Part shown: piece after piece, positions 1-64,000 of the stretch
How positions within the stretch are numbered: the stretch's first letter is position 1
Layout: each line of letters begins with the position of its first letter
The notes under the pieces: model-generated
Databases searched by the model: none
What the model was told of the DNA's origin: nothing
The model's input: the letters and a program-made list of their open reading frames with translations, nothing else
Made by a program: the position numbers and the translations under genes
Source of the DNA: Hylemonella gracilis ATCC 19624
GTDB taxonomy: Bacteria > Pseudomonadota > Gammaproteobacteria > Burkholderiales > Burkholderiaceae_C
DNA length: 64,000 bases
Reading direction: 5' to 3'
Assembly (NCBI RefSeq): GCF_000211835.1
Contig: NZ_AEGR01000052.1
Location: forward strand, 1 to 64,000

Positions 1-80
1 GGCGGTAGCCGGAGCCGGGGGCGCGACGGTGGTGGGGGGCATGAAGTGACTCACGGCCGAATGGTAGCGGGCAATAAAAA

Positions 81-105
81 AGCACCGCGTGGGCGGTGCT
101 TTATT
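81..105 (-). terminator. Rho-independent terminator of rpoZ
   Basis: An 8-bp perfect stem (AGCACCGC at 81-88 with GCGGTGCT at 93-100) encloses a 4-base loop. Read on the minus strand the stem is followed by a run of T (T6 then ATT). It lies just downstream of rpoZ. The plus-strand side also has a short TTTATTT stretch, so it may work in both directions. Confidence 0.85.
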
Positions 106-148
106 TGTAGGTTTTTTGACGTTTTTCTGAAGACCGGGCCTGAGTGAC

Positions 149-352
149 TCAGGTCGGGACTTTCTTGAGCATTTCCAGGCCAACCTTGCCTTCGGCGATT
201 TCACGCAGGGCGGTCACGCCCGGCTTGTTCTTGCTCTCGATCTTGGGCGCGTGGCCCTGGCTCAGCATGCGGGCGCGGTAGGTCGCGGCCAGCACCAGCT
301 GGAAGCGGTTGGGGATCTGCTGCAGGCAGTCTTCGACGGTGATGCGGGCCAT
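149..352 (-). CDS. rpoZ: RNA polymerase omega subunit
   Basis: Encodes 67 residues beginning [17 protein letters not shown], the conserved omega N-terminus. Omega binds the beta' subunit and assists RNA polymerase assembly. I chose the ATG at 350-352 rather than the longer open frame because family alignment begins at MARITVEDC and a GGAG ribosome-binding site lies just upstream. The C-terminus after the conserved helices (near LEMLKKVP) is family-typical. It sits downstream of gmk on the same strand and ends at a hairpin terminator, so gmk-rpoZ is probably one transcript. Confidence 0.96.
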
Positions 353-420
353 GGTTCTGCTCCAGGTGCCGGGCGGCGAGGGCGATCTCGCGGACCGGCG
401 GGTCATACAGGGGAAAACGT

Positions 421-1041
421 TCAGGGGAGACGCAGTGCCTCGAAGGTCTCGGGCCGGGCCCGGCGCTGGGCCGGGTACCGGAGCCGCTGGGCTTGCACGA
501 CGAGTCGCAAGTCAGCCAAGGCGCGCTCAAACTGGTCGTTGATTATAACGAAATCGAAGTGCGGGGCCTGGGCCATCTCCGTCGCCGCGTTTTTCAGGCG
601 CAGGGCGATCACGTCCTCGCTGTCCTCGCCGCGCTTGATCAGGCGGGCCTGCAGCTCCTCCCAGCTGGGCGGCAGGATGAAGAGGGTGGCCGCGGCCGGG
701 AACAGCTTCTTGATCTGCATCGCGCCCTGGTAGTCGATTTCCAGCACGATGTCCGTGCCGGCCAGGATGCGGTCCGCGATCGACTGGCGCGAGGTGCCGT
801 AGCGGTGGTTGTGCACGTTCGCCCATTCGACGAAGGCGTCGGCAGCCACCATGGCGTCGAAGGCGGGGGGGGAGATGAAGTAGTACTCCCGGCCGTGCTG
901 CTCCTGACCGCGCGGCGCCCGCGTGGTGTGGGAGATAGAGAGCTGCAGGCGGGTGTCCTGCGCGAGCAGTGCGTTGACCAGGCTGGACTTGCCCGCTCCG
1001 CTGGGGGCGGCGATGACGAAGAGGTTGCCAGGGTATTCCAT
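421..1041 (-). CDS. gmk: Guanylate kinase
   Basis: 206 residues, the normal length for bacterial guanylate kinase, which phosphorylates GMP to GDP with ATP. The P-loop APSGAGKSS lies near residues 12-20. The GMP-binding region is present ([19 protein letters not shown] near 38-56), as is the lid segment with [15 protein letters not shown]. It is followed by rpoZ and preceded by the yicC gene on the same strand, a common betaproteobacterial order. Confidence 0.96.
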
Positions 1042-1082
1042 GGCGGGATTCTAGAGGTCTGGTGCAAGCCGGGTGCCCGACG

Positions 1083-2075
1083 TCATTCCAGGTTCTGTAC
1101 TTGTTCCCGCATCTGCTCGATCAGCACCTTCATGTCCACCGAGATACGCGTGAGTTCCAGCGTCGCCGACTTGGAGCCCAGGGTGTTGGCTTCGCGGTGC
1201 AGTTCCTGGATCAGGAAGTCCAGCCGCTTGCCGAGCTCGCCGCCTTTTTTCAGCAAGCGCTCGATTTCGTCCAGGTGCGCGCCCAGGCGTGTCAGTTCCT
1301 CGGCCACGTCGATGCGGATGGCGTAGGCCGTGGCTTCCGTCAGCGCCCGGTCCTGCGCGGCCTCGGGGGTGGCGCTGCCTTCGGACAGGTTCATCGCTTC
1401 TTTCCAGCGTTCGAGGAAGCGTTGACGTTGTTGCTCCACCAGCTGGGGCACCAGCGGGCCGGCCTGGGTGGTGAGCTGGCGCAGCTGCGCGATGTGCCCA
1501 AGCAACATGGCGGCCAGCCGCGCGCCCTCGCGCTCGCGGGCCTGCAGCAGGGACTCCAGAGCCTGGCTGGTGAGCTGCTGGGCCAGGGTGCCCCAGTCTT
1601 GCGGTTGTGCACGGCGTTCGCTTTCATGCTGCTGCGCGGCCAGGCGCAGCACGTCGGCCACGCTGAGTTCGCGCGCGGTCGGCAACCAGGTGCGCACGCT
1701 TTCCTGCAACGTGCCCAGGCGCTGCAACAGGCGTGGGCTCGGGTCGCCCAGCGCCTCGCCGTCGCCGGTCTCGATGAAGGCGCGCAGTTCCACCTTGCCG
1801 CGTTTGAGCTTGCCCTGCACCAGTTCGCGCAGGGCCGGTTCGGCGGCGCGCAGCTCCTCCGGCAAGCGCAAGGTCAGGTCGAGGAAGCGGCCGTTGACTG
1901 AGCGTATTTCGATGCCCAGGCGCGCGCCGGGCGCGGGTGAGGCTGGGCTGGCCGCGGACGCCGAGGAGAAGGCCGAATGGTCCGCGGAGCTGGAAGTGCT
2001 TGGCGTGCCCGTGCCAGGGTCCTTGCGCGCCTCGTGCTGGGCGCTGGCGTAGCCGGTCATGCTGTAAACTGACAT
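1083..2075 (-). CDS. yicC: YicC/YloC-family endoribonuclease
   Basis: 330 residues. The N-terminus MSVYSMTGYASA and the segment IEIRSVNGRFLDLTLRLP are diagnostic of the YicC family. The C-terminal DUF1732 half (EELTRLGAHLDEIERLL, then LDFLIQELHREANTLGSKS) is intact. E. coli YicC is an endoribonuclease. I start at the ATG at 2073-2075 because the family begins MxxSMTGYA, although the frame stays open upstream. Between residues 13 and about 50 there is a Ser/Ala/Pro-rich insertion splitting the usual MTGYA...IEIRSVN spacing. It is divergent from the kinase gene. Confidence 0.92.
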   Translation of the reverse strand: MSVYSMTGYASAQHEARKDPGTGTPSTSSSADHSAFSSASAASPASPAPGARLGIEIRSVNGRFLDLTLRLPEELRAAEPALRELVQGKLKRGKVELRAFIETGDGEALGDPSPRLLQRLGTLQESVRTWLPTARELSVADVLRLAAQQHESERRAQPQDWGTLAQQLTSQALESLLQAREREGARLAAMLLGHIAQLRQLTTQAGPLVPQLVEQQRQRFLERWKEAMNLSEGSATPEAAQDRALTEATAYAIRIDVAEELTRLGAHLDEIERLLKKGGELGKRLDFLIQELHREANTLGSKSATLELTRISVDMKVLIEQMREQVQNLE

Positions 2076-2247
2076 GGCTGTCCTCTCTGGTGATTCTGGT
2101 GATGCGTGGCGCCGTGATCGATGCGGCGCGATGGATACGGGTGCGGCCATCCCTGCGACATCTTGCGACCGCGTCGCGACCAGCACCGGAAAAGCGACGA
2201 GCATAACCGCACCGCCTTCTTTCCTTCCCCACCACGTCACGTCCACG

Positions 2248-3261
2248 ATGGCCAAGGTCAAGCCCGCCCCCTTGTCGCCCGAGACCATCGTCGGCGGGGG
2301 CTACCGCATCGTGCGCAAGCTGGCGGCCGGAGGATTCGGTGTCGTCTACCAAGCCACCGACGCCGCGGGCCAACCCGTGGCGATCAAGGAGTATTTGCCT
2401 GCTTCGCTCGTGACGCGCGGCCCCGGTGAGCTGTTGCCCCAGGTGACATCCGAGCGTCTCTCGCTCTATCGCCTGGGACTCAAGAGCTTTTTCGAGGAAG
2501 GGCGCGCGCTGGCGCAGATTTCCCACCCCTCGGTGGTGAGCGTGTTGAATTTCTTCCGCGACAACGACACCGTCTACCTGGTGATGAATTACCTGGAAGG
2601 TGCCTCGCTGCAGGAGTTCATCATCACCGCGCGCGAGCAGAAACAGCAAAAGGTGTTCCGCGAGTCCACCATCCGCTCGCTGTTCGACGAAGTGCTGCGC
2701 GGACTGCGCATCGTGCACCAGCACAAGATGCTGCATTTGGACATCAAACCCGCCAACGTCTTCGTCACCGACGACAACCGCGCGGTGCTCATCGACTTCG
2801 GCGCGGCGCGCGAAGTGCTGGCCAAGGAAAGCAATTTCGTGCGCCCCATGTACACGCCCGGCTTTGCCGCGCCCGAGATGTACCGGCGTGACGCCGCGCT
2901 CGGTCCCTGGACGGACATCTATGCCATCGGCGCCTGCATCTACGCATGCATGCTGGGTTATCCGCCCCACGAGGCACCGCAGCGCTTGGATAAGGACCGC
3001 TTGACCACGAGCTTGGCGCGCTTGCGCGGCGTCTATTCCGACAACCTGATTGATGTGGTGGCGTGGTGCATGGCGCTGGATCCGCTCTCGCGCCCTCAGT
3101 CGGTCTTCGCCCTTCAAAAAGAACTGAGCCGCGAGAGCGAGTTGCGCTACACGCGCCTGACACCGCGCGAGAAAATGCGCATGCGCTTCGACACTTGGGT
3201 GTCCCAGTTGCGCAAGACCTTGCGCGGTCTGGCCGGCCTGCCCGCGGTCAAAACCCGCTGA
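2248..3261 (+). CDS. Hanks-type serine/threonine protein kinase
   Basis: 337 residues forming one kinase domain with no predicted membrane segment. The glycine loop (AAGGFGVVY, about 26-34), VAIK lysine (K47), catalytic HLDIKPAN (D165), DFG (D183) and APE motifs are all present. The HRD motif is HLD, so it is a non-RD-type kinase. The start ATG at 2248 precedes MAKVKPAPLSPETIVGGGYRI. Related clusters, from memory, often carry a PP2C phosphatase gene next to this kinase. Here the next gene, rph, starts 18 bp downstream, so the phosphatase is absent from this locus. Substrates are unknown. Confidence 0.9.
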   Translation: MAKVKPAPLSPETIVGGGYRIVRKLAAGGFGVVYQATDAAGQPVAIKEYLPASLVTRGPGELLPQVTSERLSLYRLGLKSFFEEGRALAQISHPSVVSVLNFFRDNDTVYLVMNYLEGASLQEFIITAREQKQQKVFRESTIRSLFDEVLRGLRIVHQHKMLHLDIKPANVFVTDDNRAVLIDFGAAREVLAKESNFVRPMYTPGFAAPEMYRRDAALGPWTDIYAIGACIYACMLGYPPHEAPQRLDKDRLTTSLARLRGVYSDNLIDVVAWCMALDPLSRPQSVFALQKELSRESELRYTRLTPREKMRMRFDTWVSQLRKTLRGLAGLPAVKTR

Positions 3262-3279
3262 ATCATTTCTCCTTCCATC

Positions 3280-4044
3280 ATGAACTCCAGTTCCGACCGC
3301 GGTGCATCCGCCACCTTGCGTGCCGACCAGCGCGCAGCCGACCAGTTGCGCGCGGTGCGCATCACCCGCCACTACACCGTGCACGCCGAGGGCTCCGTGT
3401 TGATTGAGTTTGGGCGGACCCGCGTGCTGTGCACCGCCTCGGTCGAGGAGCGCGTGCCCCCGCACAAGAAGGGCAGCGGCGAGGGCTGGGTGACGGCGGA
3501 ATACGGCATGCTGCCGCGTTCCACCCACACCCGCAGCGACCGCGAGGCCGCGCGCGGCAAGCAGAACGGACGCACCCAGGAAATCCAGCGCCTGATTGGC
3601 CGCAGCCTGCGCGCCGTGTTCGACCTGAAAGCCCTAGGCGAGCGCACGATCACGCTGGACTGCGATGTGCTGCAGGCCGACGGCGGAACCCGCACCGCGG
3701 CCATCACTGGCGCCTGGGTCGCGGCGCAGGACGCGGTGAACACGCTGATCGCGCAGGGGAAGCTCACGACCTCGCCCATCATCGCGCCGGTGGCGGCGGT
3801 GTCGGTGGGCATCGTCGAAGGCCAAGCGCTGTTGGATCTGGAATACACCGAGGACTCGGCCTGCGACACCGACATGAACGTGGTGATGACCGTCAACGCC
3901 GCCGGCGAGGGCCACTACATCGAAGTGCAGGGCACAGCCGAGGGCGCGGCCTTCAGCCGCAAGGAGATGGATGCCTTGCTGGCCCTGGCCGAAAAAGGCA
4001 TCCACGAATTGGTGGCCTTGCAGCGCCAGGCCTTGGCTGCATGA
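3280..4044 (+). CDS. rph: Ribonuclease PH
   Basis: 254 residues, full length for RNase PH, the phosphorolytic 3' exonuclease that trims tRNA precursors. Conserved segments include [30 protein letters not shown], the basic patch [12 protein letters not shown], the [20 protein letters not shown] core and LDYxED-like [20 protein letters not shown]. It follows the kinase after 18 bp and precedes rdgB by 10 bp, so these genes are probably cotranscribed. Confidence 0.96.
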
Positions 4045-4054
4045 GGTGTCCGTC

Positions 4055-4663
4055 ATGAAGCTGGTGCTCGCATCGAACAACGCAGGCAAGCTGGCCGAGT
4101 TGCAGCAACTCTTCGCCCCTCTGGGCGTGGACCTGGTGCGGCAAGCGGATCTGAACATCCCCGAGGCGCCCGAGCCGCACCGCACCTTCGTTGAGAACGC
4201 CCTGGCCAAGGCCCGGCATGCCTGCAAGCTCAGCGGCCTGCCGGCTGTCGCCGACGACGCGGGCCTGTGCGTGGACGCCTTTGGCGGGTTGCCCGGTGTG
4301 GACACGGCCTACTACGCCACGCAGTTCGGCTATGAGAAGGGCGATACCAACAATGTGCGCGCGCTGCTGGAGCAGATGAAAGGCGTGCAAGGACCGGGCA
4401 AGCGTCGCGCCGCGCTGGTCAGCACCCTGGTGGCCCTGCGTTCCGCCGACGACCCCGAGCCCCTGATCGCCGTGGGCCGCGCCGTGGGCGAAATCACGCA
4501 GGCGCCCGTGGGCGACCAGGGTTTCGGCTTCGATCCGGTGATGTACATCCCCGCCTTCGGCAAGACCTTCGCGCAACTGCCGCCCGAGGTGAAGAACGCA
4601 CACAGCCATCGCGGACAGTCGGCCCGGCAGATGGTGGCGTTGATGCAGGAGCGTTGGTTCTGA
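4055..4663 (+). CDS. rdgB: dITP/XTP pyrophosphatase (RdgB/HAM1)
   Basis: 202 residues beginning MKLVLASNNAGKLAEL, the family signature. The acidic metal site ADDAGLCVDAFGG and the base-specificity segment GFGFDPVM are present. The enzyme hydrolyses deaminated purine triphosphates to keep them out of nucleic acids. The ATG at 4055 is preferred over the longer upstream frame because the HAM1 fold starts with this strand. It is tightly linked to rph. Confidence 0.95.
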   Translation: MKLVLASNNAGKLAELQQLFAPLGVDLVRQADLNIPEAPEPHRTFVENALAKARHACKLSGLPAVADDAGLCVDAFGGLPGVDTAYYATQFGYEKGDTNNVRALLEQMKGVQGPGKRRAALVSTLVALRSADDPEPLIAVGRAVGEITQAPVGDQGFGFDPVMYIPAFGKTFAQLPPEVKNAHSHRGQSARQMVALMQERWF

Positions 4664-4795
4664 GCGTGAGGTTCAGCTTCGCCATCCTTCAGTGGTGGGC
4701 GCAATGGAGAGAGCTGCTGCGATGAAGTGGCGCGCGCGAGCCGTGAGCAACTCAGCCAGACGCTAACTGCCAGCACACCCTTCCTGCCGGATCGT

Positions 4796-5041
4796 GCGCA
4801 AGGCCAGCCCCAGGCCAGTGCGCGATTTCGGTGGCGGCATGGTCGGGGCCATGAACGCCGCGCACGCTGCAAGTGCAGCGTGCATCGTGAACTGATTTCC
4901 GACTTATCTGTCTGACCAGAGCGGTCGCGTAGCGAGCGCGGCGGGAGTTAAGTCGGACAGGCGTTCAGGGCCCTGACTATGCGCAGTTTGCGCAGCAAAC
5001 CGCCACCGCATGAGCGCGTTGGCCTGGGGCTGGCCTTGCGC
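4796..5041. repeat. Nested inverted-repeat element between rdgB and hemW
   Basis: The 442-bp gap between rdgB and hemW holds no convincing gene but is densely palindromic. A perfect 22-bp inverted repeat (4796-4817 with 5020-5041) forms the outer arms, and GCCACC/GGTGGC blocks near 4830 and 5003 extend the symmetry. Inside are a perfect 10-bp hairpin with a 2-base loop (4862-4871/4874-4883), a perfect 9-bp pair TCCGACTTA/TAAGTCGGA (4898-4906/4949-4957) and GTTTGC/GCAAAC (4986-4991/4995-5000). This could be a non-autonomous mobile element, a large RNA structure or a termination region. Confidence 0.75.
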
Positions 5042-5105
5042 GCATGCCACGCCTCCATGCATGGTGAAGTGACTCAGCGTCTTGCCTGAAAATACGTACC
5101 TCACC

Positions 5106-6299
5106 ATGCACGACATCCAACACTACATGCGCCCCGGCACGCTGCAATTGCCCAGCCTGCCGCCGCTCTCGCTCTACGTGCACTTGCCCTGGTGCTTGAA
5201 GAAGTGCCCGTATTGCGATTTCAATTCGCATGAACTCAACCCAAGGGAAGTGCCAGAACAACGCTACCTCGATGCGCTGATTGCCGACCTGGAAGCTTCC
5301 TTGCCCCTCATCTGGGGCCGTCCGGTGCAGAGCATCTTCATCGGTGGCGGCACGCCCAGCCTGTTCAGCCCGACGGGCATCAACCGCCTGCTCAGCGACA
5401 TCCGGGCTCGGCTCAGGCTTGCCGCCGACTGCGAGATCACGCTCGAAGCGAACCCCGGTACTTTTGAGAAAGACCGTTTCGCGGCTTTCCGAGCGGCGGG
5501 CGTCACGCGGCTGTCCGTCGGCGTTCAAAGCTTCAACGACGCGCATCTGAAAGCGTTGGGCCGGGTGCATGACCGCGCGCAGGCGCTGGCCGCGCTGGAA
5601 GAGGCCGCGCGCAGCTTCGAGACCTGGAACCTGGACCTGATGTACGCCCTGCCAGGGCAGAGCCTGACGCAGCTGGACGCCGACCTGGACGCGGCGCTTT
5701 CGTTCGCACCCCCGCACCTCTCGGTCTACCACCTGACCATCGAGCCCAACACCTATTTCGCCAAGTTCCCGCCCCAGACCCCGGACGAGGACACGGCCTA
5801 CGCCATGCTGGACCGCATCACCGAACGCACGGGGGCTTCGGGCCTGGGGCGTTACGAGGTCTCGGCCTACGCCCAACCCGGCCATGGCTGCCGCCACAAC
5901 CTCAATTACTGGCAGTTCGGCGATTACCTCGGCATTGGCGCGGGCGCGCATGGCAAGCTCAGCTTCGCCCACCGCGTCATCCGTCAAGTCCGTGCGCGCG
6001 AGCCGCGCCTGTACATGGAACGGGCGCTGTCCGCGGACCCCGGCAGCGCCGTGGTGCAGGACGAGGAGGTCAGCCGCGCCGATCTGCCGTTTGAATTCAT
6101 GCTCAATGCCTTGCGCCTGAGGGAGGGCTTCGCGCTGCAAGACTTCGCGGACCGCACGGGCCTGGCCTTGACCGCGATCCAAAAGCCGCTGGAAGAAGCC
6201 GAGCGCAAGGGCTGGCTCACGCGCGACCTGAACCGGGCCTGGCCCACGGAACAGGGTTTTGATTTCCTGAGCGATCTGCAGGCGCTGTTTCTGCCGTGA
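5106..6299 (+). CDS. hemW: HemW-type radical SAM haem chaperone
   Basis: 397 residues. The radical-SAM cluster motif is CLKKCPYCDF (CxxxCxYC) near residue 30. It is followed by FIGGGTPSLFS, EANPGTFE, RLSVGVQSF and the NLNYWQFGDYLGIGAGAHG segment typical of HemW, formerly called oxygen-independent coproporphyrinogen III oxidase-like protein. HemW proteins bind haem and usually lack true HemN activity. I chose ATG 5106; an in-frame TTG at 5082 would add eight residues. Confidence 0.93.
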   Translation: MHDIQHYMRPGTLQLPSLPPLSLYVHLPWCLKKCPYCDFNSHELNPREVPEQRYLDALIADLEASLPLIWGRPVQSIFIGGGTPSLFSPTGINRLLSDIRARLRLAADCEITLEANPGTFEKDRFAAFRAAGVTRLSVGVQSFNDAHLKALGRVHDRAQALAALEEAARSFETWNLDLMYALPGQSLTQLDADLDAALSFAPPHLSVYHLTIEPNTYFAKFPPQTPDEDTAYAMLDRITERTGASGLGRYEVSAYAQPGHGCRHNLNYWQFGDYLGIGAGAHGKLSFAHRVIRQVRAREPRLYMERALSADPGSAVVQDEEVSRADLPFEFMLNALRLREGFALQDFADRTGLALTAIQKPLEEAERKGWLTRDLNRAWPTEQGFDFLSDLQALFLP

Positions 6300-6428
6300 T
6301 GCCCCCTTTGGGGGACTGGAATACCCCCTCAGCCTGGGGCCTGCGCGCACACTGCCGCATTCGGCGCTTCATTTACCTGCTCAGTCTGCCGTTATAGAGA
6401 GCAGGGCGATGAGACCTGAGGAGATGGC

Positions 6429-7238
6429 ATGTTCTCGATCTATGGTGAAAACGGCCGCATCTTCCGCGGCGCGATGGAGGACCTCTTGCGCGTGGAGGCC
6501 TTGCGTGGCGTGATGCGCGCGCGGCGGCTTGCCGGGCAATCGCTCGACCCGCGCAGCCCCGTGCCCTCCGTGATTCGCAGAACCCCCGCCCATTGGGCGT
6601 ACGAGGGCAGCGTGCCGCCCGCCCAGACCGACGACGGCGTGGTGCAGCAAGCCACCGAAGCCCCGCGCCGTAGCCTGGCGGCGGGTGCGGCCTTGTCCGC
6701 CTACGCCCGGGCCAGCGGGCCAGCGCGCGAGCGTCAACCTCTGCGGCGCGTGGTGGACGTGATGACCCGCAAGCCCATCACCGTGAGCGCGGACGCCACC
6801 GTGTTCGATGCCTGGCGCCTGCTGGGTGAGCGTGGCGTGGGGCAGGCCCCCGTGCTGGCCGGCGCGCGCAGTGCCACGCCGGGGCGTCTCGCCGGGTTGA
6901 TCAGCCGGGCCGAGCTGCTGGACTTGCGCCGGTTTCCCCGGCCCGATGCCCCCGCCGATGCCTGGCGCGAGTTCATGATGCAGCCGGTGTCCGATGTGAT
7001 GTTCAGCCCGGTGCCCGCCGTCAGCCCAGACGCGGATCTGCGCCGTGTCGCCCGCGTGCTGCTCGACGCTGACCTGCCCGGCCTGCCGGTGCTGGAAAGC
7101 GTCGAGGGCGGGGAGGAGGACGGGGCGCGCGGGTTCGCGGGCAGCGGCCCCAAGGACGGTGAGCTGGTGGGATTCATCTCCCGCAGCGACTTGCTGCGCG
7201 CGGTGGTGAACGACCCACCGCTGGATCTTTGGGGCTGA
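6429..7238 (+). CDS. Tandem CBS-domain protein
   Basis: 269 residues with two CBS motifs. The first runs from about 107 (VVDVMTRKPITVSADATVFDA) and the second from about 190 (VSDVMFSPVPAVSPDADLRR), each ending in a LPVL/APVL strand and a LVGFISRSDLL-like helix. CBS pairs bind adenosine nucleotides and usually regulate a partner. There is no attached catalytic domain. The N-terminal 80 residues (MFSIYGENGRIFRGAMEDLL) are unassigned. A GAGGAG ribosome-binding site precedes ATG 6429. The partner is unknown. Confidence 0.85.
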   Translation: MFSIYGENGRIFRGAMEDLLRVEALRGVMRARRLAGQSLDPRSPVPSVIRRTPAHWAYEGSVPPAQTDDGVVQQATEAPRRSLAAGAALSAYARASGPARERQPLRRVVDVMTRKPITVSADATVFDAWRLLGERGVGQAPVLAGARSATPGRLAGLISRAELLDLRRFPRPDAPADAWREFMMQPVSDVMFSPVPAVSPDADLRRVARVLLDADLPGLPVLESVEGGEEDGARGFAGSGPKDGELVGFISRSDLLRAVVNDPPLDLWG

Positions 7239-7446
7239 GGCGAGCCCGCACTCGCCTTTCCTTGCCTGCCGCCCGACCCAGCTCGGGCGACCTCTCCATA
7301 TTTGCGACAATCGCGCGCCGCAGAACGCGGCCCCCGATCTGCGGCATCCCACGGAAGGGGCAAGAACATAGTTCTTTACAAACGAGACGCAATACCGTTC
7401 CGCCGCGCGGGCATGATGCCTCGCTCTCATTTTCGACGCCCCACCC

Positions 7447-8982
7447 ATGCCATCTCCCCAAGCCACCTCACGCCGTCACCGCTCGCGCCGCATCGCCTTG
7501 TGGATGACGCCCCTTGTGCTGATCGGCGCGGGCTGGGGCGGCTGGCAGTGGTGGGAGCGCAAAAGCAACGCCCAATCCAGTTATCTCACGGCCCTGGTGC
7601 AGCGGGGGGACATTGAGGACGTGGTCACCGCCACGGGTCTGTTGCAGCCGCGCGACTACGTGGATGTGGGCGCTCAGGTTTCCGGGCAACTCAACAAGAT
7701 CCTGGTCGAAGTCGGGAGCGAGGTGCAGGCCGGGCAATTGCTGGCCGAGATTGGCGCCGAGCAGTCGGCTGCGCGGGTGACGGCCAATCGCGCGTCCTTG
7801 CGCGCGCAGCGCGCGACCCTGGCGCAGCGGCAGGTGGAGCTGGCCAAGGCCGAGCGGGACTTGCGCCGTCAGAAGAACCTGCTGGCCGACGAAGCCACCA
7901 CCGCCGAAGCCGTCCAGAACGCCGAGACCACCGTGCTGTCCACGCGTGCCCAGATCCAATCGCTGGAAGCGCAGATCGAACAAGCCGACGCCAGCATGCA
8001 GGTGGAGGAAGCCAACCTCAAGTACGCCAAGATCTACGCGCCCATGGCGGGCACGGTGGTCAGCATCAGCGCGCGTCAGGGCCAGACGCTCAACGCCAAC
8101 CAATCCGCGCCAACCATCCTGCGCATCGCGGACCTGTCCGTCATGACGGTGCAGGCTCAGGTGTCCGAGGCCGACGTCAGCCGCCTGCGCGTGGGCATGC
8201 CCGTGTATTTCACGACCCTGGGCAGCGGCGGTCAGCGCTGGCAGAGCACGTTGAAGAAGGTGGAGCCCACGCCCACGGTGACCAACAACGTGGTGCTTTA
8301 CAACGCGCTGTTCGACGTTCCCAACCCGCAGCGCCGGCTGATGTCTCAGATGACCGCGCAGGTGTTTTTCGTCGTCGCCCAGGCCAAGGGGGTGCTGACC
8401 GTGCCAATGGCTGGCTTGACGATCCAACGTGGCGCGCAGGGGCCTCGCGCAGGGGCCGGCTCCGCCAATGGCGGCGCTGCGGGACCGGCGGCGGGCGCGG
8501 CGGCCTCCTCCCCAGGTGCTCAAGTTGCGCAAGGTGCGTCGGGTGGTGTCGGCGGAGCGGGTGGAGCCGGTGGAGCAGGGGGGGGCCAGGGACCTCGGCC
8601 AGATTGGCAGAGCTTGTCTCCCGAGGAGCGTGAGCGCCTGCGCGCGGAACGGCGCGCCAATGGCAACGCGGGCGGGCCGCCGTCAGGGGCCTGGGGGGGC
8701 AGTGGCGCCGGTGCTGGTGCGGGTGCTGGCTCGGGTGGCGCCATGCCCGCGCGCCGTGCCGTGGCCAAGGTGCTCACGGCCGAAGGCGTGCAAGAGCGCG
8801 AAGTGCAAGTGGGGGTGAGCAGCCGAGTGGTCGCCGAAATCCTCTCGGGCCTGCAGGAGGGTGAGCGGGTCGTGACCGGTCAGCGCCAAGCCGGCGCGCC
8901 GTCGGCCGCAGCCGCGGGCGGTGGCAATAACCGTGCGGGCGCGGCGCCGTCGGGCATGCCGCCCCCGGGTGGCATGCGGTGA
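7447..8982 (+). CDS. macA: MacA-type periplasmic adaptor of a tripartite exporter
   Basis: 511 residues. An N-terminal membrane anchor ([16 protein letters not shown]) is followed by the lipoyl half-motif ([20 protein letters not shown]), a long alpha-hairpin (about 115-190) and the second half-motif [14 protein letters not shown]. Adaptors of this class join an inner-membrane MacB transporter to a TolC-like duct. The usual length is about 370-390; the excess comes from a Gly/Ala/Pro-rich stretch at about residues 330-440 inside the membrane-proximal domain. The stop overlaps the earliest possible macB start region. Confidence 0.9.
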
Positions 8983-8999
8983 CCGGGCTCCCCGACATC

Positions 9000-11009
9000 A
9001 TGAGTGAGTCCATGAGGGCGCACGTGGCCCAGGGCGTCGCCGAGCCGGTGGAACGCGGCGCGCGGGTGCCCCTGATCGAATTGCGCGGCATCACCAAGAC
9101 CTACCGCAACGGCGAACTCGCCACGCGCGTCTTGCACGGCATCGACGTGACGATTTATCCGGGCGAATTGGTCGCCATCGTCGGTGCCTCGGGTTCCGGC
9201 AAGTCGACCCTGATGAACATCCTGGGCTGCCTGGACCAGCCCACCACGGGCAGCTACCGCTTCATGGGCCGCGACGTGGCGGCGTTGTCGCGCGACGAGC
9301 TGGCCGCGCTGCGGCGCGATGCCTTTGGCTTCGTGTTCCAGAGCTACAACCTGATCGCCACCGGCACGGCGGCCGACAACGTGGAGGTGCCCGCGGTCTA
9401 CGCGGGCGCGCCGCCTCAAGAGCGACGGGAGCGGGCCGGTGAGTTGCTGGAGACGCTGGGCCTGGGTGAGCGCAGTCACCACAAACCCAACCAGCTGTCA
9501 GGCGGTCAACAGCAACGCGTGTCCATCGCTCGCGCCTTGATGAACGGTGGCCCGGTCATCTTGGCCGACGAACCCACGGGCGCGCTCGACAGCAAGACGG
9601 GCGAGGAGGTCATGGCCTTGCTCAAGAGCCTGGCCAGCCAGGGGCACACCGTCATCATCATCACGCACTCGGCCGAAGTGGCCGCGAACGCGCAGCGCGT
9701 CATTGAAATCAAGGATGGTCACATCGTCGCGGACCCGGGGCCAGCGCCTCAACTCCGGCAAGATGCCCGGCCCAAGACCTCGTATTGGGCGCAGCACTCC
9801 GGCCGTGTCTCCTACACCGACGAGCTGATCGAAGCGGCCAGGACGGCGGTGCGGGCCCTGCGCTCCAACGTCTTTCGGGCGGTGCTCACGCTGCTGGGCA
9901 TTGTGATTGGCGTGGCCTCGGTGATCGCCATGCTGGCCATCGGGGACGGCGCCAAGCAGGTGGTGATTGAGCGCATCAGCGCCATGGGCAGCAATCTGCT
10001 GCTGGTGCGCCCAGGCGCGCCCAATTCGCGAGGTTTTTCCAACGTGGCCACGCTGGTGCTGGCCGACGTGCAGGCCATCAACCGCGAAGTACCCAATGTG
10101 CTGGCCGCGGTGCCCGAGCAAAACAGCAACGCCACCTTGCGGTACCGCGACGCGGACTACAGCAGCAGCGTGCTCGGCACCTCCTGGCAGTACCCGCAGG
10201 TGCGGCAATGGCTGCCGTCCAGCGGCTCTTTCTTCACCGAGGAAGATCAGCAGAACTACGCCACCGTGGCCGTACTGGGGCAGACCGTGGCGCGCGCCCT
10301 CTTTCCCGGAGGGCAGGACCCGGTCGGTGAATTCATCCTGGTCAACAACCTGGTGTTCCAGGTGGTGGGCGTGATGAGCGCGCGGGGCGCCTCGCCCTTT
10401 GGTCAAGACCAGGACGACGTGGTGCTGGTGCCTTACGAGACCAGCCAGTTGCGTCTCTCTGGCCAGCGTTTCCTGCGCAACGTGACCGTGGCGGTGCAGG
10501 ACGTCAGCCGCATTGACGAGACGCAGGCGGCGGTCGAGGCCTTGCTGGCCCAGCGCCATGGCGTGATCGACTTCCAGCTGCGCAACATGGCATCCATCAT
10601 CGAGACGGCCAGCGAGACCCAGGACACCATGACGGTGCTGCTCGGCTCCATCGCGGCGATCTCGTTGCTGGTGGGTGGCATCGGCGTGATGAACATCATG
10701 CTGGTGAGCGTGACCGAGCGCACGCGCGAGATTGGCATCCGCATGGCCACGGGCGCGCACGAGCGCCACATCCTGCAGCAATTCTTGATCGAAGCCTTGC
10801 TGGTGTCCGCGCTGGGCGGCCTGATCGGCGTGTTCATCGGCTTGGGCGTTGCCGCCGTGATCGCCGCGGCCGGCACGCCGGTGCAGTATTCGGTTGCCCC
10901 CGTGGTGCTGGCCTTTGGTTGTGCCTTCGCGACCGGTCTGGTCTTCGGTTACCTGCCCGCGCGCAAGGCCGCGCGGCTGGACCCGGTGGTGGCCTTGGCC
11001 TCGGAATGA
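9000..11009 (+). CDS. macB: MacB-type ABC transporter, fused ATPase and permease
   Basis: 669 residues. The N-terminal ABC domain has Walker [10 protein letters not shown], signature [15 protein letters not shown] and Walker [15 protein letters not shown] transmembrane helix ([20 protein letters not shown]) leads to the MacB periplasmic core and then an FtsX-type permease with three helices, including [28 protein letters not shown]. MacB is a mechanotransmitter that powers export through MacA and an outer-membrane factor. I start at ATG 9000; an in-frame GTG at 8979 overlapping the macA stop is an alternative. Substrate is unknown (macrolide, peptide or siderophore export are family roles). 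Confidence 0.93.
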
Positions 11010-11021
11010 GCGAGGCCACCG

Positions 11022-12527
11022 ATGGCAACAGGCATGAAGTGTCGTGACATGAAACCCACACCCACCCAGACCCAGGGGCACGCGGGCCGCCGCCTGGGCT
11101 TGCTCTTGCCCGTGGCTCTGTTGCTACAGGCCTGCGCCAGCACGGCCCCGCCGGCCGATCCGGCCGGGGCGGCGGCGCGCGCCAAGGTGCAGATGCCCGC
11201 GGGCTGGCGGGTTGATGCGCCCGCCGCCGAGTCGCCCTTGATCGACGGCGGCTGGTGGACGGCTTTCCAGTCGCCCGCCCTGGAGCGCTTGATCACCGAA
11301 GCACAGGGGGACAGCGCCGAGTTGCGCATCGCCTACGAACGCATCCGCCAGGCGGAGATCACCTTGCGCCAGAGCGGCGCCTCGCGCTGGCCCTCGGTGA
11401 ACGCCAGCGCCGGTGCTTCGCGCAGCCGCAGCAGCACGGCGGGGGTGGAGACCACGCGCGAGTCGACGAACTTGGGCGTGTCGGCCAGCTATGAGGTGGA
11501 CCTCTGGGGCCGCGTCGCCGACAGCGTTCGCGCTGGCAACGCCAGCCTGCGCGCGAGCCAGCACGACTGGCAGGCCGCGCGCCTGAGCTTGCTGGCCGGC
11601 GTGGCGGGTCAGTACTTCCAGTGGCTGGGCTTGAGCGAGCGCGTGGCTTTGGCGCAGGCGAATCTGGCTCGGACCGAGCGCCTGCTGACCATCGTGGAAT
11701 CCCGGCTGCGCAATGGCGTGGCCACGCCGCTGGAGGTTTCGCAGCAGCGCAGCACCTTGTTGAGTCAGCGTGTCAGCTTGCTGGCCTTGCAGCAGCAGCG
11801 CAGCCAAAGCGCCACCGCGCTGGCCCTGTTGCTGGGGCGCCAGCCCATCGGTTTCTCGCCCGAGGCTTACCTGTCGGCCTCGGGCGACGCCACCGCCGTG
11901 GCCTCCAACGACTTCGCGGCCTTGCGCGTGCCCGAGCTGGCGCCCGGCTTGCCGGCGGCCTTGTTGACGCGCCGCCCCGACCTCGCCGCCGCCGAGGCGC
12001 AATTGGCCGCGGCCGATGCCAACGTGGACGCGGCGCGCGCGGCCTTGCTGCCCACGGCCTCCTTGTCCGCGTCGAGCACCATGACGTCGGCCAGTCTGTT
12101 CAGTCTGGCCGATCCCACGCGCGGCATCTCGCTGGGCCTGTCCCTGGCGCAGAGCCTCTTTGACGGGGGCCGTCAGCGCGCGCAAGTGCAGCTGAGCGAA
12201 TCCCAGCGGTTGGTGTTGATCGAAAACTACGGCCAGGCCGTGCGCACGGCGGTCAAGGAAGTGGGTGACGCCCTGGGGCAGGCCGGCTACAGCCAGCAGC
12301 AGGAGGACCTGCAGCGCGAACTCGTGGCGCAAGCCCAAGCCTCGTTGCGCTTGGCTGAATTGCGCTACCGCGAGGGCAGCGGTGACTTGATGTCCTTGCT
12401 GGACGCGCAGCGCAGCTTGTTCAGCGCCCAGGACAACCTGAGCGTGCAGCGCTTGGCTCGCCTGCAGGCGGTGCTGGATCTGTACAAGGCCCTGGGCGGG
12501 GACTGGGCTGCGCCGCCCAAGGTCTGA
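11022..12527 (+). CDS. NodT-family outer-membrane efflux lipoprotein
   Basis: 501 residues of the TolC-like RND/MacB outer-membrane factor family. A signal peptide ends in a lipobox (LLLQAC), so it is likely lipid-anchored. Two OEP repeats are visible, with family segments such as GGWWTAFQSPALERLI, SASYEVDLWGRV and LLTRRPDLAAAEAQLAAADANVDAARAA. GAGG lies six bases upstream of ATG 11022, which decides the start; ATG 11049 also remains possible. It follows macB by 12 bp and completes the tripartite pump. Confidence 0.92.
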   Translation: MATGMKCRDMKPTPTQTQGHAGRRLGLLLPVALLLQACASTAPPADPAGAAARAKVQMPAGWRVDAPAAESPLIDGGWWTAFQSPALERLITEAQGDSAELRIAYERIRQAEITLRQSGASRWPSVNASAGASRSRSSTAGVETTRESTNLGVSASYEVDLWGRVADSVRAGNASLRASQHDWQAARLSLLAGVAGQYFQWLGLSERVALAQANLARTERLLTIVESRLRNGVATPLEVSQQRSTLLSQRVSLLALQQQRSQSATALALLLGRQPIGFSPEAYLSASGDATAVASNDFAALRVPELAPGLPAALLTRRPDLAAAEAQLAAADANVDAARAALLPTASLSASSTMTSASLFSLADPTRGISLGLSLAQSLFDGGRQRAQVQLSESQRLVLIENYGQAVRTAVKEVGDALGQAGYSQQQEDLQRELVAQAQASLRLAELRYREGSGDLMSLLDAQRSLFSAQDNLSVQRLARLQAVLDLYKALGGDWAAPPKV

Positions 12528-12665
12528 CGCCGTTCTCAGGCAGCGGCCAATGCCAATGCCCAGCCGGGCAGGGCCGGGGCGTGCATCGCCGCCCTTGTTC
12601 TGGCTGTGTCATGGGGCTGGGGCCGCGACCATTCCGAGGGCCGTTTACCCGGCATTTACCTCGAA

Positions 12666-12684
12666 GTGAATGAGAATGATTTTT
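12666..12684 (+). promoter_or_regulatory. Fur-box-like operator ahead of the PepSY/flavin operon
   Basis: The 19-mer GTGAATGAGAATGATTTTT agrees with the classical Fur consensus GATAATGATAATCATTATC at 13 of 19 positions by hand count. It lies 20 bp before the GTG start of the PepSY gene, overlapping where a promoter should be. It predicts repression of the downstream five-gene operon when iron is plentiful. Confidence 0.65.
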
Positions 12685-12704
12685 AAATAGATATACTCCC
12701 CAGC

Positions 12705-13388
12705 GTGAAAACCCCCGGAGCCTCCTCTTTGCCCGCCGAAGCCGTCCCGCGTTCCGCCGCATCCCAGCGCGCGTGGTGGCTCAAGACCTTGCACCAATGG
12801 CACTGGATCAGTTCGGCCCTGTGCCTGATCGGCATGCTGCTGTTCGCTTTCACCGGCATCACGCTCAACCACGCGGCCGACATCGCCGCCAAGCCCGAGG
12901 TGACGCGGCGTGAGGTGCAGCTTCCTCCTGAATTGCTGGCCTTGCTGCGTGGCGCGGCGGCCGCCGAAACGCCCGCCGGTGACGATGCCCCTTTGCCGCC
13001 CGCAGTGAGGACGTGGCTGAACGGCGCGCTGTCGCTGGACTTGCCCGCGGAGGCTCCCGCCGAGTGGTCGCCCGAGGAGGTTTACCTGCCCTTGCCGCGC
13101 CCCGGAGGCGATGCCTGGCTGCGCATCACGCGTGACGCGGGCGAAGTGGAGTACGAGTTGACGGACCGGGGCTGGATTTCCTGGCTCAACGACTTGCACA
13201 AGGGCCGTCACACCGGCTGGGCCTGGAAGTGGTTCATCGATGTGTTTTCCGTCGCGTGCCTGTTGTTCTCCATCACGGGCCTGCTGATCCTCAAGTTCCA
13301 TGCGGCCAACCGCCCCAGCACCTGGCCCCTCGTCGGTCTGGGGTTGATCGCGCCGTTGTTGTTGCTCATTCTGTTTGTCCATTCCTGA
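12705..13388 (+). CDS. PepSY-associated TM-helix membrane protein
   Basis: 227 residues. The N-terminal motif RAWWLKTLHQWHWISSALCLIGMLLFAFTG is a PepSY-TM helix with conserved histidines. A periplasmic region follows, then a second helix pair (HTGWAWKWFIDVFSVACLLFSITGLLIL and a C-terminal LIAPLLLLILFV). Such proteins act as inner-membrane electron carriers, often in ferric-siderophore reduction. The start codon is GTG at 12705, giving MKTPGASS. It is the first gene of an operon with DUF2271, DUF4198, apbE and a flavoreductase, behind a Fur-like site. Confidence 0.85.
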   Translation: MKTPGASSLPAEAVPRSAASQRAWWLKTLHQWHWISSALCLIGMLLFAFTGITLNHAADIAAKPEVTRREVQLPPELLALLRGAAAAETPAGDDAPLPPAVRTWLNGALSLDLPAEAPAEWSPEEVYLPLPRPGGDAWLRITRDAGEVEYELTDRGWISWLNDLHKGRHTGWAWKWFIDVFSVACLLFSITGLLILKFHAANRPSTWPLVGLGLIAPLLLLILFVHS

Positions 13389-13407
13389 AGCGAGGAGTTT
13401 CCTGCCC

Positions 13408-13986
13408 ATGTTGCCTGCCATGACGATCTCTTACACCAGCGCTCGGCCCGCCACTGGCATGGCCCGCGCCCTGCCTTGGGCCGCGCCGCTGGTCGCCGCC
13501 TTTGGCCCCGCGGCGGTGTTCGCGGCCGACCTGTCGCTCACCGTGGAAGTGCCGCGCCTGGACGTGGCCGAGTACCACCGGCCCTACGTGGCGATCTGGA
13601 TCGAGAAGCCCGACCAAAGCTTCGCCGGCAACCTGGCCGTCTGGTACGACCTCAAGATGCGCAACAAGGAAGGCACCAAGTGGCTCAAGGACATGCGGTC
13701 CTGGTGGCGCAAGAGCGGACGTGAACTCGACATGCCCGTGGACGGCATCAGCGGCGCCACCCGCGCGCCGGGCGCGCACACGGTGAGCTTTGGCGACAAC
13801 AGCGTGCTCAAGTCCCTGCCCGCGGGTGAGTACCAGCTCGTGATCGAGGCCGCGCGTGAAGTCGGTGGACGCGAGCTGCTGCGCCTGCCTTTCGTCTGGC
13901 CCGCCAAGCCTGGTGCCAAGGCCATCAGCAGCGAGGCCCGCGGCGAGACCGAGCTGGGCGCGGTCAGCGTGACGGTGAAGCCGTGA
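13408..13986 (+). CDS. DUF2271 periplasmic protein
   Basis: 192 residues. A signal peptide (ALPWAAPLVAAFGPAAVFAAD) precedes a beta-rich domain with YVAIWIEKPDQSFAGNLAVWYD, KWLKDMRSWWRKSGR and DGISGATRAPG, characteristic of DUF2271. ATG 13408 has a GAGGAG site 12-16 bp upstream. DUF2271 proteins are commonly encoded beside PepSY membrane proteins and ApbE. The SGAT segment recalls flavin-attachment motifs (D-x-x-S-G-A-T), so it may be a substrate of ApbE; that is inference. Confidence 0.85.
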   Translation: MLPAMTISYTSARPATGMARALPWAAPLVAAFGPAAVFAADLSLTVEVPRLDVAEYHRPYVAIWIEKPDQSFAGNLAVWYDLKMRNKEGTKWLKDMRSWWRKSGRELDMPVDGISGATRAPGAHTVSFGDNSVLKSLPAGEYQLVIEAAREVGGRELLRLPFVWPAKPGAKAISSEARGETELGAVSVTVKP

Positions 13987-14039
13987 CTCTGCCGGGAAGT
14001 CTGCAAGCCAATTCAACGAATCTGCAAGGAAACCGACCC

Positions 14040-14969
14040 ATGAAGAAACACCTCTCCCGTCTCGCATCCACGGTCGCGCTCGCGGTCTCGGCCGCCGCGC
14101 TGTGGCTGCCCACGGCCGCGCAGGCCCATCGCTCCTGGCTGCTGCCCTCGGGCACCGTGTTCGCCGGGCAGGATCCCTGGGTGACCGTGGACGCCGCCGT
14201 CTCCAATGACATCTTTTACTTTGAGCACTTCCCGGGCAATCTTGAGAACCTGGTCGTCATTGGCCCCGATGGCAAGCCGGTCGAAGCCCAGAACCAGGCC
14301 AAGGGCCGCTATCGCAGCGTGTTCGACGTGAAGCTGGAGCAGGCCGGTACCTACCGCATTGCCCTGGTCAATGACAGCCTGAACGCCAGCTACAAGGTCG
14401 GCAACGAAACCAAGCGCGTGCGCGGCACGGCCGAGAGCCTGCGCAAGGACATCCCCAAGGACGCTCAGGATGTGCGCGTGACGCGCTCGCAGACCCGCAT
14501 TGAGACCTTCGTGACGCGCGGCAAGCCCAGCGGCGAGGCCCTCAAGCCCACGGGCCGCGGCATCGAACTGGTGGCCGTGACGCATCCCAATGACCTGGTC
14601 GCCGGTGAGACCGCGACCTTCCGCTTCCTGGACGACGGCAAGCCCGCTGCGGGCTATGGCGTGACCGTGATCCTGGCTGGCAAGCGCTACCAGGACAAGC
14701 TGACCGAGCTGAACCTGGACACCGACAAGAACGGCGAGATCAAGGTCAAGTGGCCGCAAGCCGGCATGTACTGGTTGGAGGTGGAGCCCGCGCGCCCGGC
14801 CGCTCCGCAAGGCGGTCCGCAGGCGGGCGGCCCCGGCATGCAGCCCGGTCCGAATGGTCAGGGTGGTCCTGGCATGCAAGGCGGTCCTGGCCCCGGCCCC
14901 GGCGGCACGCTGGACAAGCCGGCCCGCCGCGTGGGCTACAGCCTGACGCTCGAAGTCCTGCCGCAATAA
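14040..14969 (+). CDS. DUF4198 periplasmic protein
   Basis: 309 residues. A signal peptide cleaves after AAQA, immediately exposing HRSWLLPS, as in DUF4198 proteins whose mature end starts with a histidine. The domain contains VTVDAAVSNDIFYFEHFP and LVAVTHPNDLVAGETATFRFL. The last 60 residues include a Pro/Gly/Met-rich stretch near 265-295 that may bind metal or act as a linker. ATG 14040 (MKKHLSRL) gives a proper signal peptide, whereas the earlier in-frame start would not. It belongs to the Fur-linked operon. Confidence 0.85.
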   Translation: MKKHLSRLASTVALAVSAAALWLPTAAQAHRSWLLPSGTVFAGQDPWVTVDAAVSNDIFYFEHFPGNLENLVVIGPDGKPVEAQNQAKGRYRSVFDVKLEQAGTYRIALVNDSLNASYKVGNETKRVRGTAESLRKDIPKDAQDVRVTRSQTRIETFVTRGKPSGEALKPTGRGIELVAVTHPNDLVAGETATFRFLDDGKPAAGYGVTVILAGKRYQDKLTELNLDTDKNGEIKVKWPQAGMYWLEVEPARPAAPQGGPQAGGPGMQPGPNGQGGPGMQGGPGPGPGGTLDKPARRVGYSLTLEVLPQ

Positions 14970-15065
14970 GCGTATCGCCCGCGCGGGGCGCTGGGCCCGG
15001 TGTCGCGCTGCGTCGCGGCTGGGCTGCTTCCTGTCGGGCGCTGGACCTGCTGATTGGCCGATGGG

Positions 15066-16214
15066 ATGAGCCCCCCTGTTTGCGCCCCCGCTGCCGATGC
15101 CGTCCGGGTGCTGCTGCCCTTGCGTCTGGACGAGACCGTGATGCCCGTCCTCGGCGCGCGCCTTCACGGCGTGGACGGCGCCAGCATGGGCACGACTTGG
15201 CGCGTGCTCTGGGTGGCCGACGGAGGGCGAGCGGCCGATCAGCGGCATGAACAGGAAGCGGCGGTTCGCGCCGCGGTGCAGGCTGAGCTGGATTGTGTGA
15301 TCGCCCAGATGAGCCATTGGCGGCCCGATTCCGACCTGGGGCGGTTCAACCGCGCGTCGGCGGGCACGGTGGTCCGCTTGCCGACCGCCTTTGCCGAGGT
15401 GCTGAGTGCGGGCTTGCGGCTGGCCGACTTGTCCGGCGGCGCTTTCAACCCAGCGGCCGGTGCCTTGGTCAATCTCTGGGGCTTCGGCCCGTCCTCCGAT
15501 TTGCTCGATCCGCCCGGCGTGCACAAGCGTTACGACGAAGCGGGATTTCACATGCCCACGCAGGCGGCCGCGCAAACGGCGCTGGGGCTCTGCGATTGGC
15601 GTGCCTTGCGCTTTGATGGGCGGGACTGCATCGTCCAGCCCGGAGGCGTGCAGCTTGATTTTTCGGCCATCGCCAAGGGCTATGCCGTGGACCGCATCGT
15701 CTCGCGCTTGCGGGCCATGGGGCTGGCCCACCTGCTGGTCGAGGTGGGCGGGGAGCTGCGCGGCGCGGGCTATGGTCTGGGCGGGCAGCCCTGGTGGGTG
15801 GAGCTGGAGTCCCCCAGCGCCGCGTCTCACGCCGGGCTGCCGCGCACCCGCATCGCCTTGCATGGTCTGTCCGTCGCGACCTCGGGCGACTACCGTCGCT
15901 GCTACACCCGCGACGGCCAGCGTTTGCCCCACACCATTGATCCGCGCGATGGCCGTCCCATCGCGCATGGATTGGCCTCCGTCAGCGTGCTGCACGAGGA
16001 ATGCCTGTGGGCCGATGCCTGGAGTACGGCCTTGACCGTGCTGGGCCTGGAGCCTGGCCTGGCCCTGGCGCGCGAGCACGGCATCGCGGCGCTTTTCGTT
16101 CAGCGTGTGCAGCGCGAGCCTGACCAGGGCGGCGAAGGCGAGGCGTTCCGCGAGGTGCTCACGCCCGCCCTGCAAGCACTGGCCGGCGCCTCTGATGAAG
16201 ACGAGGCGCCCTGA
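15066..16214 (+). CDS. apbE: ApbE-type FAD:protein FMN transferase
   Basis: 382 residues. ApbE attaches FMN covalently to Thr/Ser of D-x-x-S-G-A-T-type motifs in exported proteins. Visible family motifs are GASMGTTWRV, MSHWRPDSDLGRFNR, LSGGAFNPAAGALVNLWGF, LDFSAIAKGYAVDRI, LVEVGGELRGAG, SGDYRRCY, HTIDPRDGRPI and SVSVLHEECLWADAWSTALTVLG. No clear lipoprotein signal precedes the domain, so export is uncertain. ATG 15066 is preferred to TTG 15054. Confidence 0.93.
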   Translation: MSPPVCAPAADAVRVLLPLRLDETVMPVLGARLHGVDGASMGTTWRVLWVADGGRAADQRHEQEAAVRAAVQAELDCVIAQMSHWRPDSDLGRFNRASAGTVVRLPTAFAEVLSAGLRLADLSGGAFNPAAGALVNLWGFGPSSDLLDPPGVHKRYDEAGFHMPTQAAAQTALGLCDWRALRFDGRDCIVQPGGVQLDFSAIAKGYAVDRIVSRLRAMGLAHLLVEVGGELRGAGYGLGGQPWWVELESPSAASHAGLPRTRIALHGLSVATSGDYRRCYTRDGQRLPHTIDPRDGRPIAHGLASVSVLHEECLWADAWSTALTVLGLEPGLALAREHGIAALFVQRVQREPDQGGEGEAFREVLTPALQALAGASDEDEAP

Positions 16215-16239
16215 CGCCGCGCCGCATGAAATGGTTCCG

Positions 16240-17760
16240 ATGAAGTTTGTTCAAGCCCTGCTCGTGCTGTTGGCTTACGGTGCCTTTTGCGCGCTGATCG
16301 TCTGGCGGCACCGCCAGCGTGCGCGGGCTGCCGCCCAACGCGCGCAAGCCCTGCTGCACAGCGCCGTGCCCGGATCGAGCGCAGGTGGCACGCTGTGGTG
16401 GGTGGTGCATGCCAGCCAGACCGGCCAGGCCGAGGCCTTGGCGGAGCAGACCGCGCAGGCTTTGCACAGCGCGGGGCTGGCGGTGCGCCTGCTGCCGCTG
16501 GGGCGCTTGCGTCGCGAGGATCTGCAAGGCATCGAGCGCCTGCTGTGCATCGTCAGCACCTATGGCGAGGGCGACGCGCCCGACAGCGCGGCGGTCTTCG
16601 TGCGCGATCTCATGGAGGCGCGTGGTCAGGCCGATGCGCAGCGTGCGGATGCACCTCCGCGCTTGGAAGCGTTGAAGTTTGGCGTGCTCGCCCTGGGCGA
16701 CCTCAGTTACGCGCAGTACTGCGGCTTTGGTCGCGCGCTGGATGACTGGTTGCAGGCGCGCGGCGCATCGCCCCTGTTCGAGCGCATCGAGGCCGACCGC
16801 ATGGCCCCCTCAGCCTTGCTGCGCTGGCGCGAACAGCTGGGCACCCTGATCGGGGCGCACGGCGTGGCGGGCGCGTCGGGTGTCGCGGACCTGCCCGATT
16901 GGGAGACTCCGCCGCTGCAAGCCTGGACCTTGCGCGCGCGCCGCCACCTCAACCCTGGCAGCGCGGGCGGACCCGTGCACCACCTCGAGTTCGTGCCTGA
17001 GCAGGGCGCCTTGCCGGTCTGGGAAGCGGGCGACTTGGCGCAGATCGAGGTGCCCGGCGCCCCCGGTGTGCCGCGCGACTACTCCATCGCCTCGGTCCCC
17101 GCCGATGGCGCCTTGCACCTGCTGGTGCGGCAGACCCGGCGCACGCAAGCCGATGGCAGCAGCATCCCCGGCCTGGCCTCGGGCTGGCTGACGGCGGCCG
17201 GCGAGCATGGCCTGTCCGTGAAGGGCCGCGCCATGCTGCGGCTGCGCGCGCACAGCGCTTTCCGTCAGGGCGCCAACGCCTCGCGTCCCCTGATCCTGAT
17301 CGGCAACGGCACCGGTCTGGCGGGCCTGCGCGCTCACATCCGCGCGCGGCTCGTCCAGTCAGCCCAACCTCAGCCTCAGCCTCAGCCGGTGGGCGGGGCG
17401 GGGCCAACGCTCTGGCTGATTTTTGGCGAGCGCCACGCCGCCACCGATGCCTATTACCGCGAGGAGTTGCAAGCCTGGGCCGCGCAAGGCTTGCTGCGGG
17501 TGGACTGGGTGTTTTCGCGCGAGCAAGCGCCAGCCCAGCTGGGCCAGCGCCGTTATGTTCAGCACGCCTTGCGCGATGCCGCGCCCGAGTTGCGCGATTG
17601 GGTGACCGGCGCGCGCGGACAGCCCGGCGCCGCGATCTATGTCTGCGGCAGCCTGCAGGGCATGGCGGGCGAGGTGGATGCCGCCTTGCGCGACATCTTG
17701 GGGGAAACCGATCTGCGCCAGCTCGCGGACGAAGGCCGCTACCGCCGCGACGTGTATTGA
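16240..17760 (+). CDS. Flavodoxin/FAD-binding sulfite-reductase-type flavoreductase
   Basis: 506 residues. One N-terminal membrane helix (MKFVQALLVLLAYGAFCALIVW) is followed by a flavodoxin domain (VHASQTGQAEALAEQ, STYGEGDAPD, LGDLSYAQYCGFGRALDDW), an FAD-binding barrel with RDYSIAS, and an NADP-binding domain (LIGNGTGLAGLRAHI, CGSLQGMAGEVDAAL). The CysJ/cytochrome P450 reductase architecture suggests transfer of electrons from NADPH via FAD and FMN. Being membrane-anchored, it probably feeds the PepSY protein in the same operon. An ATG at 16231 would add three residues. Confidence 0.88.
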   Translation: MKFVQALLVLLAYGAFCALIVWRHRQRARAAAQRAQALLHSAVPGSSAGGTLWWVVHASQTGQAEALAEQTAQALHSAGLAVRLLPLGRLRREDLQGIERLLCIVSTYGEGDAPDSAAVFVRDLMEARGQADAQRADAPPRLEALKFGVLALGDLSYAQYCGFGRALDDWLQARGASPLFERIEADRMAPSALLRWREQLGTLIGAHGVAGASGVADLPDWETPPLQAWTLRARRHLNPGSAGGPVHHLEFVPEQGALPVWEAGDLAQIEVPGAPGVPRDYSIASVPADGALHLLVRQTRRTQADGSSIPGLASGWLTAAGEHGLSVKGRAMLRLRAHSAFRQGANASRPLILIGNGTGLAGLRAHIRARLVQSAQPQPQPQPVGGAGPTLWLIFGERHAATDAYYREELQAWAAQGLLRVDWVFSREQAPAQLGQRRYVQHALRDAAPELRDWVTGARGQPGAAIYVCGSLQGMAGEVDAALRDILGETDLRQLADEGRYRRDVY

Positions 17761-17831
17761 GCGGCCGAAGGCCACAAAGCCGTTGCGCTCACCTGTTGCC
17801 CGCAGGGGATCATCGCTTCTGTCTTAGAATT

Positions 17832-17850
17832 GAGAACTATTTTTATTCTC
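17832..17850 (+). promoter_or_regulatory. Fur-box-like operator ahead of the imelysin operon
   Basis: The 19-mer GAGAACTATTTTTATTCTC is an imperfect palindrome with perfect GAGAA/TTCTC ends and matches the Fur consensus at 12 of 19 positions by hand count. It lies 24 bp upstream of the imelysin start. It is the second of three such sites in this iron region. Confidence 0.65.
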
Positions 17851-17874
17851 GAAATCGACCACCGAGGAAGCCGC

Positions 17875-19131
17875 ATGAAGTTTCAAGCACGCACGCAACT
17901 GTGGACGTTGGGCGCATCGGGCGCCGCCCTGGTTCTGGCCGCTGGCCTGAGCAGCCTGAACGCCGCCGCACAAACCCCAGCGCACACGCCGGCCGGCAAG
18001 GTTGAGACAGCCGCCGCCCCGGCTGCTGCTGTCACGGCCAAGACCGTGGTGGCCCACTACGCCACGCTGGTGCACGCGAACTACGAAGACACCTTGCTGG
18101 CTGCGCTGGAGCTGCAGAAGTCCGTCCGCGCCTTCATCGCCGCGCCCTCGCAGGCCCGGCTGGAGGCTGCGCGCAAGGCGTGGCTGGACGCGCGCGAGGT
18201 CTACGGCCAGACCGAGGCGTTCCGCTTTTACGGTGGCCCGATCGATGACGAGGAAGGTCCCGAGGGCCGCATCAACGCCTGGCCCATGGACGAGTCTTAT
18301 GTCGACGGCGTGGACGGCAAGCCCGGCAGCGGCCTGATCAACGATCGCAAGTTCAAGATCACCAAGGCCAGCCTCTCCGAGGCCAATGAAAAGGACGGCG
18401 AGGAAAACATCGCGACCGGCTGGCATGCCATCGAGTTCATGCTCTGGGGCCAGGACCTCGACGACAACGGTCCGGGCCAGCGCGCTCACACCGATTTCGT
18501 CGATGGCAAGACCCCGAACGCCGACCGCCGTCGCCTCTACCTCAACGTGGTCACGGACCTGCTGATCGACGACTTGCGTTTCCTGGTGCAAGCCTGGACT
18601 CCGGCGAAGGCGGGAGCCAAGAAGAACTACCGCGTCACCTTCGAGCAAGGCGGCAGCGAGTCCGTGCGCAAGATCATCGTGGGCCTGGGCTCGCTGTCGC
18701 GCGGCGAGCTGTCGGGTGAGCGCATGGAAGTGGCGCTGAACACGCAGGACCAGGAAGACGAGCATTCCTGCTTCTCCGACAACACGCACCGCGACATCGT
18801 GGCGAACGCGACCGGCATCCAGAACGTCTGGCTCGGCAGCTACAAGCGCCGCCCTGGCGCCAAGGGGCCGCAGACGCTGGAAGGTCCGTCGCTGCGCGCC
18901 CTGGTCGCGGCCAAGGACAAGGCGTTGGCCGACCGCGTCACGGCGCAGATCGCGCAGTCGGTGGCCGACGCCGAGCGCATTCCCGCGCCCTTTGATCGCG
19001 CCATCCTGGACGGCTCGCCGGGCCAACCCCTGATCAAGAAAACCATCGCCAGCCTGGTGGAGCAGTCCAAGCTGCTGGTCGAGTCCGCCTCGGCGATTGG
19101 CATCACCCAGCTGACCTTGGTGGAGCCCTGA
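17875..19131 (+). CDS. Imelysin-family periplasmic iron-uptake protein
   Basis: 418 residues with a signal peptide (ALVLAAGLSSLNAAAQ). The imelysin/peptidase M75 fold is indicated by TEAFRFYGGPIDDEEGPEGRINAWP and the GxHxxE motif GWHAIEFMLWGQD. Family members (IrpA, EfeO-like) act in iron uptake rather than proteolysis. GAGGAAG precedes ATG 17875, which I prefer over an in-frame start at 17830 that lies inside the Fur-like site. It heads an operon with a di-haem oxidoreductase, a second imelysin and DUF1513. Confidence 0.9.
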   Translation: MKFQARTQLWTLGASGAALVLAAGLSSLNAAAQTPAHTPAGKVETAAAPAAAVTAKTVVAHYATLVHANYEDTLLAALELQKSVRAFIAAPSQARLEAARKAWLDAREVYGQTEAFRFYGGPIDDEEGPEGRINAWPMDESYVDGVDGKPGSGLINDRKFKITKASLSEANEKDGEENIATGWHAIEFMLWGQDLDDNGPGQRAHTDFVDGKTPNADRRRLYLNVVTDLLIDDLRFLVQAWTPAKAGAKKNYRVTFEQGGSESVRKIIVGLGSLSRGELSGERMEVALNTQDQEDEHSCFSDNTHRDIVANATGIQNVWLGSYKRRPGAKGPQTLEGPSLRALVAAKDKALADRVTAQIAQSVADAERIPAPFDRAILDGSPGQPLIKKTIASLVEQSKLLVESASAIGITQLTLVEP

Positions 19132-19138
19132 TCGCGTC

Positions 19139-20746
19139 ATGACCGAGTTCGAACACAAGACGGTGCGTCGGAGTTCACGGCTGCGCGTCGTGGCGGCCGG
19201 TTTGCTCGTGGCGGTCCCCGGCGCCTTGGCGGTCTCCGCGCTGCTCGCGCAGACGCGCGCGCCGCAGCCGGACCCGGCGACCGATGCCGCCGAACGCGCC
19301 GCGAGCGAGCGAACCGCGGGCAAGGGCACGGTCTGGGCCACGGGCCAGAACGCCTTTTCCTTTCCCCTTGCCAACCTGAACGACGCCGAGCGCACGCGCT
19401 TCGTCATCGGCAATTCCTTCTTCAAGCGCAACTGGGTCGAGGCCCCGGCTTCGACCAAGGCGCGTGATGGTCTGGGCCCGCATTTCATCGCCCGGTCCTG
19501 CGCGGGCTGCCATGCGTTGGATGGCCGCAGCGCGCCGCCCGACTGGGCCCGCACCCTGCTGCCCGGTGCGGACGCAGAGACCAGCGTCGGCCTGCTGCTG
19601 CGCTTGTCCATCCCTGGTCAGCCTGATGCGCAGCATGGCGTGGTGCCCGACCCGGTTTATGGCGACCAGCTGGGCACGGCGGCCGTGCAGGGCGTCGTGC
19701 CCGAGGGTCACATCGAGATCCGCAGCCGGCCCATCGAGGTCCGCTTTGCCGACGGCGGCACGCACACCCTGCAACAACCGATCTACAGCATCACGCGACT
19801 GGGCTACGGGCCCATGGCGCCCAATGTGCTCGTCAGCCCGCGCGTCGCGCCCCAGGTGATCGGCATGGGCTTGCTGGAAGCGATTCCGGAGGAGGAGATC
19901 CTCGCCAACGCCCGCGCGCAAGCGGCCTTGAATAGCCCGCTGACGGCTGCCATCAAGGGCCAGCCCAACCGGGTCTGGGACGCCTTCGCGGGCCGTGAGG
20001 TGCTGGGCCGTTTTGGCTGGAAGGCCAATGTCGGCAGCGTCGCGCACCAGACCGCGGGCGCTTTCCTAGGCGACATCGGCATCACTTCGCGCGTGAACGG
20101 GCGCGAGGCCTGCACGGACGCGCAGACCGATTGCCTGCAAGCCGCGCACGGCGGCGGCAAGGGTGCTGACCGGGCGAACGGTCGCAAGACCACGGTCTTG
20201 TTGACTGCGGCGCAGGCCAGCTCCGAGCAGCCCGAGATCGACGACCCCACCCTGAACCAGGTCATCTTCTACACCGCGACCCTGGCGCCGCCCGCGCGCC
20301 GACGCGTCAACGACCTGCAGGTGCAGCAAGGCCAGGCCCTGTTCCACCAAGCTCAGTGCGCGGTGTGCCATCGGCCCAGCTACACCACGTCGACGCAGGA
20401 CAGCAGCGGCGCGGGCGGGTTCCCGCGCTTGGCCAGCCCGGCCCTCAAGGGCCAGCGCATCTGGCCCTACACCGACCTGCTGCTGCACGACATGGGCGAG
20501 GCATTGGCCGATGGCCGACCGGACTTTCAGGCCAACGGCCGCCAGTGGCGCACGCCGCCGCTGTGGGGCATTGGGCTGATCCGCGACGTGAACGGCCACC
20601 AGCGTTTGCTGCACGATGGCCGTGCCAAGGGCGTGCTCGAAGCGGTGCTTTGGCATGGCGGCGAGGCCGAGGCCAGCAAGCAACAGGTGCTGAAGATGAG
20701 TGCCCAGGAGCGCGCCGCGCTCGTGGCCTTCCTGGAGTCGCTGTGA
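19139..20746 (+). CDS. Di-haem oxidoreductase (DUF1111)
   Basis: 535 residues, exported (VAAGLLVAVPGALAVSALLAQ). Two c-type haem motifs are visible: CAGCH near residue 121 and CAVCH near residue 408, with a probable distal ligand region. Family members are periplasmic thiol-oxidoreductase/putative peroxidases found beside imelysins in Fur-regulated operons. It starts 7 bp after the first imelysin and its stop overlaps the second imelysin start by one base (TGATG), showing translational coupling. Confidence 0.9.
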   Translation: MTEFEHKTVRRSSRLRVVAAGLLVAVPGALAVSALLAQTRAPQPDPATDAAERAASERTAGKGTVWATGQNAFSFPLANLNDAERTRFVIGNSFFKRNWVEAPASTKARDGLGPHFIARSCAGCHALDGRSAPPDWARTLLPGADAETSVGLLLRLSIPGQPDAQHGVVPDPVYGDQLGTAAVQGVVPEGHIEIRSRPIEVRFADGGTHTLQQPIYSITRLGYGPMAPNVLVSPRVAPQVIGMGLLEAIPEEEILANARAQAALNSPLTAAIKGQPNRVWDAFAGREVLGRFGWKANVGSVAHQTAGAFLGDIGITSRVNGREACTDAQTDCLQAAHGGGKGADRANGRKTTVLLTAAQASSEQPEIDDPTLNQVIFYTATLAPPARRRVNDLQVQQGQALFHQAQCAVCHRPSYTTSTQDSSGAGGFPRLASPALKGQRIWPYTDLLLHDMGEALADGRPDFQANGRQWRTPPLWGIGLIRDVNGHQRLLHDGRAKGVLEAVLWHGGEAEASKQQVLKMSAQERAALVAFLESL

Positions 20747-21867
20747 TGCGGGCCTCGGCGTGCCTGAGTTGGCTGCGCGCAATGCCGCTCGCGTGCGCGG
20801 TGAGCCTGGGCCTTGCCGGACTCGTCAGTGCCCAAACCGCGCCGCGCCTGGCTTTTCCGTACTACACGGCCGAGCAGGCGCTGACCGGCCTGTACGCCCG
20901 CCAACTGCCGCCGCGCGCGCAGGCTTTCGACATCTCGGCACAGGCCCTGGTGCAGGCCACGCAGGCGCATTGCCAGGGCCGCATCGACAAGGACGGCTTG
21001 CACGCCCAGTGGCAGCAGACCCTGCTGCGTTGGCAGGCCTTGGCCACGCCCGCCCTCGGGCCGCTGGTGCAACGTCGCAGCCAGCGCCAGATCGACTTCT
21101 GGCCCGTGCGCCCGAACTTGATCGACAAAGCCTTGAAGGGCGCGCCGCGTGACCTCGCCGACATGGCGCGCGTGGGGACACCCGCCAAGGGCTTCGCGGG
21201 ATTTGAGTACCTGCTGGCCGAGTCCCCGGCCACCGGTCTACAGGGCGAGGCGAACCGTGGCCGCTGCACCTATGCCCTGCTCGTCGCCCAAGGCATCGCC
21301 GCCGAAGCCCGTGCCTTGCGCGCTGACTTCGAGGGGCTGGCGCAACGTGACTGGCAGGTGGACGAGGAATCCGCCGATGCCGAGGCGCGGATTGCGCAGA
21401 CCCGCGCGGCCTTCGCCGAATGGGTGAACCAATGGCTGGGCGGACTGGAGCGCCTGCGTTGGCTCCAAATGGAACAGCCGCTGGTGAAGGCCCAGACCTC
21501 AGGCAAGCCGCCCGCTTTTGCGCGCCAAGACTGGGCCGACAACCTGGTCGACTGGCGCGCGCAATGGGACAGCCTGCGCGCCCAGGCGCTGCTGAGCGAC
21601 CCGCAGGCCGTGCCACCTGTGCCGGGGCAGGCCTTCGTGCCCATCGAAGCCCTGCTCTACGGCAAGGGGCAGGTGCAGTTGGCCGCGCGCTGGCGGCAAG
21701 CCCTCACCGCTGCCGATGCCGCGCTTGGACGGCTGGGCTCAACCTACAGCAGTGCCGACCTGGCAGGCGCGACGCGCCAGCTCAAGGAACTGACCGTGCT
21801 TTACCAGCAGCAAGTCGCCGCCGCGCTGGACGTGCCCCTGGGCTTTTCGGACGCCGACGGGGACTGA
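20746..21867 (+). CDS. Second imelysin-family protein
   Basis: 373 residues with a signal peptide (PLACAVSLGLAGLVSAQ). Imelysin-fold segments include WQALATPALGPLVQRRSQRQIDFWP, KGFAGFEYLLAE and the coiled helices around WVNQWLGGLERLRWLQMEQP. The first protein's GxHxxE motif is replaced by GFEYLL, so metal binding may differ. ATG 20746 overlaps the previous stop (A of TGA shared), fixing the start although the frame is open further upstream. Confidence 0.87.
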   Translation: MRASACLSWLRAMPLACAVSLGLAGLVSAQTAPRLAFPYYTAEQALTGLYARQLPPRAQAFDISAQALVQATQAHCQGRIDKDGLHAQWQQTLLRWQALATPALGPLVQRRSQRQIDFWPVRPNLIDKALKGAPRDLADMARVGTPAKGFAGFEYLLAESPATGLQGEANRGRCTYALLVAQGIAAEARALRADFEGLAQRDWQVDEESADAEARIAQTRAAFAEWVNQWLGGLERLRWLQMEQPLVKAQTSGKPPAFARQDWADNLVDWRAQWDSLRAQALLSDPQAVPPVPGQAFVPIEALLYGKGQVQLAARWRQALTAADAALGRLGSTYSSADLAGATRQLKELTVLYQQQVAAALDVPLGFSDADGD

Positions 21868-21878
21868 GAAGAGCAGGC

Positions 21879-23090
21879 ATGCGGCGCCGTCTGCTCTTGA
21901 GTTCAGTGGGGTCCGTGCTGCTGGGCGGCACACTGGCGCCCACCCTGGGCCGAGCCGCTGCGCCCGTGTCCGCTTCCACGCGCGACACGACCCTGCTGGC
22001 GGCCTGGCGCCATCAGGCGCAGGAGCACATCGGCTTGGTTGACCTGGGCGACGCAGCTTGGCGCGTGCGCTGGCAACTGGCCTTGCCCACGCGCGCTCAC
22101 GGCCTGTGGGCCGAGGCGGATGGGGGCGTTCTTGCCGTGGCGCGCCGGCCAGGCGACTGGTTGCTGCGCTGGCGTCCTCAAGGCGATGCGACGGGAGCGA
22201 CGGAGCAGGGCGCGACCCAGTGGTGCTGGATCGAGGACGACCGCCGATTCAATGGCCATGTGATCGCGTCAGTACCTGCTTCCCAAGCACCCGGCACGCT
22301 CTGGACCACCGAGACCGAATTGGAAGATGGCCAGGGCCTCTTGGGCGTGCGCGACGCGGTCACGCTCGAAAAGCGCGACGAGTGGCCCACCCACGGCCGC
22401 GACCCGCACCAGCTGCTGGCACTGCCGCGCGCGGTGGGGCGGTTCGCCGCGGGCACGCTGATGGTGGCCAATGGCGGCATCCCCACGCTGCCCGAGACCG
22501 GACGTGCCAAGCTGCTGGACCAGCGCCTCAAGCAAGAGCGCATGGACGCTTCCCTCGTCGCCCTGCATCCTGGCACCGGCGAGTTGTTGGAGCAATGGCG
22601 CTTGGCCGACCCCTACCTCAGCATCCGCCATCTGGCCTTCGACCTTCGCTCGGGCCGATTGGGCATCGCGCTGCAGGCCGAGCATCCCGACCCGCTCACC
22701 CGCCAGGCCGCGCCGGTGCTCGCGGTCTGGGATGGCCGTGATGTGCGCCCTGCCGAACCGCTGCCGCAGGGGCAGCCCTCGCTGCAGGGCTACGGTGGCG
22801 ACATCGTCGCCTGGCCGCGTGCCACGTCGGATGACCCCGGCGGCTTCGCCGTCAGCTGCGTGCGGGCCGACGCCCTGGCCCTGTTCGACGCCGAGGGCCG
22901 TTGGCGCGCAACGCTGCCTTTCCCTGGGGCCTATGCCCTGGCCGGTCGGGCCGATCAGGTTTGGCTTGGTGGAGAGCCCGACATCTTGCGGGTCGATGAA
23001 GACGAGACCCGTCGCCGCTGGCAGAGCCTGCGGGCTGCGCAGGTCGGGGTGGCCGACTGGCATTGGGACAACCACTGGGTGGTTGTGTAG
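21879..23090 (+). CDS. DUF1513 periplasmic protein, probable Tat export
   Basis: 403 residues. The N-terminus MRRRLLLSSVGSVLLGGTLAP resembles a twin-arginine signal. The rest is a seven-bladed-propeller-like DUF1513 protein with AWRHQAQEHIGLVDL, RPGDWLLRW, RFNGHVIAS, ISIRHLAFD-like LSIRHLAFDLRSG and GYGGDIVAWP. DUF1513 genes close imelysin/di-haem iron operons in several Proteobacteria. It starts 12 bp after the second imelysin. Exact function is unknown. Confidence 0.85.
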   Translation: MRRRLLLSSVGSVLLGGTLAPTLGRAAAPVSASTRDTTLLAAWRHQAQEHIGLVDLGDAAWRVRWQLALPTRAHGLWAEADGGVLAVARRPGDWLLRWRPQGDATGATEQGATQWCWIEDDRRFNGHVIASVPASQAPGTLWTTETELEDGQGLLGVRDAVTLEKRDEWPTHGRDPHQLLALPRAVGRFAAGTLMVANGGIPTLPETGRAKLLDQRLKQERMDASLVALHPGTGELLEQWRLADPYLSIRHLAFDLRSGRLGIALQAEHPDPLTRQAAPVLAVWDGRDVRPAEPLPQGQPSLQGYGGDIVAWPRATSDDPGGFAVSCVRADALALFDAEGRWRATLPFPGAYALAGRADQVWLGGEPDILRVDEDETRRRWQSLRAAQVGVADWHWDNHWVVV

Positions 23091-23098
23091 CCATCGCA

Positions 23099-23126
23099 GC
23101 ACAACGAAGCCTGGTTGGCGTTGTGC
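23099..23126. terminator. Hairpin between convergent genes
   Basis: Perfect 8-bp arms GCACAACG (23099-23106) and CGTTGTGC (23119-23126) lie between the DUF1513 stop and the convergent piuC stop. No long T run follows, so it may be a weak or factor-assisted terminator. Confidence 0.45.
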
Positions 23127-23138
23127 AGTAAGCCGTCG

Positions 23139-23831
23139 TCACACCTCGGCCCAGAGGCGCAAGAGGTTGTGGTAATTGCCGGTGAGGCTCACGGTTTCCT
23201 CGCAGTCGCCGATCCGGGCGCGCAGTTTCTGGATATTCTGGTCCAGCTCGAACAGCAGGCTGCGTTTGCTGTCGTCACGGATCATGCTCTGCAGCCAGAA
23301 GAAGGAGCACACCCGCGCGCCGCGCGTGACGGGCTCCACGCGGTGCAGGCTGCTGGACGGGTAGAGGATCAGGTCGCCGGCGGGCAGCTTGACTTCGTGT
23401 TCGCCGTAGGTGTCCGCCACGATCAGCTCGCCCCCGTCGTAGTCCTCCGGTTCGCAAAGGAAGAGGGTGCAGGACAAGTCGGTGCGCAGCGCCAGGCCGC
23501 CGGGAAACGCGGCGTTGGGCGCATAGCGCACCGAGCCGTCGACGTGCATGCCGTAGTGTTCGCCGCTCTCGTAGCGGTTGAACAGAGGCGGAACCAAGCG
23601 CAGCGGCAGTGCCGCTGAAAAGAACAGCACATTCTTTTTGAGTGAATCCAGGATGATCTGGCCAAGTTTTTGCGCCAGCGGACCGTTCTCAGGCAACTGG
23701 CGGTTGCGTTTGACCTTGGCGCCTTGTTCACCCACGGTGGTGCGGCCATCGATCCAGTCGCTGGCGTCCAGGGCCTGGCGAATTTCTTGTACTTGCGTTG
23801 CGGTCAGTACCTCGGGCACATGAAGCATCAT
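23139..23831 (-). CDS. piuC: PiuC/YbiX Fe(II)/2-oxoglutarate PKHD-type hydroxylase
   Basis: 230 residues, family length. The double-stranded beta-helix metal site is seen as HYGMHVDGS (HxD) and the distal [15 protein letters not shown] (His and 2-oxoglutarate-binding Arg). PiuC/YbiX genes sit beside TonB receptors such as Fiu/PiuA, as here, and are thought to act on catecholate siderophore use. ATG 23831 or 23828 (adjacent Met codons) can start it. Confidence 0.92.
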
Positions 23832-23946
23832 GGGCTGTCACTCCATTGAAAATTTTTTGTGGGTCTGATGTTGGCACAAAACACTGAAGACCTGCCCCGC
23901 GTCAAAGGTGTCGCCATGGCTGCGGCGCGGGCGCAATAACTAAAAA

Positions 23947-23974
23947 CCCCGCCCAAGGCAGACCTTGGGCGGGG
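23947..23974 (-). terminator. Rho-independent terminator of the siderophore receptor
   Basis: A perfect 12-bp stem (CCCCGCCCAAGG with CCTTGGGCGGGG) and 4-base loop are followed on the minus strand by TTTTTA. It lies 65 bp beyond the receptor stop codon. Confidence 0.9.
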
Positions 23975-24038
23975 CGGAAAGGGGCACGGCTTGCTGTCCC
24001 CGCCATCATCAAGAAGCGGGACTGGCTCTACGCGCGCC

Positions 24039-26423
24039 TCAGAACGTGTAGTTCATCGTCAAGCGCGCGCCTCGGGCTTCGCCGGGGACATAGCGCCAGC
24101 CGCTTTTCTGAATGCGGGCGACGTACTCCTCGTCGGTCACGTTGTTCACGTTGAGCTGGAAGCTCAGGTTCTTGCCGATGTCGTAGTTCGCCATCAGATC
24201 GATCACGCTGTAGCCTTCGGTGATTTCAGGCGTGCCGTTCTTGGTGGGCGTGGTGGTGGTGCCTTCAAGCCCCTTCTTCATGCCCGACACGTTGCGCAGA
24301 CCGCCCCCGACCGTGAGTGCAGGGGTGACGCGCACGGTGTTCCACACCGAGAAGGCATCGGTCGGCGCGTACGGCATGTCGTCTGACAAGTCGTTGGACA
24401 GCGGTGCGCCCTTGATGATTTTTGCCTGCATCTTGGAGTAGCCCGCGCTCACCGACCAGTCGTTCGTGACCTGGCCGACCAAACCGACTTCCAGGCCTTG
24501 CACGCGCTTCTTGCCGACCTGGCTGATGTCGGCTGCGTTCAGCGGATCGATGTACACCTCGTTGGAGACATCGGTGCGGAACAGGGCGGTTGAGAGCAGC
24601 AGCTTGCGATCCACGAGCTCCCACTTGGTGCCCACTTCGATGGTCGCGGCCTCTTGAGGCTTCATGTCGGGGTTGTTGGCGCTGCTGCCAGTAACGGAAA
24701 GCTGCATGCTTTGGGCCGCCGTGACGGTGGCCACGTCGCCAGGGGGCGATTGCGAAATCGCGTAGTTGGCGTAGATGCTGCCGTTGGGTGCGGGTTTGTA
24801 GAGCACGCCGAGCTTGTAGCTGCGCAGCGTGCCTTCGTCTTCCGGAGAAGTCGTGATCACCGTGCCTGTGGGCACGCCCAGCGTGGAGCAGCCAGTCGGA
24901 CCCGTCGCATTGGTTCCCGTGGAAACGCAAACCAGCGTCGAGTCGGTGGTCGTCTTGTATTTATCCAGACGCAGACCCGCGCTGAGCATCCACTGGTCGT
25001 TGATCTTGAGCGTGTCGAAGATGTACGCGGCCACGGTGTCGGTCTGGCTTTCGGTATCCAGGCCGTTGCGCTTGTAGTTCAAGGCGCTGACGTTCGAGTC
25101 GGGGTTGTAAAGATTGGCGGCGGGCACGGCGGTGCCCGATGACGTCAGGCCGAAGATGGTTTGCTTTTCTCGAGTGAGCTCGACGCCCGTGCTCAAGGAG
25201 TGCTCCAGCCCGGCGGTGGCGAAGCGCGTGCTCAGATTGAGCTGGTTGGTCAGGATTTCGTTCTCCGCATCCCGGGTACTGGCTGAGCGGCCAATCGTCC
25301 AGGTACTGGGAGCGTTCACGTTCACGAGCGTGGGCGCGCTGCCGCCGGGTGCCGTGATCAGATAGTCCTGCGTGCTCTTGCCCCAGCGCAGGGTGTTGTT
25401 GAGCTTGGTGTCGGCGCTGAAATCATGTTCGAAACGCACCGTCGCCATGTCAGCAGTCACGTCTTCGTGGTCGTCCTTGGTCCCGTAGTAATTGCTGCTG
25501 TTCACGCGCTTGGCCTTGTCCAGTGCCGTCGCATTGGCCAGCGTCGCCGCGGTGTTCGAGGCGGCGATGGCCGAGTAGCCGCTGAAACCGGGCAGACCGA
25601 CGGTGGAGACGCCGCCGTCAGGCGTGTTGTTCTGTTCCACGTGCAGCGTATTCACGAAGACGCGCGTGGGCGAGTTCAGGCCGAAGGCGATGGACGGCGC
25701 GATGCCCGTGCGCTTGTTCTTCACTTCATCACGGCCATCCACGCCGGAGTCCAGCCACATGGCGTTGAGGCGGATGGCGGACGAGCCGCCGAACAGGGAT
25801 TGGTTCCAGTCCACCGAACCGCGCTTGTAGTCGGCGGTGCCCACGCTCGCGGAAGCCGTGAAGCTGTCTTCGGACTTGGCTTGTTTCGTGACCATGTTGA
25901 TGGAGCCGGTCGGCGAGGTACGGCCATAGTCCGAACCGGACGGTCCCTTGATGACTTCCACCGACTCGGTATTGAACACGTCGCGAGTGATGGCGCCGAG
26001 GTCGCGCACGCCGTCCACGTAGATGCTGTTCGTGCTGTTGAAGCCGCGCATCTGGATGGCATCGCCTGTCTGGGTGTTGCCGTTTTCACCCAAGCCGAAC
26101 GTCCCCACGCCAGGCACGGCGCGCAGGGCTTCCGTCAGCGTGGTCACGCCTTGCTCGCGCATGATCTGCGCGGGCACGACCGAGATGGTCTGCGGTGTGT
26201 CCACAATGGGCTGAGTGAACTTTGGCGAGGACAGATTTTCTGTCTTGTAGTCTGCAGCCCCCGTGTCACGTACGGTCACGACAGGCAACTGGGCCTGGCT
26301 TTCAGTGGTCTGAGCGCCGGCGGGCAGAACCAGCGTCGCCAGCACGGCGGCGCCGATCAGGTTGGTGCGCAGGGGCGCGGGGGAAGAGGGCTGGCCGTGC
26401 TTGCGGCTCTTGATGTACGCCAT
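24039..26423 (-). CDS. fiu: Fiu-like catecholate siderophore TonB-dependent receptor
   Basis: 794 residues. A signal peptide (LIGAAVLATLVLPAGAQ) and plug domain (SVVPAQIMREQGVTTLTEAL, VPGVGTFGLGENGNTQTGDA, IYVDGVRDLG, VEVIKGPSGSDYGRTSPTG) closely follow E. coli Fiu. A 22-strand barrel ends RGARLTMNYTF with terminal Phe. It imports ferric catecholate siderophores or their degradation products across the outer membrane. It lies upstream of piuC on the same strand with its own terminator between, and has a Fur-like box in its upstream region. Confidence 0.93.
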   Translation of the reverse strand: MAYIKSRKHGQPSSPAPLRTNLIGAAVLATLVLPAGAQTTESQAQLPVVTVRDTGAADYKTENLSSPKFTQPIVDTPQTISVVPAQIMREQGVTTLTEALRAVPGVGTFGLGENGNTQTGDAIQMRGFNSTNSIYVDGVRDLGAITRDVFNTESVEVIKGPSGSDYGRTSPTGSINMVTKQAKSEDSFTASASVGTADYKRGSVDWNQSLFGGSSAIRLNAMWLDSGVDGRDEVKNKRTGIAPSIAFGLNSPTRVFVNTLHVEQNNTPDGGVSTVGLPGFSGYSAIAASNTAATLANATALDKAKRVNSSNYYGTKDDHEDVTADMATVRFEHDFSADTKLNNTLRWGKSTQDYLITAPGGSAPTLVNVNAPSTWTIGRSASTRDAENEILTNQLNLSTRFATAGLEHSLSTGVELTREKQTIFGLTSSGTAVPAANLYNPDSNVSALNYKRNGLDTESQTDTVAAYIFDTLKINDQWMLSAGLRLDKYKTTTDSTLVCVSTGTNATGPTGCSTLGVPTGTVITTSPEDEGTLRSYKLGVLYKPAPNGSIYANYAISQSPPGDVATVTAAQSMQLSVTGSSANNPDMKPQEAATIEVGTKWELVDRKLLLSTALFRTDVSNEVYIDPLNAADISQVGKKRVQGLEVGLVGQVTNDWSVSAGYSKMQAKIIKGAPLSNDLSDDMPYAPTDAFSVWNTVRVTPALTVGGGLRNVSGMKKGLEGTTTTPTKNGTPEITEGYSVIDLMANYDIGKNLSFQLNVNNVTDEEYVARIQKSGWRYVPGEARGARLTMNYTF

Positions 26424-26577
26424 GAAAAGAATGCTCCGTCGCTGGGATCAGTTGGATTTCAGATTGCGTCAATTGCAGCTGGCTTCCTGGGGCCGTCTCG
26501 GAACGCGGCGTGCCGCTGAGGACGGGCGACTGGTAGGAAGCGGATTCCTGAGGCAGGACGCAATCGACGGGGCAAAT

Positions 26578-26596
26578 GATAATTATTTTTATTAAG
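26578..26596 (-). promoter_or_regulatory. Fur-box-like operator of the siderophore receptor
   Basis: The 19-mer GATAATTATTTTTATTAAG (plus-strand reading) matches the Fur consensus at 13 of 19 positions, including a perfect GATAAT half-site. It lies about 155 bp upstream of the receptor start, in the 351-bp gap between the receptor and the DJ-1/PfpI gene. Confidence 0.65.
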
Positions 26597-26732
26597 ATGT
26601 GTCAAAGTTTTTTTAACTTATGTCGACACAAAGTGATCCCGGGTGGCCAGGCGCGGCGTTGGCGGGCGCGTCGGGGGCCTTGATTGTTGGCTTCTGGCAA
26701 CAGTAGAGGCACCATCAGCGCTGAAATAACAG

Positions 26733-26758
26733 GGGCCGCAGCCTGTGGGCTGCGGCCC
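26733..26758 (-). terminator. Hairpin terminator of the DJ-1/PfpI gene
   Basis: A perfect 11-bp stem (GGGCCGCAGCC with GGCTGCGGCCC) and 4-base loop lie 16 bp past the stop of the DJ-1/PfpI gene. On the minus strand a modest T-rich tail (TGTTATTTC) follows. Confidence 0.7.
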
Positions 26759-26774
26759 ATGCCGCTCAGAGTGC

Positions 26775-27371
26775 TCAGAGGTAGGGCTGTATGTTCTGCA
26801 TCGCGCGGTCGACGTAGGCTTCTTTTTCCCCGACGGGCGCCACGTAATGCATCGCGCTCTTGGCCGCTTCCACGCCTTCCAGACGCGCGATCAGCCAGGC
26901 CGCCAGGTATTGGGACGACAGGCAGCCCCCCGCAGTCGCCACGTTCTCGCGGGCAAAGAAGGGTTGGTTCAACACGTCCACCCCGGCTTCCTCGACCCAG
27001 GGCTTGGTCGTCAGGTCCGTGCAGGCCGGCACGGCGTCGAGCAAACCCAGCTTGGCCAAGACCAAGGTGCCTGAGCATTGCGCGCCCAGCAACTGGCGCT
27101 TGGGGTCGAACTGCATCTGCGCCATCAGGGCCGGGTCGGCGACCACCTCGCGGGTCTTGATGCCGCTGCCGACGATCACCGCGTCGGCCGCCGAGGCCTC
27201 GCCCAAGCTGATCTGCGATGCCAGCACCACGCCATTCATCGATGTCACATAAGGCGCGGGGCAGGCGAGTGAGACGCGCCAATCGGGCTTCTTGATGCGG
27301 TTGAGGATGCCCAGGGCGATCAGTGAATCCAGTTCGTTGAAGCCGTCAAAGGTGAGGATGGCGATGTGCAT
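26775..27371 (-). CDS. DJ-1/PfpI-family protein
   Basis: 198 residues starting MHIAILTFDGFNELDSL, the glutamine-amidotransferase-like fold. The nucleophile-elbow cysteine is in GAQCSGTLVLAKLG near residue 103, and CLSSQYLAAWL follows. Family members include isonitrile hydratases, glyoxalase III and amidotransferase-like regulators; I cannot assign the reaction. ATG 27371 is preferred because the fold begins there. It is divergent from a MocR regulator, which may control it. Confidence 0.85.
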   Translation of the reverse strand: MHIAILTFDGFNELDSLIALGILNRIKKPDWRVSLACPAPYVTSMNGVVLASQISLGEASAADAVIVGSGIKTREVVADPALMAQMQFDPKRQLLGAQCSGTLVLAKLGLLDAVPACTDLTTKPWVEEAGVDVLNQPFFARENVATAGGCLSSQYLAAWLIARLEGVEAAKSAMHYVAPVGEKEAYVDRAMQNIQPYL

Positions 27372-27411
27372 GGTGGCGCCTGTGATGACACGGGGTGGAG
27401 GAGCGAGCCAT

Positions 27412-27452
27412 CGTATCGACACGTTTCAATACAATCAAATAATTGTCATGGA
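27412..27452. promoter_or_regulatory. AT-rich dyads in the divergent promoter region
   Basis: In the 92-bp gap between the divergent genes, GTATC near 27412 is mirrored by GATAC near 27450, and ACAAT (27431-27435) pairs with ATTGT (27442-27446). MocR regulators commonly bind dyads or repeats next to their own promoter, so this is a plausible operator; assignment is inference. Confidence 0.35.
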
Positions 27453-27463
27453 TACATTCCGCC

Positions 27464-28807
27464 ATGGGACTACCCCGCTACAAAACCCTGGTTGACGCCT
27501 ACGCCAACGACATCCGCGCGGGCAAGCTCACGCCGGGCACGCGCCTGCCCACCCACCGCAAGCTCGCGGCCGAGCACGGTCTGGCGCTGGTGACCGCCAG
27601 CCGGGTCTACGCGGAGCTGGAAGCCATGGGCCTGGTCACCGGCGAAACAGGGCGTGGCACCTTTGTCCGCGACGCGGCCTTGCCTGAGGGGCTGGGCATC
27701 GACCAGCAGACCGTGGCCAGCGACATGGTGGACCTCAGCTTCAACTACCCGGCCTTGCCCGGCCAGGCCGAGATGCTGCGTGCCGCGCTCAAGCAACTCG
27801 CCGCGTCGGGTGACCTGGACGCGCTGCTGCGCTACCAGCCGCATGGCGGGCGCCCGCATGAGCGGGCCATCGTGGCCCGGCACCTGGCGAGCCAAGGCCT
27901 CAAGGTCGACGCAAGTCGGGTGCTGATCACCAGCGGCGCGCAACATGGCCTCACCGTGGTGGCCATGGCGCTGCTCAAACCCGGCGACGTGGTGGCGACG
28001 GATGCGCTCACCTACCCCGGCATGAAGGTGCTGGCCGAGTTGCTGCGGCTAGAGCTGGTGCCTGTGCCTGCGGAGGCTGACGGGCGATCAGGCCCGAACC
28101 TCCTCGCCCTGGAGCGCCTGTGCAAGCAGCGCCGTGTGCGCGCCGTGTATGTCCAGCCCACGGTCCACAACCCGCTGGGGTGGGTGATGGGCCAGGGCCA
28201 CCGGCAGCATCTGGCGGCCCTGGCGCAGCGCCATGGCCTGCTGCTGATCGAAGACGCCGCCTACGCTTTTCTGGCCGACAACGCACCGCCCCCACTTGCG
28301 GCCCTGGCGCCGGATTCCACAGTGCATGTCTCGGGTTTTTCCAAGAACGTCGCCACCGGCCTGCGCGTGGGGTACGTGGCCGCGCCGCAGGCCTGGGTGC
28401 CCCGCATCGAACGCGCCATCCGGGCCAGCACCTGGAACACCCCCAGCGTGATGACGGCCCTGGTCTGCGGCTGGCTGGAAGATGGCACCGTCCAGGCCCT
28501 GGAGTCCGCCAAGCGCAAGGACGCCCGAAAGCGTCAGGCCCTGGTCGCGAAAGCGCTGCAGGACCTGCCCTATCTCTCGCACCCCGCGTCCTACGTCGCC
28601 TGGCTGCCCTTGCCCGAGGGCGCGCGCGCCGACCGGGTGGCGGGTGAGTTGCTGGCGCAAGGCATCTCGGTCAGCACGGCCGAGCCCTTCTGCACCGCCG
28701 CGCACGTGCCCCAAGCCATCCGCCTGGCACTTGGCTCCGTGGACTTGGCGATGCTGCGCACGGCCTTGTCGCGGGTGCGGGAGGTGGTGGAGTTGAGTGG
28801 GGACTGA
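27464..28807 (+). CDS. MocR-type GntR regulator with aminotransferase domain
   Basis: 447 residues. The N-terminal winged helix (YKTLVDAYANDIRAGKLTPG, LPTHRKLAAEHGLALVTASRVYAEL, GETGRGTFV) is joined to a fold-type I PLP domain (SGAQHGLTVVAMALLKPGD, QPTVHNPLGWVM, LLIEDAAYAFL). The PLP lysine is in VSGFSKNVATGLRVGYVAAP. Such proteins sense PLP or amino-compound ligands. ATG 27464 gives the canonical N-terminus; an upstream TTG frame is unlikely. Confidence 0.92.
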   Translation: MGLPRYKTLVDAYANDIRAGKLTPGTRLPTHRKLAAEHGLALVTASRVYAELEAMGLVTGETGRGTFVRDAALPEGLGIDQQTVASDMVDLSFNYPALPGQAEMLRAALKQLAASGDLDALLRYQPHGGRPHERAIVARHLASQGLKVDASRVLITSGAQHGLTVVAMALLKPGDVVATDALTYPGMKVLAELLRLELVPVPAEADGRSGPNLLALERLCKQRRVRAVYVQPTVHNPLGWVMGQGHRQHLAALAQRHGLLLIEDAAYAFLADNAPPPLAALAPDSTVHVSGFSKNVATGLRVGYVAAPQAWVPRIERAIRASTWNTPSVMTALVCGWLEDGTVQALESAKRKDARKRQALVAKALQDLPYLSHPASYVAWLPLPEGARADRVAGELLAQGISVSTAEPFCTAAHVPQAIRLALGSVDLAMLRTALSRVREVVELSGD

Positions 28808-28885
28808 CTTGGGTGGGCTGTGGATCGTGGAGGTCTGACGTCCCAGCCCCCATGCCTGTGCCCATCCGTGGCTCCGCAACTGGAC

Positions 28886-29659
28886 TTAGGGGATCGGGCT
28901 CTTGATCCAGTCGGTTATTTGCTGGATGGCTTCCCGCTCCATGCCGACGAAGCCATGCCAGTGCTGGCCCGCGCAGGCATCGCCGCTGGGATGGGCGCCG
29001 CCATCGACCAGCATCAGCTTCTTGACGGGCGCGTTCGCCAATCCTTTGAGGATCAAAGGCGCACCGCTGGCGGGGCAGTGCAGGCAGGCGTCTTGGGTGT
29101 GGTGGTAGATCAGCACCGGAATCTCGATGGCTTGGAGGTTTTGGCGTGGCACCGCGCCTTCGGTGGCCATGCGAACCACGCTGGAGGTCAGCACCAGTCC
29201 GGCGATGGCGGGATCGCGGACCTTGATCGCCATCGCCGTGGCAGAAATGGTGCCGCGGCTGGTGCCCACGATCCATACGGGCAAGCTGCTTTTCTGCTTC
29301 ACGAACCCCAGCACCTTGGCAACGTCGGCCATGTGATGAGGTTCCGTTCGATCCGCCCACCCCAACGCCGCCGTGTCGCTGGGCCGTCCGAAGATGGCGA
29401 CGTTGAAGCCGTGGGCCAGGAAGTCGGGCGCGGAGCGCACCAGGAAGTTACCGCTGCTGGCCTTGCCGTCCTGGACCTTGCCAAAACCGCCATCACCGCC
29501 AGGAAACAAGAGCACGGTGGCGTGGGCCTTGGGCGCGGCTTCCCAGAACACGGTGGTGACAACGCCATCACGCGTCGGCACCTTGAACAGCGAGCCCTGC
29601 GCATGTGCGGTGCAAGCTGCCAATGCGTGGGCCAGTAAAACGAGGGCTCTGCAGAGCAT
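28886..29659 (-). CDS. Exported alpha/beta hydrolase
   Basis: 257 residues with a signal peptide (ALVLLAHALAACTAHAQ). The nucleophile elbow is GTSRGT (GxSxG) near residue 141, after TVLLFPGGDGGFG for the oxyanion strand. A probable catalytic His occurs in DGGAHPSGD or GQHWHGF. Cysteines (DACLHCP, DACAGQ) may form a disulfide. Substrate unknown. It is the last chromosomal gene before the transposon's left end. Confidence 0.8.
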   Translation of the reverse strand: MLCRALVLLAHALAACTAHAQGSLFKVPTRDGVVTTVFWEAAPKAHATVLLFPGGDGGFGKVQDGKASSGNFLVRSAPDFLAHGFNVAIFGRPSDTAALGWADRTEPHHMADVAKVLGFVKQKSSLPVWIVGTSRGTISATAMAIKVRDPAIAGLVLTSSVVRMATEGAVPRQNLQAIEIPVLIYHHTQDACLHCPASGAPLILKGLANAPVKKLMLVDGGAHPSGDACAGQHWHGFVGMEREAIQQITDWIKSPIP

Positions 29660-29772
29660 GGTTCTTCGCCCCTTGCTGTTCAGCGTCGCGGTGTGACGCG
29701 CCGCATTTAGAGTTCCGCCGAAATCCGATTTCAGCCACCCGCGTCACGTGCTCGTACTCATGAGCCGCAAAA

Positions 29773-29804
29773 AAGCCCACACACGGAATGCCGGTGGTGG
29801 GCTT
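29773..29804 (-). terminator. Orphaned terminator, probably of tRNA-Ser
   Basis: AAGCCCAC (29773-29780) pairs with GTGGGCTT (29797-29804), and on the minus strand the stem runs into TTTTTT. No confident gene on that strand lies immediately before it. It is 30 bp outside the left end of the transposon. If the element is removed, it falls about 60 bp after the minus-strand tRNA-Ser gene, so it was probably that gene's terminator. Confidence 0.75.
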
Positions 29805-29834
29805 GTTCATGGGGCAGACGATGTTCTTCTGTCA

Positions 29835-29985
29835 TGTGCCGATAGGAAAATGATGGCCAGAAATTAAGCAATTGCTGTCCATTATCTGCGTCGATTCGGA
29901 CGCTTGTTCAGCTTGAGAAAAACAAATGCTGACCAAGCGTATTTTGTGCAAGCAAAAACTGGCCTAGAGATCGCTGGCCGCTTGA
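29835..29985. repeat. Left transposon end with repeated TnsB-like sites
   Basis: Beginning at the terminal TGTGCCG, motifs of A-rich bases followed by TGGCC or TGACC recur: TGATGGCCA near 29851, AAATGCTGACC near 29925, AAACTGGCC near 29957 and TCGCTGGCC near 29970. The right end has matching AAAGTGGCCA and AACGGCCA copies. Multiple such sites near each end are expected of transposase-binding arrays in Tn7-like elements. The exact site length is not resolved. Confidence 0.55.
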
Positions 29986-30205
29986 AGACTGGCGTCAGCG
30001 CAATTTTAGATATCGGGAATTTTTTAGTCGGGATTGCTCGCGCCTTCGTTGCGCAACAGCCGTCAATCCAGTAATCTGCCTCCATCCTCCGGAGCCGCCA
30101 GATGTACTTCACCGCATCAAGATCGCCTCGCCAGCTGCTTGCTGGCGTGATGCCTGCGCGTGCGTTGACGTCCTCCATCAAGCGCTCCGTCCTGGCCATG
30201 TCCAT
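29882..30205 (-). CDS. Doubtful small ORF in the left transposon end
   Basis: 107 codons. An AGGAG lies six bases before the ATG at 30205, and the first half (MDMARTERLMEDVNARAG) reads like protein. The second half (from about residue 65) lies within the repeated transposon end and is basic and low in recognisable structure. It could be a decayed cargo gene. The remainder of the gap from 29,660 to 30,392 holds only the terminator, the transposon end and a hairpin. Confidence 0.3.
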   Translation of the reverse strand: MDMARTERLMEDVNARAGITPASSWRGDLDAVKYIWRLRRMEADYWIDGCCATKARAIPTKKFPISKIALTPVFKRPAISRPVFACTKYAWSAFVFLKLNKRPNRRR

Positions 30206-30359
30206 GCGCTTCTCCTACGACTCACGGGTCTGCCGCGCGGTCAACAGCAAACGGTTCACACACCCTGTGCGAACCCGAACCTGCACAGCCGCCACACCAG
30301 CGAATTCAGTCCAGGAGTTCAGGCAAACGCGAAATACCTCTGACCACGCGTAGACGCCC

Positions 30360-30389
30360 GGGCTCCTGACTCACCAGTCAAAGGAGCCC
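30360..30389 (+). promoter_or_regulatory. Hairpin that buries the ribosome-binding site
   Basis: GGGCTCC (30360-30366) pairs with GGAGCCC (30383-30389), and TGACT (30367-30371) pairs with AGTCA (30376-30380), leaving a CACC loop and a two-base bulge. The AAGGAG ribosome-binding site of the next gene lies in the 3' arm, so translation could be gated by folding. Confidence 0.55.
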
Positions 30390-30392
30390 ATC

Positions 30393-30935
30393 GTGAACTC
30401 ACAACCCGCTTCCCTCAAAGAACTTCAGGCGCTTTATTCCTACCAGTTCAGCAACCCAGCTGATGTGGACGTTGCCAAGGGCTGGATGCCCATCTTTGCA
30501 AAGCTCTGCGCCGACGTGGACCAGACTCTGGGACAGGACAAACTGGGCTTTCACTGGAGTCAGATCAAGGAGAAGTTCGGATCTGCGCGGTTTTACTACC
30601 GCTACGGAAGCCACGAATCCGGCACTCGACTGGATGTCTGGACGCCCCAGGGCGTGCAGAGCCAGCAGATCTCGCCCAAACGCAGAGTCAGGACTGAAAA
30701 GGATCGCAGCTTCCAGGACATCAGCAGAGCCATCCTGCAGCTGACCGATGCAGCCCAAGTCGCGACCAAGAACGTTTGCCTGGCCTGCGGCGCGCCGGGT
30801 AGTCCGGACGTCGGTGAGGGCTACGTCCTGATGCTATGCCCCGAGCACCAGGCGAGGCGCCGCCAATTGGACAGCCAGGAAGGGCTGATTGACTGGGAAA
30901 CGCTGGAAGACGAGAACAACCAAGGGAGCGCGTGA
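30393..30935 (+). CDS. Small zinc-finger-like protein of unknown function
   Basis: 180 residues, GTG start three bases after a hairpin carrying the AAGGAG site. Visible features are KGWMPIFAKLCADVD, QIKEKFGSARFYYRYG and a C-terminal CLACG...LCPEH pattern that may bind zinc. The QIKEKFG-RFYY motif recalls small proteins found in phage and mobile elements, but I cannot name the family. It ends 2 bp before the metallophosphoesterase start, so the two were probably cotranscribed. Confidence 0.7.
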   Translation: MNSQPASLKELQALYSYQFSNPADVDVAKGWMPIFAKLCADVDQTLGQDKLGFHWSQIKEKFGSARFYYRYGSHESGTRLDVWTPQGVQSQQISPKRRVRTEKDRSFQDISRAILQLTDAAQVATKNVCLACGAPGSPDVGEGYVLMLCPEHQARRRQLDSQEGLIDWETLEDENNQGSA

Positions 30936-30937
30936 CC

Positions 30938-31751
30938 ATGACCAAGCTCCTGATCCTGAGTGATCTGCACAACGACATTCAGCCCATGCGTGCGGAGGTG
31001 GATGGCCGCCGGATTGATGTCGACGCCGATGTCGTGGTTCTCGCCGGCGACATCCATGAGGGAGTACAGGCGCCGATCTGGGCACGCCAGACGTTCCCCG
31101 ACAAGGAAATCATCCTCGTGGCCGGCAACCACGAGTTCTATGGCCGCTCCTGGAACAAGAACTTGCGTGAGCTGCGTCAGAAGTCAACCGAGCTGGGAAT
31201 CCATTTCCTGGAGGAAGACGCCGTGGAGTTGTTCGGGATCCGGTTCCTGGGGTGCACCTTGTGGACTGACTTCGCCTTGTACGGCACGGACCAGGCGCAA
31301 GACTTCATGGCGAAGGCCTACGACCGCATGAGCGACTACAAGCGGATCAAGCTGGACCGTCTGCCGGGTGAGAACTGGGAGTGGAAAGAACTGCGACGCC
31401 CCCAGCTGATTCCGCTGCTGGCGCAGCGTCGCCACGAGGCGTGGTGTGCGATGGCTGGATCGAGAGCTTGCTGCAAGCAACCCGGAAAAGACGGTGGTTG
31501 TGACGCACCACGCGCCGCATGAGCAATCGGTACCCGCAGAGTACAGGGGGCACCCACTCAGCCCTACCTACGCGTCAGACTTGTCGCACCTGCTCGGGCG
31601 CTCCAAGCTCTGGCTTCATGGGCACATTCACTTCAACGCGGACTACATGGTCGGTGCGACCCGCGTGATCTGCAATCCCCGTGGATATTCCTATGCGAAG
31701 CGGGAAGACATGAACAAAGAGTTCCGACCGGATCTGATCGTCGAGGTCTGA
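30938..31751 (+). pseudogene. Frameshifted metallophosphoesterase
   Basis: The first part (from ATG 30938) has calcineurin-type motifs SDLHND, AGDIHEG and AGNHEFY. The frame then runs into nonsense after about 31,440, while the continuation VVVTHHAPHE and HGHIHFN is in the next frame from about 31,446 to 31,751. Skipping one base near 31,439-31,446 restores one protein of about 270 residues with all metal-binding motifs. So the gene carries a single-base insertion, or the sequence has an error. A slippery heptamer is not evident. Confidence 0.85.
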
Positions 31752-31765
31752 GGCAAAGCCGCACG

Positions 31766-31939
31766 TCAAGCCATGCCGACCACACGACGCATGTTGACCC
31801 GCTCCATTGCCGACCCAAGGTAGTCGACCGAGCAGCCCTCAATAAGACTGGCGACCCACCAAGCACCGAGTTTGAGGGCACTCTCCAAGGAATCCAAAAG
31901 CTGATCTGCGGCGCGTCCGGATACTTGATATTGACCAGC
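31766..31939 (-). pseudogene. Headless C-terminal protein fragment
   Basis: Between two stops the minus strand reads 57 residues including ADQLLDSLESALKLGAWWVA and EGCSVDYLGSAMERVNMRRV, with protein-like composition ending in a TGA at 31766. There is no upstream ATG or GTG in frame; a TAG stands at 31940-31942. It looks like the tail of a gene whose front was lost at the junction with the next cargo gene. Function unknown. Confidence 0.4.
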
Positions 31940-31967
31940 CTACCTCTTTGGGTAGGAAATTTTCAGT

Positions 31968-32795
31968 TTAATGAAAAAATCTGACCAGCGCTAATGCGAC
32001 GACCAGTGGCAAACTCAATAGAAGTACGCAGCTGACAACACCAGGCAATAGCCTGTTCCAGACCCAGCGGATGGGGTGTGCTTCTATCAGCCTGCGCTCC
32101 GAGATTAGAGTTTCATTTGCAGACTTGCGCCGAGAAAGTTCTGCTTTGAGCAGATCACGTTCAGATAGCATTTCGCTGATGTATTCGCGAACATCACGCT
32201 CTCCGATAGATTCTTTCCAGTTTTCAACAGGAGTAAGTTCTTTAACTAACATTGGTTTTGATACGCCCTCGCGCTGTTCCGAATCTCGAAAATCGAACTT
32301 AATCCCAAATTGCGTGTAGAAAAGATTTCGCCTTTCCTTGTTATCTTCCCCAGCTTGACCGGCCACCAGCTTAATAGGTCGAACCCGAGCTTCAGGCCAT
32401 TGCTGAACCCACAGCACAATCTCATTCATCAGATAAGTGCCAATTCGTTGCCCTCTAAGCTCAATAGGATCAAAGAAAAGCGTATCGTTTGGAGAGGTCA
32501 GTGCAACCATGGGCATACCATCCACAGAGTTGCGCGAATAGCTTCCGAAGAATTTCCCTTTCCCACTCACGCGGTAGGAGTTCCTCGGTGTAATGCATTC
32601 ATAAGAAATTTGAACTGATGCAGTGAGTACGGAATCATCCGCCTCATTTTTCTGAAATTTCTCCTGCCGCTCAATCAAAACCCAAGCAATCGGATTTCTT
32701 TCAGGCTCTTTTCGGTCTCGGACTTCAAGCAAGTAGATGCGCGATTTGGTTGGTTTTCCATTTTTTATTTCAGGATCAAGAGAGGGCAGTGTCAT
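31968..32795 (-). CDS. GNAT-like protein with C-terminal membrane anchor
   Basis: 275 residues. Residues about 95-165 carry a GNAT-like pattern: LFFDPIELRGQRIGTYLMNE (acetyl-CoA loop R-G-x-R-I-G) and NKERRNLFYTQFGIKF (terminal NxxxxxFYxxxGF). A predicted coiled helix follows (ERDLLKAELSRRKSANETLI), then one transmembrane segment (LLPGVVSCVLLLSLPLVVALALV). Cytoplasmic catalysis tethered to the membrane is unusual. The gene is visibly AT-richer than the chromosome. Function and substrate unknown. Confidence 0.7.
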   Translation of the reverse strand: MTLPSLDPEIKNGKPTKSRIYLLEVRDRKEPERNPIAWVLIERQEKFQKNEADDSVLTASVQISYECITPRNSYRVSGKGKFFGSYSRNSVDGMPMVALTSPNDTLFFDPIELRGQRIGTYLMNEIVLWVQQWPEARVRPIKLVAGQAGEDNKERRNLFYTQFGIKFDFRDSEQREGVSKPMLVKELTPVENWKESIGERDVREYISEMLSERDLLKAELSRRKSANETLISERRLIEAHPIRWVWNRLLPGVVSCVLLLSLPLVVALALVRFFH

Positions 32796-33197
32796 TTTTC
32801 TAGAAGAGAGAACTCAAAATCATGAGGCCGCGAGATATCGCTAAGAACTCTGGACGATTCGAATGAACTGGAGGCTCAGGAACCATCCTGCGCAAGGATC
32901 CAGGTTCCTCCAAAACCTTTGGCACCGGAGGACGCGTAGCTGGGAGAAACGCACCAAAGCGGATGGCTACATAGGCGCGTGACCGAAGGGCGCGCAGACG
33001 ATAGCCGAGGTCCAGCTGCAGCATGCAGGCCGAGCTCTTTGGGCGCGTGTTCGAAGTCTCAATCTAAGGGCCGCTTCGGATGCCGGTACATGATATCAAG
33101 GAGGCTTTGCTCCGATAGCAAGCTAGACGAAGAAAAGAGGAGAAAACCAGGGAACAATGAGCCTTATAGAAGCCCAACGAGCTCTTGTCATTTCAAT
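32796..33197. other. 402-bp gap without a supported gene
   Basis: I see only short overlapping open frames without ribosome-binding sites or recognisable motifs. The stretch probably contains the promoter of the minus-strand GNAT-like gene. Confidence 0.5.
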
Positions 33198-33512
33198 TCA
33201 TGAGCGATCAATTCGTACTTGTATGCCATGTGCCGCAAGCACTGAAACTATCTCTTGATCATCGGTATTTTTGTCGTTTCCCATTGGGGATCGACCGATC
33301 TCAATTTGCGGACTCTCCCATATGACTAGAACACTGCCTTTTCTTTTCGATGGCACAAATTCCATTCGTTTATTGCGAAGGAATTTCAAAGCTTCTTCAA
33401 CGCTTTGAATTTCCTGCGTGAGTTCCGTTCTTAGATAGACGGGTGTTTGATTAATACCGTTTTTAGGATCACGAAGATATTGCCAATCCGAAATAGGTTG
33501 AGTGGGCTCCAT
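33198..33512 (-). CDS. Small hypothetical cargo protein
   Basis: 104 residues, starting MEPTQPISDWQYLRDPKNGI. The composition is protein-like, with a mixed alpha/beta pattern (LTQEIQSVEEALKFLRNKR, then SVLVIWESPQIEIGR). The gene is AT-rich compared with the chromosome, consistent with transfer. I do not recognise a family. A short GGAA-type site upstream is only weakly convincing. Confidence 0.5.
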   Translation of the reverse strand: MEPTQPISDWQYLRDPKNGINQTPVYLRTELTQEIQSVEEALKFLRNKRMEFVPSKRKGSVLVIWESPQIEIGRSPMGNDKNTDDQEIVSVLAAHGIQVRIDRS

Positions 33513-33653
33513 GTGATTGGTTTCCTATAAGGCTTTCTAAAAAAGTAGCAACTGGAAGGATAACGAGCTATAGGGGTCAGAGGTCTTGGATTTTCGACCA
33601 TCTCCATTGCAAGTTCCATGGCAGAGGGCGTTCTGCAGTGAAATTAAATTCAT

Positions 33654-34682
33654 CTACATGCGTAGGCTCTTTTCGACTTCGATTGCATGAATACTGGCTA
33701 AAGCGAAGCGACATCGCTCGGCTATGTAGTGGCAAGAATCGGAAGCGAGCTGCATCGCAATGCTCTGTGCTTCATCCCCAATTGAATCCAGGCGCCGAAT
33801 CAAATATTCGGCAGCAACTCGGCGGACAAGTGATGAGCGATCCGCTATGGCACGTTTCAGGGTCGTCAGGAACGGCTCAGGATGCTGAAGAGGTCGCTCC
33901 CCGAGCACCGGTTCTAACCGACCTTCGCACCATCTGACGTCCGTCCAAACCCACTTTCGTCCGACAAGCCAGGTCATTCGTCCGTCAAGAAGGAAACGAA
34001 AAGCTTTGGCTCGGACCGCAGGCTGAATTGCGGTGCTTGAGAATTCTCCCAACCATTCGTCGAAAACCTGAGTTCGTCCGGCCTGCGCAAGTATTTGGGC
34101 AACGGGTCCCGTCGTGGCTTGCTGAATTCGTGCCTTGAAGATCAAGGCAATTGACTTCATGCCGACCAAATCAGACAGAACCTGCCTGTCTGCATCTTTC
34201 ATGCGTCCCCAGGACATCCAATGCGGCAGGGCATGCCAAAGTGCTTCTGCGACATGCTCAGGGTCGGAGCGTTCTGCCATCCGAGGTAGATGCATTCGTG
34301 CCGCGGTGCGCACTTGAGGTACCCAGTCATTGAGTCGGCGCAGTGCGAGAGCGAAAAAGAAGCCATTGGGAGCCCCATCCGCTAGCGAGCGCATGGCGTC
34401 CTCGCGCTTGAAGCCATCACCATTGCAAAGATCCAGCCAGGATGCGGGGGCAGTCGGCTTTTTCCAGATCGTCCATCGACGGGCAGCGGTCCGTTGCTTG
34501 AAATCCCAAAGCTCGATTCGAAGCCTTCTCTCCCAGAGATCCAGGCTATTCAGTGACAACTGGGATGTTTCGGCTGCAAGCGAAGCCATTGCCTCTGGTC
34601 TCCCACGACCGCTTGCATTTGCATTGAGAAACTGAGAAGCCGCAGTGAGTACAGCCGCTTCATTCTGTAAGTGGTGAGGCAT
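33654..34682 (-). CDS. HEAT-repeat-like protein
   Basis: 342 residues, nearly all alpha-helical. Repeated helix pairs with Arg/Asp patterns occur, such as RLNDWVPQVRTAARMHLPRM and IADRSSLVRRVAAEYLIRRL, typical of HEAT/armadillo repeats that bind proteins or nucleic acids. No catalytic motif is visible. It is the cargo gene nearest the transposition genes and is divergent from them. A role in transposition or in defence cannot be told apart. Confidence 0.6.
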   Translation of the reverse strand: MPHHLQNEAAVLTAASQFLNANASGRGRPEAMASLAAETSQLSLNSLDLWERRLRIELWDFKQRTAARRWTIWKKPTAPASWLDLCNGDGFKREDAMRSLADGAPNGFFFALALRRLNDWVPQVRTAARMHLPRMAERSDPEHVAEALWHALPHWMSWGRMKDADRQVLSDLVGMKSIALIFKARIQQATTGPVAQILAQAGRTQVFDEWLGEFSSTAIQPAVRAKAFRFLLDGRMTWLVGRKWVWTDVRWCEGRLEPVLGERPLQHPEPFLTTLKRAIADRSSLVRRVAAEYLIRRLDSIGDEAQSIAMQLASDSCHYIAERCRFALASIHAIEVEKSLRM

Positions 34683-34807
34683 GCCTCAGTGTGCCATCAA
34701 GGCATCAATGCATTGGCGATAGGGGGGCGATTTGCGAAATGAACTGCCGGTGTGCGTGTGGATACCGCGACGGTCAGTTGCCGATGGCGATGGCTCAAAT
34801 CCGCGCA

Positions 34808-34879
34808 AACGAACGCTAGCTCGTTCGTTGTCGAAACAGAAATTCAGTTTCGTACTTAATGCTTCTAAAGAACTGAATT
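34808..34879. promoter_or_regulatory. Two dyads upstream of the transposon regulator
   Basis: AACGAACG (34808-34815) pairs with CGTTCGTT (34822-34829) across six bases, and AATTCAGTT (34841-34849) pairs with AACTGAATT (34871-34879). They lie in the AT-rich intergenic region between the HEAT-like gene and the small HTH gene. They are likely operator sites for a repressor, plausibly the adjacent HTH protein. Confidence 0.5.
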
Positions 34880-34942
34880 AATCAATTTGCAAATTTCAAT
34901 ATAACTCTTTAATATTTTGGCCGATTGTTCCCATTGACCCAG

Positions 34943-35164
34943 ATGATGCTCACTTCAAGCATGGCTGCCACCGGCTCTTCTGATGTGCCCTCAGGGCAGG
35001 GGTTACGCACGCCTTCTGACTTCCACAGTGCAGGAATTTCAATTGCTGACTGGGCAAGAGAGCGGCAATTCAATGTCCGGCTGGTCTATGCCGTGCTGCG
35101 CGGGGAAAGAAAGTGCTTGCGAGGGGAAAGTTTCAGGATCGCCCAGGAGCTCGGTATGAAGTAA
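34943..35164 (+). CDS. Small Cro-like HTH regulator upstream of tnsAB
   Basis: 73 residues from ATG 34943 (alternatives TTG 34925 or ATG 34961). The C-terminal half, ISIADWARERQFNVRLVYAV followed by LRGERKCLRGESFRIAQELG, fits a helix-turn-helix of phage-type DNA-binding proteins. It sits 200 bp upstream of the transposase, with dyads before it and hairpins after it, so it probably regulates transposition gene expression. The start is not certain because no strong ribosome-binding site is visible. Confidence 0.65.
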   Translation: MMLTSSMAATGSSDVPSGQGLRTPSDFHSAGISIADWARERQFNVRLVYAVLRGERKCLRGESFRIAQELGMK

Positions 35165-35189
35165 CCCACATTCAAAGCATCAAGCTGCT

Positions 35190-35319
35190 GCCACCTTGTT
35201 CGGTGGCTGAAAAGACAAAGGGTCAGGCGCCGACCAAAGCATCCTGACCCTCTATCCGCCGCACCGATCAGGCGAGGCATCTAACGAAGAGACAGTCTAC
35301 CCGCGGGCTCCCCGCGGGT
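35190..35319 (+). promoter_or_regulatory. Three consecutive hairpins in the tnsAB leader
   Basis: Perfect stems occur at GCCACC/GGTGGC (35190-35195/35202-35207), GGGTCAGG/CCTGACCC (35220-35227/35243-35250) and ACCCGCGGG/CCCGCGGGT (35299-35307/35311-35319). They lie between the small regulator gene and the transposase start. None has a strong T run, but together they could attenuate transcription or hide the translation start of tnsAB. Confidence 0.55.
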
Positions 35320-35364
35320 CAACTCCTGATCTGTGCATTTTTGTACCCGTCCGAGTGGGTAGGG

Positions 35365-38199
35365 ATGGCTGCGCCCTCCGCCTCAGACAAGCACAGGTTT
35401 TCCACTGCAGGTGGAGAGGGGTTGTCATGGTCGATCGATGCAAGTCTGCATCGGGTCCTTTGTCTACATGTCCCGGACAAACGCGGCTCCGGAGGCGCTG
35501 TGCTTGATAAAGCCCAACTGATCGATCACTTTGATCGATTGGGTATTCCTGCTAAAGGGCGGGAGCTTGTCCTGCGCGCCAGAAGGGAGGCCCCTGTACG
35601 CGACGTGCAATCTCACGGAGGCAACGTCATCACCGTGCTGGCTAGTCGGAAGATGGCTAGCGAGATTCGCTGTGAAAGCCGTCATGTGGAGTATCCCGCG
35701 GCTGTAGACCACGAATACAACCCTGCGGTGCTTGAATACTACGCACAGCCGTGCAATCTACATCTGGAGCTGTTTGACCCTGCTGCGAATGCGACCAAGA
35801 AAATACACCACTGTCCTGATTTCTTGGTCATTCGAGATGACGCTGTCGTACTGGAAGAATGGAAGTCTGAGGAGAAGCTGAATCGTCTGGCGGAGAAGTA
35901 TCCCTATCGCTATAACAAAGGGAATGATGGATTCTGGTGCTCCCCGCAGATAGAACAGCAGCTAGGTGAGCTTGGCATCAGGTACCGAATCTGCAGTGGC
36001 GACAGCATTCCACGCGTTCGGGTCGAAAACTATCTCTTCCTGGCAGATTTTTTACACCCTGCCGCACCACTGTGCCCTGATCCAATCCTCAAGCGCCTCA
36101 ATGAGATCTTAGGTGAGCACGGCGCAATCTACCTGGATGAGTTATTCCGTGATCCGCACAACCTTGTTCCAGACGAGGTGTTCAAGGCAATCGCTGAGAG
36201 GCAGGTCGTAGCCAATCTGGATGTAGAGCCCTTGTCGTCGCTCGGGCGGTGTCGTCTTTTCCGCGATACCACGCTACGTGAATTTTTGGCTGCCCAGGCG
36301 CAGCCTGGCCGAGTTCCTGGGCAAGAAAAATTTGTACTTGATGTTGCTGCTGGATCCAGCTTCCAGTACGAAGGTCAGGAGCTGACGATTTCCCTCGTGA
36401 GCGAAAAAGAGGTCGTCTTCAGTGGGAAGGATGGAAACACTCACACGATTTCCAAGGATTGGCTCCTCGAAGCAATCGATCATGGGAAAGTCACGCCGCT
36501 GAAATCGGCAGCAGCGATCAGCTTGGACATCAGTTGCTACACCCAAGCGCAGCTCGAAACAGCGCTACGACGCCAGTCACTTCTGCGTAGCGACGTCGAT
36601 CATGGAGTGAGTGGTCGGACCTTGCGGCGCTGGGCCGCTCGACAGGCAGCGGCTGTTGCCAATGGCGCCAATGATGTTCTTGCGCTAGTTCCTAAAACTT
36701 CGAAGCGGGGTAATCGGACGCCTCGCCTGAATGAATCTCAAGAGACTGCTCTGCAACGTGTCTACGAGACCAATTGGCGCAGCAACAAAGCGCCGAACTA
36801 CAAAGCTTGCTACAGGTACCTGCAGGTCGCGTGCGACAACGAAAACGTCAAGTGCCCGTCATACCCTACCTTGATTAAGTACATCAAGAGCCGACAAACC
36901 AATCAGGACGTACGAATCCGCCACGGCAAACGGATGGCTTATCAGCTGGGACAGTTTGTCGATGTTCTTTATGCCGATACGCCGGTTCACGGAAGTCGGC
37001 CATTTCAGTATGTGCACATCGACCACACGCAGCTTGACATTGAACTGATCTCCAGTCGAACGGGAAAACCTTTGGGTAGACCGTGGTTGTCGATTGCGGT
37101 GGACGCATGGTCGCGTCGGATCGTTGGAATCTACTTGACATTCGACTCACCCTCATACGCCTCTGTGATGATGGTCGTCCGTGACATGGTCAGGAGATTT
37201 GAGCGACTACCCGAAACCATTGTTGTCGATAACGGGAAAGATTTTGCCTCTGAGGCGTTTGAGTCGTTTCTCATGGTCCTGGGAGTGAATCTGAGATTCC
37301 GTCCCGCAGGCCGTCCTCGTCATGGCTCAGTGATGGAGCGCTTGTTCGGGCGCTTGCACACGGAGTACGTTCATAACCTAGCGGGAAATACCAAGGATAC
37401 AAAGAACGTACGGATGACTACAGGCAAACATTTGCCAGTGAATTTTGCTGAATGGACGCTAAAGGCCCTGTACTTCGGAATCGAACACTGGGCAACTGAT
37501 TTCTACGATCAGGAGCGTCATGTCTCCCTAGATATGAGCCCGCGAGAAGCGTACCAAAAGGGTCTGGTGGAAGCGGGCGAGAGAGCACATCGTCGTGTGC
37601 TCTTCAACCTAGATTTCAAGATTGCAACCTGCCCACCAGTGGAGTTTGGGGGGCAGCGTCAGGTCAATCGACAGACTGGAGTGAAGGTCAAAAACGAGTT
37701 TTATTGGAATCCCGAATTCAGCGATTCGAGAGTCGCAGGTAAACGATTTCCTGTGAGATATGACCCTTGGGATGCCGTATCAGTCTATGTTCGTATCAAG
37801 GAACGTTGGGTGCACGCGCAGTGTCGCAAGCTCTACGGCCTTGGGCAACTCACAACACTCGAGCTGGAGGTTATCTCCGCAGAGCACTCTAAAAAGAGCG
37901 GCAATCCTGGTGACGGCGAGCGTAGCCGCCAGAGGCTACATGAGTTCATGCAGATTTTCACACCAAGCGGTGCTTTGGCCCTGGAGCTGGATCGAGAGAC
38001 TGAAAACAAGACTCTCTACAACCAACTGAATCTCAGCTACATCAATCCTGCTGCTCAGTTGTCCAGGGAACATCTTCTCGAAGATGTGTCTACGAAATCT
38101 ACTCATGAAGCGGGCAGTGGGGCAGAGCCCCATCAACGATCCCCGCAGTCTTCTGGGATGCAGTCCGACGACCCCCTACCTGATTTCGACATGTTTTGA
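35365..38199 (+). CDS. tnsAB: TnsA-TnsB fusion transposase
   Basis: 944 residues from ATG 35365 (TTG 35341 would add eight). Residues about 120-215 are TnsA-like: LEYYAQP, HHCPDFLVI, then LEEWKSEEKL, matching the E...D...(E/Q)xK nuclease site that cuts the 5' transposon ends. After a linker there is a helix-turn-helix region and an rve/DDE core: D553 in HIDHTQLD, D622 in VVDNGKDF and E658 in GSVMERLFGR, with the classic D(35)E spacing. A Mu-type C-terminal barrel and an acidic tail (DDPLPDFDMF) follow. The tail may contact TnsC. Confidence 0.9.
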   Translation: MAAPSASDKHRFSTAGGEGLSWSIDASLHRVLCLHVPDKRGSGGAVLDKAQLIDHFDRLGIPAKGRELVLRARREAPVRDVQSHGGNVITVLASRKMASEIRCESRHVEYPAAVDHEYNPAVLEYYAQPCNLHLELFDPAANATKKIHHCPDFLVIRDDAVVLEEWKSEEKLNRLAEKYPYRYNKGNDGFWCSPQIEQQLGELGIRYRICSGDSIPRVRVENYLFLADFLHPAAPLCPDPILKRLNEILGEHGAIYLDELFRDPHNLVPDEVFKAIAERQVVANLDVEPLSSLGRCRLFRDTTLREFLAAQAQPGRVPGQEKFVLDVAAGSSFQYEGQELTISLVSEKEVVFSGKDGNTHTISKDWLLEAIDHGKVTPLKSAAAISLDISCYTQAQLETALRRQSLLRSDVDHGVSGRTLRRWAARQAAAVANGANDVLALVPKTSKRGNRTPRLNESQETALQRVYETNWRSNKAPNYKACYRYLQVACDNENVKCPSYPTLIKYIKSRQTNQDVRIRHGKRMAYQLGQFVDVLYADTPVHGSRPFQYVHIDHTQLDIELISSRTGKPLGRPWLSIAVDAWSRRIVGIYLTFDSPSYASVMMVVRDMVRRFERLPETIVVDNGKDFASEAFESFLMVLGVNLRFRPAGRPRHGSVMERLFGRLHTEYVHNLAGNTKDTKNVRMTTGKHLPVNFAEWTLKALYFGIEHWATDFYDQERHVSLDMSPREAYQKGLVEAGERAHRRVLFNLDFKIATCPPVEFGGQRQVNRQTGVKVKNEFYWNPEFSDSRVAGKRFPVRYDPWDAVSVYVRIKERWVHAQCRKLYGLGQLTTLELEVISAEHSKKSGNPGDGERSRQRLHEFMQIFTPSGALALELDRETENKTLYNQLNLSYINPAAQLSREHLLEDVSTKSTHEAGSGAEPHQRSPQSSGMQSDDPLPDFDMF

Positions 38200-38211
38200 A
38201 GGTTAACTCAT

Positions 38212-39255
38212 ATGAACGCTACAAAAAATCTATCAAACGGTATGACTGTAGATACCACCTCTGCAGACCTCTTCAATGGCATGCGCATTAAACACACCAG
38301 GATTGCTCGGGTGATGGATGACCTGAAGACCCTGATCTACCCGACAAGCCAGGACAGCATCTTGCTCGTCTGTGGGCCGACTGGCGTGGGCAAGACGACG
38401 CTTGCGCGTCACGTGGTGGATGCGGGCGTGCAAGACGCCACGCGTGAGATGCAGCGCGACGCCGGTCTGATTCCTGCTGTGTATGTACAAGCACCCTCTT
38501 CCGGGGAGAGTCAATTCTCTTGGAAGCTTTTCTACCAACGCATCCTCGCCCAATTGGATGGTGGTTTGCCTTTGCCAAGACACGACTTTGGTGTGAGTGC
38601 TCATACCGGTCGATTGGTCCGGCCATTTGGTCCGTCAGCAAACTCTCTGGCGGCATTGAGAACCGCGGTGGAACGTGCGCTGCGCGAACGCGGGACTCAG
38701 TTTCTTGTGATTGACGAGGCGGCGCACCTAATCCGTCAGACGCGTCGAAACCACCTGGAGATTCAGCTCGACACGTTGAAGTCACTGGCGAATGAAAGTG
38801 GAACCCAGATGGTGCTTGTTGGCTCGTACGATCTCTACGCGCTGATGTCCTTGTCAGGGCAATTAGCACGCCGTACACATGTCCTGCACTTCGAACGGTA
38901 CCGTCAGGATGTACCCGAAGATATCCGTGCCTTCCAGGCTTGTGTGCAGAAATTCCAAGATGCATTGCCTGGCCTCTGGGGGCAGCGGTTGTTAACGCAC
39001 GCCGAAGCTCTGCAAGACAACACGCTCGGCTGCATCGGGACACTCAGTTCGGTTCTAACACGTGCGGCCAAGTTAGCGCAATCCCGTGGTGGTTGGAGCG
39101 TGGACGTATTACGCGAAGCGCTATTGACTGAGGCGCAGCGGACCAAGATTCTCGAGGAAATCCTCGATGGGGAGGCCGCAATTAACCCTGGACTCACCCG
39201 CACCATGCCCAAAGCCTCGACTGGTCGACGCCCTGAGAACAGGAAAGCTGCATGA
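38212..39255 (+). CDS. tnsC: TnsC/TniB-type AAA+ transposition ATPase
   Basis: 347 residues. Walker A is GPTGVGKTT (from G55) and Walker B is FLVIDEAAHL (D168, E169), followed by sensor-like QMVLVGSYDLYALMSLSGQL. TnsC assembles on DNA, links the TniQ target selector to the transposase and gives target immunity. GAAGG precedes the ATG. It follows tnsAB by 12 bp and overlaps tniQ by 4 bp. Confidence 0.92.
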   Translation: MNATKNLSNGMTVDTTSADLFNGMRIKHTRIARVMDDLKTLIYPTSQDSILLVCGPTGVGKTTLARHVVDAGVQDATREMQRDAGLIPAVYVQAPSSGESQFSWKLFYQRILAQLDGGLPLPRHDFGVSAHTGRLVRPFGPSANSLAALRTAVERALRERGTQFLVIDEAAHLIRQTRRNHLEIQLDTLKSLANESGTQMVLVGSYDLYALMSLSGQLARRTHVLHFERYRQDVPEDIRAFQACVQKFQDALPGLWGQRLLTHAEALQDNTLGCIGTLSSVLTRAAKLAQSRGGWSVDVLREALLTEAQRTKILEEILDGEAAINPGLTRTMPKASTGRRPENRKAA

Positions 39256-40586
39256 CCGAAGTTGCGATCAGTCTTCGGTCGACATTGCACGCTCTGGACC
39301 CTTATGGACGGGGAACGTCGGAGGTGGAGAGCTTACTGAGCTACTTCTGCCGTCTGGCCGTTTCGCACAGCACGTCGACGCTGAGCTTGTCGCGAATGAT
39401 CGCCGAGAGATTTCAGCACGAGGTAGAGAAAAACTTCGATTGGCACGAGCGGCATATCTCTGGGCTTCGGGAGTCTGCCCTTACTTGGTCCTCCGCACTG
39501 TCGGCAATGACTTCCGTTCCTGGTTTGGATGAACTGACCTTCTTGCCCTGGAAGGCGGTGGTGTCCCAGAATGGGCTTTCCATGGTGAGCAAGGGGCAGT
39601 TCTGTCCGGTGTGTTTTGCCGAAGACTGCTGGAATGGACGGGGACCTTATTTCCGGCTCGCTTGGGAGTCTCGGGCCATGACAGTCTGTCTCCGTCACAG
39701 TGTTCGGCTCATTCAATACTGTCCCTCTTGTGGCAAAGATAACGTCCGCCATGCGGCGGCTTTTGTGGTGCCGGGATGGTGCACGAAGTGCGGAGAGTTT
39801 CTGGGTCGTGATGCCGATCAGCTAGAAGCAGAGGCAATCAGCCCCGAAGAGCTATGGCAGGCTCGCCAGGTAGGGGATCTGCTGGTAGCCCAGGGGCGGC
39901 ATGGAGATGTCGCTCAGCGTTCGGGGTTCATCGATGCTTTGATCCACATCATTGGTGAGATGGACGGAGGCATGCCGTCGATGTTCGCAGCTCGAACCGG
40001 CATCGCCAAGAGTACGTTGCACCATTGGCTACACGAGAAAGGTACTCCGACACTTGAAATGAGCCTGAATATTGCCGCGCGCTGCGGAATCAGTTTGCCG
40101 AAATTGCTTCTGGGTGACCTGCGAGATTGGGAAGCACCGCGGCGCGATCAGCAGTTGGCGCTTTTACCCTCGCACGATCTAAAGCGCCGGTCCTCTGCCC
40201 GTGCATTGGACTGGGACCAAATTGAGCGCGAGCTTCAGAATTTTCTCGAGCTTCCAACACCTATCTCAGTGCTGGAGGCGGCGAGGCGTCTGGATGTTGA
40301 GGCGAGGCAGCTTTATCTGCGGGTGAACCGAACAACCAGGCATCTCGGCGAACGCTGGAAGAGGCATTTGGCGCATTCCCGGCAGGCCAATCTACAGACG
40401 GCTTTACCGCATTTGCAGTCTCTCGGGCGAGAGTTGCTGGCAGAGGGGCATGCCCTCACGCGGCGGGATGTTGCCGCAAGAATTCCACCGGAAGTCATGT
40501 CGTCTGTGCCGCGTCTATTTGAGGTTCTACGTAACGTTCAGGAGAGACTGATTGCTGAGCAAGCTGATTCGAGAAGAGATTCTTAG
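39252..40586 (+). CDS. tniQ: TniQ/TnsD-family target selector
   Basis: 444 residues. The TniQ zinc fingers are seen as CPVC (118-121), CLRH (146-149), CPSC (157-160) and CTKC (177-180). A helix-turn-helix follows (FAARTGIAKSTLHHWLHEKG, about 240-260) and a further DNA-binding-like C-terminal region with VLEAARRLDVEARQLYLRVN. Longer TniQ proteins with C-terminal HTH domains act as TnsD-type sequence-specific selectors. Together with the insertion beside tRNA-Ser this suggests it recognises that gene. The start overlaps the tnsC stop (ATGA). Confidence 0.9.
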   Translation: MTEVAISLRSTLHALDPYGRGTSEVESLLSYFCRLAVSHSTSTLSLSRMIAERFQHEVEKNFDWHERHISGLRESALTWSSALSAMTSVPGLDELTFLPWKAVVSQNGLSMVSKGQFCPVCFAEDCWNGRGPYFRLAWESRAMTVCLRHSVRLIQYCPSCGKDNVRHAAAFVVPGWCTKCGEFLGRDADQLEAEAISPEELWQARQVGDLLVAQGRHGDVAQRSGFIDALIHIIGEMDGGMPSMFAARTGIAKSTLHHWLHEKGTPTLEMSLNIAARCGISLPKLLLGDLRDWEAPRRDQQLALLPSHDLKRRSSARALDWDQIERELQNFLELPTPISVLEAARRLDVEARQLYLRVNRTTRHLGERWKRHLAHSRQANLQTALPHLQSLGRELLAEGHALTRRDVAARIPPEVMSSVPRLFEVLRNVQERLIAEQADSRRDS

Positions 40587-41221
40587 ACTTATGCGAGCTT
40601 AGTATTTTCGCGAAGTCTCGTGGAATATTTGGGGTAACGAATTAGAACTAATCGTAGGAATCATCTAACACAGCAACGCGGTCAACCAAAGATTCAGCGA
40701 AGTTCGTCACGGACTGTTATAGGCTGAACTGAGTCACTTGAACATAGTTGTCGAACAACCGCAAATCGCGTGAGTAGTCACTTGGCTACTGACACTTGGG
40801 ACTCGTGTTTGCTATGCAAATGACAAACTACCAGTTTTGCTGTCGCAGCGACTTATACGACTGATTCGAGCGCTTCAAGTCAGGCGGCTGGGACGGGATT
40901 GCCCGACTGTTGTGGCCATGTCGCACCCTCTGCACTCCGTCACACGGTGCGTTAGAGTGGCGCAGCAGCGGCTACACTGCCAAGCAAAATCGTATCGAGC
41001 CGAGGGAGGGGTGAAATGGGGAGGTCAAGAAGAGCCCGTAGTGCGGTTGCGTGCCATTGGATCGCCATCTTCAGCATGCGGCTAGACCGGGAGCACTCCC
41101 CTGAGCGTCGCGGCTGCGATGCTCCCATCACAGTTTTTGACGCCCTTGGGAGCTAAGGACTACTGTCGCAATAATGGCACGTCATGTGGCGAGCATCCCG
41201 ACTAAGCACTGAAGGTACTCC
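40587..41221. other. 635-bp gap between transposition and defence genes
   Basis: No convincing gene. AGTCACTTG occurs twice (40732-40740 and 40776-40784) with a related ACACTTGG at 40792, and CTGTCGCA occurs near 40840 and 41164. The latter part should hold the promoter of the ATPase operon; GAAGG at 41211-41215 is its ribosome-binding site. I considered these repeats as an inner transposon end but the outer ends fit better. Confidence 0.4.
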
Positions 41222-43234
41222 ATGCTTACGAATACCAACCCGAAATTTAGCCTACCACGTGTCAAGCGCGTGCAGTTGCACGCTTTCTCCCTCTACAGCC
41301 TTGAACCAAACATCGGCCTGCCGCTGAGCAACGGCGTCACGTGCTTGGCGGGCGCCAATGGCATCGGCAAGTCCACCTTCCTCAGCACGATCAACTTTGC
41401 ATTGACGGGTGTTGTCCCCGAGCCCACCCGCGAGTTCAAGTCGGCGAGCGCCTACTTGCAGAAGGCGCGCGAGTACACCAGCACCTTCTTCGACGGCCGC
41501 ATCAACGAGTTGGACCGCGACGCCGCGGCGATCAGCATCGAATTCACGATCAAGGATCGTCACTACGCCTTGAAGCGCTCGCTGTTTGAAATCGACACCA
41601 TCGCTTCGCTGCGCATCACGCAGGCGGAAGTCGTGATCTTTGAATCCACGGATTCGACAACTGGACACAACGATGAGCGGTACCGTCAGGACGTCAGCGA
41701 GGCCATCGGGCTGAACTCCTTTGAGCAATTCGTGCTGTTGCAGCACTTCCTGTTCACGTTCGACGAGAGCCGCCACCTGATCTTTTGGGATCAGCAAGTG
41801 TCGTCGGCACTGTTGTACATCTGCTTCGGCGGCGACCCGCAGGACGCTGCCAAGGCAGACCATCTCAACCGTGAGATGGAGAAGGCAGGCTCTCGTGGCC
41901 GCAACCTCCAGTACCAAGCCAGCACCCTGGACAAGCGGATCACGCAGCTGGAGTCTTCGGTCGAAACTGACGACGAAGCCACAGCCGATGTCGAAACCGC
42001 GACCGAGCACTACCGAAGCCTGAATGAGGCGCTGACCAACAACATCGAAGCAGCGGAACGAGTCGAGGCCGACGCAAGCGACGCGGAGCTGAAGGTCATG
42101 GAGGCCAGCTCTGCCGTGGTCTCGGTGCGCGGCGCTTACACGCGCGCATTCGATGAGTTCATGAGCGGCGCCACGTCGGCGGACAAGCATCCCTTCATCG
42201 CATCGACTATCTCGGAGTGCAAGTGTCCGATCTGCGCGGCTGAAGGGCCGTCGATTGCTCAGGCGATCCGCTCAAAAATCAACGCCGACGTATGTCCGCT
42301 TTGTACTTCTGCGCTGCAGCCTCCCGCTAGCATGAACTCTGAACGCACCCAGGCTCTGGCCGAACTGGACCGGTCGCTGGCCGAACGCAAGCGCGTGTTG
42401 GATGCCGCCGTGGCAACAAAGGCGCGGCTGAACGCCGAATTGGCCATCAGGCGTGATCAAGTAAGAGCGGCCCAGGAGGCGATCAACAGTTTCGAGAGCC
42501 AGAACCGCGACGCGCTGGCCCGCATTCGCGGCAAGCTTGCGCTGCTGGAAGGACCGCTTGCCGCTACGCTCAACGCACTGAAGACCGCACGCAATGAGCA
42601 ACTGACCCAGCGGCAGGAGGCCTACGCCGAGCGCGACCGCCATCGCGATGACCTGAAGGTCCTGCAACGCAGCCTTGAGCGAAAGTACTTGGAAGCTGAG
42701 TCGACCTTTGTGCCGATGTTCAAGCGCCTGGCCAAGCGGTTCCTGGGCATTGATCTGGACATCACACTGGCATCCTCTGCGCCCACAGGCCTGCACCTAG
42801 AGATCGAGCTGCGTGGCAGCTCTCGGCGTATGCAGACTCAGCTGTCGGAGAGCCAGCGGTTCTTCATCGACATCGCGCTACGCATGGCGCTGGCCCAGTA
42901 CGTTTCAGACCCGGGCTCTTTGGCCACGTTGTTCATCGACACCCCCGAGGGATCCCTGGACATTGCCTACGAAGACCGTGCTGGCCAGATGTTTGCCGAG
43001 TTCGTCAGTAGCGGTCATCCGATGATCATGACCGCCAACATCAACAGCTCTAAGCTGCTGACCTCACTGGCGCAAGCCTGCGGCGGCGAATTGATGCAGA
43101 TCGTCCAGATGACCAATTGGACCGAGTTGTCTGATGTTCAGCGCGGCGCGGAAGGTTTGTTCAGGACAGCCTTTGACGAGATCGGACAGGCACTGCTGTT
43201 TGGCCGCGCGGACCCGCCGGCAGCGGGAGTTTGA
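41222..43234 (+). CDS. SMC/Rad50-like ABC ATPase of a three-component system
   Basis: 670 residues. Walker A is GANGIGKST (44-52), the ABC signature is LSESQR (from 541) and Walker B is LFIDTPEGSLD (D573, E576). Long coiled coils occupy about 220-320 and 375-500. At the apex two CxxC motifs occur (C335/C338 and C358/C361), which would bind zinc within one chain rather than forming a single Rad50 hook. Such ATPases sense DNA ends or foreign DNA in Lamassu and related ABC-three-component conflict systems. The next two genes follow with 1-bp and overlapping junctions. Confidence 0.85.
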   Translation: MLTNTNPKFSLPRVKRVQLHAFSLYSLEPNIGLPLSNGVTCLAGANGIGKSTFLSTINFALTGVVPEPTREFKSASAYLQKAREYTSTFFDGRINELDRDAAAISIEFTIKDRHYALKRSLFEIDTIASLRITQAEVVIFESTDSTTGHNDERYRQDVSEAIGLNSFEQFVLLQHFLFTFDESRHLIFWDQQVSSALLYICFGGDPQDAAKADHLNREMEKAGSRGRNLQYQASTLDKRITQLESSVETDDEATADVETATEHYRSLNEALTNNIEAAERVEADASDAELKVMEASSAVVSVRGAYTRAFDEFMSGATSADKHPFIASTISECKCPICAAEGPSIAQAIRSKINADVCPLCTSALQPPASMNSERTQALAELDRSLAERKRVLDAAVATKARLNAELAIRRDQVRAAQEAINSFESQNRDALARIRGKLALLEGPLAATLNALKTARNEQLTQRQEAYAERDRHRDDLKVLQRSLERKYLEAESTFVPMFKRLAKRFLGIDLDITLASSAPTGLHLEIELRGSSRRMQTQLSESQRFFIDIALRMALAQYVSDPGSLATLFIDTPEGSLDIAYEDRAGQMFAEFVSSGHPMIMTANINSSKLLTSLAQACGGELMQIVQMTNWTELSDVQRGAEGLFRTAFDEIGQALLFGRADPPAAGV

Positions 43235-43235
43235 T

Positions 43236-43853
43236 GTGGAGCCCGAAGCCTTCTTCGACACCCTCCGAATCGCTGACGTGCTTGATAAGCCGCTGGGCGG
43301 CGTTAGCCGCATGGAGATTCAGCGCATCTCGTTCCTCTCTTGCCTGCTGTCGATCTACCAGGCTAAGCCCGTGTCCGACTGGGGCTACAGGTTCGCTAAT
43401 ACTGGCGCCGGGACGCCCTTCAGCGACCAACTCAATGAGGCCGTAGGCCATTTACTCAACCAGGCATTACTGACCGAGTCAGGGAGCCGTCTGCGCATCA
43501 CGGTGAGCGGCCGTGTAATGCTTGCCATGCTGAGTAAATTCGACAGCATGGCCGAACGGCCGCCTTGCTTGGAAGCAGCCTGCGCCAGCATGCTCGCAGT
43601 GCCTCGGTCCACAATGTCCGATGGCCTGGACCAAGAGCCCACGATTGCTGCCAGCCACCTGAGATCTAGCGCCACGATGCTTCTGGAAGAGCCGCACCTA
43701 AGCATGCTGCACGAACACTTCAGCGTCTTGGCTCAGGTCATTCCACCCAGTCAAGGTGATCTGCTTAGTCCTTCGGTGCTGTGGCTCTCGTACATGGCGC
43801 AGAGCAAGTGGTCTGAGCAGGAGCGCAGCGAGCAAGGGGAGGCCCACGCGTGA
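43236..43853 (+). CDS. Probable middle component of an ABC-three-component system
   Basis: 205 residues from GTG 43236 with GGGAG seven bases upstream, one base after the ATPase stop. Segments such as RIADVLDKPLGGVSRMEIQR, FLSCLLSIYQ and AVGHLLNQALLTESGSRLRITVSG look like winged-helix adaptor folds. By position and size it fits the 'middle component' that couples an SMC-like ATPase to an effector, as LmuC does in Lamassu. Sequence similarity alone does not prove this. It overlaps the nuclease gene by 4 bp. Confidence 0.6.
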   Translation: MEPEAFFDTLRIADVLDKPLGGVSRMEIQRISFLSCLLSIYQAKPVSDWGYRFANTGAGTPFSDQLNEAVGHLLNQALLTESGSRLRITVSGRVMLAMLSKFDSMAERPPCLEAACASMLAVPRSTMSDGLDQEPTIAASHLRSSATMLLEEPHLSMLHEHFSVLAQVIPPSQGDLLSPSVLWLSYMAQSKWSEQERSEQGEAHA

Positions 43854-44917
43854 CGAAGATCGACCTCGACAAACTGCGCGCGCTGAACGAGACTCTCTAC
43901 ACAACCGCGGCACGTAACGCCTTTGGCGATAACGGGCTGCAGGTACTCGCGCGCCTGGTGAGCAGCGTCGTTCAAATTTATCGCCGCTTGGACCCGGGTT
44001 CTCGGACCGCGCCTTTAGTGCTTTTTGCCGACGTGAGCGCGTCACCCACCAGCCTGAGCGGAATGCCTCAGCTAGTGCACCGCATCTCGAACCTGGGCAA
44101 CGAGATCGACGGCGCATGCATGGCCCGTGTCAATGGCGATACGTCACTGCAGGTGTATCCCTTTGACGCCTCGGTGTTGATGGCGATGTCGCGAACCGCA
44201 GTGGTGTACCGACACCATCAAGGTGTCGAAAGTTTCGTTATTAACGGCAACGAATACCAGTTGATCAACCCGATCACCGGGTACGGCAGCGTCTTCTGCC
44301 GACCGACGTTCGGAACCCTCGCCGACGCATTGGACGAATACCGCACGAAATCAGCCGCGCACTCGGGATGCGAGGTACTAAAAACCGCCTGGCATGAGCC
44401 CTCACGCTGGTTCCTCAAAACCAAGCCAGAACAGATCATGCGCAAGTCACTGGTGCAGTACCTCAGCAACGTGCTGGATGACGCCGAGGTGCGACCGGAG
44501 CAGAACGTTGATGAGTCCCATCCTGTCGATATCAAGGTCAGCTTTGCCCTCACCGATCTGCGGGCCATCATCGAGATCAAGTGGCTCGGCAACTCCGTTG
44601 ATGAGACGGGCAAGATGACCACGCACTACACGCAGGCGCGGGCGCAGGCAGGCGCACAACAGTTAGCTGAGTACCTGGATTCATCCCATGAGTGGGGGTC
44701 AGGTGTGAAGACCCGCGGCTATCTGGTGGTGTTTGATGCGCGGCGCAAGGGCCTGTCAGAGGGCATCAGGACGCTGAGCCACAGTGACGCGATGCACTTC
44801 AAGGACGAACACATTACTTATTCGCCGGATCACAGTGCAATCCGGAACGACTTCGCGCCACCCGTGCGCATGTACATGTTCCCGAAGCAGGCAACGACCT
44901 CGGCGCCCTCACCTTGA
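43850..44917 (+). CDS. PD-(D/E)XK nuclease-like effector
   Basis: 355 residues from GTG 43850, with AAGGGGAGG just upstream. The C-terminal part has a restriction-endonuclease core: D227 in HPVDIKV, then E242-x-K244 in IIEIKWLG, with QLAEYL as a possible downstream QxxxY motif. The N-terminal 200 residues are unassigned and may form the target-binding or regulatory domain. It is translationally coupled to the middle component and its 3' end overlaps the convergent methyltransferase gene by 9 bp. Confidence 0.75.
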   Translation: MTKIDLDKLRALNETLYTTAARNAFGDNGLQVLARLVSSVVQIYRRLDPGSRTAPLVLFADVSASPTSLSGMPQLVHRISNLGNEIDGACMARVNGDTSLQVYPFDASVLMAMSRTAVVYRHHQGVESFVINGNEYQLINPITGYGSVFCRPTFGTLADALDEYRTKSAAHSGCEVLKTAWHEPSRWFLKTKPEQIMRKSLVQYLSNVLDDAEVRPEQNVDESHPVDIKVSFALTDLRAIIEIKWLGNSVDETGKMTTHYTQARAQAGAQQLAEYLDSSHEWGSGVKTRGYLVVFDARRKGLSEGIRTLSHSDAMHFKDEHITYSPDHSAIRNDFAPPVRMYMFPKQATTSAPSP

Positions 44918-46249
44918 GAGTTCGACGATGCACTCTCTGAGGTGATGGCTGCCGCCTTGCTGCGCGCTGGCGCGCATCTTGCGCACCTCGAAAACCTGGG
45001 TATTGGTGAAACCGATGGCGCGGGCCAGCTCCAACAGTATCGTCGGCACGTCGATCAGCACGCCGGCATACCTGGAGTCGCCGACCACCATCAACAGCTT
45101 CCCGCGAGCCGTCAGCAGCCGGTGTGACTCAAGCAGGACGCGCTCAAGATCCCGGAAGTAGCCCAACACCATTTCTGGGATTCGTGCGTCCCACAGCTCA
45201 TCTGCCTTGGCCTGCAGCTCCTTAAAAGCAATTTCCAACGTCGTGCTAGCGTTGGTAGGCTTGTGGGCCGTACGGTAGATCTGAACGTGTGAGTGGACCG
45301 TGGAGCGACGGAGCACCATGTTGTCGTTCGAGGAACCGAGGTAGCCCAAGGCCCATAGCTCGACGTTATAGATGTCGGTGTAGTCGAACGAGTTCGGGTA
45401 GGGCGGCGAGAAGACGATCAGGTCTGCGAGCGTTTTGATATTTTGTAGCTCAATACGGGAGTCACCGTGGATGACGTTGACGCTTGCAGCCGGTCGGCCT
45501 TCGAAGCGATGCACGTCTTCGAACGCAGTATTGAACTGCGTTTGAAACCGGGAGTCCAGCAACTCGGGCGTGGCCTGGGTCTCCTGCCAGTTGCGGCGGT
45601 ACCGCCGTCCTTTACCGTTGATGTAGACGTTGCTGCATTCGACGAGCACTGCCCCGAGAGCGACCCGGAAGAAAAGCTGCACGTCTGCATCTTGTACTTT
45701 ACGAATGCACTTCAGGTACTGAGACAGCCGCAGGGCAAACGCCTCGGAGAAGATCCACCGGTGCTTGTCCTTGGATTCGACGAACGTGGGTGGCAGGTGC
45801 TCAAGCAACTCTAGATCTGCCTTAGTGTGCGACAAGCTGCGGCGAAAGGCCTGAGCCGCCCCGATCAGCTTTTTCGCGCTGATGTTGGTGGTCTTGGCGC
45901 GGATGACATCAGCGAGGAAAGGGTTGACCTCGATGGTCGTCGCAGGAATACCCAGCAGTTGACACGTGATGGCCGTCGTTCCCGACCCCCCAAAGGGGTC
46001 GATCACGTGGTCAGGCAGAAAACCTAGTGTCTCAACCGCAGTGGTCACGAACGACGGCGAGAACGCTTCCTTGAAGTGGAACCAGCGTTGGAACGCTATG
46101 CGTTGCGCCGATTGATTGGTGGTTGCTGGTGGCGCATTCTTGGCTTCAGGAGTACTCAGCCAGCCGGCCGTCTCGTCGACTCTGAATGCAGGGGCGGCAG
46201 GGAAGTGTTCCTGCAGCGTCAGGAGGTAGCGGTCGGGTGGATTACGCAT
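44909..46249 (-). CDS. DNA methyltransferase (N4-cytosine/N6-adenine type)
   Basis: 446 residues. The SAM-binding motif I is DPFGGSGTT (84-92) and the catalytic motif IV is SPPY (281-284), in the order I then IV with about 190 residues between, where the target-recognition part may lie. SPPY is common in N4-cytosine enzymes but does not settle the base. I start at ATG 46249 (MRNPPDRYLL). It is convergent with the nuclease gene, the arrangement expected of a protective methylase. Confidence 0.87.
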   Translation of the reverse strand: MRNPPDRYLLTLQEHFPAAPAFRVDETAGWLSTPEAKNAPPATTNQSAQRIAFQRWFHFKEAFSPSFVTTAVETLGFLPDHVIDPFGGSGTTAITCQLLGIPATTIEVNPFLADVIRAKTTNISAKKLIGAAQAFRRSLSHTKADLELLEHLPPTFVESKDKHRWIFSEAFALRLSQYLKCIRKVQDADVQLFFRVALGAVLVECSNVYINGKGRRYRRNWQETQATPELLDSRFQTQFNTAFEDVHRFEGRPAASVNVIHGDSRIELQNIKTLADLIVFSPPYPNSFDYTDIYNVELWALGYLGSSNDNMVLRRSTVHSHVQIYRTAHKPTNASTTLEIAFKELQAKADELWDARIPEMVLGYFRDLERVLLESHRLLTARGKLLMVVGDSRYAGVLIDVPTILLELARAIGFTNTQVFEVRKMRASAQQGGSHHLRECIVELSR

Positions 46250-46283
46250 GCGGCAGCGACTATAAACTGAATGCCATTTTGAA

Positions 46284-46718
46284 ATGAAAACGGATCTCAA
46301 TGTTGGTGATCAGGTAAAAATCCTTTTCTCTTCCCCATATGTGCTGGCGGCAAACAGTCGTGTTTGGGCTGCTCTGGGCGTCGGATTCTTCTTGCGCAAG
46401 CGCAATTTAGCCTACGCCAACTCCGCAGCGCTGAGCGAGGTGCTGCGCGCGATCACCTTCTCGGATATCAAGATGCTGGTCTGCCTCGGGCAGACGTCGG
46501 TTAGAGGGAACGTTCTTCCAGCCTGCATTGTTTGCCGACGGTTTCATCCCGTCGTTTTGACGGCCGATCCGGACATAGGTGTGAAGCGCTCAACATCCTT
46601 GGAGATGATGCGAGTTCATACGATTTCAACCAACAGCGGCTACCGCTGCACAGCCGTCGTCCAACACGAGAGGTCCGGCTCAGGCTGGTTGCTGACTTTT
46701 AGATTCCGCGCCAAGTGA
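46284..46718 (+). CDS. Uncertain ORF divergent from the methyltransferase
   Basis: 144 codons starting MKTDLNVGDQVKILF, 34 bp from the methyltransferase start, so the two would share a very short promoter region. The first 60 residues read like protein, but the later part (CLGQTSVRGNVLPACIVCRR) does not suggest a family and no good ribosome-binding site is visible. It may be a small regulator, a decayed gene or chance. Confidence 0.3.
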   Translation: MKTDLNVGDQVKILFSSPYVLAANSRVWAALGVGFFLRKRNLAYANSAALSEVLRAITFSDIKMLVCLGQTSVRGNVLPACIVCRRFHPVVLTADPDIGVKRSTSLEMMRVHTISTNSGYRCTAVVQHERSGSGWLLTFRFRAK

Positions 46719-47171
46719 CCGCCGCGCGAAACCAGCCATTCACGTTCGACGAGCGCGTCGGTCCGCTGTACATCCGGAACCGGTCAACCATCGAGGTCTC
46801 GTCGCCAAATTGCGCGAGTGGCCGCTTGTGTCAGCCGATGAGTCGGCGCTCTGCGCCCATTGCCGTCTGCCAGTAGGAATACAAGCCGTCCTTCGTCAAC
46901 GTTTCTGGACCCCCATGAGCGGACTTTCACCTTGCCCTACCTTTGACAAAATGCACGGCGAATTTGCGCTTGCTTGAAACATCACGCTGTCACCGTCTGA
47001 TTGCTCACAGCGGCAAGCGTTCTGCAACGTCGTAAACTGATTGATGGGTATGCCTCGATCGCAAGCGCCACAGCCTACACTTCTCCACCCTTGCCCACTT
47101 GACCAACTCCTCGCGGCCTTTCTCTTTTAGTGCAGTGACGACCAAGCAAAGACTGATTGCACTGTTGGCAA
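46719..47171. other. 453-bp gap before the HNH gene
   Basis: No open frame with protein-like content was found on either strand. It probably contains remnants of older cargo and the promoter of the HNH gene. Confidence 0.4.
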
Positions 47172-48710
47172 ATGCCATCTACAAATTTGATTCCAAGTAT
47201 GCAAAGCAGCAAGAAGAAGTCGGATTCTCAAGGCGAAGACCGAGGGGCGCGCGAAAATTTTAGTTCGGCTACGCGCGCGAGTATCGCCAAGGCAGCGGGC
47301 GAAAAATGCTCCTTTCGTGGATGCTTGGCGCCGACAAGCACCGTTGCAGAGAAGTCGAATGGGAAGGCCGGCTCCACCGATATTGCGACGGCATCCCACA
47401 TTTATGCCGCGGCACCCGGTGGCCCCCGGCCGGCGCCGCCTGGCATGTCGCCCGAACAGATCAGGGACCAGTCCAACGGCATCTGGACGTGTGGGGTCTG
47501 CGCGGGCCGCATAGACAGAAGGGAGCCGGTCCCAAGCGCCGAAGACTTGATCGAGATGAAGCGCGTGCGTGAGACCGCGCAGAGGATGGCCGTGATGGAT
47601 CCTCAACTAAGTTTCGCGTCCAGCTACATCTCGCCGCGCGAATGGGATGAGGTCTTCTGGCAGCACTTGCCTGATCTGGACCCTGAGTCCATCCGCACCA
47701 AGCTTCTTGACCTTGCGGCAAAGTCCATTCTCCGCATCACAACAGGAGGGCCTAACCAGTCGTTACCGCATTTCCCGATCACGCCCTTGACCAGGGACAT
47801 CCGAGCCGGCTTCCATCGCCCGGCGAACGAGAGCGGGAACGAAGCCTTCATCGCTGGCCAAGCGAGCAAAGCACCTCCTATTTCGCTGCCGCATGTCGTC
47901 GCAGACGCTTCGGCAAAGCGAAGAGCGACGCAAATCTTTCGGGCCTGGGCACTGCGATACCCGGGCGGCGCCCAAAACGGGCTGATCCTCCACGTGAACG
48001 TACAGATTGGCGCGCGTAATCCAAAGACTGGCGAGGTCTCTTCCGCCTTCATCCAGGTCCTGGCCACAGGACATATCCAGAGCATGCATGCGGGCGAAAC
48101 TGGCGAGCAGCTCACGTTAAAGCTATGGGGGACTACGGACCGCATCAACGATCTTGAATGGAAGTTGGATGTTTCTCTTGACCAAGGAAAGATTGAGTCC
48201 ACGAGCACACTGCGCCGAATTCCATGGAGACTGTTTGATTCTTTCAAGAACGGCTTCCCCGATTTGCTCGAGGAGCTCGAACGCTACGAGTCCGTAGTTC
48301 GTCTGATCATGCAAGGCTGGGAGCCTGTCGGGTACGTCGATGTGAAAGCAGATTCCGACTCCTATGGAGACCAGATGCATCCGGATCCCTTTGACATCGA
48401 CCTACAGGTCGACCAGGCAACGCTTTCTGAGTCCCTACAGCGATGCCAAAAAATCCGCCTGGCGCTTGATCTTGAGCGGGTTTGGGGAGGCCGGATGTTC
48501 AGTTGGCGCGATGCCTACTTCGAAAAAAATCTGACACCTGAACTCATCTTGTGCGCGTCCAATGAACTGAAGGACCGGCATGTGCTGCGTCCTCGAGAAG
48601 GGGTGACCTCATTGACGGCCCTGATCCCGGAGCATGGTCGCGAAATCCACTTCAAAGTGAGTCCATTGGCGATTTACTTCGAGTACGCGCGTTCGTCTCG
48701 ACGGGCGTGA
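47172..48710 (+). CDS. HNH-endonuclease-like protein with long C-terminal domain
   Basis: 512 residues from ATG 47172 (ATG 47199 is possible). Residues about 30-135 form an HNH-like zinc module: ATRASIAKAAGEKCSFRGC (C46, C51), ASHIYAAAPGGPR (H76) and SNGIWTCGVCAGRID (N102, C107, C110). This module is common in defence-associated proteins. The 350-residue C-terminal part is unrecognised; it has a beta-rich middle and ends SPLAIYFEYARSSRRA. It is the last gene before the right transposon end and stands alone, so it could be a single-gene defence protein. Confidence 0.7.
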   Translation: MPSTNLIPSMQSSKKKSDSQGEDRGARENFSSATRASIAKAAGEKCSFRGCLAPTSTVAEKSNGKAGSTDIATASHIYAAAPGGPRPAPPGMSPEQIRDQSNGIWTCGVCAGRIDRREPVPSAEDLIEMKRVRETAQRMAVMDPQLSFASSYISPREWDEVFWQHLPDLDPESIRTKLLDLAAKSILRITTGGPNQSLPHFPITPLTRDIRAGFHRPANESGNEAFIAGQASKAPPISLPHVVADASAKRRATQIFRAWALRYPGGAQNGLILHVNVQIGARNPKTGEVSSAFIQVLATGHIQSMHAGETGEQLTLKLWGTTDRINDLEWKLDVSLDQGKIESTSTLRRIPWRLFDSFKNGFPDLLEELERYESVVRLIMQGWEPVGYVDVKADSDSYGDQMHPDPFDIDLQVDQATLSESLQRCQKIRLALDLERVWGGRMFSWRDAYFEKNLTPELILCASNELKDRHVLRPREGVTSLTALIPEHGREIHFKVSPLAIYFEYARSSRRA

Positions 48711-49178
48711 ATCCAAGGTTGCTAAGGATAGGGCTTGGGTCAGCAACGAGCTGCACGGTTCTGCTAGGTCTAATCGCTTGATGACCACTCAAAAGCGAAT
48801 CTCGGCGTAGGGCGCGCAGTGCCCATTCGCCCGAGCTGACCGCGGACCTTGAAGCGCCAGATTCTCAAGATGGTCGAGCGACGATGGCCGGGATGACCGG
48901 AGCGCTCTGCAGTGCGGCCGTTCGAACCTCCCGTGCTACGGAAACCGCAGCGACCGCAGTCTGGCCCAGACCACACGTTCGCTTTCGAGGCGGCAACGGC
49001 TCCAACCGCTGCTGACCCGTCCGCTGCCGCTGACCTCGATCATTCAGCGGCTCCGACTGTCACCGGAACTACAGCCTAAGTCAGGAGTGCTACCTTGGTC
49101 GAACAGAAATGCAAAATATGGCCGTTCGGCGAATAAAGCATAAGCTGTCCAAGTGGCCACTTTATGCTTAACGGCACA
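48711..49178. repeat. Right transposon end region
   Basis: No supported gene. Reading inward from 49178 on the minus strand the terminus is TGTGCCG, followed by GCATAAAGTGGCCACTT and an inverted partner CTTATGCTTTA (AAGCATAA/TTATGCTT at 49136-49143 and 49162-49169). A perfect 12-bp palindrome AAGTGGCCACTT spans 49151-49162. A second GGCCA copy is near 49120. These resemble the left-end repeats and are candidate transposase-binding sites. Confidence 0.6.
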
Positions 49179-49207
49179 GTCAGTGATGGATTCGTTGACG
49201 CCTGCAC

Positions 49208-49297
49208 TGGCGGAAGCGGTGAGATTCGAACTCACGGATGGCTCACACCATCGCCGGTTTTCAAGACCGGTGCCTTAAACCGCTCGGCCACGCTTCC
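49208..49297 (-). tRNA. tRNA-Ser (anticodon UGA)
   Basis: The minus strand gives a 90-nt serine tRNA beginning GGAAGCGTGGCCGAG, with anticodon loop TCTTGAAAA (anticodon TGA), an extended variable arm of class II type, T-loop GTTCGAATC and an encoded CCA end. The acceptor stem GGAAGCG pairs with CGCTTCC. Its 3' end faces the transposon, which begins 29 bp beyond. Confidence 0.95.
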
Positions 49298-49351
49298 TGT
49301 TCGGTGCGGCCCGCGCATGTGGCGCGCGGGCGCGGATGAAGAGCCGCAATT

Positions 49352-51058
49352 CTACGCGGCGGCGGCCTTGCCGCCGGCGGGCGCCGCCGCGGGGGTGTTC
49401 TTTTTTTCCGGCGTGGCGTTGATGGTGATGCCGCCGGGCGGGCGGGCGTTCTCCGCCGCGCCCAGGGCGGGGCGCTGGCCGGGGCCGCCGTACTTGGCGC
49501 GCCATTCGTTGATGGCTTCAAGTTGCGCCGTGGCGTCGGGGATTTGCTGGTCGTACTTGTGCAGCACCAGCAGCGCGGTGCTGACCAGGCGGGCGTTGAG
49601 CGTGGCGCGTCCGCTCTCCATCAGCTGCCGGAGGGCGCCGCTGGGATCGCCGTTCATGCCCAGCTTGACGGCGCTTTCGATCAGCTTGATGGGGCGCTCG
49701 CCCGCGAAGCGCAGGCGCTCCGCGTAGGGCAGGTGGGTGCGCGCCGCGCCAGACAGCAACTCGTTCATGGAGCGGCCGCTCACGAAGCGTTCGGCCAGGG
49801 TGTCGAGCACGGGCAGGAAGTCGTCCAGGTCCAGGCCGAGCGATAGGGTGCGCGAGGCCAGGTTGGACATCAGGACGATGAGGTCGGCGGCGAGTTCGAT
49901 GTCGAAGTCAGGTTCGCGCACCTGCTTGGCCAGGTCACGCGCGTAGTTGGCGGCGCGGCCGAATTCCTTGTCCAGGATGTCGCGCAACGCGCCCAGGATG
50001 CCTTCCATGCTGCGCACGCGGGCGCCGTATTCGTCCTCGCGCAGGGTGAGCTTGGCCAGGTCCTCGCGGCAGCGCTGCAGGGCGCGGCGGTCGTCCGACT
50101 GCATGGCGATGAAGCCCAGCAGCATCAGCGTCTGCGGGTCGAACATCTTGGAGCCCAGGCCCTGGCGCGCGCTCTGGCTCAGGATCTTCTGCGCTTCCTC
50201 GTACTCGCCCCTGTAGTAATAGAGATGCCCCAGGCTTTGCAGCCGCGTGATGGAGTAAGGCGTGACGGCGCAGGCCAGCTTGTAGGCGGCCAGCGCTTGC
50301 TCGTGGTTGCCCAGCTCGAACTGGGCGCGGCCCAGCACGTCGTAAGCGTCGGCGTACTGCGGCTCCTCACCAATCAGTGCCTCCAGCGTGCCGACGGCGC
50401 GCTGGGTTTCGTTCATGCCGATCTGCGCGCGGGCCACGCCCAGCTTGGCCCAGGGCAGGGTCTTGGCCTCGATCACCGCTTCGTACATGCGCTGGGCTTC
50501 GTCGTAGCGTTGCAGGCGGATCAGCAGTTCCGCGCCGATGCGCGCGGCGTAGAGCCAGTACGGCTCTTTGGCTTGGAAGCGCGCCAGGCAGAGTTCGGCG
50601 GCTTTTTCGTAGTTCTCGGTGGAGATGGCCGAGAAGATGCCGTTGAGCGCGGCCTTGCGCTGGCGTGCCTGTTCCAGGCGATCCGCCAGACGGGCGGCGG
50701 TGTGGGGTTTGATGAGGTAGCCGTCGAGCGCGGATTCGGCCGCCTCGGCCACCTTGGTGTAGCTGGCCTCGCTGGTGACCATGATGAAGATGGTCGAGAA
50801 GGGCAGGATTTGGTTGCGCCGCAGCTCGTCCAGGAAGTCTTGGCCCGAGGGCGTGCCGGGTTGGAAGTGCTGCTCGCACAGCACGATGTCGAACTTGCGG
50901 TTCTCCAGCATGCGCCGCGCCTCGGCCGTGCGCATGGTCTGCTCGACCGTGCCGACCCCGAACTCTCGCAACTGGTTGACCAGGATGGCGCGCGAACCGG
51001 GGTTGCTGTCGATGACCAGCGCGAGCAGGTCGGAGAGGTCTTCGTCTTCTAATGCCAT
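49352..51058 (-). CDS. Receiver-like/TPR protein, paralogue 1
   Basis: 568 residues. Residues 10-130 form a CheY-like receiver, followed by about 350 residues of TPR repeats (AKLGVARAQIGMNETQRAVG, YADAYDVLGRAQFELGNHEQ, LQSLGHLYYYRGEYEEA). The phosphoacceptor position is Glu (FDIVLCE62Q) instead of Asp, while YLIKPH lysine and TSEAS remain. This suggests a receiver fixed in one state or used only for binding. The start is ATG 51058 (MALEDEDLS), shared with paralogue 2. No output domain is visible. Confidence 0.85.
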   Translation of the reverse strand: MALEDEDLSDLLALVIDSNPGSRAILVNQLREFGVGTVEQTMRTAEARRMLENRKFDIVLCEQHFQPGTPSGQDFLDELRRNQILPFSTIFIMVTSEASYTKVAEAAESALDGYLIKPHTAARLADRLEQARQRKAALNGIFSAISTENYEKAAELCLARFQAKEPYWLYAARIGAELLIRLQRYDEAQRMYEAVIEAKTLPWAKLGVARAQIGMNETQRAVGTLEALIGEEPQYADAYDVLGRAQFELGNHEQALAAYKLACAVTPYSITRLQSLGHLYYYRGEYEEAQKILSQSARQGLGSKMFDPQTLMLLGFIAMQSDDRRALQRCREDLAKLTLREDEYGARVRSMEGILGALRDILDKEFGRAANYARDLAKQVREPDFDIELAADLIVLMSNLASRTLSLGLDLDDFLPVLDTLAERFVSGRSMNELLSGAARTHLPYAERLRFAGERPIKLIESAVKLGMNGDPSGALRQLMESGRATLNARLVSTALLVLHKYDQQIPDATAQLEAINEWRAKYGGPGQRPALGAAENARPPGGITINATPEKKNTPAAAPAGGKAAAA

Positions 51059-51339
51059 GAACCGCTTTCCTTGTGCCCCGCGGCCGCTGATGCGAGCGGG
51101 CTTGCGGGGCGGCCCGTCATGATAGCCGTGGGGGCATGCGCCTTGCCGGCGATGCGGCGTTTGTGCCGCCGGATTCCGGTAGCGTCGCGGCAAGCTTGGT
51201 AAGGAAATGTAGGCCCGAGCCGGGCCGGGCGTCCGCCGCTCCACGCACTTGAGTCTTCATGTCCGGCCACCCACCGTTCTCTGGCCTGTGCCTGGCTGTA
51301 CGCACTCAGCCTGTTTGCTTGCGGTATTTTTCATTAATG

Positions 51340-51363
51340 AGTACATTTAAAACGTTTTGTACT
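51340..51363. promoter_or_regulatory. Dyad operator of hipBA
   Basis: AGTACA (51340-51345) and TGTACT (51358-51363) form an inverted repeat across 12 AT-rich bases, ending 10 bp before the hipB start. HipB-type antitoxins bind such dyads to autorepress the operon. Confidence 0.6.
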
Positions 51364-51373
51364 GTTCAATGAC

Positions 51374-51724
51374 ATGGCGAAATCATCAGAGCACCATGAC
51401 TTCCTGCCGCCCGAGGCTCGCGTGGCCTTGGAGCGCCTGGGCGAGCATCTGGCGCTGGCCCGCAAGCGCCGACGCGAGCCGCTGCGCGCCTGGGCGGCTC
51501 GGCTGGGGGTGTCGGTCAGCACCGTGACCCGCCTGGAAAAAGGCGATCCGGGCGTGGGCATGGGCGTCTACGCGGCGGCCTTGTGGCTGGTGGGGCGGGT
51601 GCAAGCTTTGCCCGAGCTGGCCGACCCGGCGCTGGACCAGGGCGCGCTGCTGATCAGCATCCGCGAAGCCGAGGGCCGTTCACGCAGGCGCGCGCGTGCG
51701 GCGAACCAGGAGTCCGCGTCATGA
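51374..51724 (+). CDS. hipB: HipB-like XRE antitoxin
   Basis: 116 residues. An XRE helix-turn-helix is seen in LGEHLALARKRRREPLRAWA and RLGVSVSTVTRLEKGDPGVG. HipB neutralises HipA and represses the operon. Its stop overlaps the hipA ATG by 4 bp (ATGA). The C-terminal tail is basic (RSRRRARAANQ). Confidence 0.85.
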   Translation: MAKSSEHHDFLPPEARVALERLGEHLALARKRRREPLRAWAARLGVSVSTVTRLEKGDPGVGMGVYAAALWLVGRVQALPELADPALDQGALLISIREAEGRSRRRARAANQESAS

Positions 51725-52983
51725 GCCCCGTGCCCTACACCCCGCGCGATGAACTGTTCCTGTGGTGGTTGGCCGACCCGGCCCAGCCGCGTTTGGTCGG
51801 CCGCTTGCGCCTGGTGCGGCGCACGGCCGGGCACCCCGGCGGGGTCTCGCTGGAGTACGACCCGGCCTGGCTGGCCGAGGGCCTGGCGCTGAGCGAGGAC
51901 TTGCCGCTGCGCCCCGGCGAATTCCTGCCGGTGGAGAACGACGCGGCGGCAGGCGCGGTGGACGATGCGCGGCCCGACCGCTGGGGCGAGCGCGTCATCC
52001 GCCACCTGTACAAGCCGACGCGCCTGTCCACGCTCGAGTACCTGTACTTCGCGGGCGACGAACGCTTTGGCGCGCTGGGGGTTTCCAGCTCGGCGCAGCG
52101 TTACGAGCCGCAGCCGCGGGCGGTGCTGCCCGTGGTGGGCGACGTGCCGGCGCTCTACGAGCTGGTGCGCCGCATCGAGGCGGGCGAGCCTGTGGACGAC
52201 GCCTTGCAACGCCTGGTCGCGCCGGGCACGACGCTGGGCGGCGCCCGGCCCAAGGCGCAAATCGAGATCGACGGCCATCCCTGGGTGCTCAAGTTCGCCG
52301 ACGCGGGGGACCCGAACGACAGCCCGCTGATCGAGCACGCGGCGATGACCTTGGCGACCCGCGCCGGCATCACGGTCTGCGAGACGCGCCCCATCCCCTT
52401 GGTCGATGGCCATGCGGTGGCGGTGCGCCGCTTTGACCGCGCGGGTGCCGGCCATGGTGGCCGGCGCCTGCACGCGCTCTCGGCCCATGTGGCCTTGCGC
52501 GCCGCGGCCAGCGACGGGGGTTACCCGGAACTGGCCCTGCTATTGCGCCGCCGTGGAGACCCCACGCAGATCGCCGCCAACGGCGCCCAGGTGTTTCGCC
52601 GCATGGTCTTCAATGTGCTGATCGACAACACCGACGACCACGAGAAGAACCACGCCCTGCTGGTCCAAGGCCGCAGCTACGCCCTGGCCCCGGCCTACGA
52701 CGTGCTGCCCGCGGGCCAGGCCTTGGGCTACCAGCAGTTCCGCGTCGGCGCCCAAGGCCTGGACGCCAGCGCGGAGAACCTCTTGTCGGAGCCCGCCGCC
52801 TTTGGTTTGCGCCGACCCCAGGCGCAGGCCCTGGCCCGTGAGGTGGCCGAGGTGGTGGAGGGTTGGCAGACGCATTTCGCGGCCTGCGGCGTCAGCGCGG
52901 GCGACCTTGGGCGCTTGGCCGAGCAGATCGACCGGCCCTACCTGCTGGGCGAGCGGCGGGCCTTGCTGAGGGAAAGTGCGTGA
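51721..52983 (+). CDS. hipA: HipA-type serine/threonine kinase toxin
   Basis: 420 residues, normal HipA length. The Gly/Lys loop GTTLGGARPKAQ, ATP-lysine strand WVLKFAD, catalytic IDNTDDHEKNHAL and Mg site LAPAYDVLP are all present, so it should be active. HipA of E. coli phosphorylates glutamyl-tRNA synthetase; other families have other targets, so the target here is unknown. It starts at ATG 51721 overlapping hipB and is convergent with the second receiver-TPR gene. Confidence 0.92.
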   Translation: MSPVPYTPRDELFLWWLADPAQPRLVGRLRLVRRTAGHPGGVSLEYDPAWLAEGLALSEDLPLRPGEFLPVENDAAAGAVDDARPDRWGERVIRHLYKPTRLSTLEYLYFAGDERFGALGVSSSAQRYEPQPRAVLPVVGDVPALYELVRRIEAGEPVDDALQRLVAPGTTLGGARPKAQIEIDGHPWVLKFADAGDPNDSPLIEHAAMTLATRAGITVCETRPIPLVDGHAVAVRRFDRAGAGHGGRRLHALSAHVALRAAASDGGYPELALLLRRRGDPTQIAANGAQVFRRMVFNVLIDNTDDHEKNHALLVQGRSYALAPAYDVLPAGQALGYQQFRVGAQGLDASAENLLSEPAAFGLRRPQAQALAREVAEVVEGWQTHFAACGVSAGDLGRLAEQIDRPYLLGERRALLRESA

Positions 52984-53068
52984 AGACGTGCCGGTGTGAC
53001 GGCGTGAGCACGTCAGGGCGTGAAAGCGCAGGCGAAACCGTGGCCTCGCGCTCACGAGGCGCGGCGCT

Positions 53069-54742
53069 TCAGTGCGCCCCAGCCTTCTTCGGCACCGGCA
53101 GCGGAATGCCGCCTGCCTCGCGGTTGTCGGACGGTCCGCCGAGCGTGAGCGTGGTGCGCAGGGTCACATTGCCGTAGCGGCGCCGCCAGTCCTGAATGGT
53201 GGACTGGTAGGTGGCGGCGTCTGGAATCTGGGCCGCGTAGCGCTGCAGCACCAGCTGCGCGGTGGTGATCAGGCGCGCGTTCAAGGTGTCCTGGCCGTGC
53301 TTGAGCAGCTCGCGCACGGCGCTCACCGGGTCACCCCCCATGCTGAGCTTGACGGCGCTCTCCATCAGCTTGATCGGGCGCTCGCCCGCCCCGCGCAAAA
53401 TGTCCGCGTAGGGCGCGTGGGCCCGTGCCGCTCCAGCCAGCAATTCACTCATGGAGCGTCCGCTGATGAAGCGCGCGCCCAGCGTGTCGAGGATGGGGGG
53501 CAGGTCGTTCAGGTCCAGGCCCAGGGAGACCGTGCGCGAGGCGATCTGCGAGAGCAGGAAGATCAGGTTGGAGGCGGCCTCGGCGTCGAAGTCGGGGTCA
53601 CGGATGCGCTGGGCATGCTCGCGCGCGACCTTGAGTGCCTGGCCGTATTCCTTGCGCAGGATGTCCAGCAGCGCGTTGAGCGTGGCCTCCATCGTGCGCT
53701 GGCGCTGGCTGTACTCGGTGTCGCGAACGCCCAGCTTGGCCAGCTCGCCGCGCACCCGGTGCAGGCCCTGGCGGTCGTCCATCTGCATGTAGATGAAGCC
53801 CAGCAGCATCAGGGTCTGCGGGTCGAAGGAGCGGGTGCCCAAGCCTTGGTTGACGCACTGGTTGAGCACGTGCTCGGCCTCGCCGTACTCACCCTTGTAG
53901 TAGTGCAGATGCCCCAGGCTTTGCAGCCGCGTGACGGAATAAGGCGTGGCCGTGCAAGCCATCTTGTAGGCGACCAGGGTCTGTTCGTGGTTGCCGAGTT
54001 CGAAATGCGCGCGGCCCATCACGTCGTAGGCGTCGGCGTAATGCGGTTCCTCGCTGATCAGGGTTTCCAGCGTGCCGACGGCGCGCTGCGCCTCGCCCCG
54101 ACCCAGTTGCGAGCGGGCCACGCCCAGCTTGGCCCAGGGCACGGTCTTGGCGTTGATGATGGCCTCGTACAGGCGCTGGGCTTCCTCGTAGCGTTGCAGG
54201 CGGATCAGCAATTCAGCGCCGATGCGCGCGGTGTAGAGCCAGTACGGGCCCTTGGCCTCGAAGCGCTGCATGCAGAGGTTGGCGGCCTTCTCATGCTGGT
54301 CCGATTCGATGGCCTCGAAGATGGGTGCCAGCGCGGCTTTGCGCTGTCGGGCCTGCTCCAGGCGCTCGGCCAGACGGGCGGCGGTGTGCGGCTTGATGAG
54401 GTAGCCGTCGAGCGCGGATTCGGCGGCTTCGGCCACCTTGGCGTAACTGGCCTCGCTGGTGACCATGATGAAGATGGTCGAGAAGGACAGGATCTGGTTG
54501 CGCCGCAGGTCGTCCAGGAAGTCCTGGCCCGAGGGCTCGTCGGCCTGAAAGTGCTGCTCGCACAGGATGATGTCGAAATGGCGGCGCTCCAGCATGCGGC
54601 GCGCTTCCGAAGTCCGAGAGACCTGCTCGACGTTGCCGACGCCGAAATCCCGCAACTGGTTGACCAGGATGGCGCGCGAGCTGTGGTTGCCGTCGATGAT
54701 CAGCGCCTGAATGCCGGAAAGATCTTCGTCTTCTAATGCCAT
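53069..54742 (-). CDS. Receiver-like/TPR protein, paralogue 2
   Basis: 557 residues, collinear with the gene at 49,352 throughout (same MALEDEDLS start, receiver, TPR repeats and GERPIKLMESAVKL segment), so the two are tandem duplicates. The phosphoacceptor is again Glu (FDIILCE62Q). The paralogues diverge most in the last 40 residues, here ending IPLPVPKKAGAH. The hipBA pair lies between them. Confidence 0.85.
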   Translation of the reverse strand: MALEDEDLSGIQALIIDGNHSSRAILVNQLRDFGVGNVEQVSRTSEARRMLERRHFDIILCEQHFQADEPSGQDFLDDLRRNQILSFSTIFIMVTSEASYAKVAEAAESALDGYLIKPHTAARLAERLEQARQRKAALAPIFEAIESDQHEKAANLCMQRFEAKGPYWLYTARIGAELLIRLQRYEEAQRLYEAIINAKTVPWAKLGVARSQLGRGEAQRAVGTLETLISEEPHYADAYDVMGRAHFELGNHEQTLVAYKMACTATPYSVTRLQSLGHLHYYKGEYGEAEHVLNQCVNQGLGTRSFDPQTLMLLGFIYMQMDDRQGLHRVRGELAKLGVRDTEYSQRQRTMEATLNALLDILRKEYGQALKVAREHAQRIRDPDFDAEAASNLIFLLSQIASRTVSLGLDLNDLPPILDTLGARFISGRSMSELLAGAARAHAPYADILRGAGERPIKLMESAVKLSMGGDPVSAVRELLKHGQDTLNARLITTAQLVLQRYAAQIPDAATYQSTIQDWRRRYGNVTLRTTLTLGGPSDNREAGGIPLPVPKKAGAH

Positions 54743-55012
54743 GGCCGTTGTTTCCTGTCTGCTGATCTTCTGGGCGCGCGCTGTTGTGGCGGGGATGGCC
54801 TGCGGGAGTGTCGCTAGGGGGCTGTGTGGGCTGCAAGTTTAAGGCCAGAACCTCGCCTTGTCGTTCTGGTCAGCCCGGGGGCAGGCCCAGGTCACCCTGA
54901 ACCCACCGTGGTATCGGTGTCGGCTGTTGCCAGCCTGCAATGCAGCGGGAGAGGAGGGGTAGGGGGTGGGGCTATGGCGCGGACGGGCCGGCCGGGCCCC
55001 AGCCCGCCAGGG

Positions 55013-55687
55013 TCAGCGGCCGTCAGCCGCCACCAGATGCACGCGCACGGGTTGCCAGCCAAGAGACTGGGTCGCGGTGGGTGCGGCGCCGGACGCTGGC
55101 GAGGGCAACCCCCCGCCTTGGGCGGCAAGTTGCGTCGCGCCAACGGGTGGGGTGGGCGCGTTCTCACCCTGGCCTTCGCTGAGGGTGCGCAGTTGGAAGC
55201 GCCCGCTCTGGTCCCACAACCAGGTTTCGATGACCCGGGCCGAACCGCCCTGCAAGGCCGAAGGTGCCGGGGCCGGGTAAGGCGCGGCCTGGCGCACCAA
55301 GCGCTCGATCTCGGCCATGACCTCGGGCGCATGCGAGGGCGCCCGCAGCCAGCGCAGCTTGTCGACCTGGCCCCGTGCGTCCACGTCCATTTCGAGCACG
55401 CCCACGGCGCGCAGGTAGTGGGGCATCACGCCGGCATAGATGCGATCGCGGTTCTGACCGTAGAGGTGACGGGCCGCGTCCAGGCGGTAGCCGGGTGCGA
55501 GGTTGGCCGTGGCGGCAGGTGCCGGCACTGGGCTGCGCGGGGGGGATTTGAGGCTCGCGTTTCCCGCAGTCGGTCGGGGCGAGGCGCAGGCGGTCAACAG
55601 CAGGCCGGCCAGGCACAGCAACGGCAGCGCCCGTCTGGACAGGCCAGTGCTGGCGAGGTGGAAAGTGCTGCGGACAGGGCGGCGCAT
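55013..55687 (-). CDS. Hypothetical lipoprotein
   Basis: 224 residues. A signal peptide with lipobox LLLTAC is followed by a Pro/Ala-rich linker and a domain with MPHYLRAVGVLEMDVDARGQ and MAEIERLVRQAAPYPAP, reminiscent of a TonB C-terminal fold. The C-terminal tail is Gly/Pro/Ala-rich. The ATG at 55687 (MRRPVRSTF) gives a compact signal peptide; an earlier ATG at 55705 is in frame. Function unknown. Confidence 0.65.
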   Translation of the reverse strand: MRRPVRSTFHLASTGLSRRALPLLCLAGLLLTACASPRPTAGNASLKSPPRSPVPAPAATANLAPGYRLDAARHLYGQNRDRIYAGVMPHYLRAVGVLEMDVDARGQVDKLRWLRAPSHAPEVMAEIERLVRQAAPYPAPAPSALQGGSARVIETWLWDQSGRFQLRTLSEGQGENAPTPPVGATQLAAQGGGLPSPASGAAPTATQSLGWQPVRVHLVAADGR

Positions 55688-55810
55688 GGCGACCGACTGT
55701 GCCACAGCACAAAGCGCCCGATGGCCGGAAAACCAGGGGATTCCGGTCCGCGCCCTGGCTTTAGTTTTTTGGGGGGGCTTGAGAGCCGAGAGCCGCAGCC
55801 GGTCCCGGAC

Positions 55811-56722
55811 TCAGGCGTCGGGTGCCACGGGGTGCTGGGCCAGGGCTTCCAGGGCTTTGACCAGCGCCGAATGGTCGGCCTGGTCATGGCCCAGGGCCGC
55901 GCACGCCTGCATCAACTGTGCTGCGCCAGCCGTTTGCGGCAGCGCCATCTTCAGTGCCTTGGCGCCTTGCAGGGCCAGGTTCAGGTCTTTCTGGTGCAGC
56001 GCGATGCGAAAGCCGGGGTTGAAGGTGCGCTTGACCATGCGTTCGCCATGCACTTCCAGGATGCGGCTGGAGGCGAAACCGCCCATCAGCGCCTGGCGCA
56101 CCTTGGCCGGGTCCGCGCCCGCCTTGGACGCGAACACCAGGGCCTCGCTGACGGCGGCGATGTTGAGCGCGACGATGATCTGGTTGGCCACCTTGCAGGT
56201 CTGGCCCGCGCCGTTGCCGCCGATCAGCGTGATGTTCTTGCCCATCAGTTCAAACAGCGGCTTGACCCGCTCGAACACCGCGTCTTCGCCGCCCACCATG
56301 ATGGTCAGCGAGGCAGCCTTGGCCCCCACTTCCCCGCCCGAGACCGGCGCGTCCAGGTACGCCGCACCCGTGTCATTGATGCGTTTCGCATAGCCCTTGG
56401 TGGCGATGGGGTCGATGGAACTCATGTCCACCACCACCTTGCCCTTGCCGCTTTTACCCAGGCCTTGAGCGACGCTGTTTTCGCCGAACAGCACTTTTTC
56501 CACGTCCGGGGTGTCCGGCACCATGGTGAAGATGATGTCGGCGCGCTCGGCCACGCCCGCGGGCGTGGTGCAGACGGTCGCGCCCGCGTCGGCCAGTTCC
56601 TGCGGCACCTTGCTGCGGGTGTTGACGAACAGCACGTGGCCGCCCTTGATGAGGTTGAGCGCCATCGGCGTGCCCATGATGCCCAGGCCGATGAAGCCGA
56701 GTTTGAGTCCGGATTTGGTCAT
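55811..56722 (-). CDS. glxR: 2-hydroxy-3-oxopropionate (tartronate semialdehyde) reductase
   Basis: 303 residues. The NAD-binding motif GFIGLGIMGTPMALNL and the substrate-binding DAPVSGGEVGA are present, with catalytic Lys in GQTCKVANQI (K about 174). The enzyme reduces tartronate semialdehyde to glycerate. It is the last gene of gcl-hyi-glxR. Confidence 0.94.
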   Translation of the reverse strand: MTKSGLKLGFIGLGIMGTPMALNLIKGGHVLFVNTRSKVPQELADAGATVCTTPAGVAERADIIFTMVPDTPDVEKVLFGENSVAQGLGKSGKGKVVVDMSSIDPIATKGYAKRINDTGAAYLDAPVSGGEVGAKAASLTIMVGGEDAVFERVKPLFELMGKNITLIGGNGAGQTCKVANQIIVALNIAAVSEALVFASKAGADPAKVRQALMGGFASSRILEVHGERMVKRTFNPGFRIALHQKDLNLALQGAKALKMALPQTAGAAQLMQACAALGHDQADHSALVKALEALAQHPVAPDA

Positions 56723-56852
56723 GTGCGTTTCTCGTGTCTCTCTTGATCTTGTTCAGTCGTCTCGCCGCGCATCGCGCCCCGGCTCGCGGGTCGGTACGCG
56801 TGCGATTGTGTGTTCAGCCCGCTAGCCCATTAGCTCATTAGCCCGTTGCGCG

Positions 56853-57632
56853 TCAGGCCGTCAAGGCCTTGATCCAGCCCAGCCCCGCGGTGGTGCTGGC
56901 ACGCGGCTTGTATTCGCAACCGATCGAGCCTGTGTAGCCGATGGCGTCGAGGTGGCGGAAAAGGAAAGCATAGTTGATCTCGCCTGTGCCCGGCTCGTTG
57001 CGGCCCGGGTTGTCGGCGAGCTGGACGTGGGCGATGCGCGCCAGGTGCTTTTGCATCGTCGCGGCCAGTTCGCCCTCCATGCGCTGCGCATGGTAGATGT
57101 CGTACTGGACGTAGAGGTTGGGGCAGCCCACGCCATCGAGGATGGCCAAGGCCTGGGCCGTGGTGTTGAGGAAGAAGCCCGGGATGTCGTGGCTGTTGAT
57201 GGGTTCAATCAGCAGCTTGATGTTCGCGCCTTGCAATTTGCCGGCCGCGTACTTGAGGTTGCTGACGAAGGTGGCATGGGCCTGGGTGGCGCCCACGCCT
57301 TCGGGCACCTTGCCCGCCAGGCAGTTGACTTGCGGGCAGCCCAGGGCCGTGGCGTAGGCGATGGCCTGATCGACGCCGGCGCGGAACTCCTCGACGCGGT
57401 TCGGGTGGCAGGCGATGCCACGCTCGCCGGCCTCCCAGTTGCCCGCGGGCAGGTTGTGCAGCACCTGCTTCAGACCGTTCGTCTTCAGCAGGCTGGCCAG
57501 TTCATGTTTGTCATAGGCGTAAGGAAAGAGGTATTCCACCGCCGTGAAGCCCGCCGCCTTGGCTGCCGCGAAGCGCTCCAGAAAGGGCACTTCGTTGAAC
57601 AGCATGGTCAGGTTGGCCGCGAATTGAGGCAT
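56853..57632 (-). CDS. hyi: Hydroxypyruvate isomerase
   Basis: 259 residues, the TIM-barrel xylose-isomerase-like family. Segments MPQFAANLTMLFNEVPFLER, AAKAAGFTAVEYLFPY, LIEPINSHDIPGFFL and YDIYHAQRMEGEL fit Hyi; acidic and histidine residues in those motifs bind the metal. It interconverts hydroxypyruvate and tartronate semialdehyde. ATG 57632 has GGAG about 9 bases upstream. Gcl precedes it by 35 bp. Confidence 0.94.
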   Translation of the reverse strand: MPQFAANLTMLFNEVPFLERFAAAKAAGFTAVEYLFPYAYDKHELASLLKTNGLKQVLHNLPAGNWEAGERGIACHPNRVEEFRAGVDQAIAYATALGCPQVNCLAGKVPEGVGATQAHATFVSNLKYAAGKLQGANIKLLIEPINSHDIPGFFLNTTAQALAILDGVGCPNLYVQYDIYHAQRMEGELAATMQKHLARIAHVQLADNPGRNEPGTGEINYAFLFRHLDAIGYTGSIGCEYKPRASTTAGLGWIKALTA

Positions 57633-57667
57633 TGATCGTCTCCGTCGTTTGGGGGGGGCGCGAGGGG

Positions 57668-59443
<1,776 letters not shown>

Positions 59444-59496
59444 GAGGATCTCCTATTGAACAGATGGACGCACTGTAGGAACAGACGGCCGCTTGC

Positions 59497-59528
59497 GGAA
59501 TACCGAGGGCGCCCATAACATCTATTCC
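59497..59528. promoter_or_regulatory. LysR-type dyad in the gcl promoter region
   Basis: GGAATA (59497-59502) and TATTCC (59523-59528) form an inverted repeat in the 160-bp gap between gcl and the divergent LysR gene. It is a plausible site for the LysR regulator, but lacks the tight T-N11-A spacing. Confidence 0.4.
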
Positions 59529-59603
59529 CAGGAGGAATGAGCCGGACAGGCGCGATGGGCGCGAACCGTTCTACAGTCAAGCAGCCTTAGGAATCAAGCG
59601 AAG

Positions 59604-60518
59604 ATGGACCGATTGCATGCCATGCAGGTGTTCGTGCGGGTGGTGGAAACTGGCAGTTTCTCCAAGACCGCGCGTGAATTCGCCACCACGCAGCCCACGG
59701 TGACCAAGCTGGTCGCGGCGCTCGAGGAGAGCTTGCGCGTGCGCCTGCTCAACCGCAACACGCGCGGCATCAGCGTGACCGAATCGGGCGCGCTCTACTA
59801 CGAGAAGTGCAAGAACATCGTGCGCGACGCCGAGGAGGCCGACAACAGCGTGCGCCTGCAGCAGACGCAGGCGCAAGGCCTGCTGCGCATCGGCACCTCG
59901 GTCGCGTTTGGCCGACGCGTGATCACGCCGCTGGCGCTGGATTTCATGGCCAAGCACCCGCAGGTGCAGTTGGACCTGAGCTTCGAGGACCGTTACACCG
60001 ACCTCGTGGCCCAGGGCATCGACGTGGCGGTGCGCATGGGCAAGCTCGCGGATTCGACCCTGGGCGCGCGTTTCCTCACCACCAACCCTTGGGTGCTGGT
60101 GGCCTCGCCCAAGTACCTGCGCAAGCAGGGCATGCCCAAGAAGGCCAGCGAATTGAGCGAGCACCCGGCCTTGATCTACAGCAGCGTGCTGGGCGACGAT
60201 GTCTGGCGCATGACCAGTCCCAAAGGCGAGGCCGTCACCGTGCCCGTGGCCGGGCGGCTGCGCTCGAACAACCTGTCCGCCGTGCTCGCCGCCGCGCGCA
60301 ACGGCTACGGCATCGCGGCCATGCCGCGCTACGTGGCCAGCGAGTCGCTCAAGAGCGGACACGTGGTCGAAGTGCTGCAAGGCCATGTGCTGCCCGAGCA
60401 GGAAATCCACGCCGTGTTCCCGAGCCCGAAGCTGGTGCCCGGCAAGGTGATGGCCTTCATCGCCTACCTGCAGTCGCGCCTCGGTGACCGCTGGTGGGAC
60501 GATCTGCCAAAAGCCTGA
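59604..60518 (+). CDS. LysR-family regulator of glyoxylate use
   Basis: 304 residues. The N-terminal HTH is MDRLHAMQVFVRVVETGSFS followed by TQPTVTKLVAALEE; the effector-binding domain continues with DLSFEDRYTDLVAQGIDVAV. This is the CrgA/AaeR-like LysR group. Divergence from gcl-hyi-glxR suggests it activates that operon in response to glyoxylate, allantoin-derived or glycolate metabolites; the ligand is inferred. Confidence 0.88.
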   Translation: MDRLHAMQVFVRVVETGSFSKTAREFATTQPTVTKLVAALEESLRVRLLNRNTRGISVTESGALYYEKCKNIVRDAEEADNSVRLQQTQAQGLLRIGTSVAFGRRVITPLALDFMAKHPQVQLDLSFEDRYTDLVAQGIDVAVRMGKLADSTLGARFLTTNPWVLVASPKYLRKQGMPKKASELSEHPALIYSSVLGDDVWRMTSPKGEAVTVPVAGRLRSNNLSAVLAAARNGYGIAAMPRYVASESLKSGHVVEVLQGHVLPEQEIHAVFPSPKLVPGKVMAFIAYLQSRLGDRWWDDLPKA

Positions 60519-60613
60519 TGTGCGCCTGACGTGCGCCTGAAGCCCGAGGCGCAGCACCAAACCCCTGGCCTGCCTGCCGCACAATGCGCGCCGGAGACAA
60601 GACACGAGACACC

Positions 60614-62044
60614 ATGCACCTGAAGACCCCGAACTCGGCCGCTGCTACCGCTGCTGCCGACACCCACCTTCCCGACCCGCGCACGCAACCGCGTGAATTC
60701 CTACGCCACCTCTACCAGACCGCCGTGCGCCGCGCCTTGCCGCTGCACACCATGGCGGCGCACCTGCCGCCGCCGCCCTCACGGGCGAGTGGCGGCCGCA
60801 CCATCGTGATTGGCGCGGGCAAGGCCGCGGGCGCCATGGCCCAGGCCGTGGAAGCCCTCTGGCCCGCGCACGCGGGCGTCGACGCGCCGCTCTCGGGCCT
60901 TGTTGTCACGCGCTATGGCCACACGCCGCCGCGCCCCGCGGGCTTGCCGCAGCGCATCGAGGTGGTTGAAGCCGCGCACCCCGTGCCCGATGCCGCGGGC
61001 ATGGCGGCCGCGCAACGCATCTTGCAGACCGTGCAGGGCCTGACGCCGGATGACCTGGTGCTGTGCCTGATTTCCGGCGGCGGGTCCGCCTTGCTGACCC
61101 TGCCGGCCGAGGGACTGACGCTGGCCGACAAGCAACGCATCAACCGCGAGTTGCTGGCCAGCGGCGCCAACATCGGCGAGATGAACTGCGTGCGCAAGCA
61201 CCTCTCGCGCATCAAGGGCGGGCGGCTGGCCGCGGCCTGCGCGCCCGCGCGCGTGGTGACCCTGACCATCAGCGACGTGCCGGGCGACGACCCGTCCGTC
61301 ATCGCCAGCGGCCCCACGGTGCCCGATGCCAGCACTTGCGCTGACGCGCTATCGATTTTGCAGCGTTACCGCATCGCCTTGCCGCCTACCGTGCAGGCCG
61401 CGCTGGAGCATGGTGCTTACGAAACGCCCAAGCCCGCCGACCCGGTGTTCGAGGGACAGACGGTGCGCCTCATCGCCACGCCCAAGGAATCGCTGCAGGC
61501 CGCCGCCGACGTCGCGCGCGAGTTGGGCCGGGCGATCGGCCTGAATGCCTACGTCCTGAGCGACGAGCTGGAAGGCGAATCGCGCGAGGTGGGCAAGGTG
61601 CATGCCGCGCTGGCGCGCTTCGCGGCGCGCGAAGGCCAGCCCTTCGCGCGGCCCTGCGTCATCCTCAGCGGTGGTGAGACCACGGTGACCGTGCGGCCTC
61701 AGCCCGCCGAGGCGCCGCGCGGACCCGATGGGAACCCGCAGGCCCGCTCCGGCCGGGGCGGGCGCGCGGGTGAGTTCTGCCTGGGTCTGGCGCTGGCCTT
61801 GCAGGGACAGCCGGAGGTCTGGGGCCTGGCGGCGGACACCGATGGCATCGACGGCATCGAAGACAACGCGGGCGCCTACGTCACGCCCGACACGCTGGCG
61901 CGCGCGGCGGCGCTGGGCCTGTCCGCTGCCGCGCACCTGGATCGCAACGACAGCTACGGCTACTTCCAGGCGCTGGGTGATCTGCTGGTGACCGGCCCCA
62001 CCCACACCAACGTCAACGACTTCCGCGCCTTGCTGGTGTTGTGA
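60614..62044 (+). CDS. ttuD: Glycerate 2-kinase / MOFRL-family (TtuD-like)
   Basis: 476 residues. Family segments are VIGAGKAAGAMAQAVE, CLISGGGSALLTLPAEG, GANIGEMNCVRKHLSRIKGG, SDVPGDDPSVIASGPT and ILSGGETTVTVRP, plus LAADTDGIDGIEDNAGAYV near the end. It should phosphorylate glycerate made by glxR; some members are called hydroxypyruvate reductase. ATG 60614 (MHLKTPNS) is preferred; ATG 60584 is also in frame. A variable insert occurs near residue 380. Confidence 0.9.
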   Translation: MHLKTPNSAAATAAADTHLPDPRTQPREFLRHLYQTAVRRALPLHTMAAHLPPPPSRASGGRTIVIGAGKAAGAMAQAVEALWPAHAGVDAPLSGLVVTRYGHTPPRPAGLPQRIEVVEAAHPVPDAAGMAAAQRILQTVQGLTPDDLVLCLISGGGSALLTLPAEGLTLADKQRINRELLASGANIGEMNCVRKHLSRIKGGRLAAACAPARVVTLTISDVPGDDPSVIASGPTVPDASTCADALSILQRYRIALPPTVQAALEHGAYETPKPADPVFEGQTVRLIATPKESLQAAADVARELGRAIGLNAYVLSDELEGESREVGKVHAALARFAAREGQPFARPCVILSGGETTVTVRPQPAEAPRGPDGNPQARSGRGGRAGEFCLGLALALQGQPEVWGLAADTDGIDGIEDNAGAYVTPDTLARAAALGLSAAAHLDRNDSYGYFQALGDLLVTGPTHTNVNDFRALLVL

Positions 62045-62137
62045 GCCTGCCGTGAAGGTCGGCACGCGAGCCGCGTGTCGACCTTCATTCCTACGTGCTG
62101 CACGCCGCGTCTTGCTGGACCGCGCCGCGCCGTGGTT

Positions 62138-63121
62138 TCAGCGGTCGCTGCGGATCGGGCCGAATTCCACCGGAACCCAGGCGTAACCTTGCGGGTCCTT
62201 GCGCACATGGCCCAGACCAGGGAAGGGCAGGTGAGCGCCGGCGATGGTCCAGCCGGACTCGCTGGCGCGTTGGAACAGCGCCTTGCGCGTGGCGATGGCC
62301 TGCTGCTGGTTCACGTCGAACTCCAGCGACACTTCCGGGTGCTGGAACTGCACCGCGTGGCTGTGCACGATGTCACCCCAGACCAACAGCTTGTGCGCGC
62401 CCGAGCTGAAGAGGTAGGAGCTGTGACCCGGCGTGTGGCCCGGTGTGCCCACCACGCTCACCCCTGGCATCAGCGTGTCACCGGCCTTGAAGCTGCGCAG
62501 GCGTCCCGCGGTCTTGTAGGGGCGGACCGCGTCCATGGCCATGCGAAAGAACGGCTGGTTGTCTTTCGGGGCCGCGTTGGCCGTTGTTTCATCCAACCAG
62601 AAGTCGATGTCCTGTTGCGCGGCCCAGAGCGTGGCCTTGGGGAAGGCCGGTTGCCCGTTCTTGTCGAGCACGCCGCAGAGGTGGTCGGGGTGCAGGTGGG
62701 TCAGCAGCACGGCGTCCACCTGCTCCGGCTGGTAGCCTGCGGCGCGGATGTTGTCCTGCACCTGGCCCAGGCTGGGGCCGAAGCAGCTCGCCGCCCCGGC
62801 ATCGACCAGCACCAACTGCTCGCCGGTGTTCACCAAATAGGCGTTGACCGCGGTCTGCACGCCCTTGCTGCTGTCGATGAACATGCGCGCCAGCAGGGTC
62901 TGGATCTGGTCGGCTCGCAGACCCTTGAGCAGGGGCGTGCCCAGGTCGACGTAGCCGTCGTACAGGGCGGTGACTTCGAAGCTGCCATTGGCATGCCGGT
63001 AATAACCTGGCACCTGGATTTTCTGCGCGGGCGGCGCGGCGTGCAGGCTCAGGGTGCTCAAGGCGAGGCCGAGGGCCATCAGGCTTCGGCGCAGGAGACG
63101 GGTAGGGGTGTGCGTGTGCAT
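62138..63121 (-). CDS. Exported metallo-beta-lactamase-fold hydrolase
   Basis: 327 residues. A signal peptide (LLRRSLMALGLALSTLSLHA) precedes the MBL fold with zinc motif THLHPDHLCG and downstream GTPGHTPGHSSYL and WGDIVHSHAVQ ligands. Related proteins are lactonases or hydrolases of unknown substrate. ATG 63121 begins a good signal peptide; the earlier in-frame start has none. It lies between the kinase and the AraC gene, which may regulate it. Confidence 0.85.
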   Translation of the reverse strand: MHTHTPTRLLRRSLMALGLALSTLSLHAAPPAQKIQVPGYYRHANGSFEVTALYDGYVDLGTPLLKGLRADQIQTLLARMFIDSSKGVQTAVNAYLVNTGEQLVLVDAGAASCFGPSLGQVQDNIRAAGYQPEQVDAVLLTHLHPDHLCGVLDKNGQPAFPKATLWAAQQDIDFWLDETTANAAPKDNQPFFRMAMDAVRPYKTAGRLRSFKAGDTLMPGVSVVGTPGHTPGHSSYLFSSGAHKLLVWGDIVHSHAVQFQHPEVSLEFDVNQQQAIATRKALFQRASESGWTIAGAHLPFPGLGHVRKDPQGYAWVPVEFGPIRSDR

Positions 63122-63245
63122 GTCGGGTCTCTCGGTCTGATCTCTGTGGGGGATGACGTGACAGCGCAAATGTCAGCGAGGGCTGTCGCAGACCAGTGTA
63201 GGCAGGGGCAATGGTGCGAAGCGCTCAGAATCGCACGCGAACCGT

Positions 63246-64000
63246 TCAAACGCTGCCCACGCGCGACGGTTCCACCCCATAGCGTTCGGCGAAGCGCTTG
63301 CTGAAGCTGGCGGTCGAGGCATAACCGACCCGCATGGCCACCGATTTCACGGGCAGCCGCGTGCTTTGCAGCAGGGTCAGCGCCTGGGCCAGGCGCGCGC
63401 CGGTGATCAGTTCGCGCAGCGAGGTTCCCGAAGCGGCGAGTTGGCGCCGCAAGGTAGCGCCGCTGAGTCCCAGGGCCTGTTCGATGTCGGAGGAACTCCA
63501 GTCGCGCGCCGGCTCGGCCACGACCATGGCGCGGATCTGATCGGCCAGGCTGGGGGTCACCGGCGCCAGCAGGCCGCCGTGGCCCAGTGCGTGCAGGCGC
63601 AGCACCACGCCGACCATCGCGTGGCAGGCGAAGACGGTTTCTCCCTGTTGCACAGTGTCCGCCCAGTGCAAGAGCGCCATCGCCACGTCGTCCAACGCAA
63701 CGCTGGCCAAGTGGCCAGGCTCGCTGGATGCCTGGCCCTGCAGCAGTTGGCGGGCAGCCTCGAGGGTCGGTGTTTCGATGCCAATGGCGATGGCCGTGTA
63801 ATCCCCGCCCTGAGCGTCCGGGATGTTTTCCATGTCGAGGTTGCGTGCACCGGGCACCAACAGCATGTGGCCGGGTTGGACTTGCATCCATGCGCCGCGC
63901 TCGCGGCAGCGCTTGGTGCCTTGCAACGGAATGATCAGCGTGGGACGCACCACCTCCACGGCCTTGATGTGATGGGCGTGCACGGCGCGCAGGCACAGGC
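63246..64000 (-). CDS. AraC-family regulator, N-terminus beyond the window
   Basis: At least 245 residues. The C-terminal AraC domain has the first HTH in LGLSGATLRRQLAASGTSLR and the second in VGYASTASFSKRFAERYGVEPS. The N-terminal cupin-like part (RPTLIIPLQGTKRCRERG, GHMLLVPGARNLDMENIPD) continues in frame to the right edge without a stop. GTG at 63983 could start it, but an upstream start outside the window is more likely. Confidence 0.8.
   Translation of the reverse strand, partial: LCLRAVHAHHIKAVEVVRPTLIIPLQGTKRCRERGAWMQVQPGHMLLVPGARNLDMENIPDAQGGDYTAIAIGIETPTLEAARQLLQGQASSEPGHLASVALDDVAMALLHWADTVQQGETVFACHAMVGVVLRLHALGHGGLLAPVTPSLADQIRAMVVAEPARDWSSSDIEQALGLSGATLRRQLAASGTSLRELITGARLAQALTLLQSTRLPVKSVAMRVGYASTASFSKRFAERYGVEPSRVGSV

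Follow-up and report, generated by a model that had tools for sequence, protein, structure and literature searches.

A Tn7-like transposon of about 19 kb spans positions 29835–49178 of the window, the 64-kb stretch of DNA analysed here. Its core is formed by three genes encoded in the plus strand. The first (35341–38199) is one open ORF of 952 amino acids that holds both Tn7_TnsA-like_N and rve domains, together with Mu-transpos_C (Pfam), and was annotated as a tnsAB fusion. E117, D160 and K175 are present in its TnsA part and D561, D630 and E666 in its TnsB part. The matches of most relatives to TnsAB begin near residue 54, and the gene may start at the in-frame GTG found there (35500) instead of at 35341. 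The gene tnsC (38212–39255) codes an AAA+ ATPase (TniB/AAA in Pfam) with a Walker A motif at residue 55, and tniQ (39252–40586) a TnsD-type protein of 444 amino acids whose TniQ domain has CxxC pairs and whose C-terminal half is helical. The presence of the three genes inside the element, proposed in an earlier sequence-only reading, was borne out by Pfam; the HTH which that reading placed in the C-terminal part of TniQ is an HTH_3 match of 22.6 bits, just below the 23-bit cut-off. A TnsB-type DDE transposase, a TnsC/TniB AAA+ ATPase and a TniQ/TnsD protein (Pfam rve, Mu-transpos_C, TniB, TniQ) make up the Tn7-like gene set, and the single chain of TnsA endonuclease and TnsB places the element in the TnsAB-fusion subfamily, kin of the I-B2/I-D CASTs. 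The TnsAB profile aligns with the TnsAB of PDB entry 9bw1 (E 1.8e-191, profile positions 12–852 of 904) and that of TniQ aligns end to end with the TnsD of the solved TnsC-TnsD and TnsABCD complexes (8v32/9bw1; positions 2–433, E 3e-151). The AlphaFold model of TniQ (pLDDT 86.7) also has the TnsD of 8v32 as its best PDB match. The host genome has one match to this TniQ.

Cargo genes flank the core. On the left are found an ORF of 180 codons without a Pfam match (30393–30935, plus strand), common to a related copy in a genome of the same genus (G003; see below), and a metallophosphatase gene (30932–31751, plus strand) that occupies two frames here versus one 272-codon ORF in G003. They are followed by three minus-strand ORFs coding 275 amino acids (31968–32795; acetyltransferase match under the cut-off), 104 amino acids (33198–33512) and 342 amino acids (33654–34682), the last two having no Pfam or PADLOC match among those listed. 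On the right are encoded an SMC-like ATPase (41222–43234, plus strand; best PADLOC match LmuB), two plus-strand ORFs of 239 (43134–43853) and 355 codons (43850–44917) with nothing above the cut-off, a DNA methylase (44909–46300, minus strand; N6_N4_Mtase, PADLOC MTase_II) and a 517-amino-acid protein (47157–48710, plus strand) with an N-terminal match to PADLOC PDC-M68A/endonuclease effectors. The absence of CRISPR machinery stated earlier was upheld: no Cas family is among the Pfam and PADLOC matches listed for the scanned ORFs of the element and no direct repeats (at least 20 bp within 120 bp) were found. The Cas effector genes, CRISPR array and dedicated TniQ that characterize a CAST were thus not detected inside the element.

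The element starts with TGTGCCG at 29835 and ends with CGGCACA at 49178. The two ends, whose tips are identical, agree at 18 of 25 positions as originally counted, the best value among the 24 TGTGCCG pairs of the window (8 forward × 3 reverse; the runner-up has 15). Taken alone, this inverted repeat is weak evidence for the element limits. They were settled by profiles built only from related elements (four relatives for the left end and 13 for the right end), which peak exactly at these positions when both strands of the 64 kb are scored: at 29835 for the left end (20.2 bits, next 11.7) and at 49178 for the right end (92.2 bits, next 0.6). The left end (29835–29881, plus strand) carries the tip and TnsB-like sites while the right end (49104–49178, plus strand) has three TnsB-like sites before its tip; TGT/ACA ends with several TnsB sites are, like a 5-bp target duplication, a Tn7-like feature. 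Rival ends in the 34.7–41.2 kb region are excluded by the end profiles and by the TnsB-site motif, which score at 29835 and 49178 only. The tetranucleotide GTCA abuts both ends (29831–29834 and 49179–49182), as first described. It represents a target-site duplication either of 4 bp or of 5 bp (GTCAG), the left copy then having lost one G, because relatives in which both ends were identified show 5 bp.

The right end lies 29 bp (49179–49207) past the 3′ end of a convergent tRNA-Ser(UGA) gene (49208–49297, minus strand), exactly the distance given in the sequence-only reading. Five Ser-type targets were tabulated and their 3′ 29 nt are identical. In all 19 tabulated elements the right end is 27–31 bp from the 3′ end of a convergent tRNA or tmRNA gene (29 bp in seven, 28 bp in six, 30 bp in four, 27 bp and 31 bp in one each). 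This table comprises elements whose right end is less than 60 bp from an RNA gene, any gap below that being admitted. For L038 and L097 the start of the tRNA was placed manually, and the table omits L104, which has the opposite orientation, and L112, whose tniQ is truncated. In Herminiimonas L095 a second copy of the end tip is found just 16 bp from the tRNA; the gap was measured from the outer one, at 30 bp. The targets are tRNA genes for Ser, Gly and Met, tmRNA and one untyped tRNA. The spacer has a nearly constant length in relatives but its sequence is not conserved, which identifies the RNA gene as the anchor. A TnsD-type selector combined with insertion some 30 bp behind a tRNA gene is also a trait of the TnsAB-fusion subfamily. 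One close relative, L104, is found on the 5′ side of a tRNA-SeC gene. By ARAGORN, tniQ has no tRNA closer than 1 kb in 7 of the 22 close loci for which the sequence sufficed and in 32 of the 57 loci overall. A degenerate tRNA-Met is visible by eye in L097, one of those seven. Among distant relatives, no tRNA is present in the scanned stretches of G222 and G302, and the nearest one in G422 is a tRNA-Arg about 6 kb beyond tniQ.

Relatives were collected by a contig scan, in which a single TnsAB query confirmed none and a TnsAB alignment confirmed 251, of which 80 were kept. The initial description, a TnsAB-fusion Tn7-like element that is complete and adjoins tRNA-Ser, was confirmed by independent elements. 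Both ends were found in four of the 12 relatives examined; these elements are 21.9–28.9 kb long and are bracketed by perfect 5-bp duplications. The left end was not found in the searched stretches of the other eight (Rhodocyclaceae L115, Trinickia L103 and L100, Deefgea L101, Ralstonia L108 and L099, Thiobacillus G202 and Caballeronia), which may be due to longer cargo, to a contig end or to decayed ends. The empty site that was expected to join the two flanks directly was obtained in part. In genome G007, of the same genus, this tRNA lies 120 bp from the same flanking gene and has no element beside it, but the junction bases could not be aligned. No alignable empty site was found; in 40 genomes around Oxalicibacterium only the query genome itself matched its left flank.

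The G003 copy is shortened and occupies the same site, where it is bracketed by a perfect 5-bp duplication, TCAGT, shifted by one base relative to the GTCA of the window. A single old insertion in a common ancestor could account for both copies: their leftmost part (30.0–31.75 kb) is 89–98% identical, which is not far from the identity of the chromosomal flanks (86–92% on the left; 82–94% on the right, except for one compared segment at 72%). Against this, the core (32.0–36.26 kb) is 98–100% identical and the left junctions are two bases apart and the right ones one base apart. Two separate insertions are somewhat the likelier history, the single one keeping a sizeable minority share of probability.

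We consider it highly probable that 29835–49178 is a complete TnsAB-fusion Tn7-like transposon, with no CRISPR parts found, whose insertion about 29 bp past tRNA-Ser(UGA) is directed by TniQ. The grounds are the ends, the duplications of relatives, the spacing, the gene content and the full-length homology described above. We infer also DNA binding by TniQ, the order of assembly, cut-and-paste transposition and present activity. The single TnsD-type TniQ would bind the CCA, acceptor and T-arm sequence that forms the 3′ end of the tRNA-Ser(UGA) gene, probably via its C-terminal half, and recruit the TnsC ATPase. TnsC in turn would attract the TnsAB that occupies both element ends. TnsAB would then excise the element and insert it, right end towards the tRNA, some 29 bp beyond the 3′ end of the tRNA gene, generating a short target duplication and leaving that gene intact.

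That this TniQ alone would pick the tRNA-Ser site is well supported because of its full-length homology to a solved TnsD and of the 27–31 bp distance to tRNA/tmRNA 3′ ends. Alternatively, TnsC, TnsAB or host factors could fix the site at tRNA genes, TniQ being a mere adaptor. The trees of TniQ, TnsAB and TnsC all cluster with target and therefore do not single out TniQ as the determinant: target labels need six changes on the TniQ tree and seven each on the TnsAB and TnsC trees, for a minimum of five, when L104 (SeC) is taken as its own group. The tmRNA-type L119, whose tnsAB is broken, was left out of the TnsAB and half-TniQ trees. The TnsC proteins closest to that of the window come, like the closest TniQ, from Ser targeters, whereas the closest TnsAB (61%) belong to Gly targeters. 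AU tests did not reject Ser as one clade for TniQ (p 0.34), TnsC (0.31) or TnsAB (0.26), nor a grouping of the window with Gly for TniQ (0.14) or TnsAB (0.35), the latter being rejected for TnsC (p 0.037). Five changes, the minimum, suffice to sort the targets on the C-terminal half of TniQ, versus six on the N-terminal half, and a homologous TnsD recognizes the att site in solved complexes (PMC12585508). A role of TniQ as mere adaptor is improbable in view of these observations.

A smaller tns element nested in a tRNA-associated island, or unrelated to it, with the 29835/49178 repeats belonging to the island or arising by chance, would fit the 8.6 kb of cargo between tniQ and the right end (4.9 kb in Caballeronia), versus about 180–355 bp in those named close relatives whose right end was tabulated, and the use of tRNA genes by integrase-type islands, but it is extremely improbable and is refuted as to the ends by the profile scores at 29835, which matches the left ends of relatives, and at 49178, the only place in the window with the right-end sequence shared by relatives with the same tnsAB, while no site-specific recombinase family is among the matches listed for the 14 Pfam-scanned ORFs.

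The transposon is a CRISPR-free betaproteobacterial member of a known TnsAB/TnsD family that homes beside tRNA genes. The TnsAB fusion, TnsC and TnsD of PmcCAST (Type I-B2, Tn7744, Peltigera membranacea cyanobiont 210A; PDB 8v32, 9bw1) are homologous to its proteins, and the PmcCAST locus (L142) has a similar order, tnsAB-tnsC-tnsD followed by a convergent tRNA-Val; a review (PMC11406308) assigns a tRNA-gene target to its TnsD. However, identity is just 26–35%, the targets differ (Val versus Ser(UGA)), and PmcCAST has Cascade, according to the literature, as well as another TniQ homologue encoded upstream of tnsAB; in the window element TniQ is single and Cas matches are absent. The Type I-D systems CyCAST and McCAST also have a TnsAB fusion, but with a CRISPR I-D part, not found here, and a cyanobacterial host; CyCAST homes 30–33 nt downstream of tRNA-Leu with TnsAB, TnsC and TnsD (PMC10293859). 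Prototypic Tn7 shares the TnsA and TnsB parts, TnsC, a TnsD-type selector and insertion shortly behind a conserved gene, but differs by separate TnsA and TnsB, a TnsE pathway and the glmS target. Cyanobacterial TnsAB-fused elements (Hsieh and Peters 2022, as cited in PMC11406308) use different tRNA genes through TnsD/TniQ, some with non-CRISPR targeting, while the clade studied here is betaproteobacterial and uses tRNA-Ser, Met, Gly and tmRNA. The novelty is reduced since tRNA homing by TnsAB/TnsD was already published for cyanobacteria (PMC10293859, PMC11406308); the literature searched yielded no tRNA-Ser or tmRNA targets. The present work extends this homing from cyanobacterial CASTs to a betaproteobacterial lineage with no CRISPR part found in the element studied.

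It also provides a graded set of close selectors with known targets (four Ser, two Gly, five Met, several tmRNA) and near-constant geometry. As a TnsD-DNA structure is already solved, the reading of the tRNA gene by TniQ residues becomes directly testable with this set, which brings closer both tools for guide-free, site-specific insertion and insight into target change. We give an even chance to the view that TniQ in this CRISPR-free TnsAB clade reads tRNA-like 3′ ends with an evolvable C-terminal half, which moved among tRNA-Ser, tRNA-Gly, tRNA-Met, another tRNA and tmRNA (more than once) with a spacing kept near 29 bp. If true, nature would offer here a protein code by which insertion behind tRNA-like genes could be reprogrammed without a guide.

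The inverted ends of the Tn7-like element match at 18 of 25 positions, a count in the sequence-only reading that was borne out on re-counting. Scanning genome contigs with a TnsAB alignment gave 251 confirmed relatives, 80 of which were kept. Where close betaproteobacterial loci have an end next to tniQ, the tniQ stop codon precedes a near-constant right end, composed of three TnsB-like sites and closing in TTATGCTTAACGNCACA or a near variant. The profile of right ends from 13 relatives scores 92.2 bits at position 49178 (second-best position of the window: 0.6) and the left-end profile, built from four relatives, 20.2 bits at 29835 (second-best 11.7). With up to 3 mismatches allowed, the window contains a single copy of the right-end site motif, and the end pattern is found in the host genome once with zero mismatches and four more times with 3. 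These scores and counts establish that the element spans 29835-49178, as had been proposed, and rule out a nested pair of ends at 34.7-41.2 kb.

The core genes are tnsAB (35341-38199), tnsC (38212-39255) and tniQ (39252-40586). The TnsA part of TnsAB has E117, D160 and K175, residues whose role is assigned by analogy with Tn7 TnsA, and the triad D561/D630/E666 of its TnsB part is intact. A Walker A motif is found in TnsC and three CxxC pairs in TniQ. Two tandem tnsAB-tnsC-tniQ sets lie at the side of one tRNA-Met gene on plasmid NZ_CP071130.1 of Caballeronia sp. M1242 (locus L078, ~13.7-32.6 kb). The TnsA part of the proximal TnsAB may be dead because H and V replace the residues equivalent to D160 and K175. 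A second tniQ homologue occurs upstream of tnsAB in relatives from Alicyclobacillus, Clostridia and Bacillus (L131, L155, L171), L131 being placed 27 bp behind a tmRNA gene.

Among 57 of the 80 loci that were usable for an RNA-gene search (downstream tniQ hit followed by at least 700 bp), 25 have a tRNA or tmRNA gene within 1 kb, convergent in 24 cases, and 32 have none. Of the 24 nearest loci (L093-L116), examination was possible in 22, of which 15 have such an RNA gene; none was found in the other seven, including L097, where a degenerate tRNA-Met was recognized by eye. The 19 tabulated elements whose right end lies within 60 bp of an RNA gene all keep a gap of 27-31 bp. Their targets are tRNA-Ser(UGA) (five elements, including those of the window and of the same-genus genome G003), tRNA-Met (five, including L097 and Caballeronia), tmRNA (five, one from Alicyclobacillus), tRNA-Gly(CCC) (two) and an untyped Ralstonia tRNA (two). 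No clear conservation of the spacer was seen among these 19 elements. All five Ser targets share the same last 29 nt at the tRNA 3′ end, although tRNA genes are conserved in any case.

The sole orientation exception among close loci with an RNA gene within 1 kb is L104 (15238-15348), whose right end lies 5′ of a tRNA-SeC gene and in the opposite orientation. In L112 (14.0-15.1 kb) tRNA-Gly(CCC) is seemingly interrupted: one partial copy borders the transposon end, and a complete one follows 1 kb further along. The left flank in Herminiimonas fonticola (L177/L178) resembles by eye an older, worn right end, 14 bp of which follow the right end of the new element and keep 30 bp to tRNA-Ser; to the eye, one site looks to have been used repeatedly. 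A similar end remnant is present in L104. More distant TnsAB elements of genomes G223 (L089/L090) and G186 (L091), whose TniQ is 28% identical, also adjoin tRNA-Ser(TGA), with repeated GGCAACTTTATG-type sites close by.

The left flank of the element is present in 4 of 59 relatives, not counting the host itself. In G003 both flanks are found at this place, separated by 8.4 kb. Its copy keeps both transposon ends and a tnsAB cut after about 312 residues; neither tnsC nor tniQ was matched in it. Between window and G003, the left chromosomal flanks share 86-92% identity and the right ones, for the most part, 82-94%; identity within the element is 98-100% in the core (32.0-36.26 kb) and 89-98% in the leftmost part. 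The G003 duplication, TCAGT, is shifted by one base from that of the window. Somewhat more likely than not, the two copies are separate insertions at one attachment site. A further same-genus genome, G007, lacks the element but has the same tRNA, at a distance of 120 bp from the flanking gene seen in the window. By eye, the cut tnsAB of G003 (L038, 8.1-10.1 kb) is followed by ORFs resembling the start of an IS21-type transposase and a piece of helicase.

GTCA flanks the window element on each side, and its duplication would be either 4 bp long or a 5-bp GTCAG that lacks the left G. Extended flanks of 12 relatives revealed a left end with a perfect 5-bp duplication in four: Novimethylophilus (21.9 kb, GTTAT), Oxalicibacterium (25.5 kb, CGTGC), Herminiimonas (27.3 kb, TGCTT) and an uncultured betaproteobacterium (28.9 kb, CAGAT); no left end was found in the other eight.

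Positions 2-433 of the TniQ profile align with the TnsD chain of PDB entries 8v32/9bw1 (E 3e-151), whose letters are those of the Peltigera cyanobiont TniQ (L142) wherever both are shown. The AlphaFold model of the window TniQ has 8v32 TnsD as first PDB match (E 4.8e-24, TM 0.61). These entries presumably belong to the TnsABCD structure work of PMC12585508, whose abstract reports that TnsD recognizes att DNA, bends it and recruits TnsABC. The TniQ and TnsC nearest to those of the window come from Ser targeters and the nearest TnsAB from Gly targeters. The trees require 6 (TniQ), 7 (TnsC) and 7 (TnsAB) target changes, for a minimum of 5, and 0 of 200 label shuffles was as low on any of them. 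Targets cluster on all three trees and TniQ is therefore not isolated as the determinant. Trees of half-proteins give 5 changes for the C-terminal and 6 for the N-terminal half of TniQ, the latter pairing the window with a tmRNA targeter (support 85/95). The comparison is suggestive of a C-terminal half that would read the target.

Homing to tRNA genes by the TnsAB/TnsD family is already published and the window element belongs to a known kind. Passages of PMC10293859 report homing 30-33 nt downstream of tRNA-Leu by a CAST I-D with TnsAB, TnsC and TnsD; according to the review PMC11406308, the TnsAB-fused family employs TnsD proteins for various tRNA genes, and targeting independent of CRISPR occurs in related elements; PMC8649781 mentions that Tn7-like elements insert downstream of tRNAs. 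Neither a betaproteobacterial clade nor tRNA-Ser or tmRNA targets are described among the literature matches listed (15 of 653 in one case) or in their excerpts. The target series formed by the window element and its relatives is unusually informative.

The best PADLOC matches of the cargo are LmuB for an SMC-like ATPase, a type II methylase for the methylase and, for a 517-aa ORF, PDC-M68A/endonuclease effectors matched by its N-terminus; on these similarities, a defence load is plausible.
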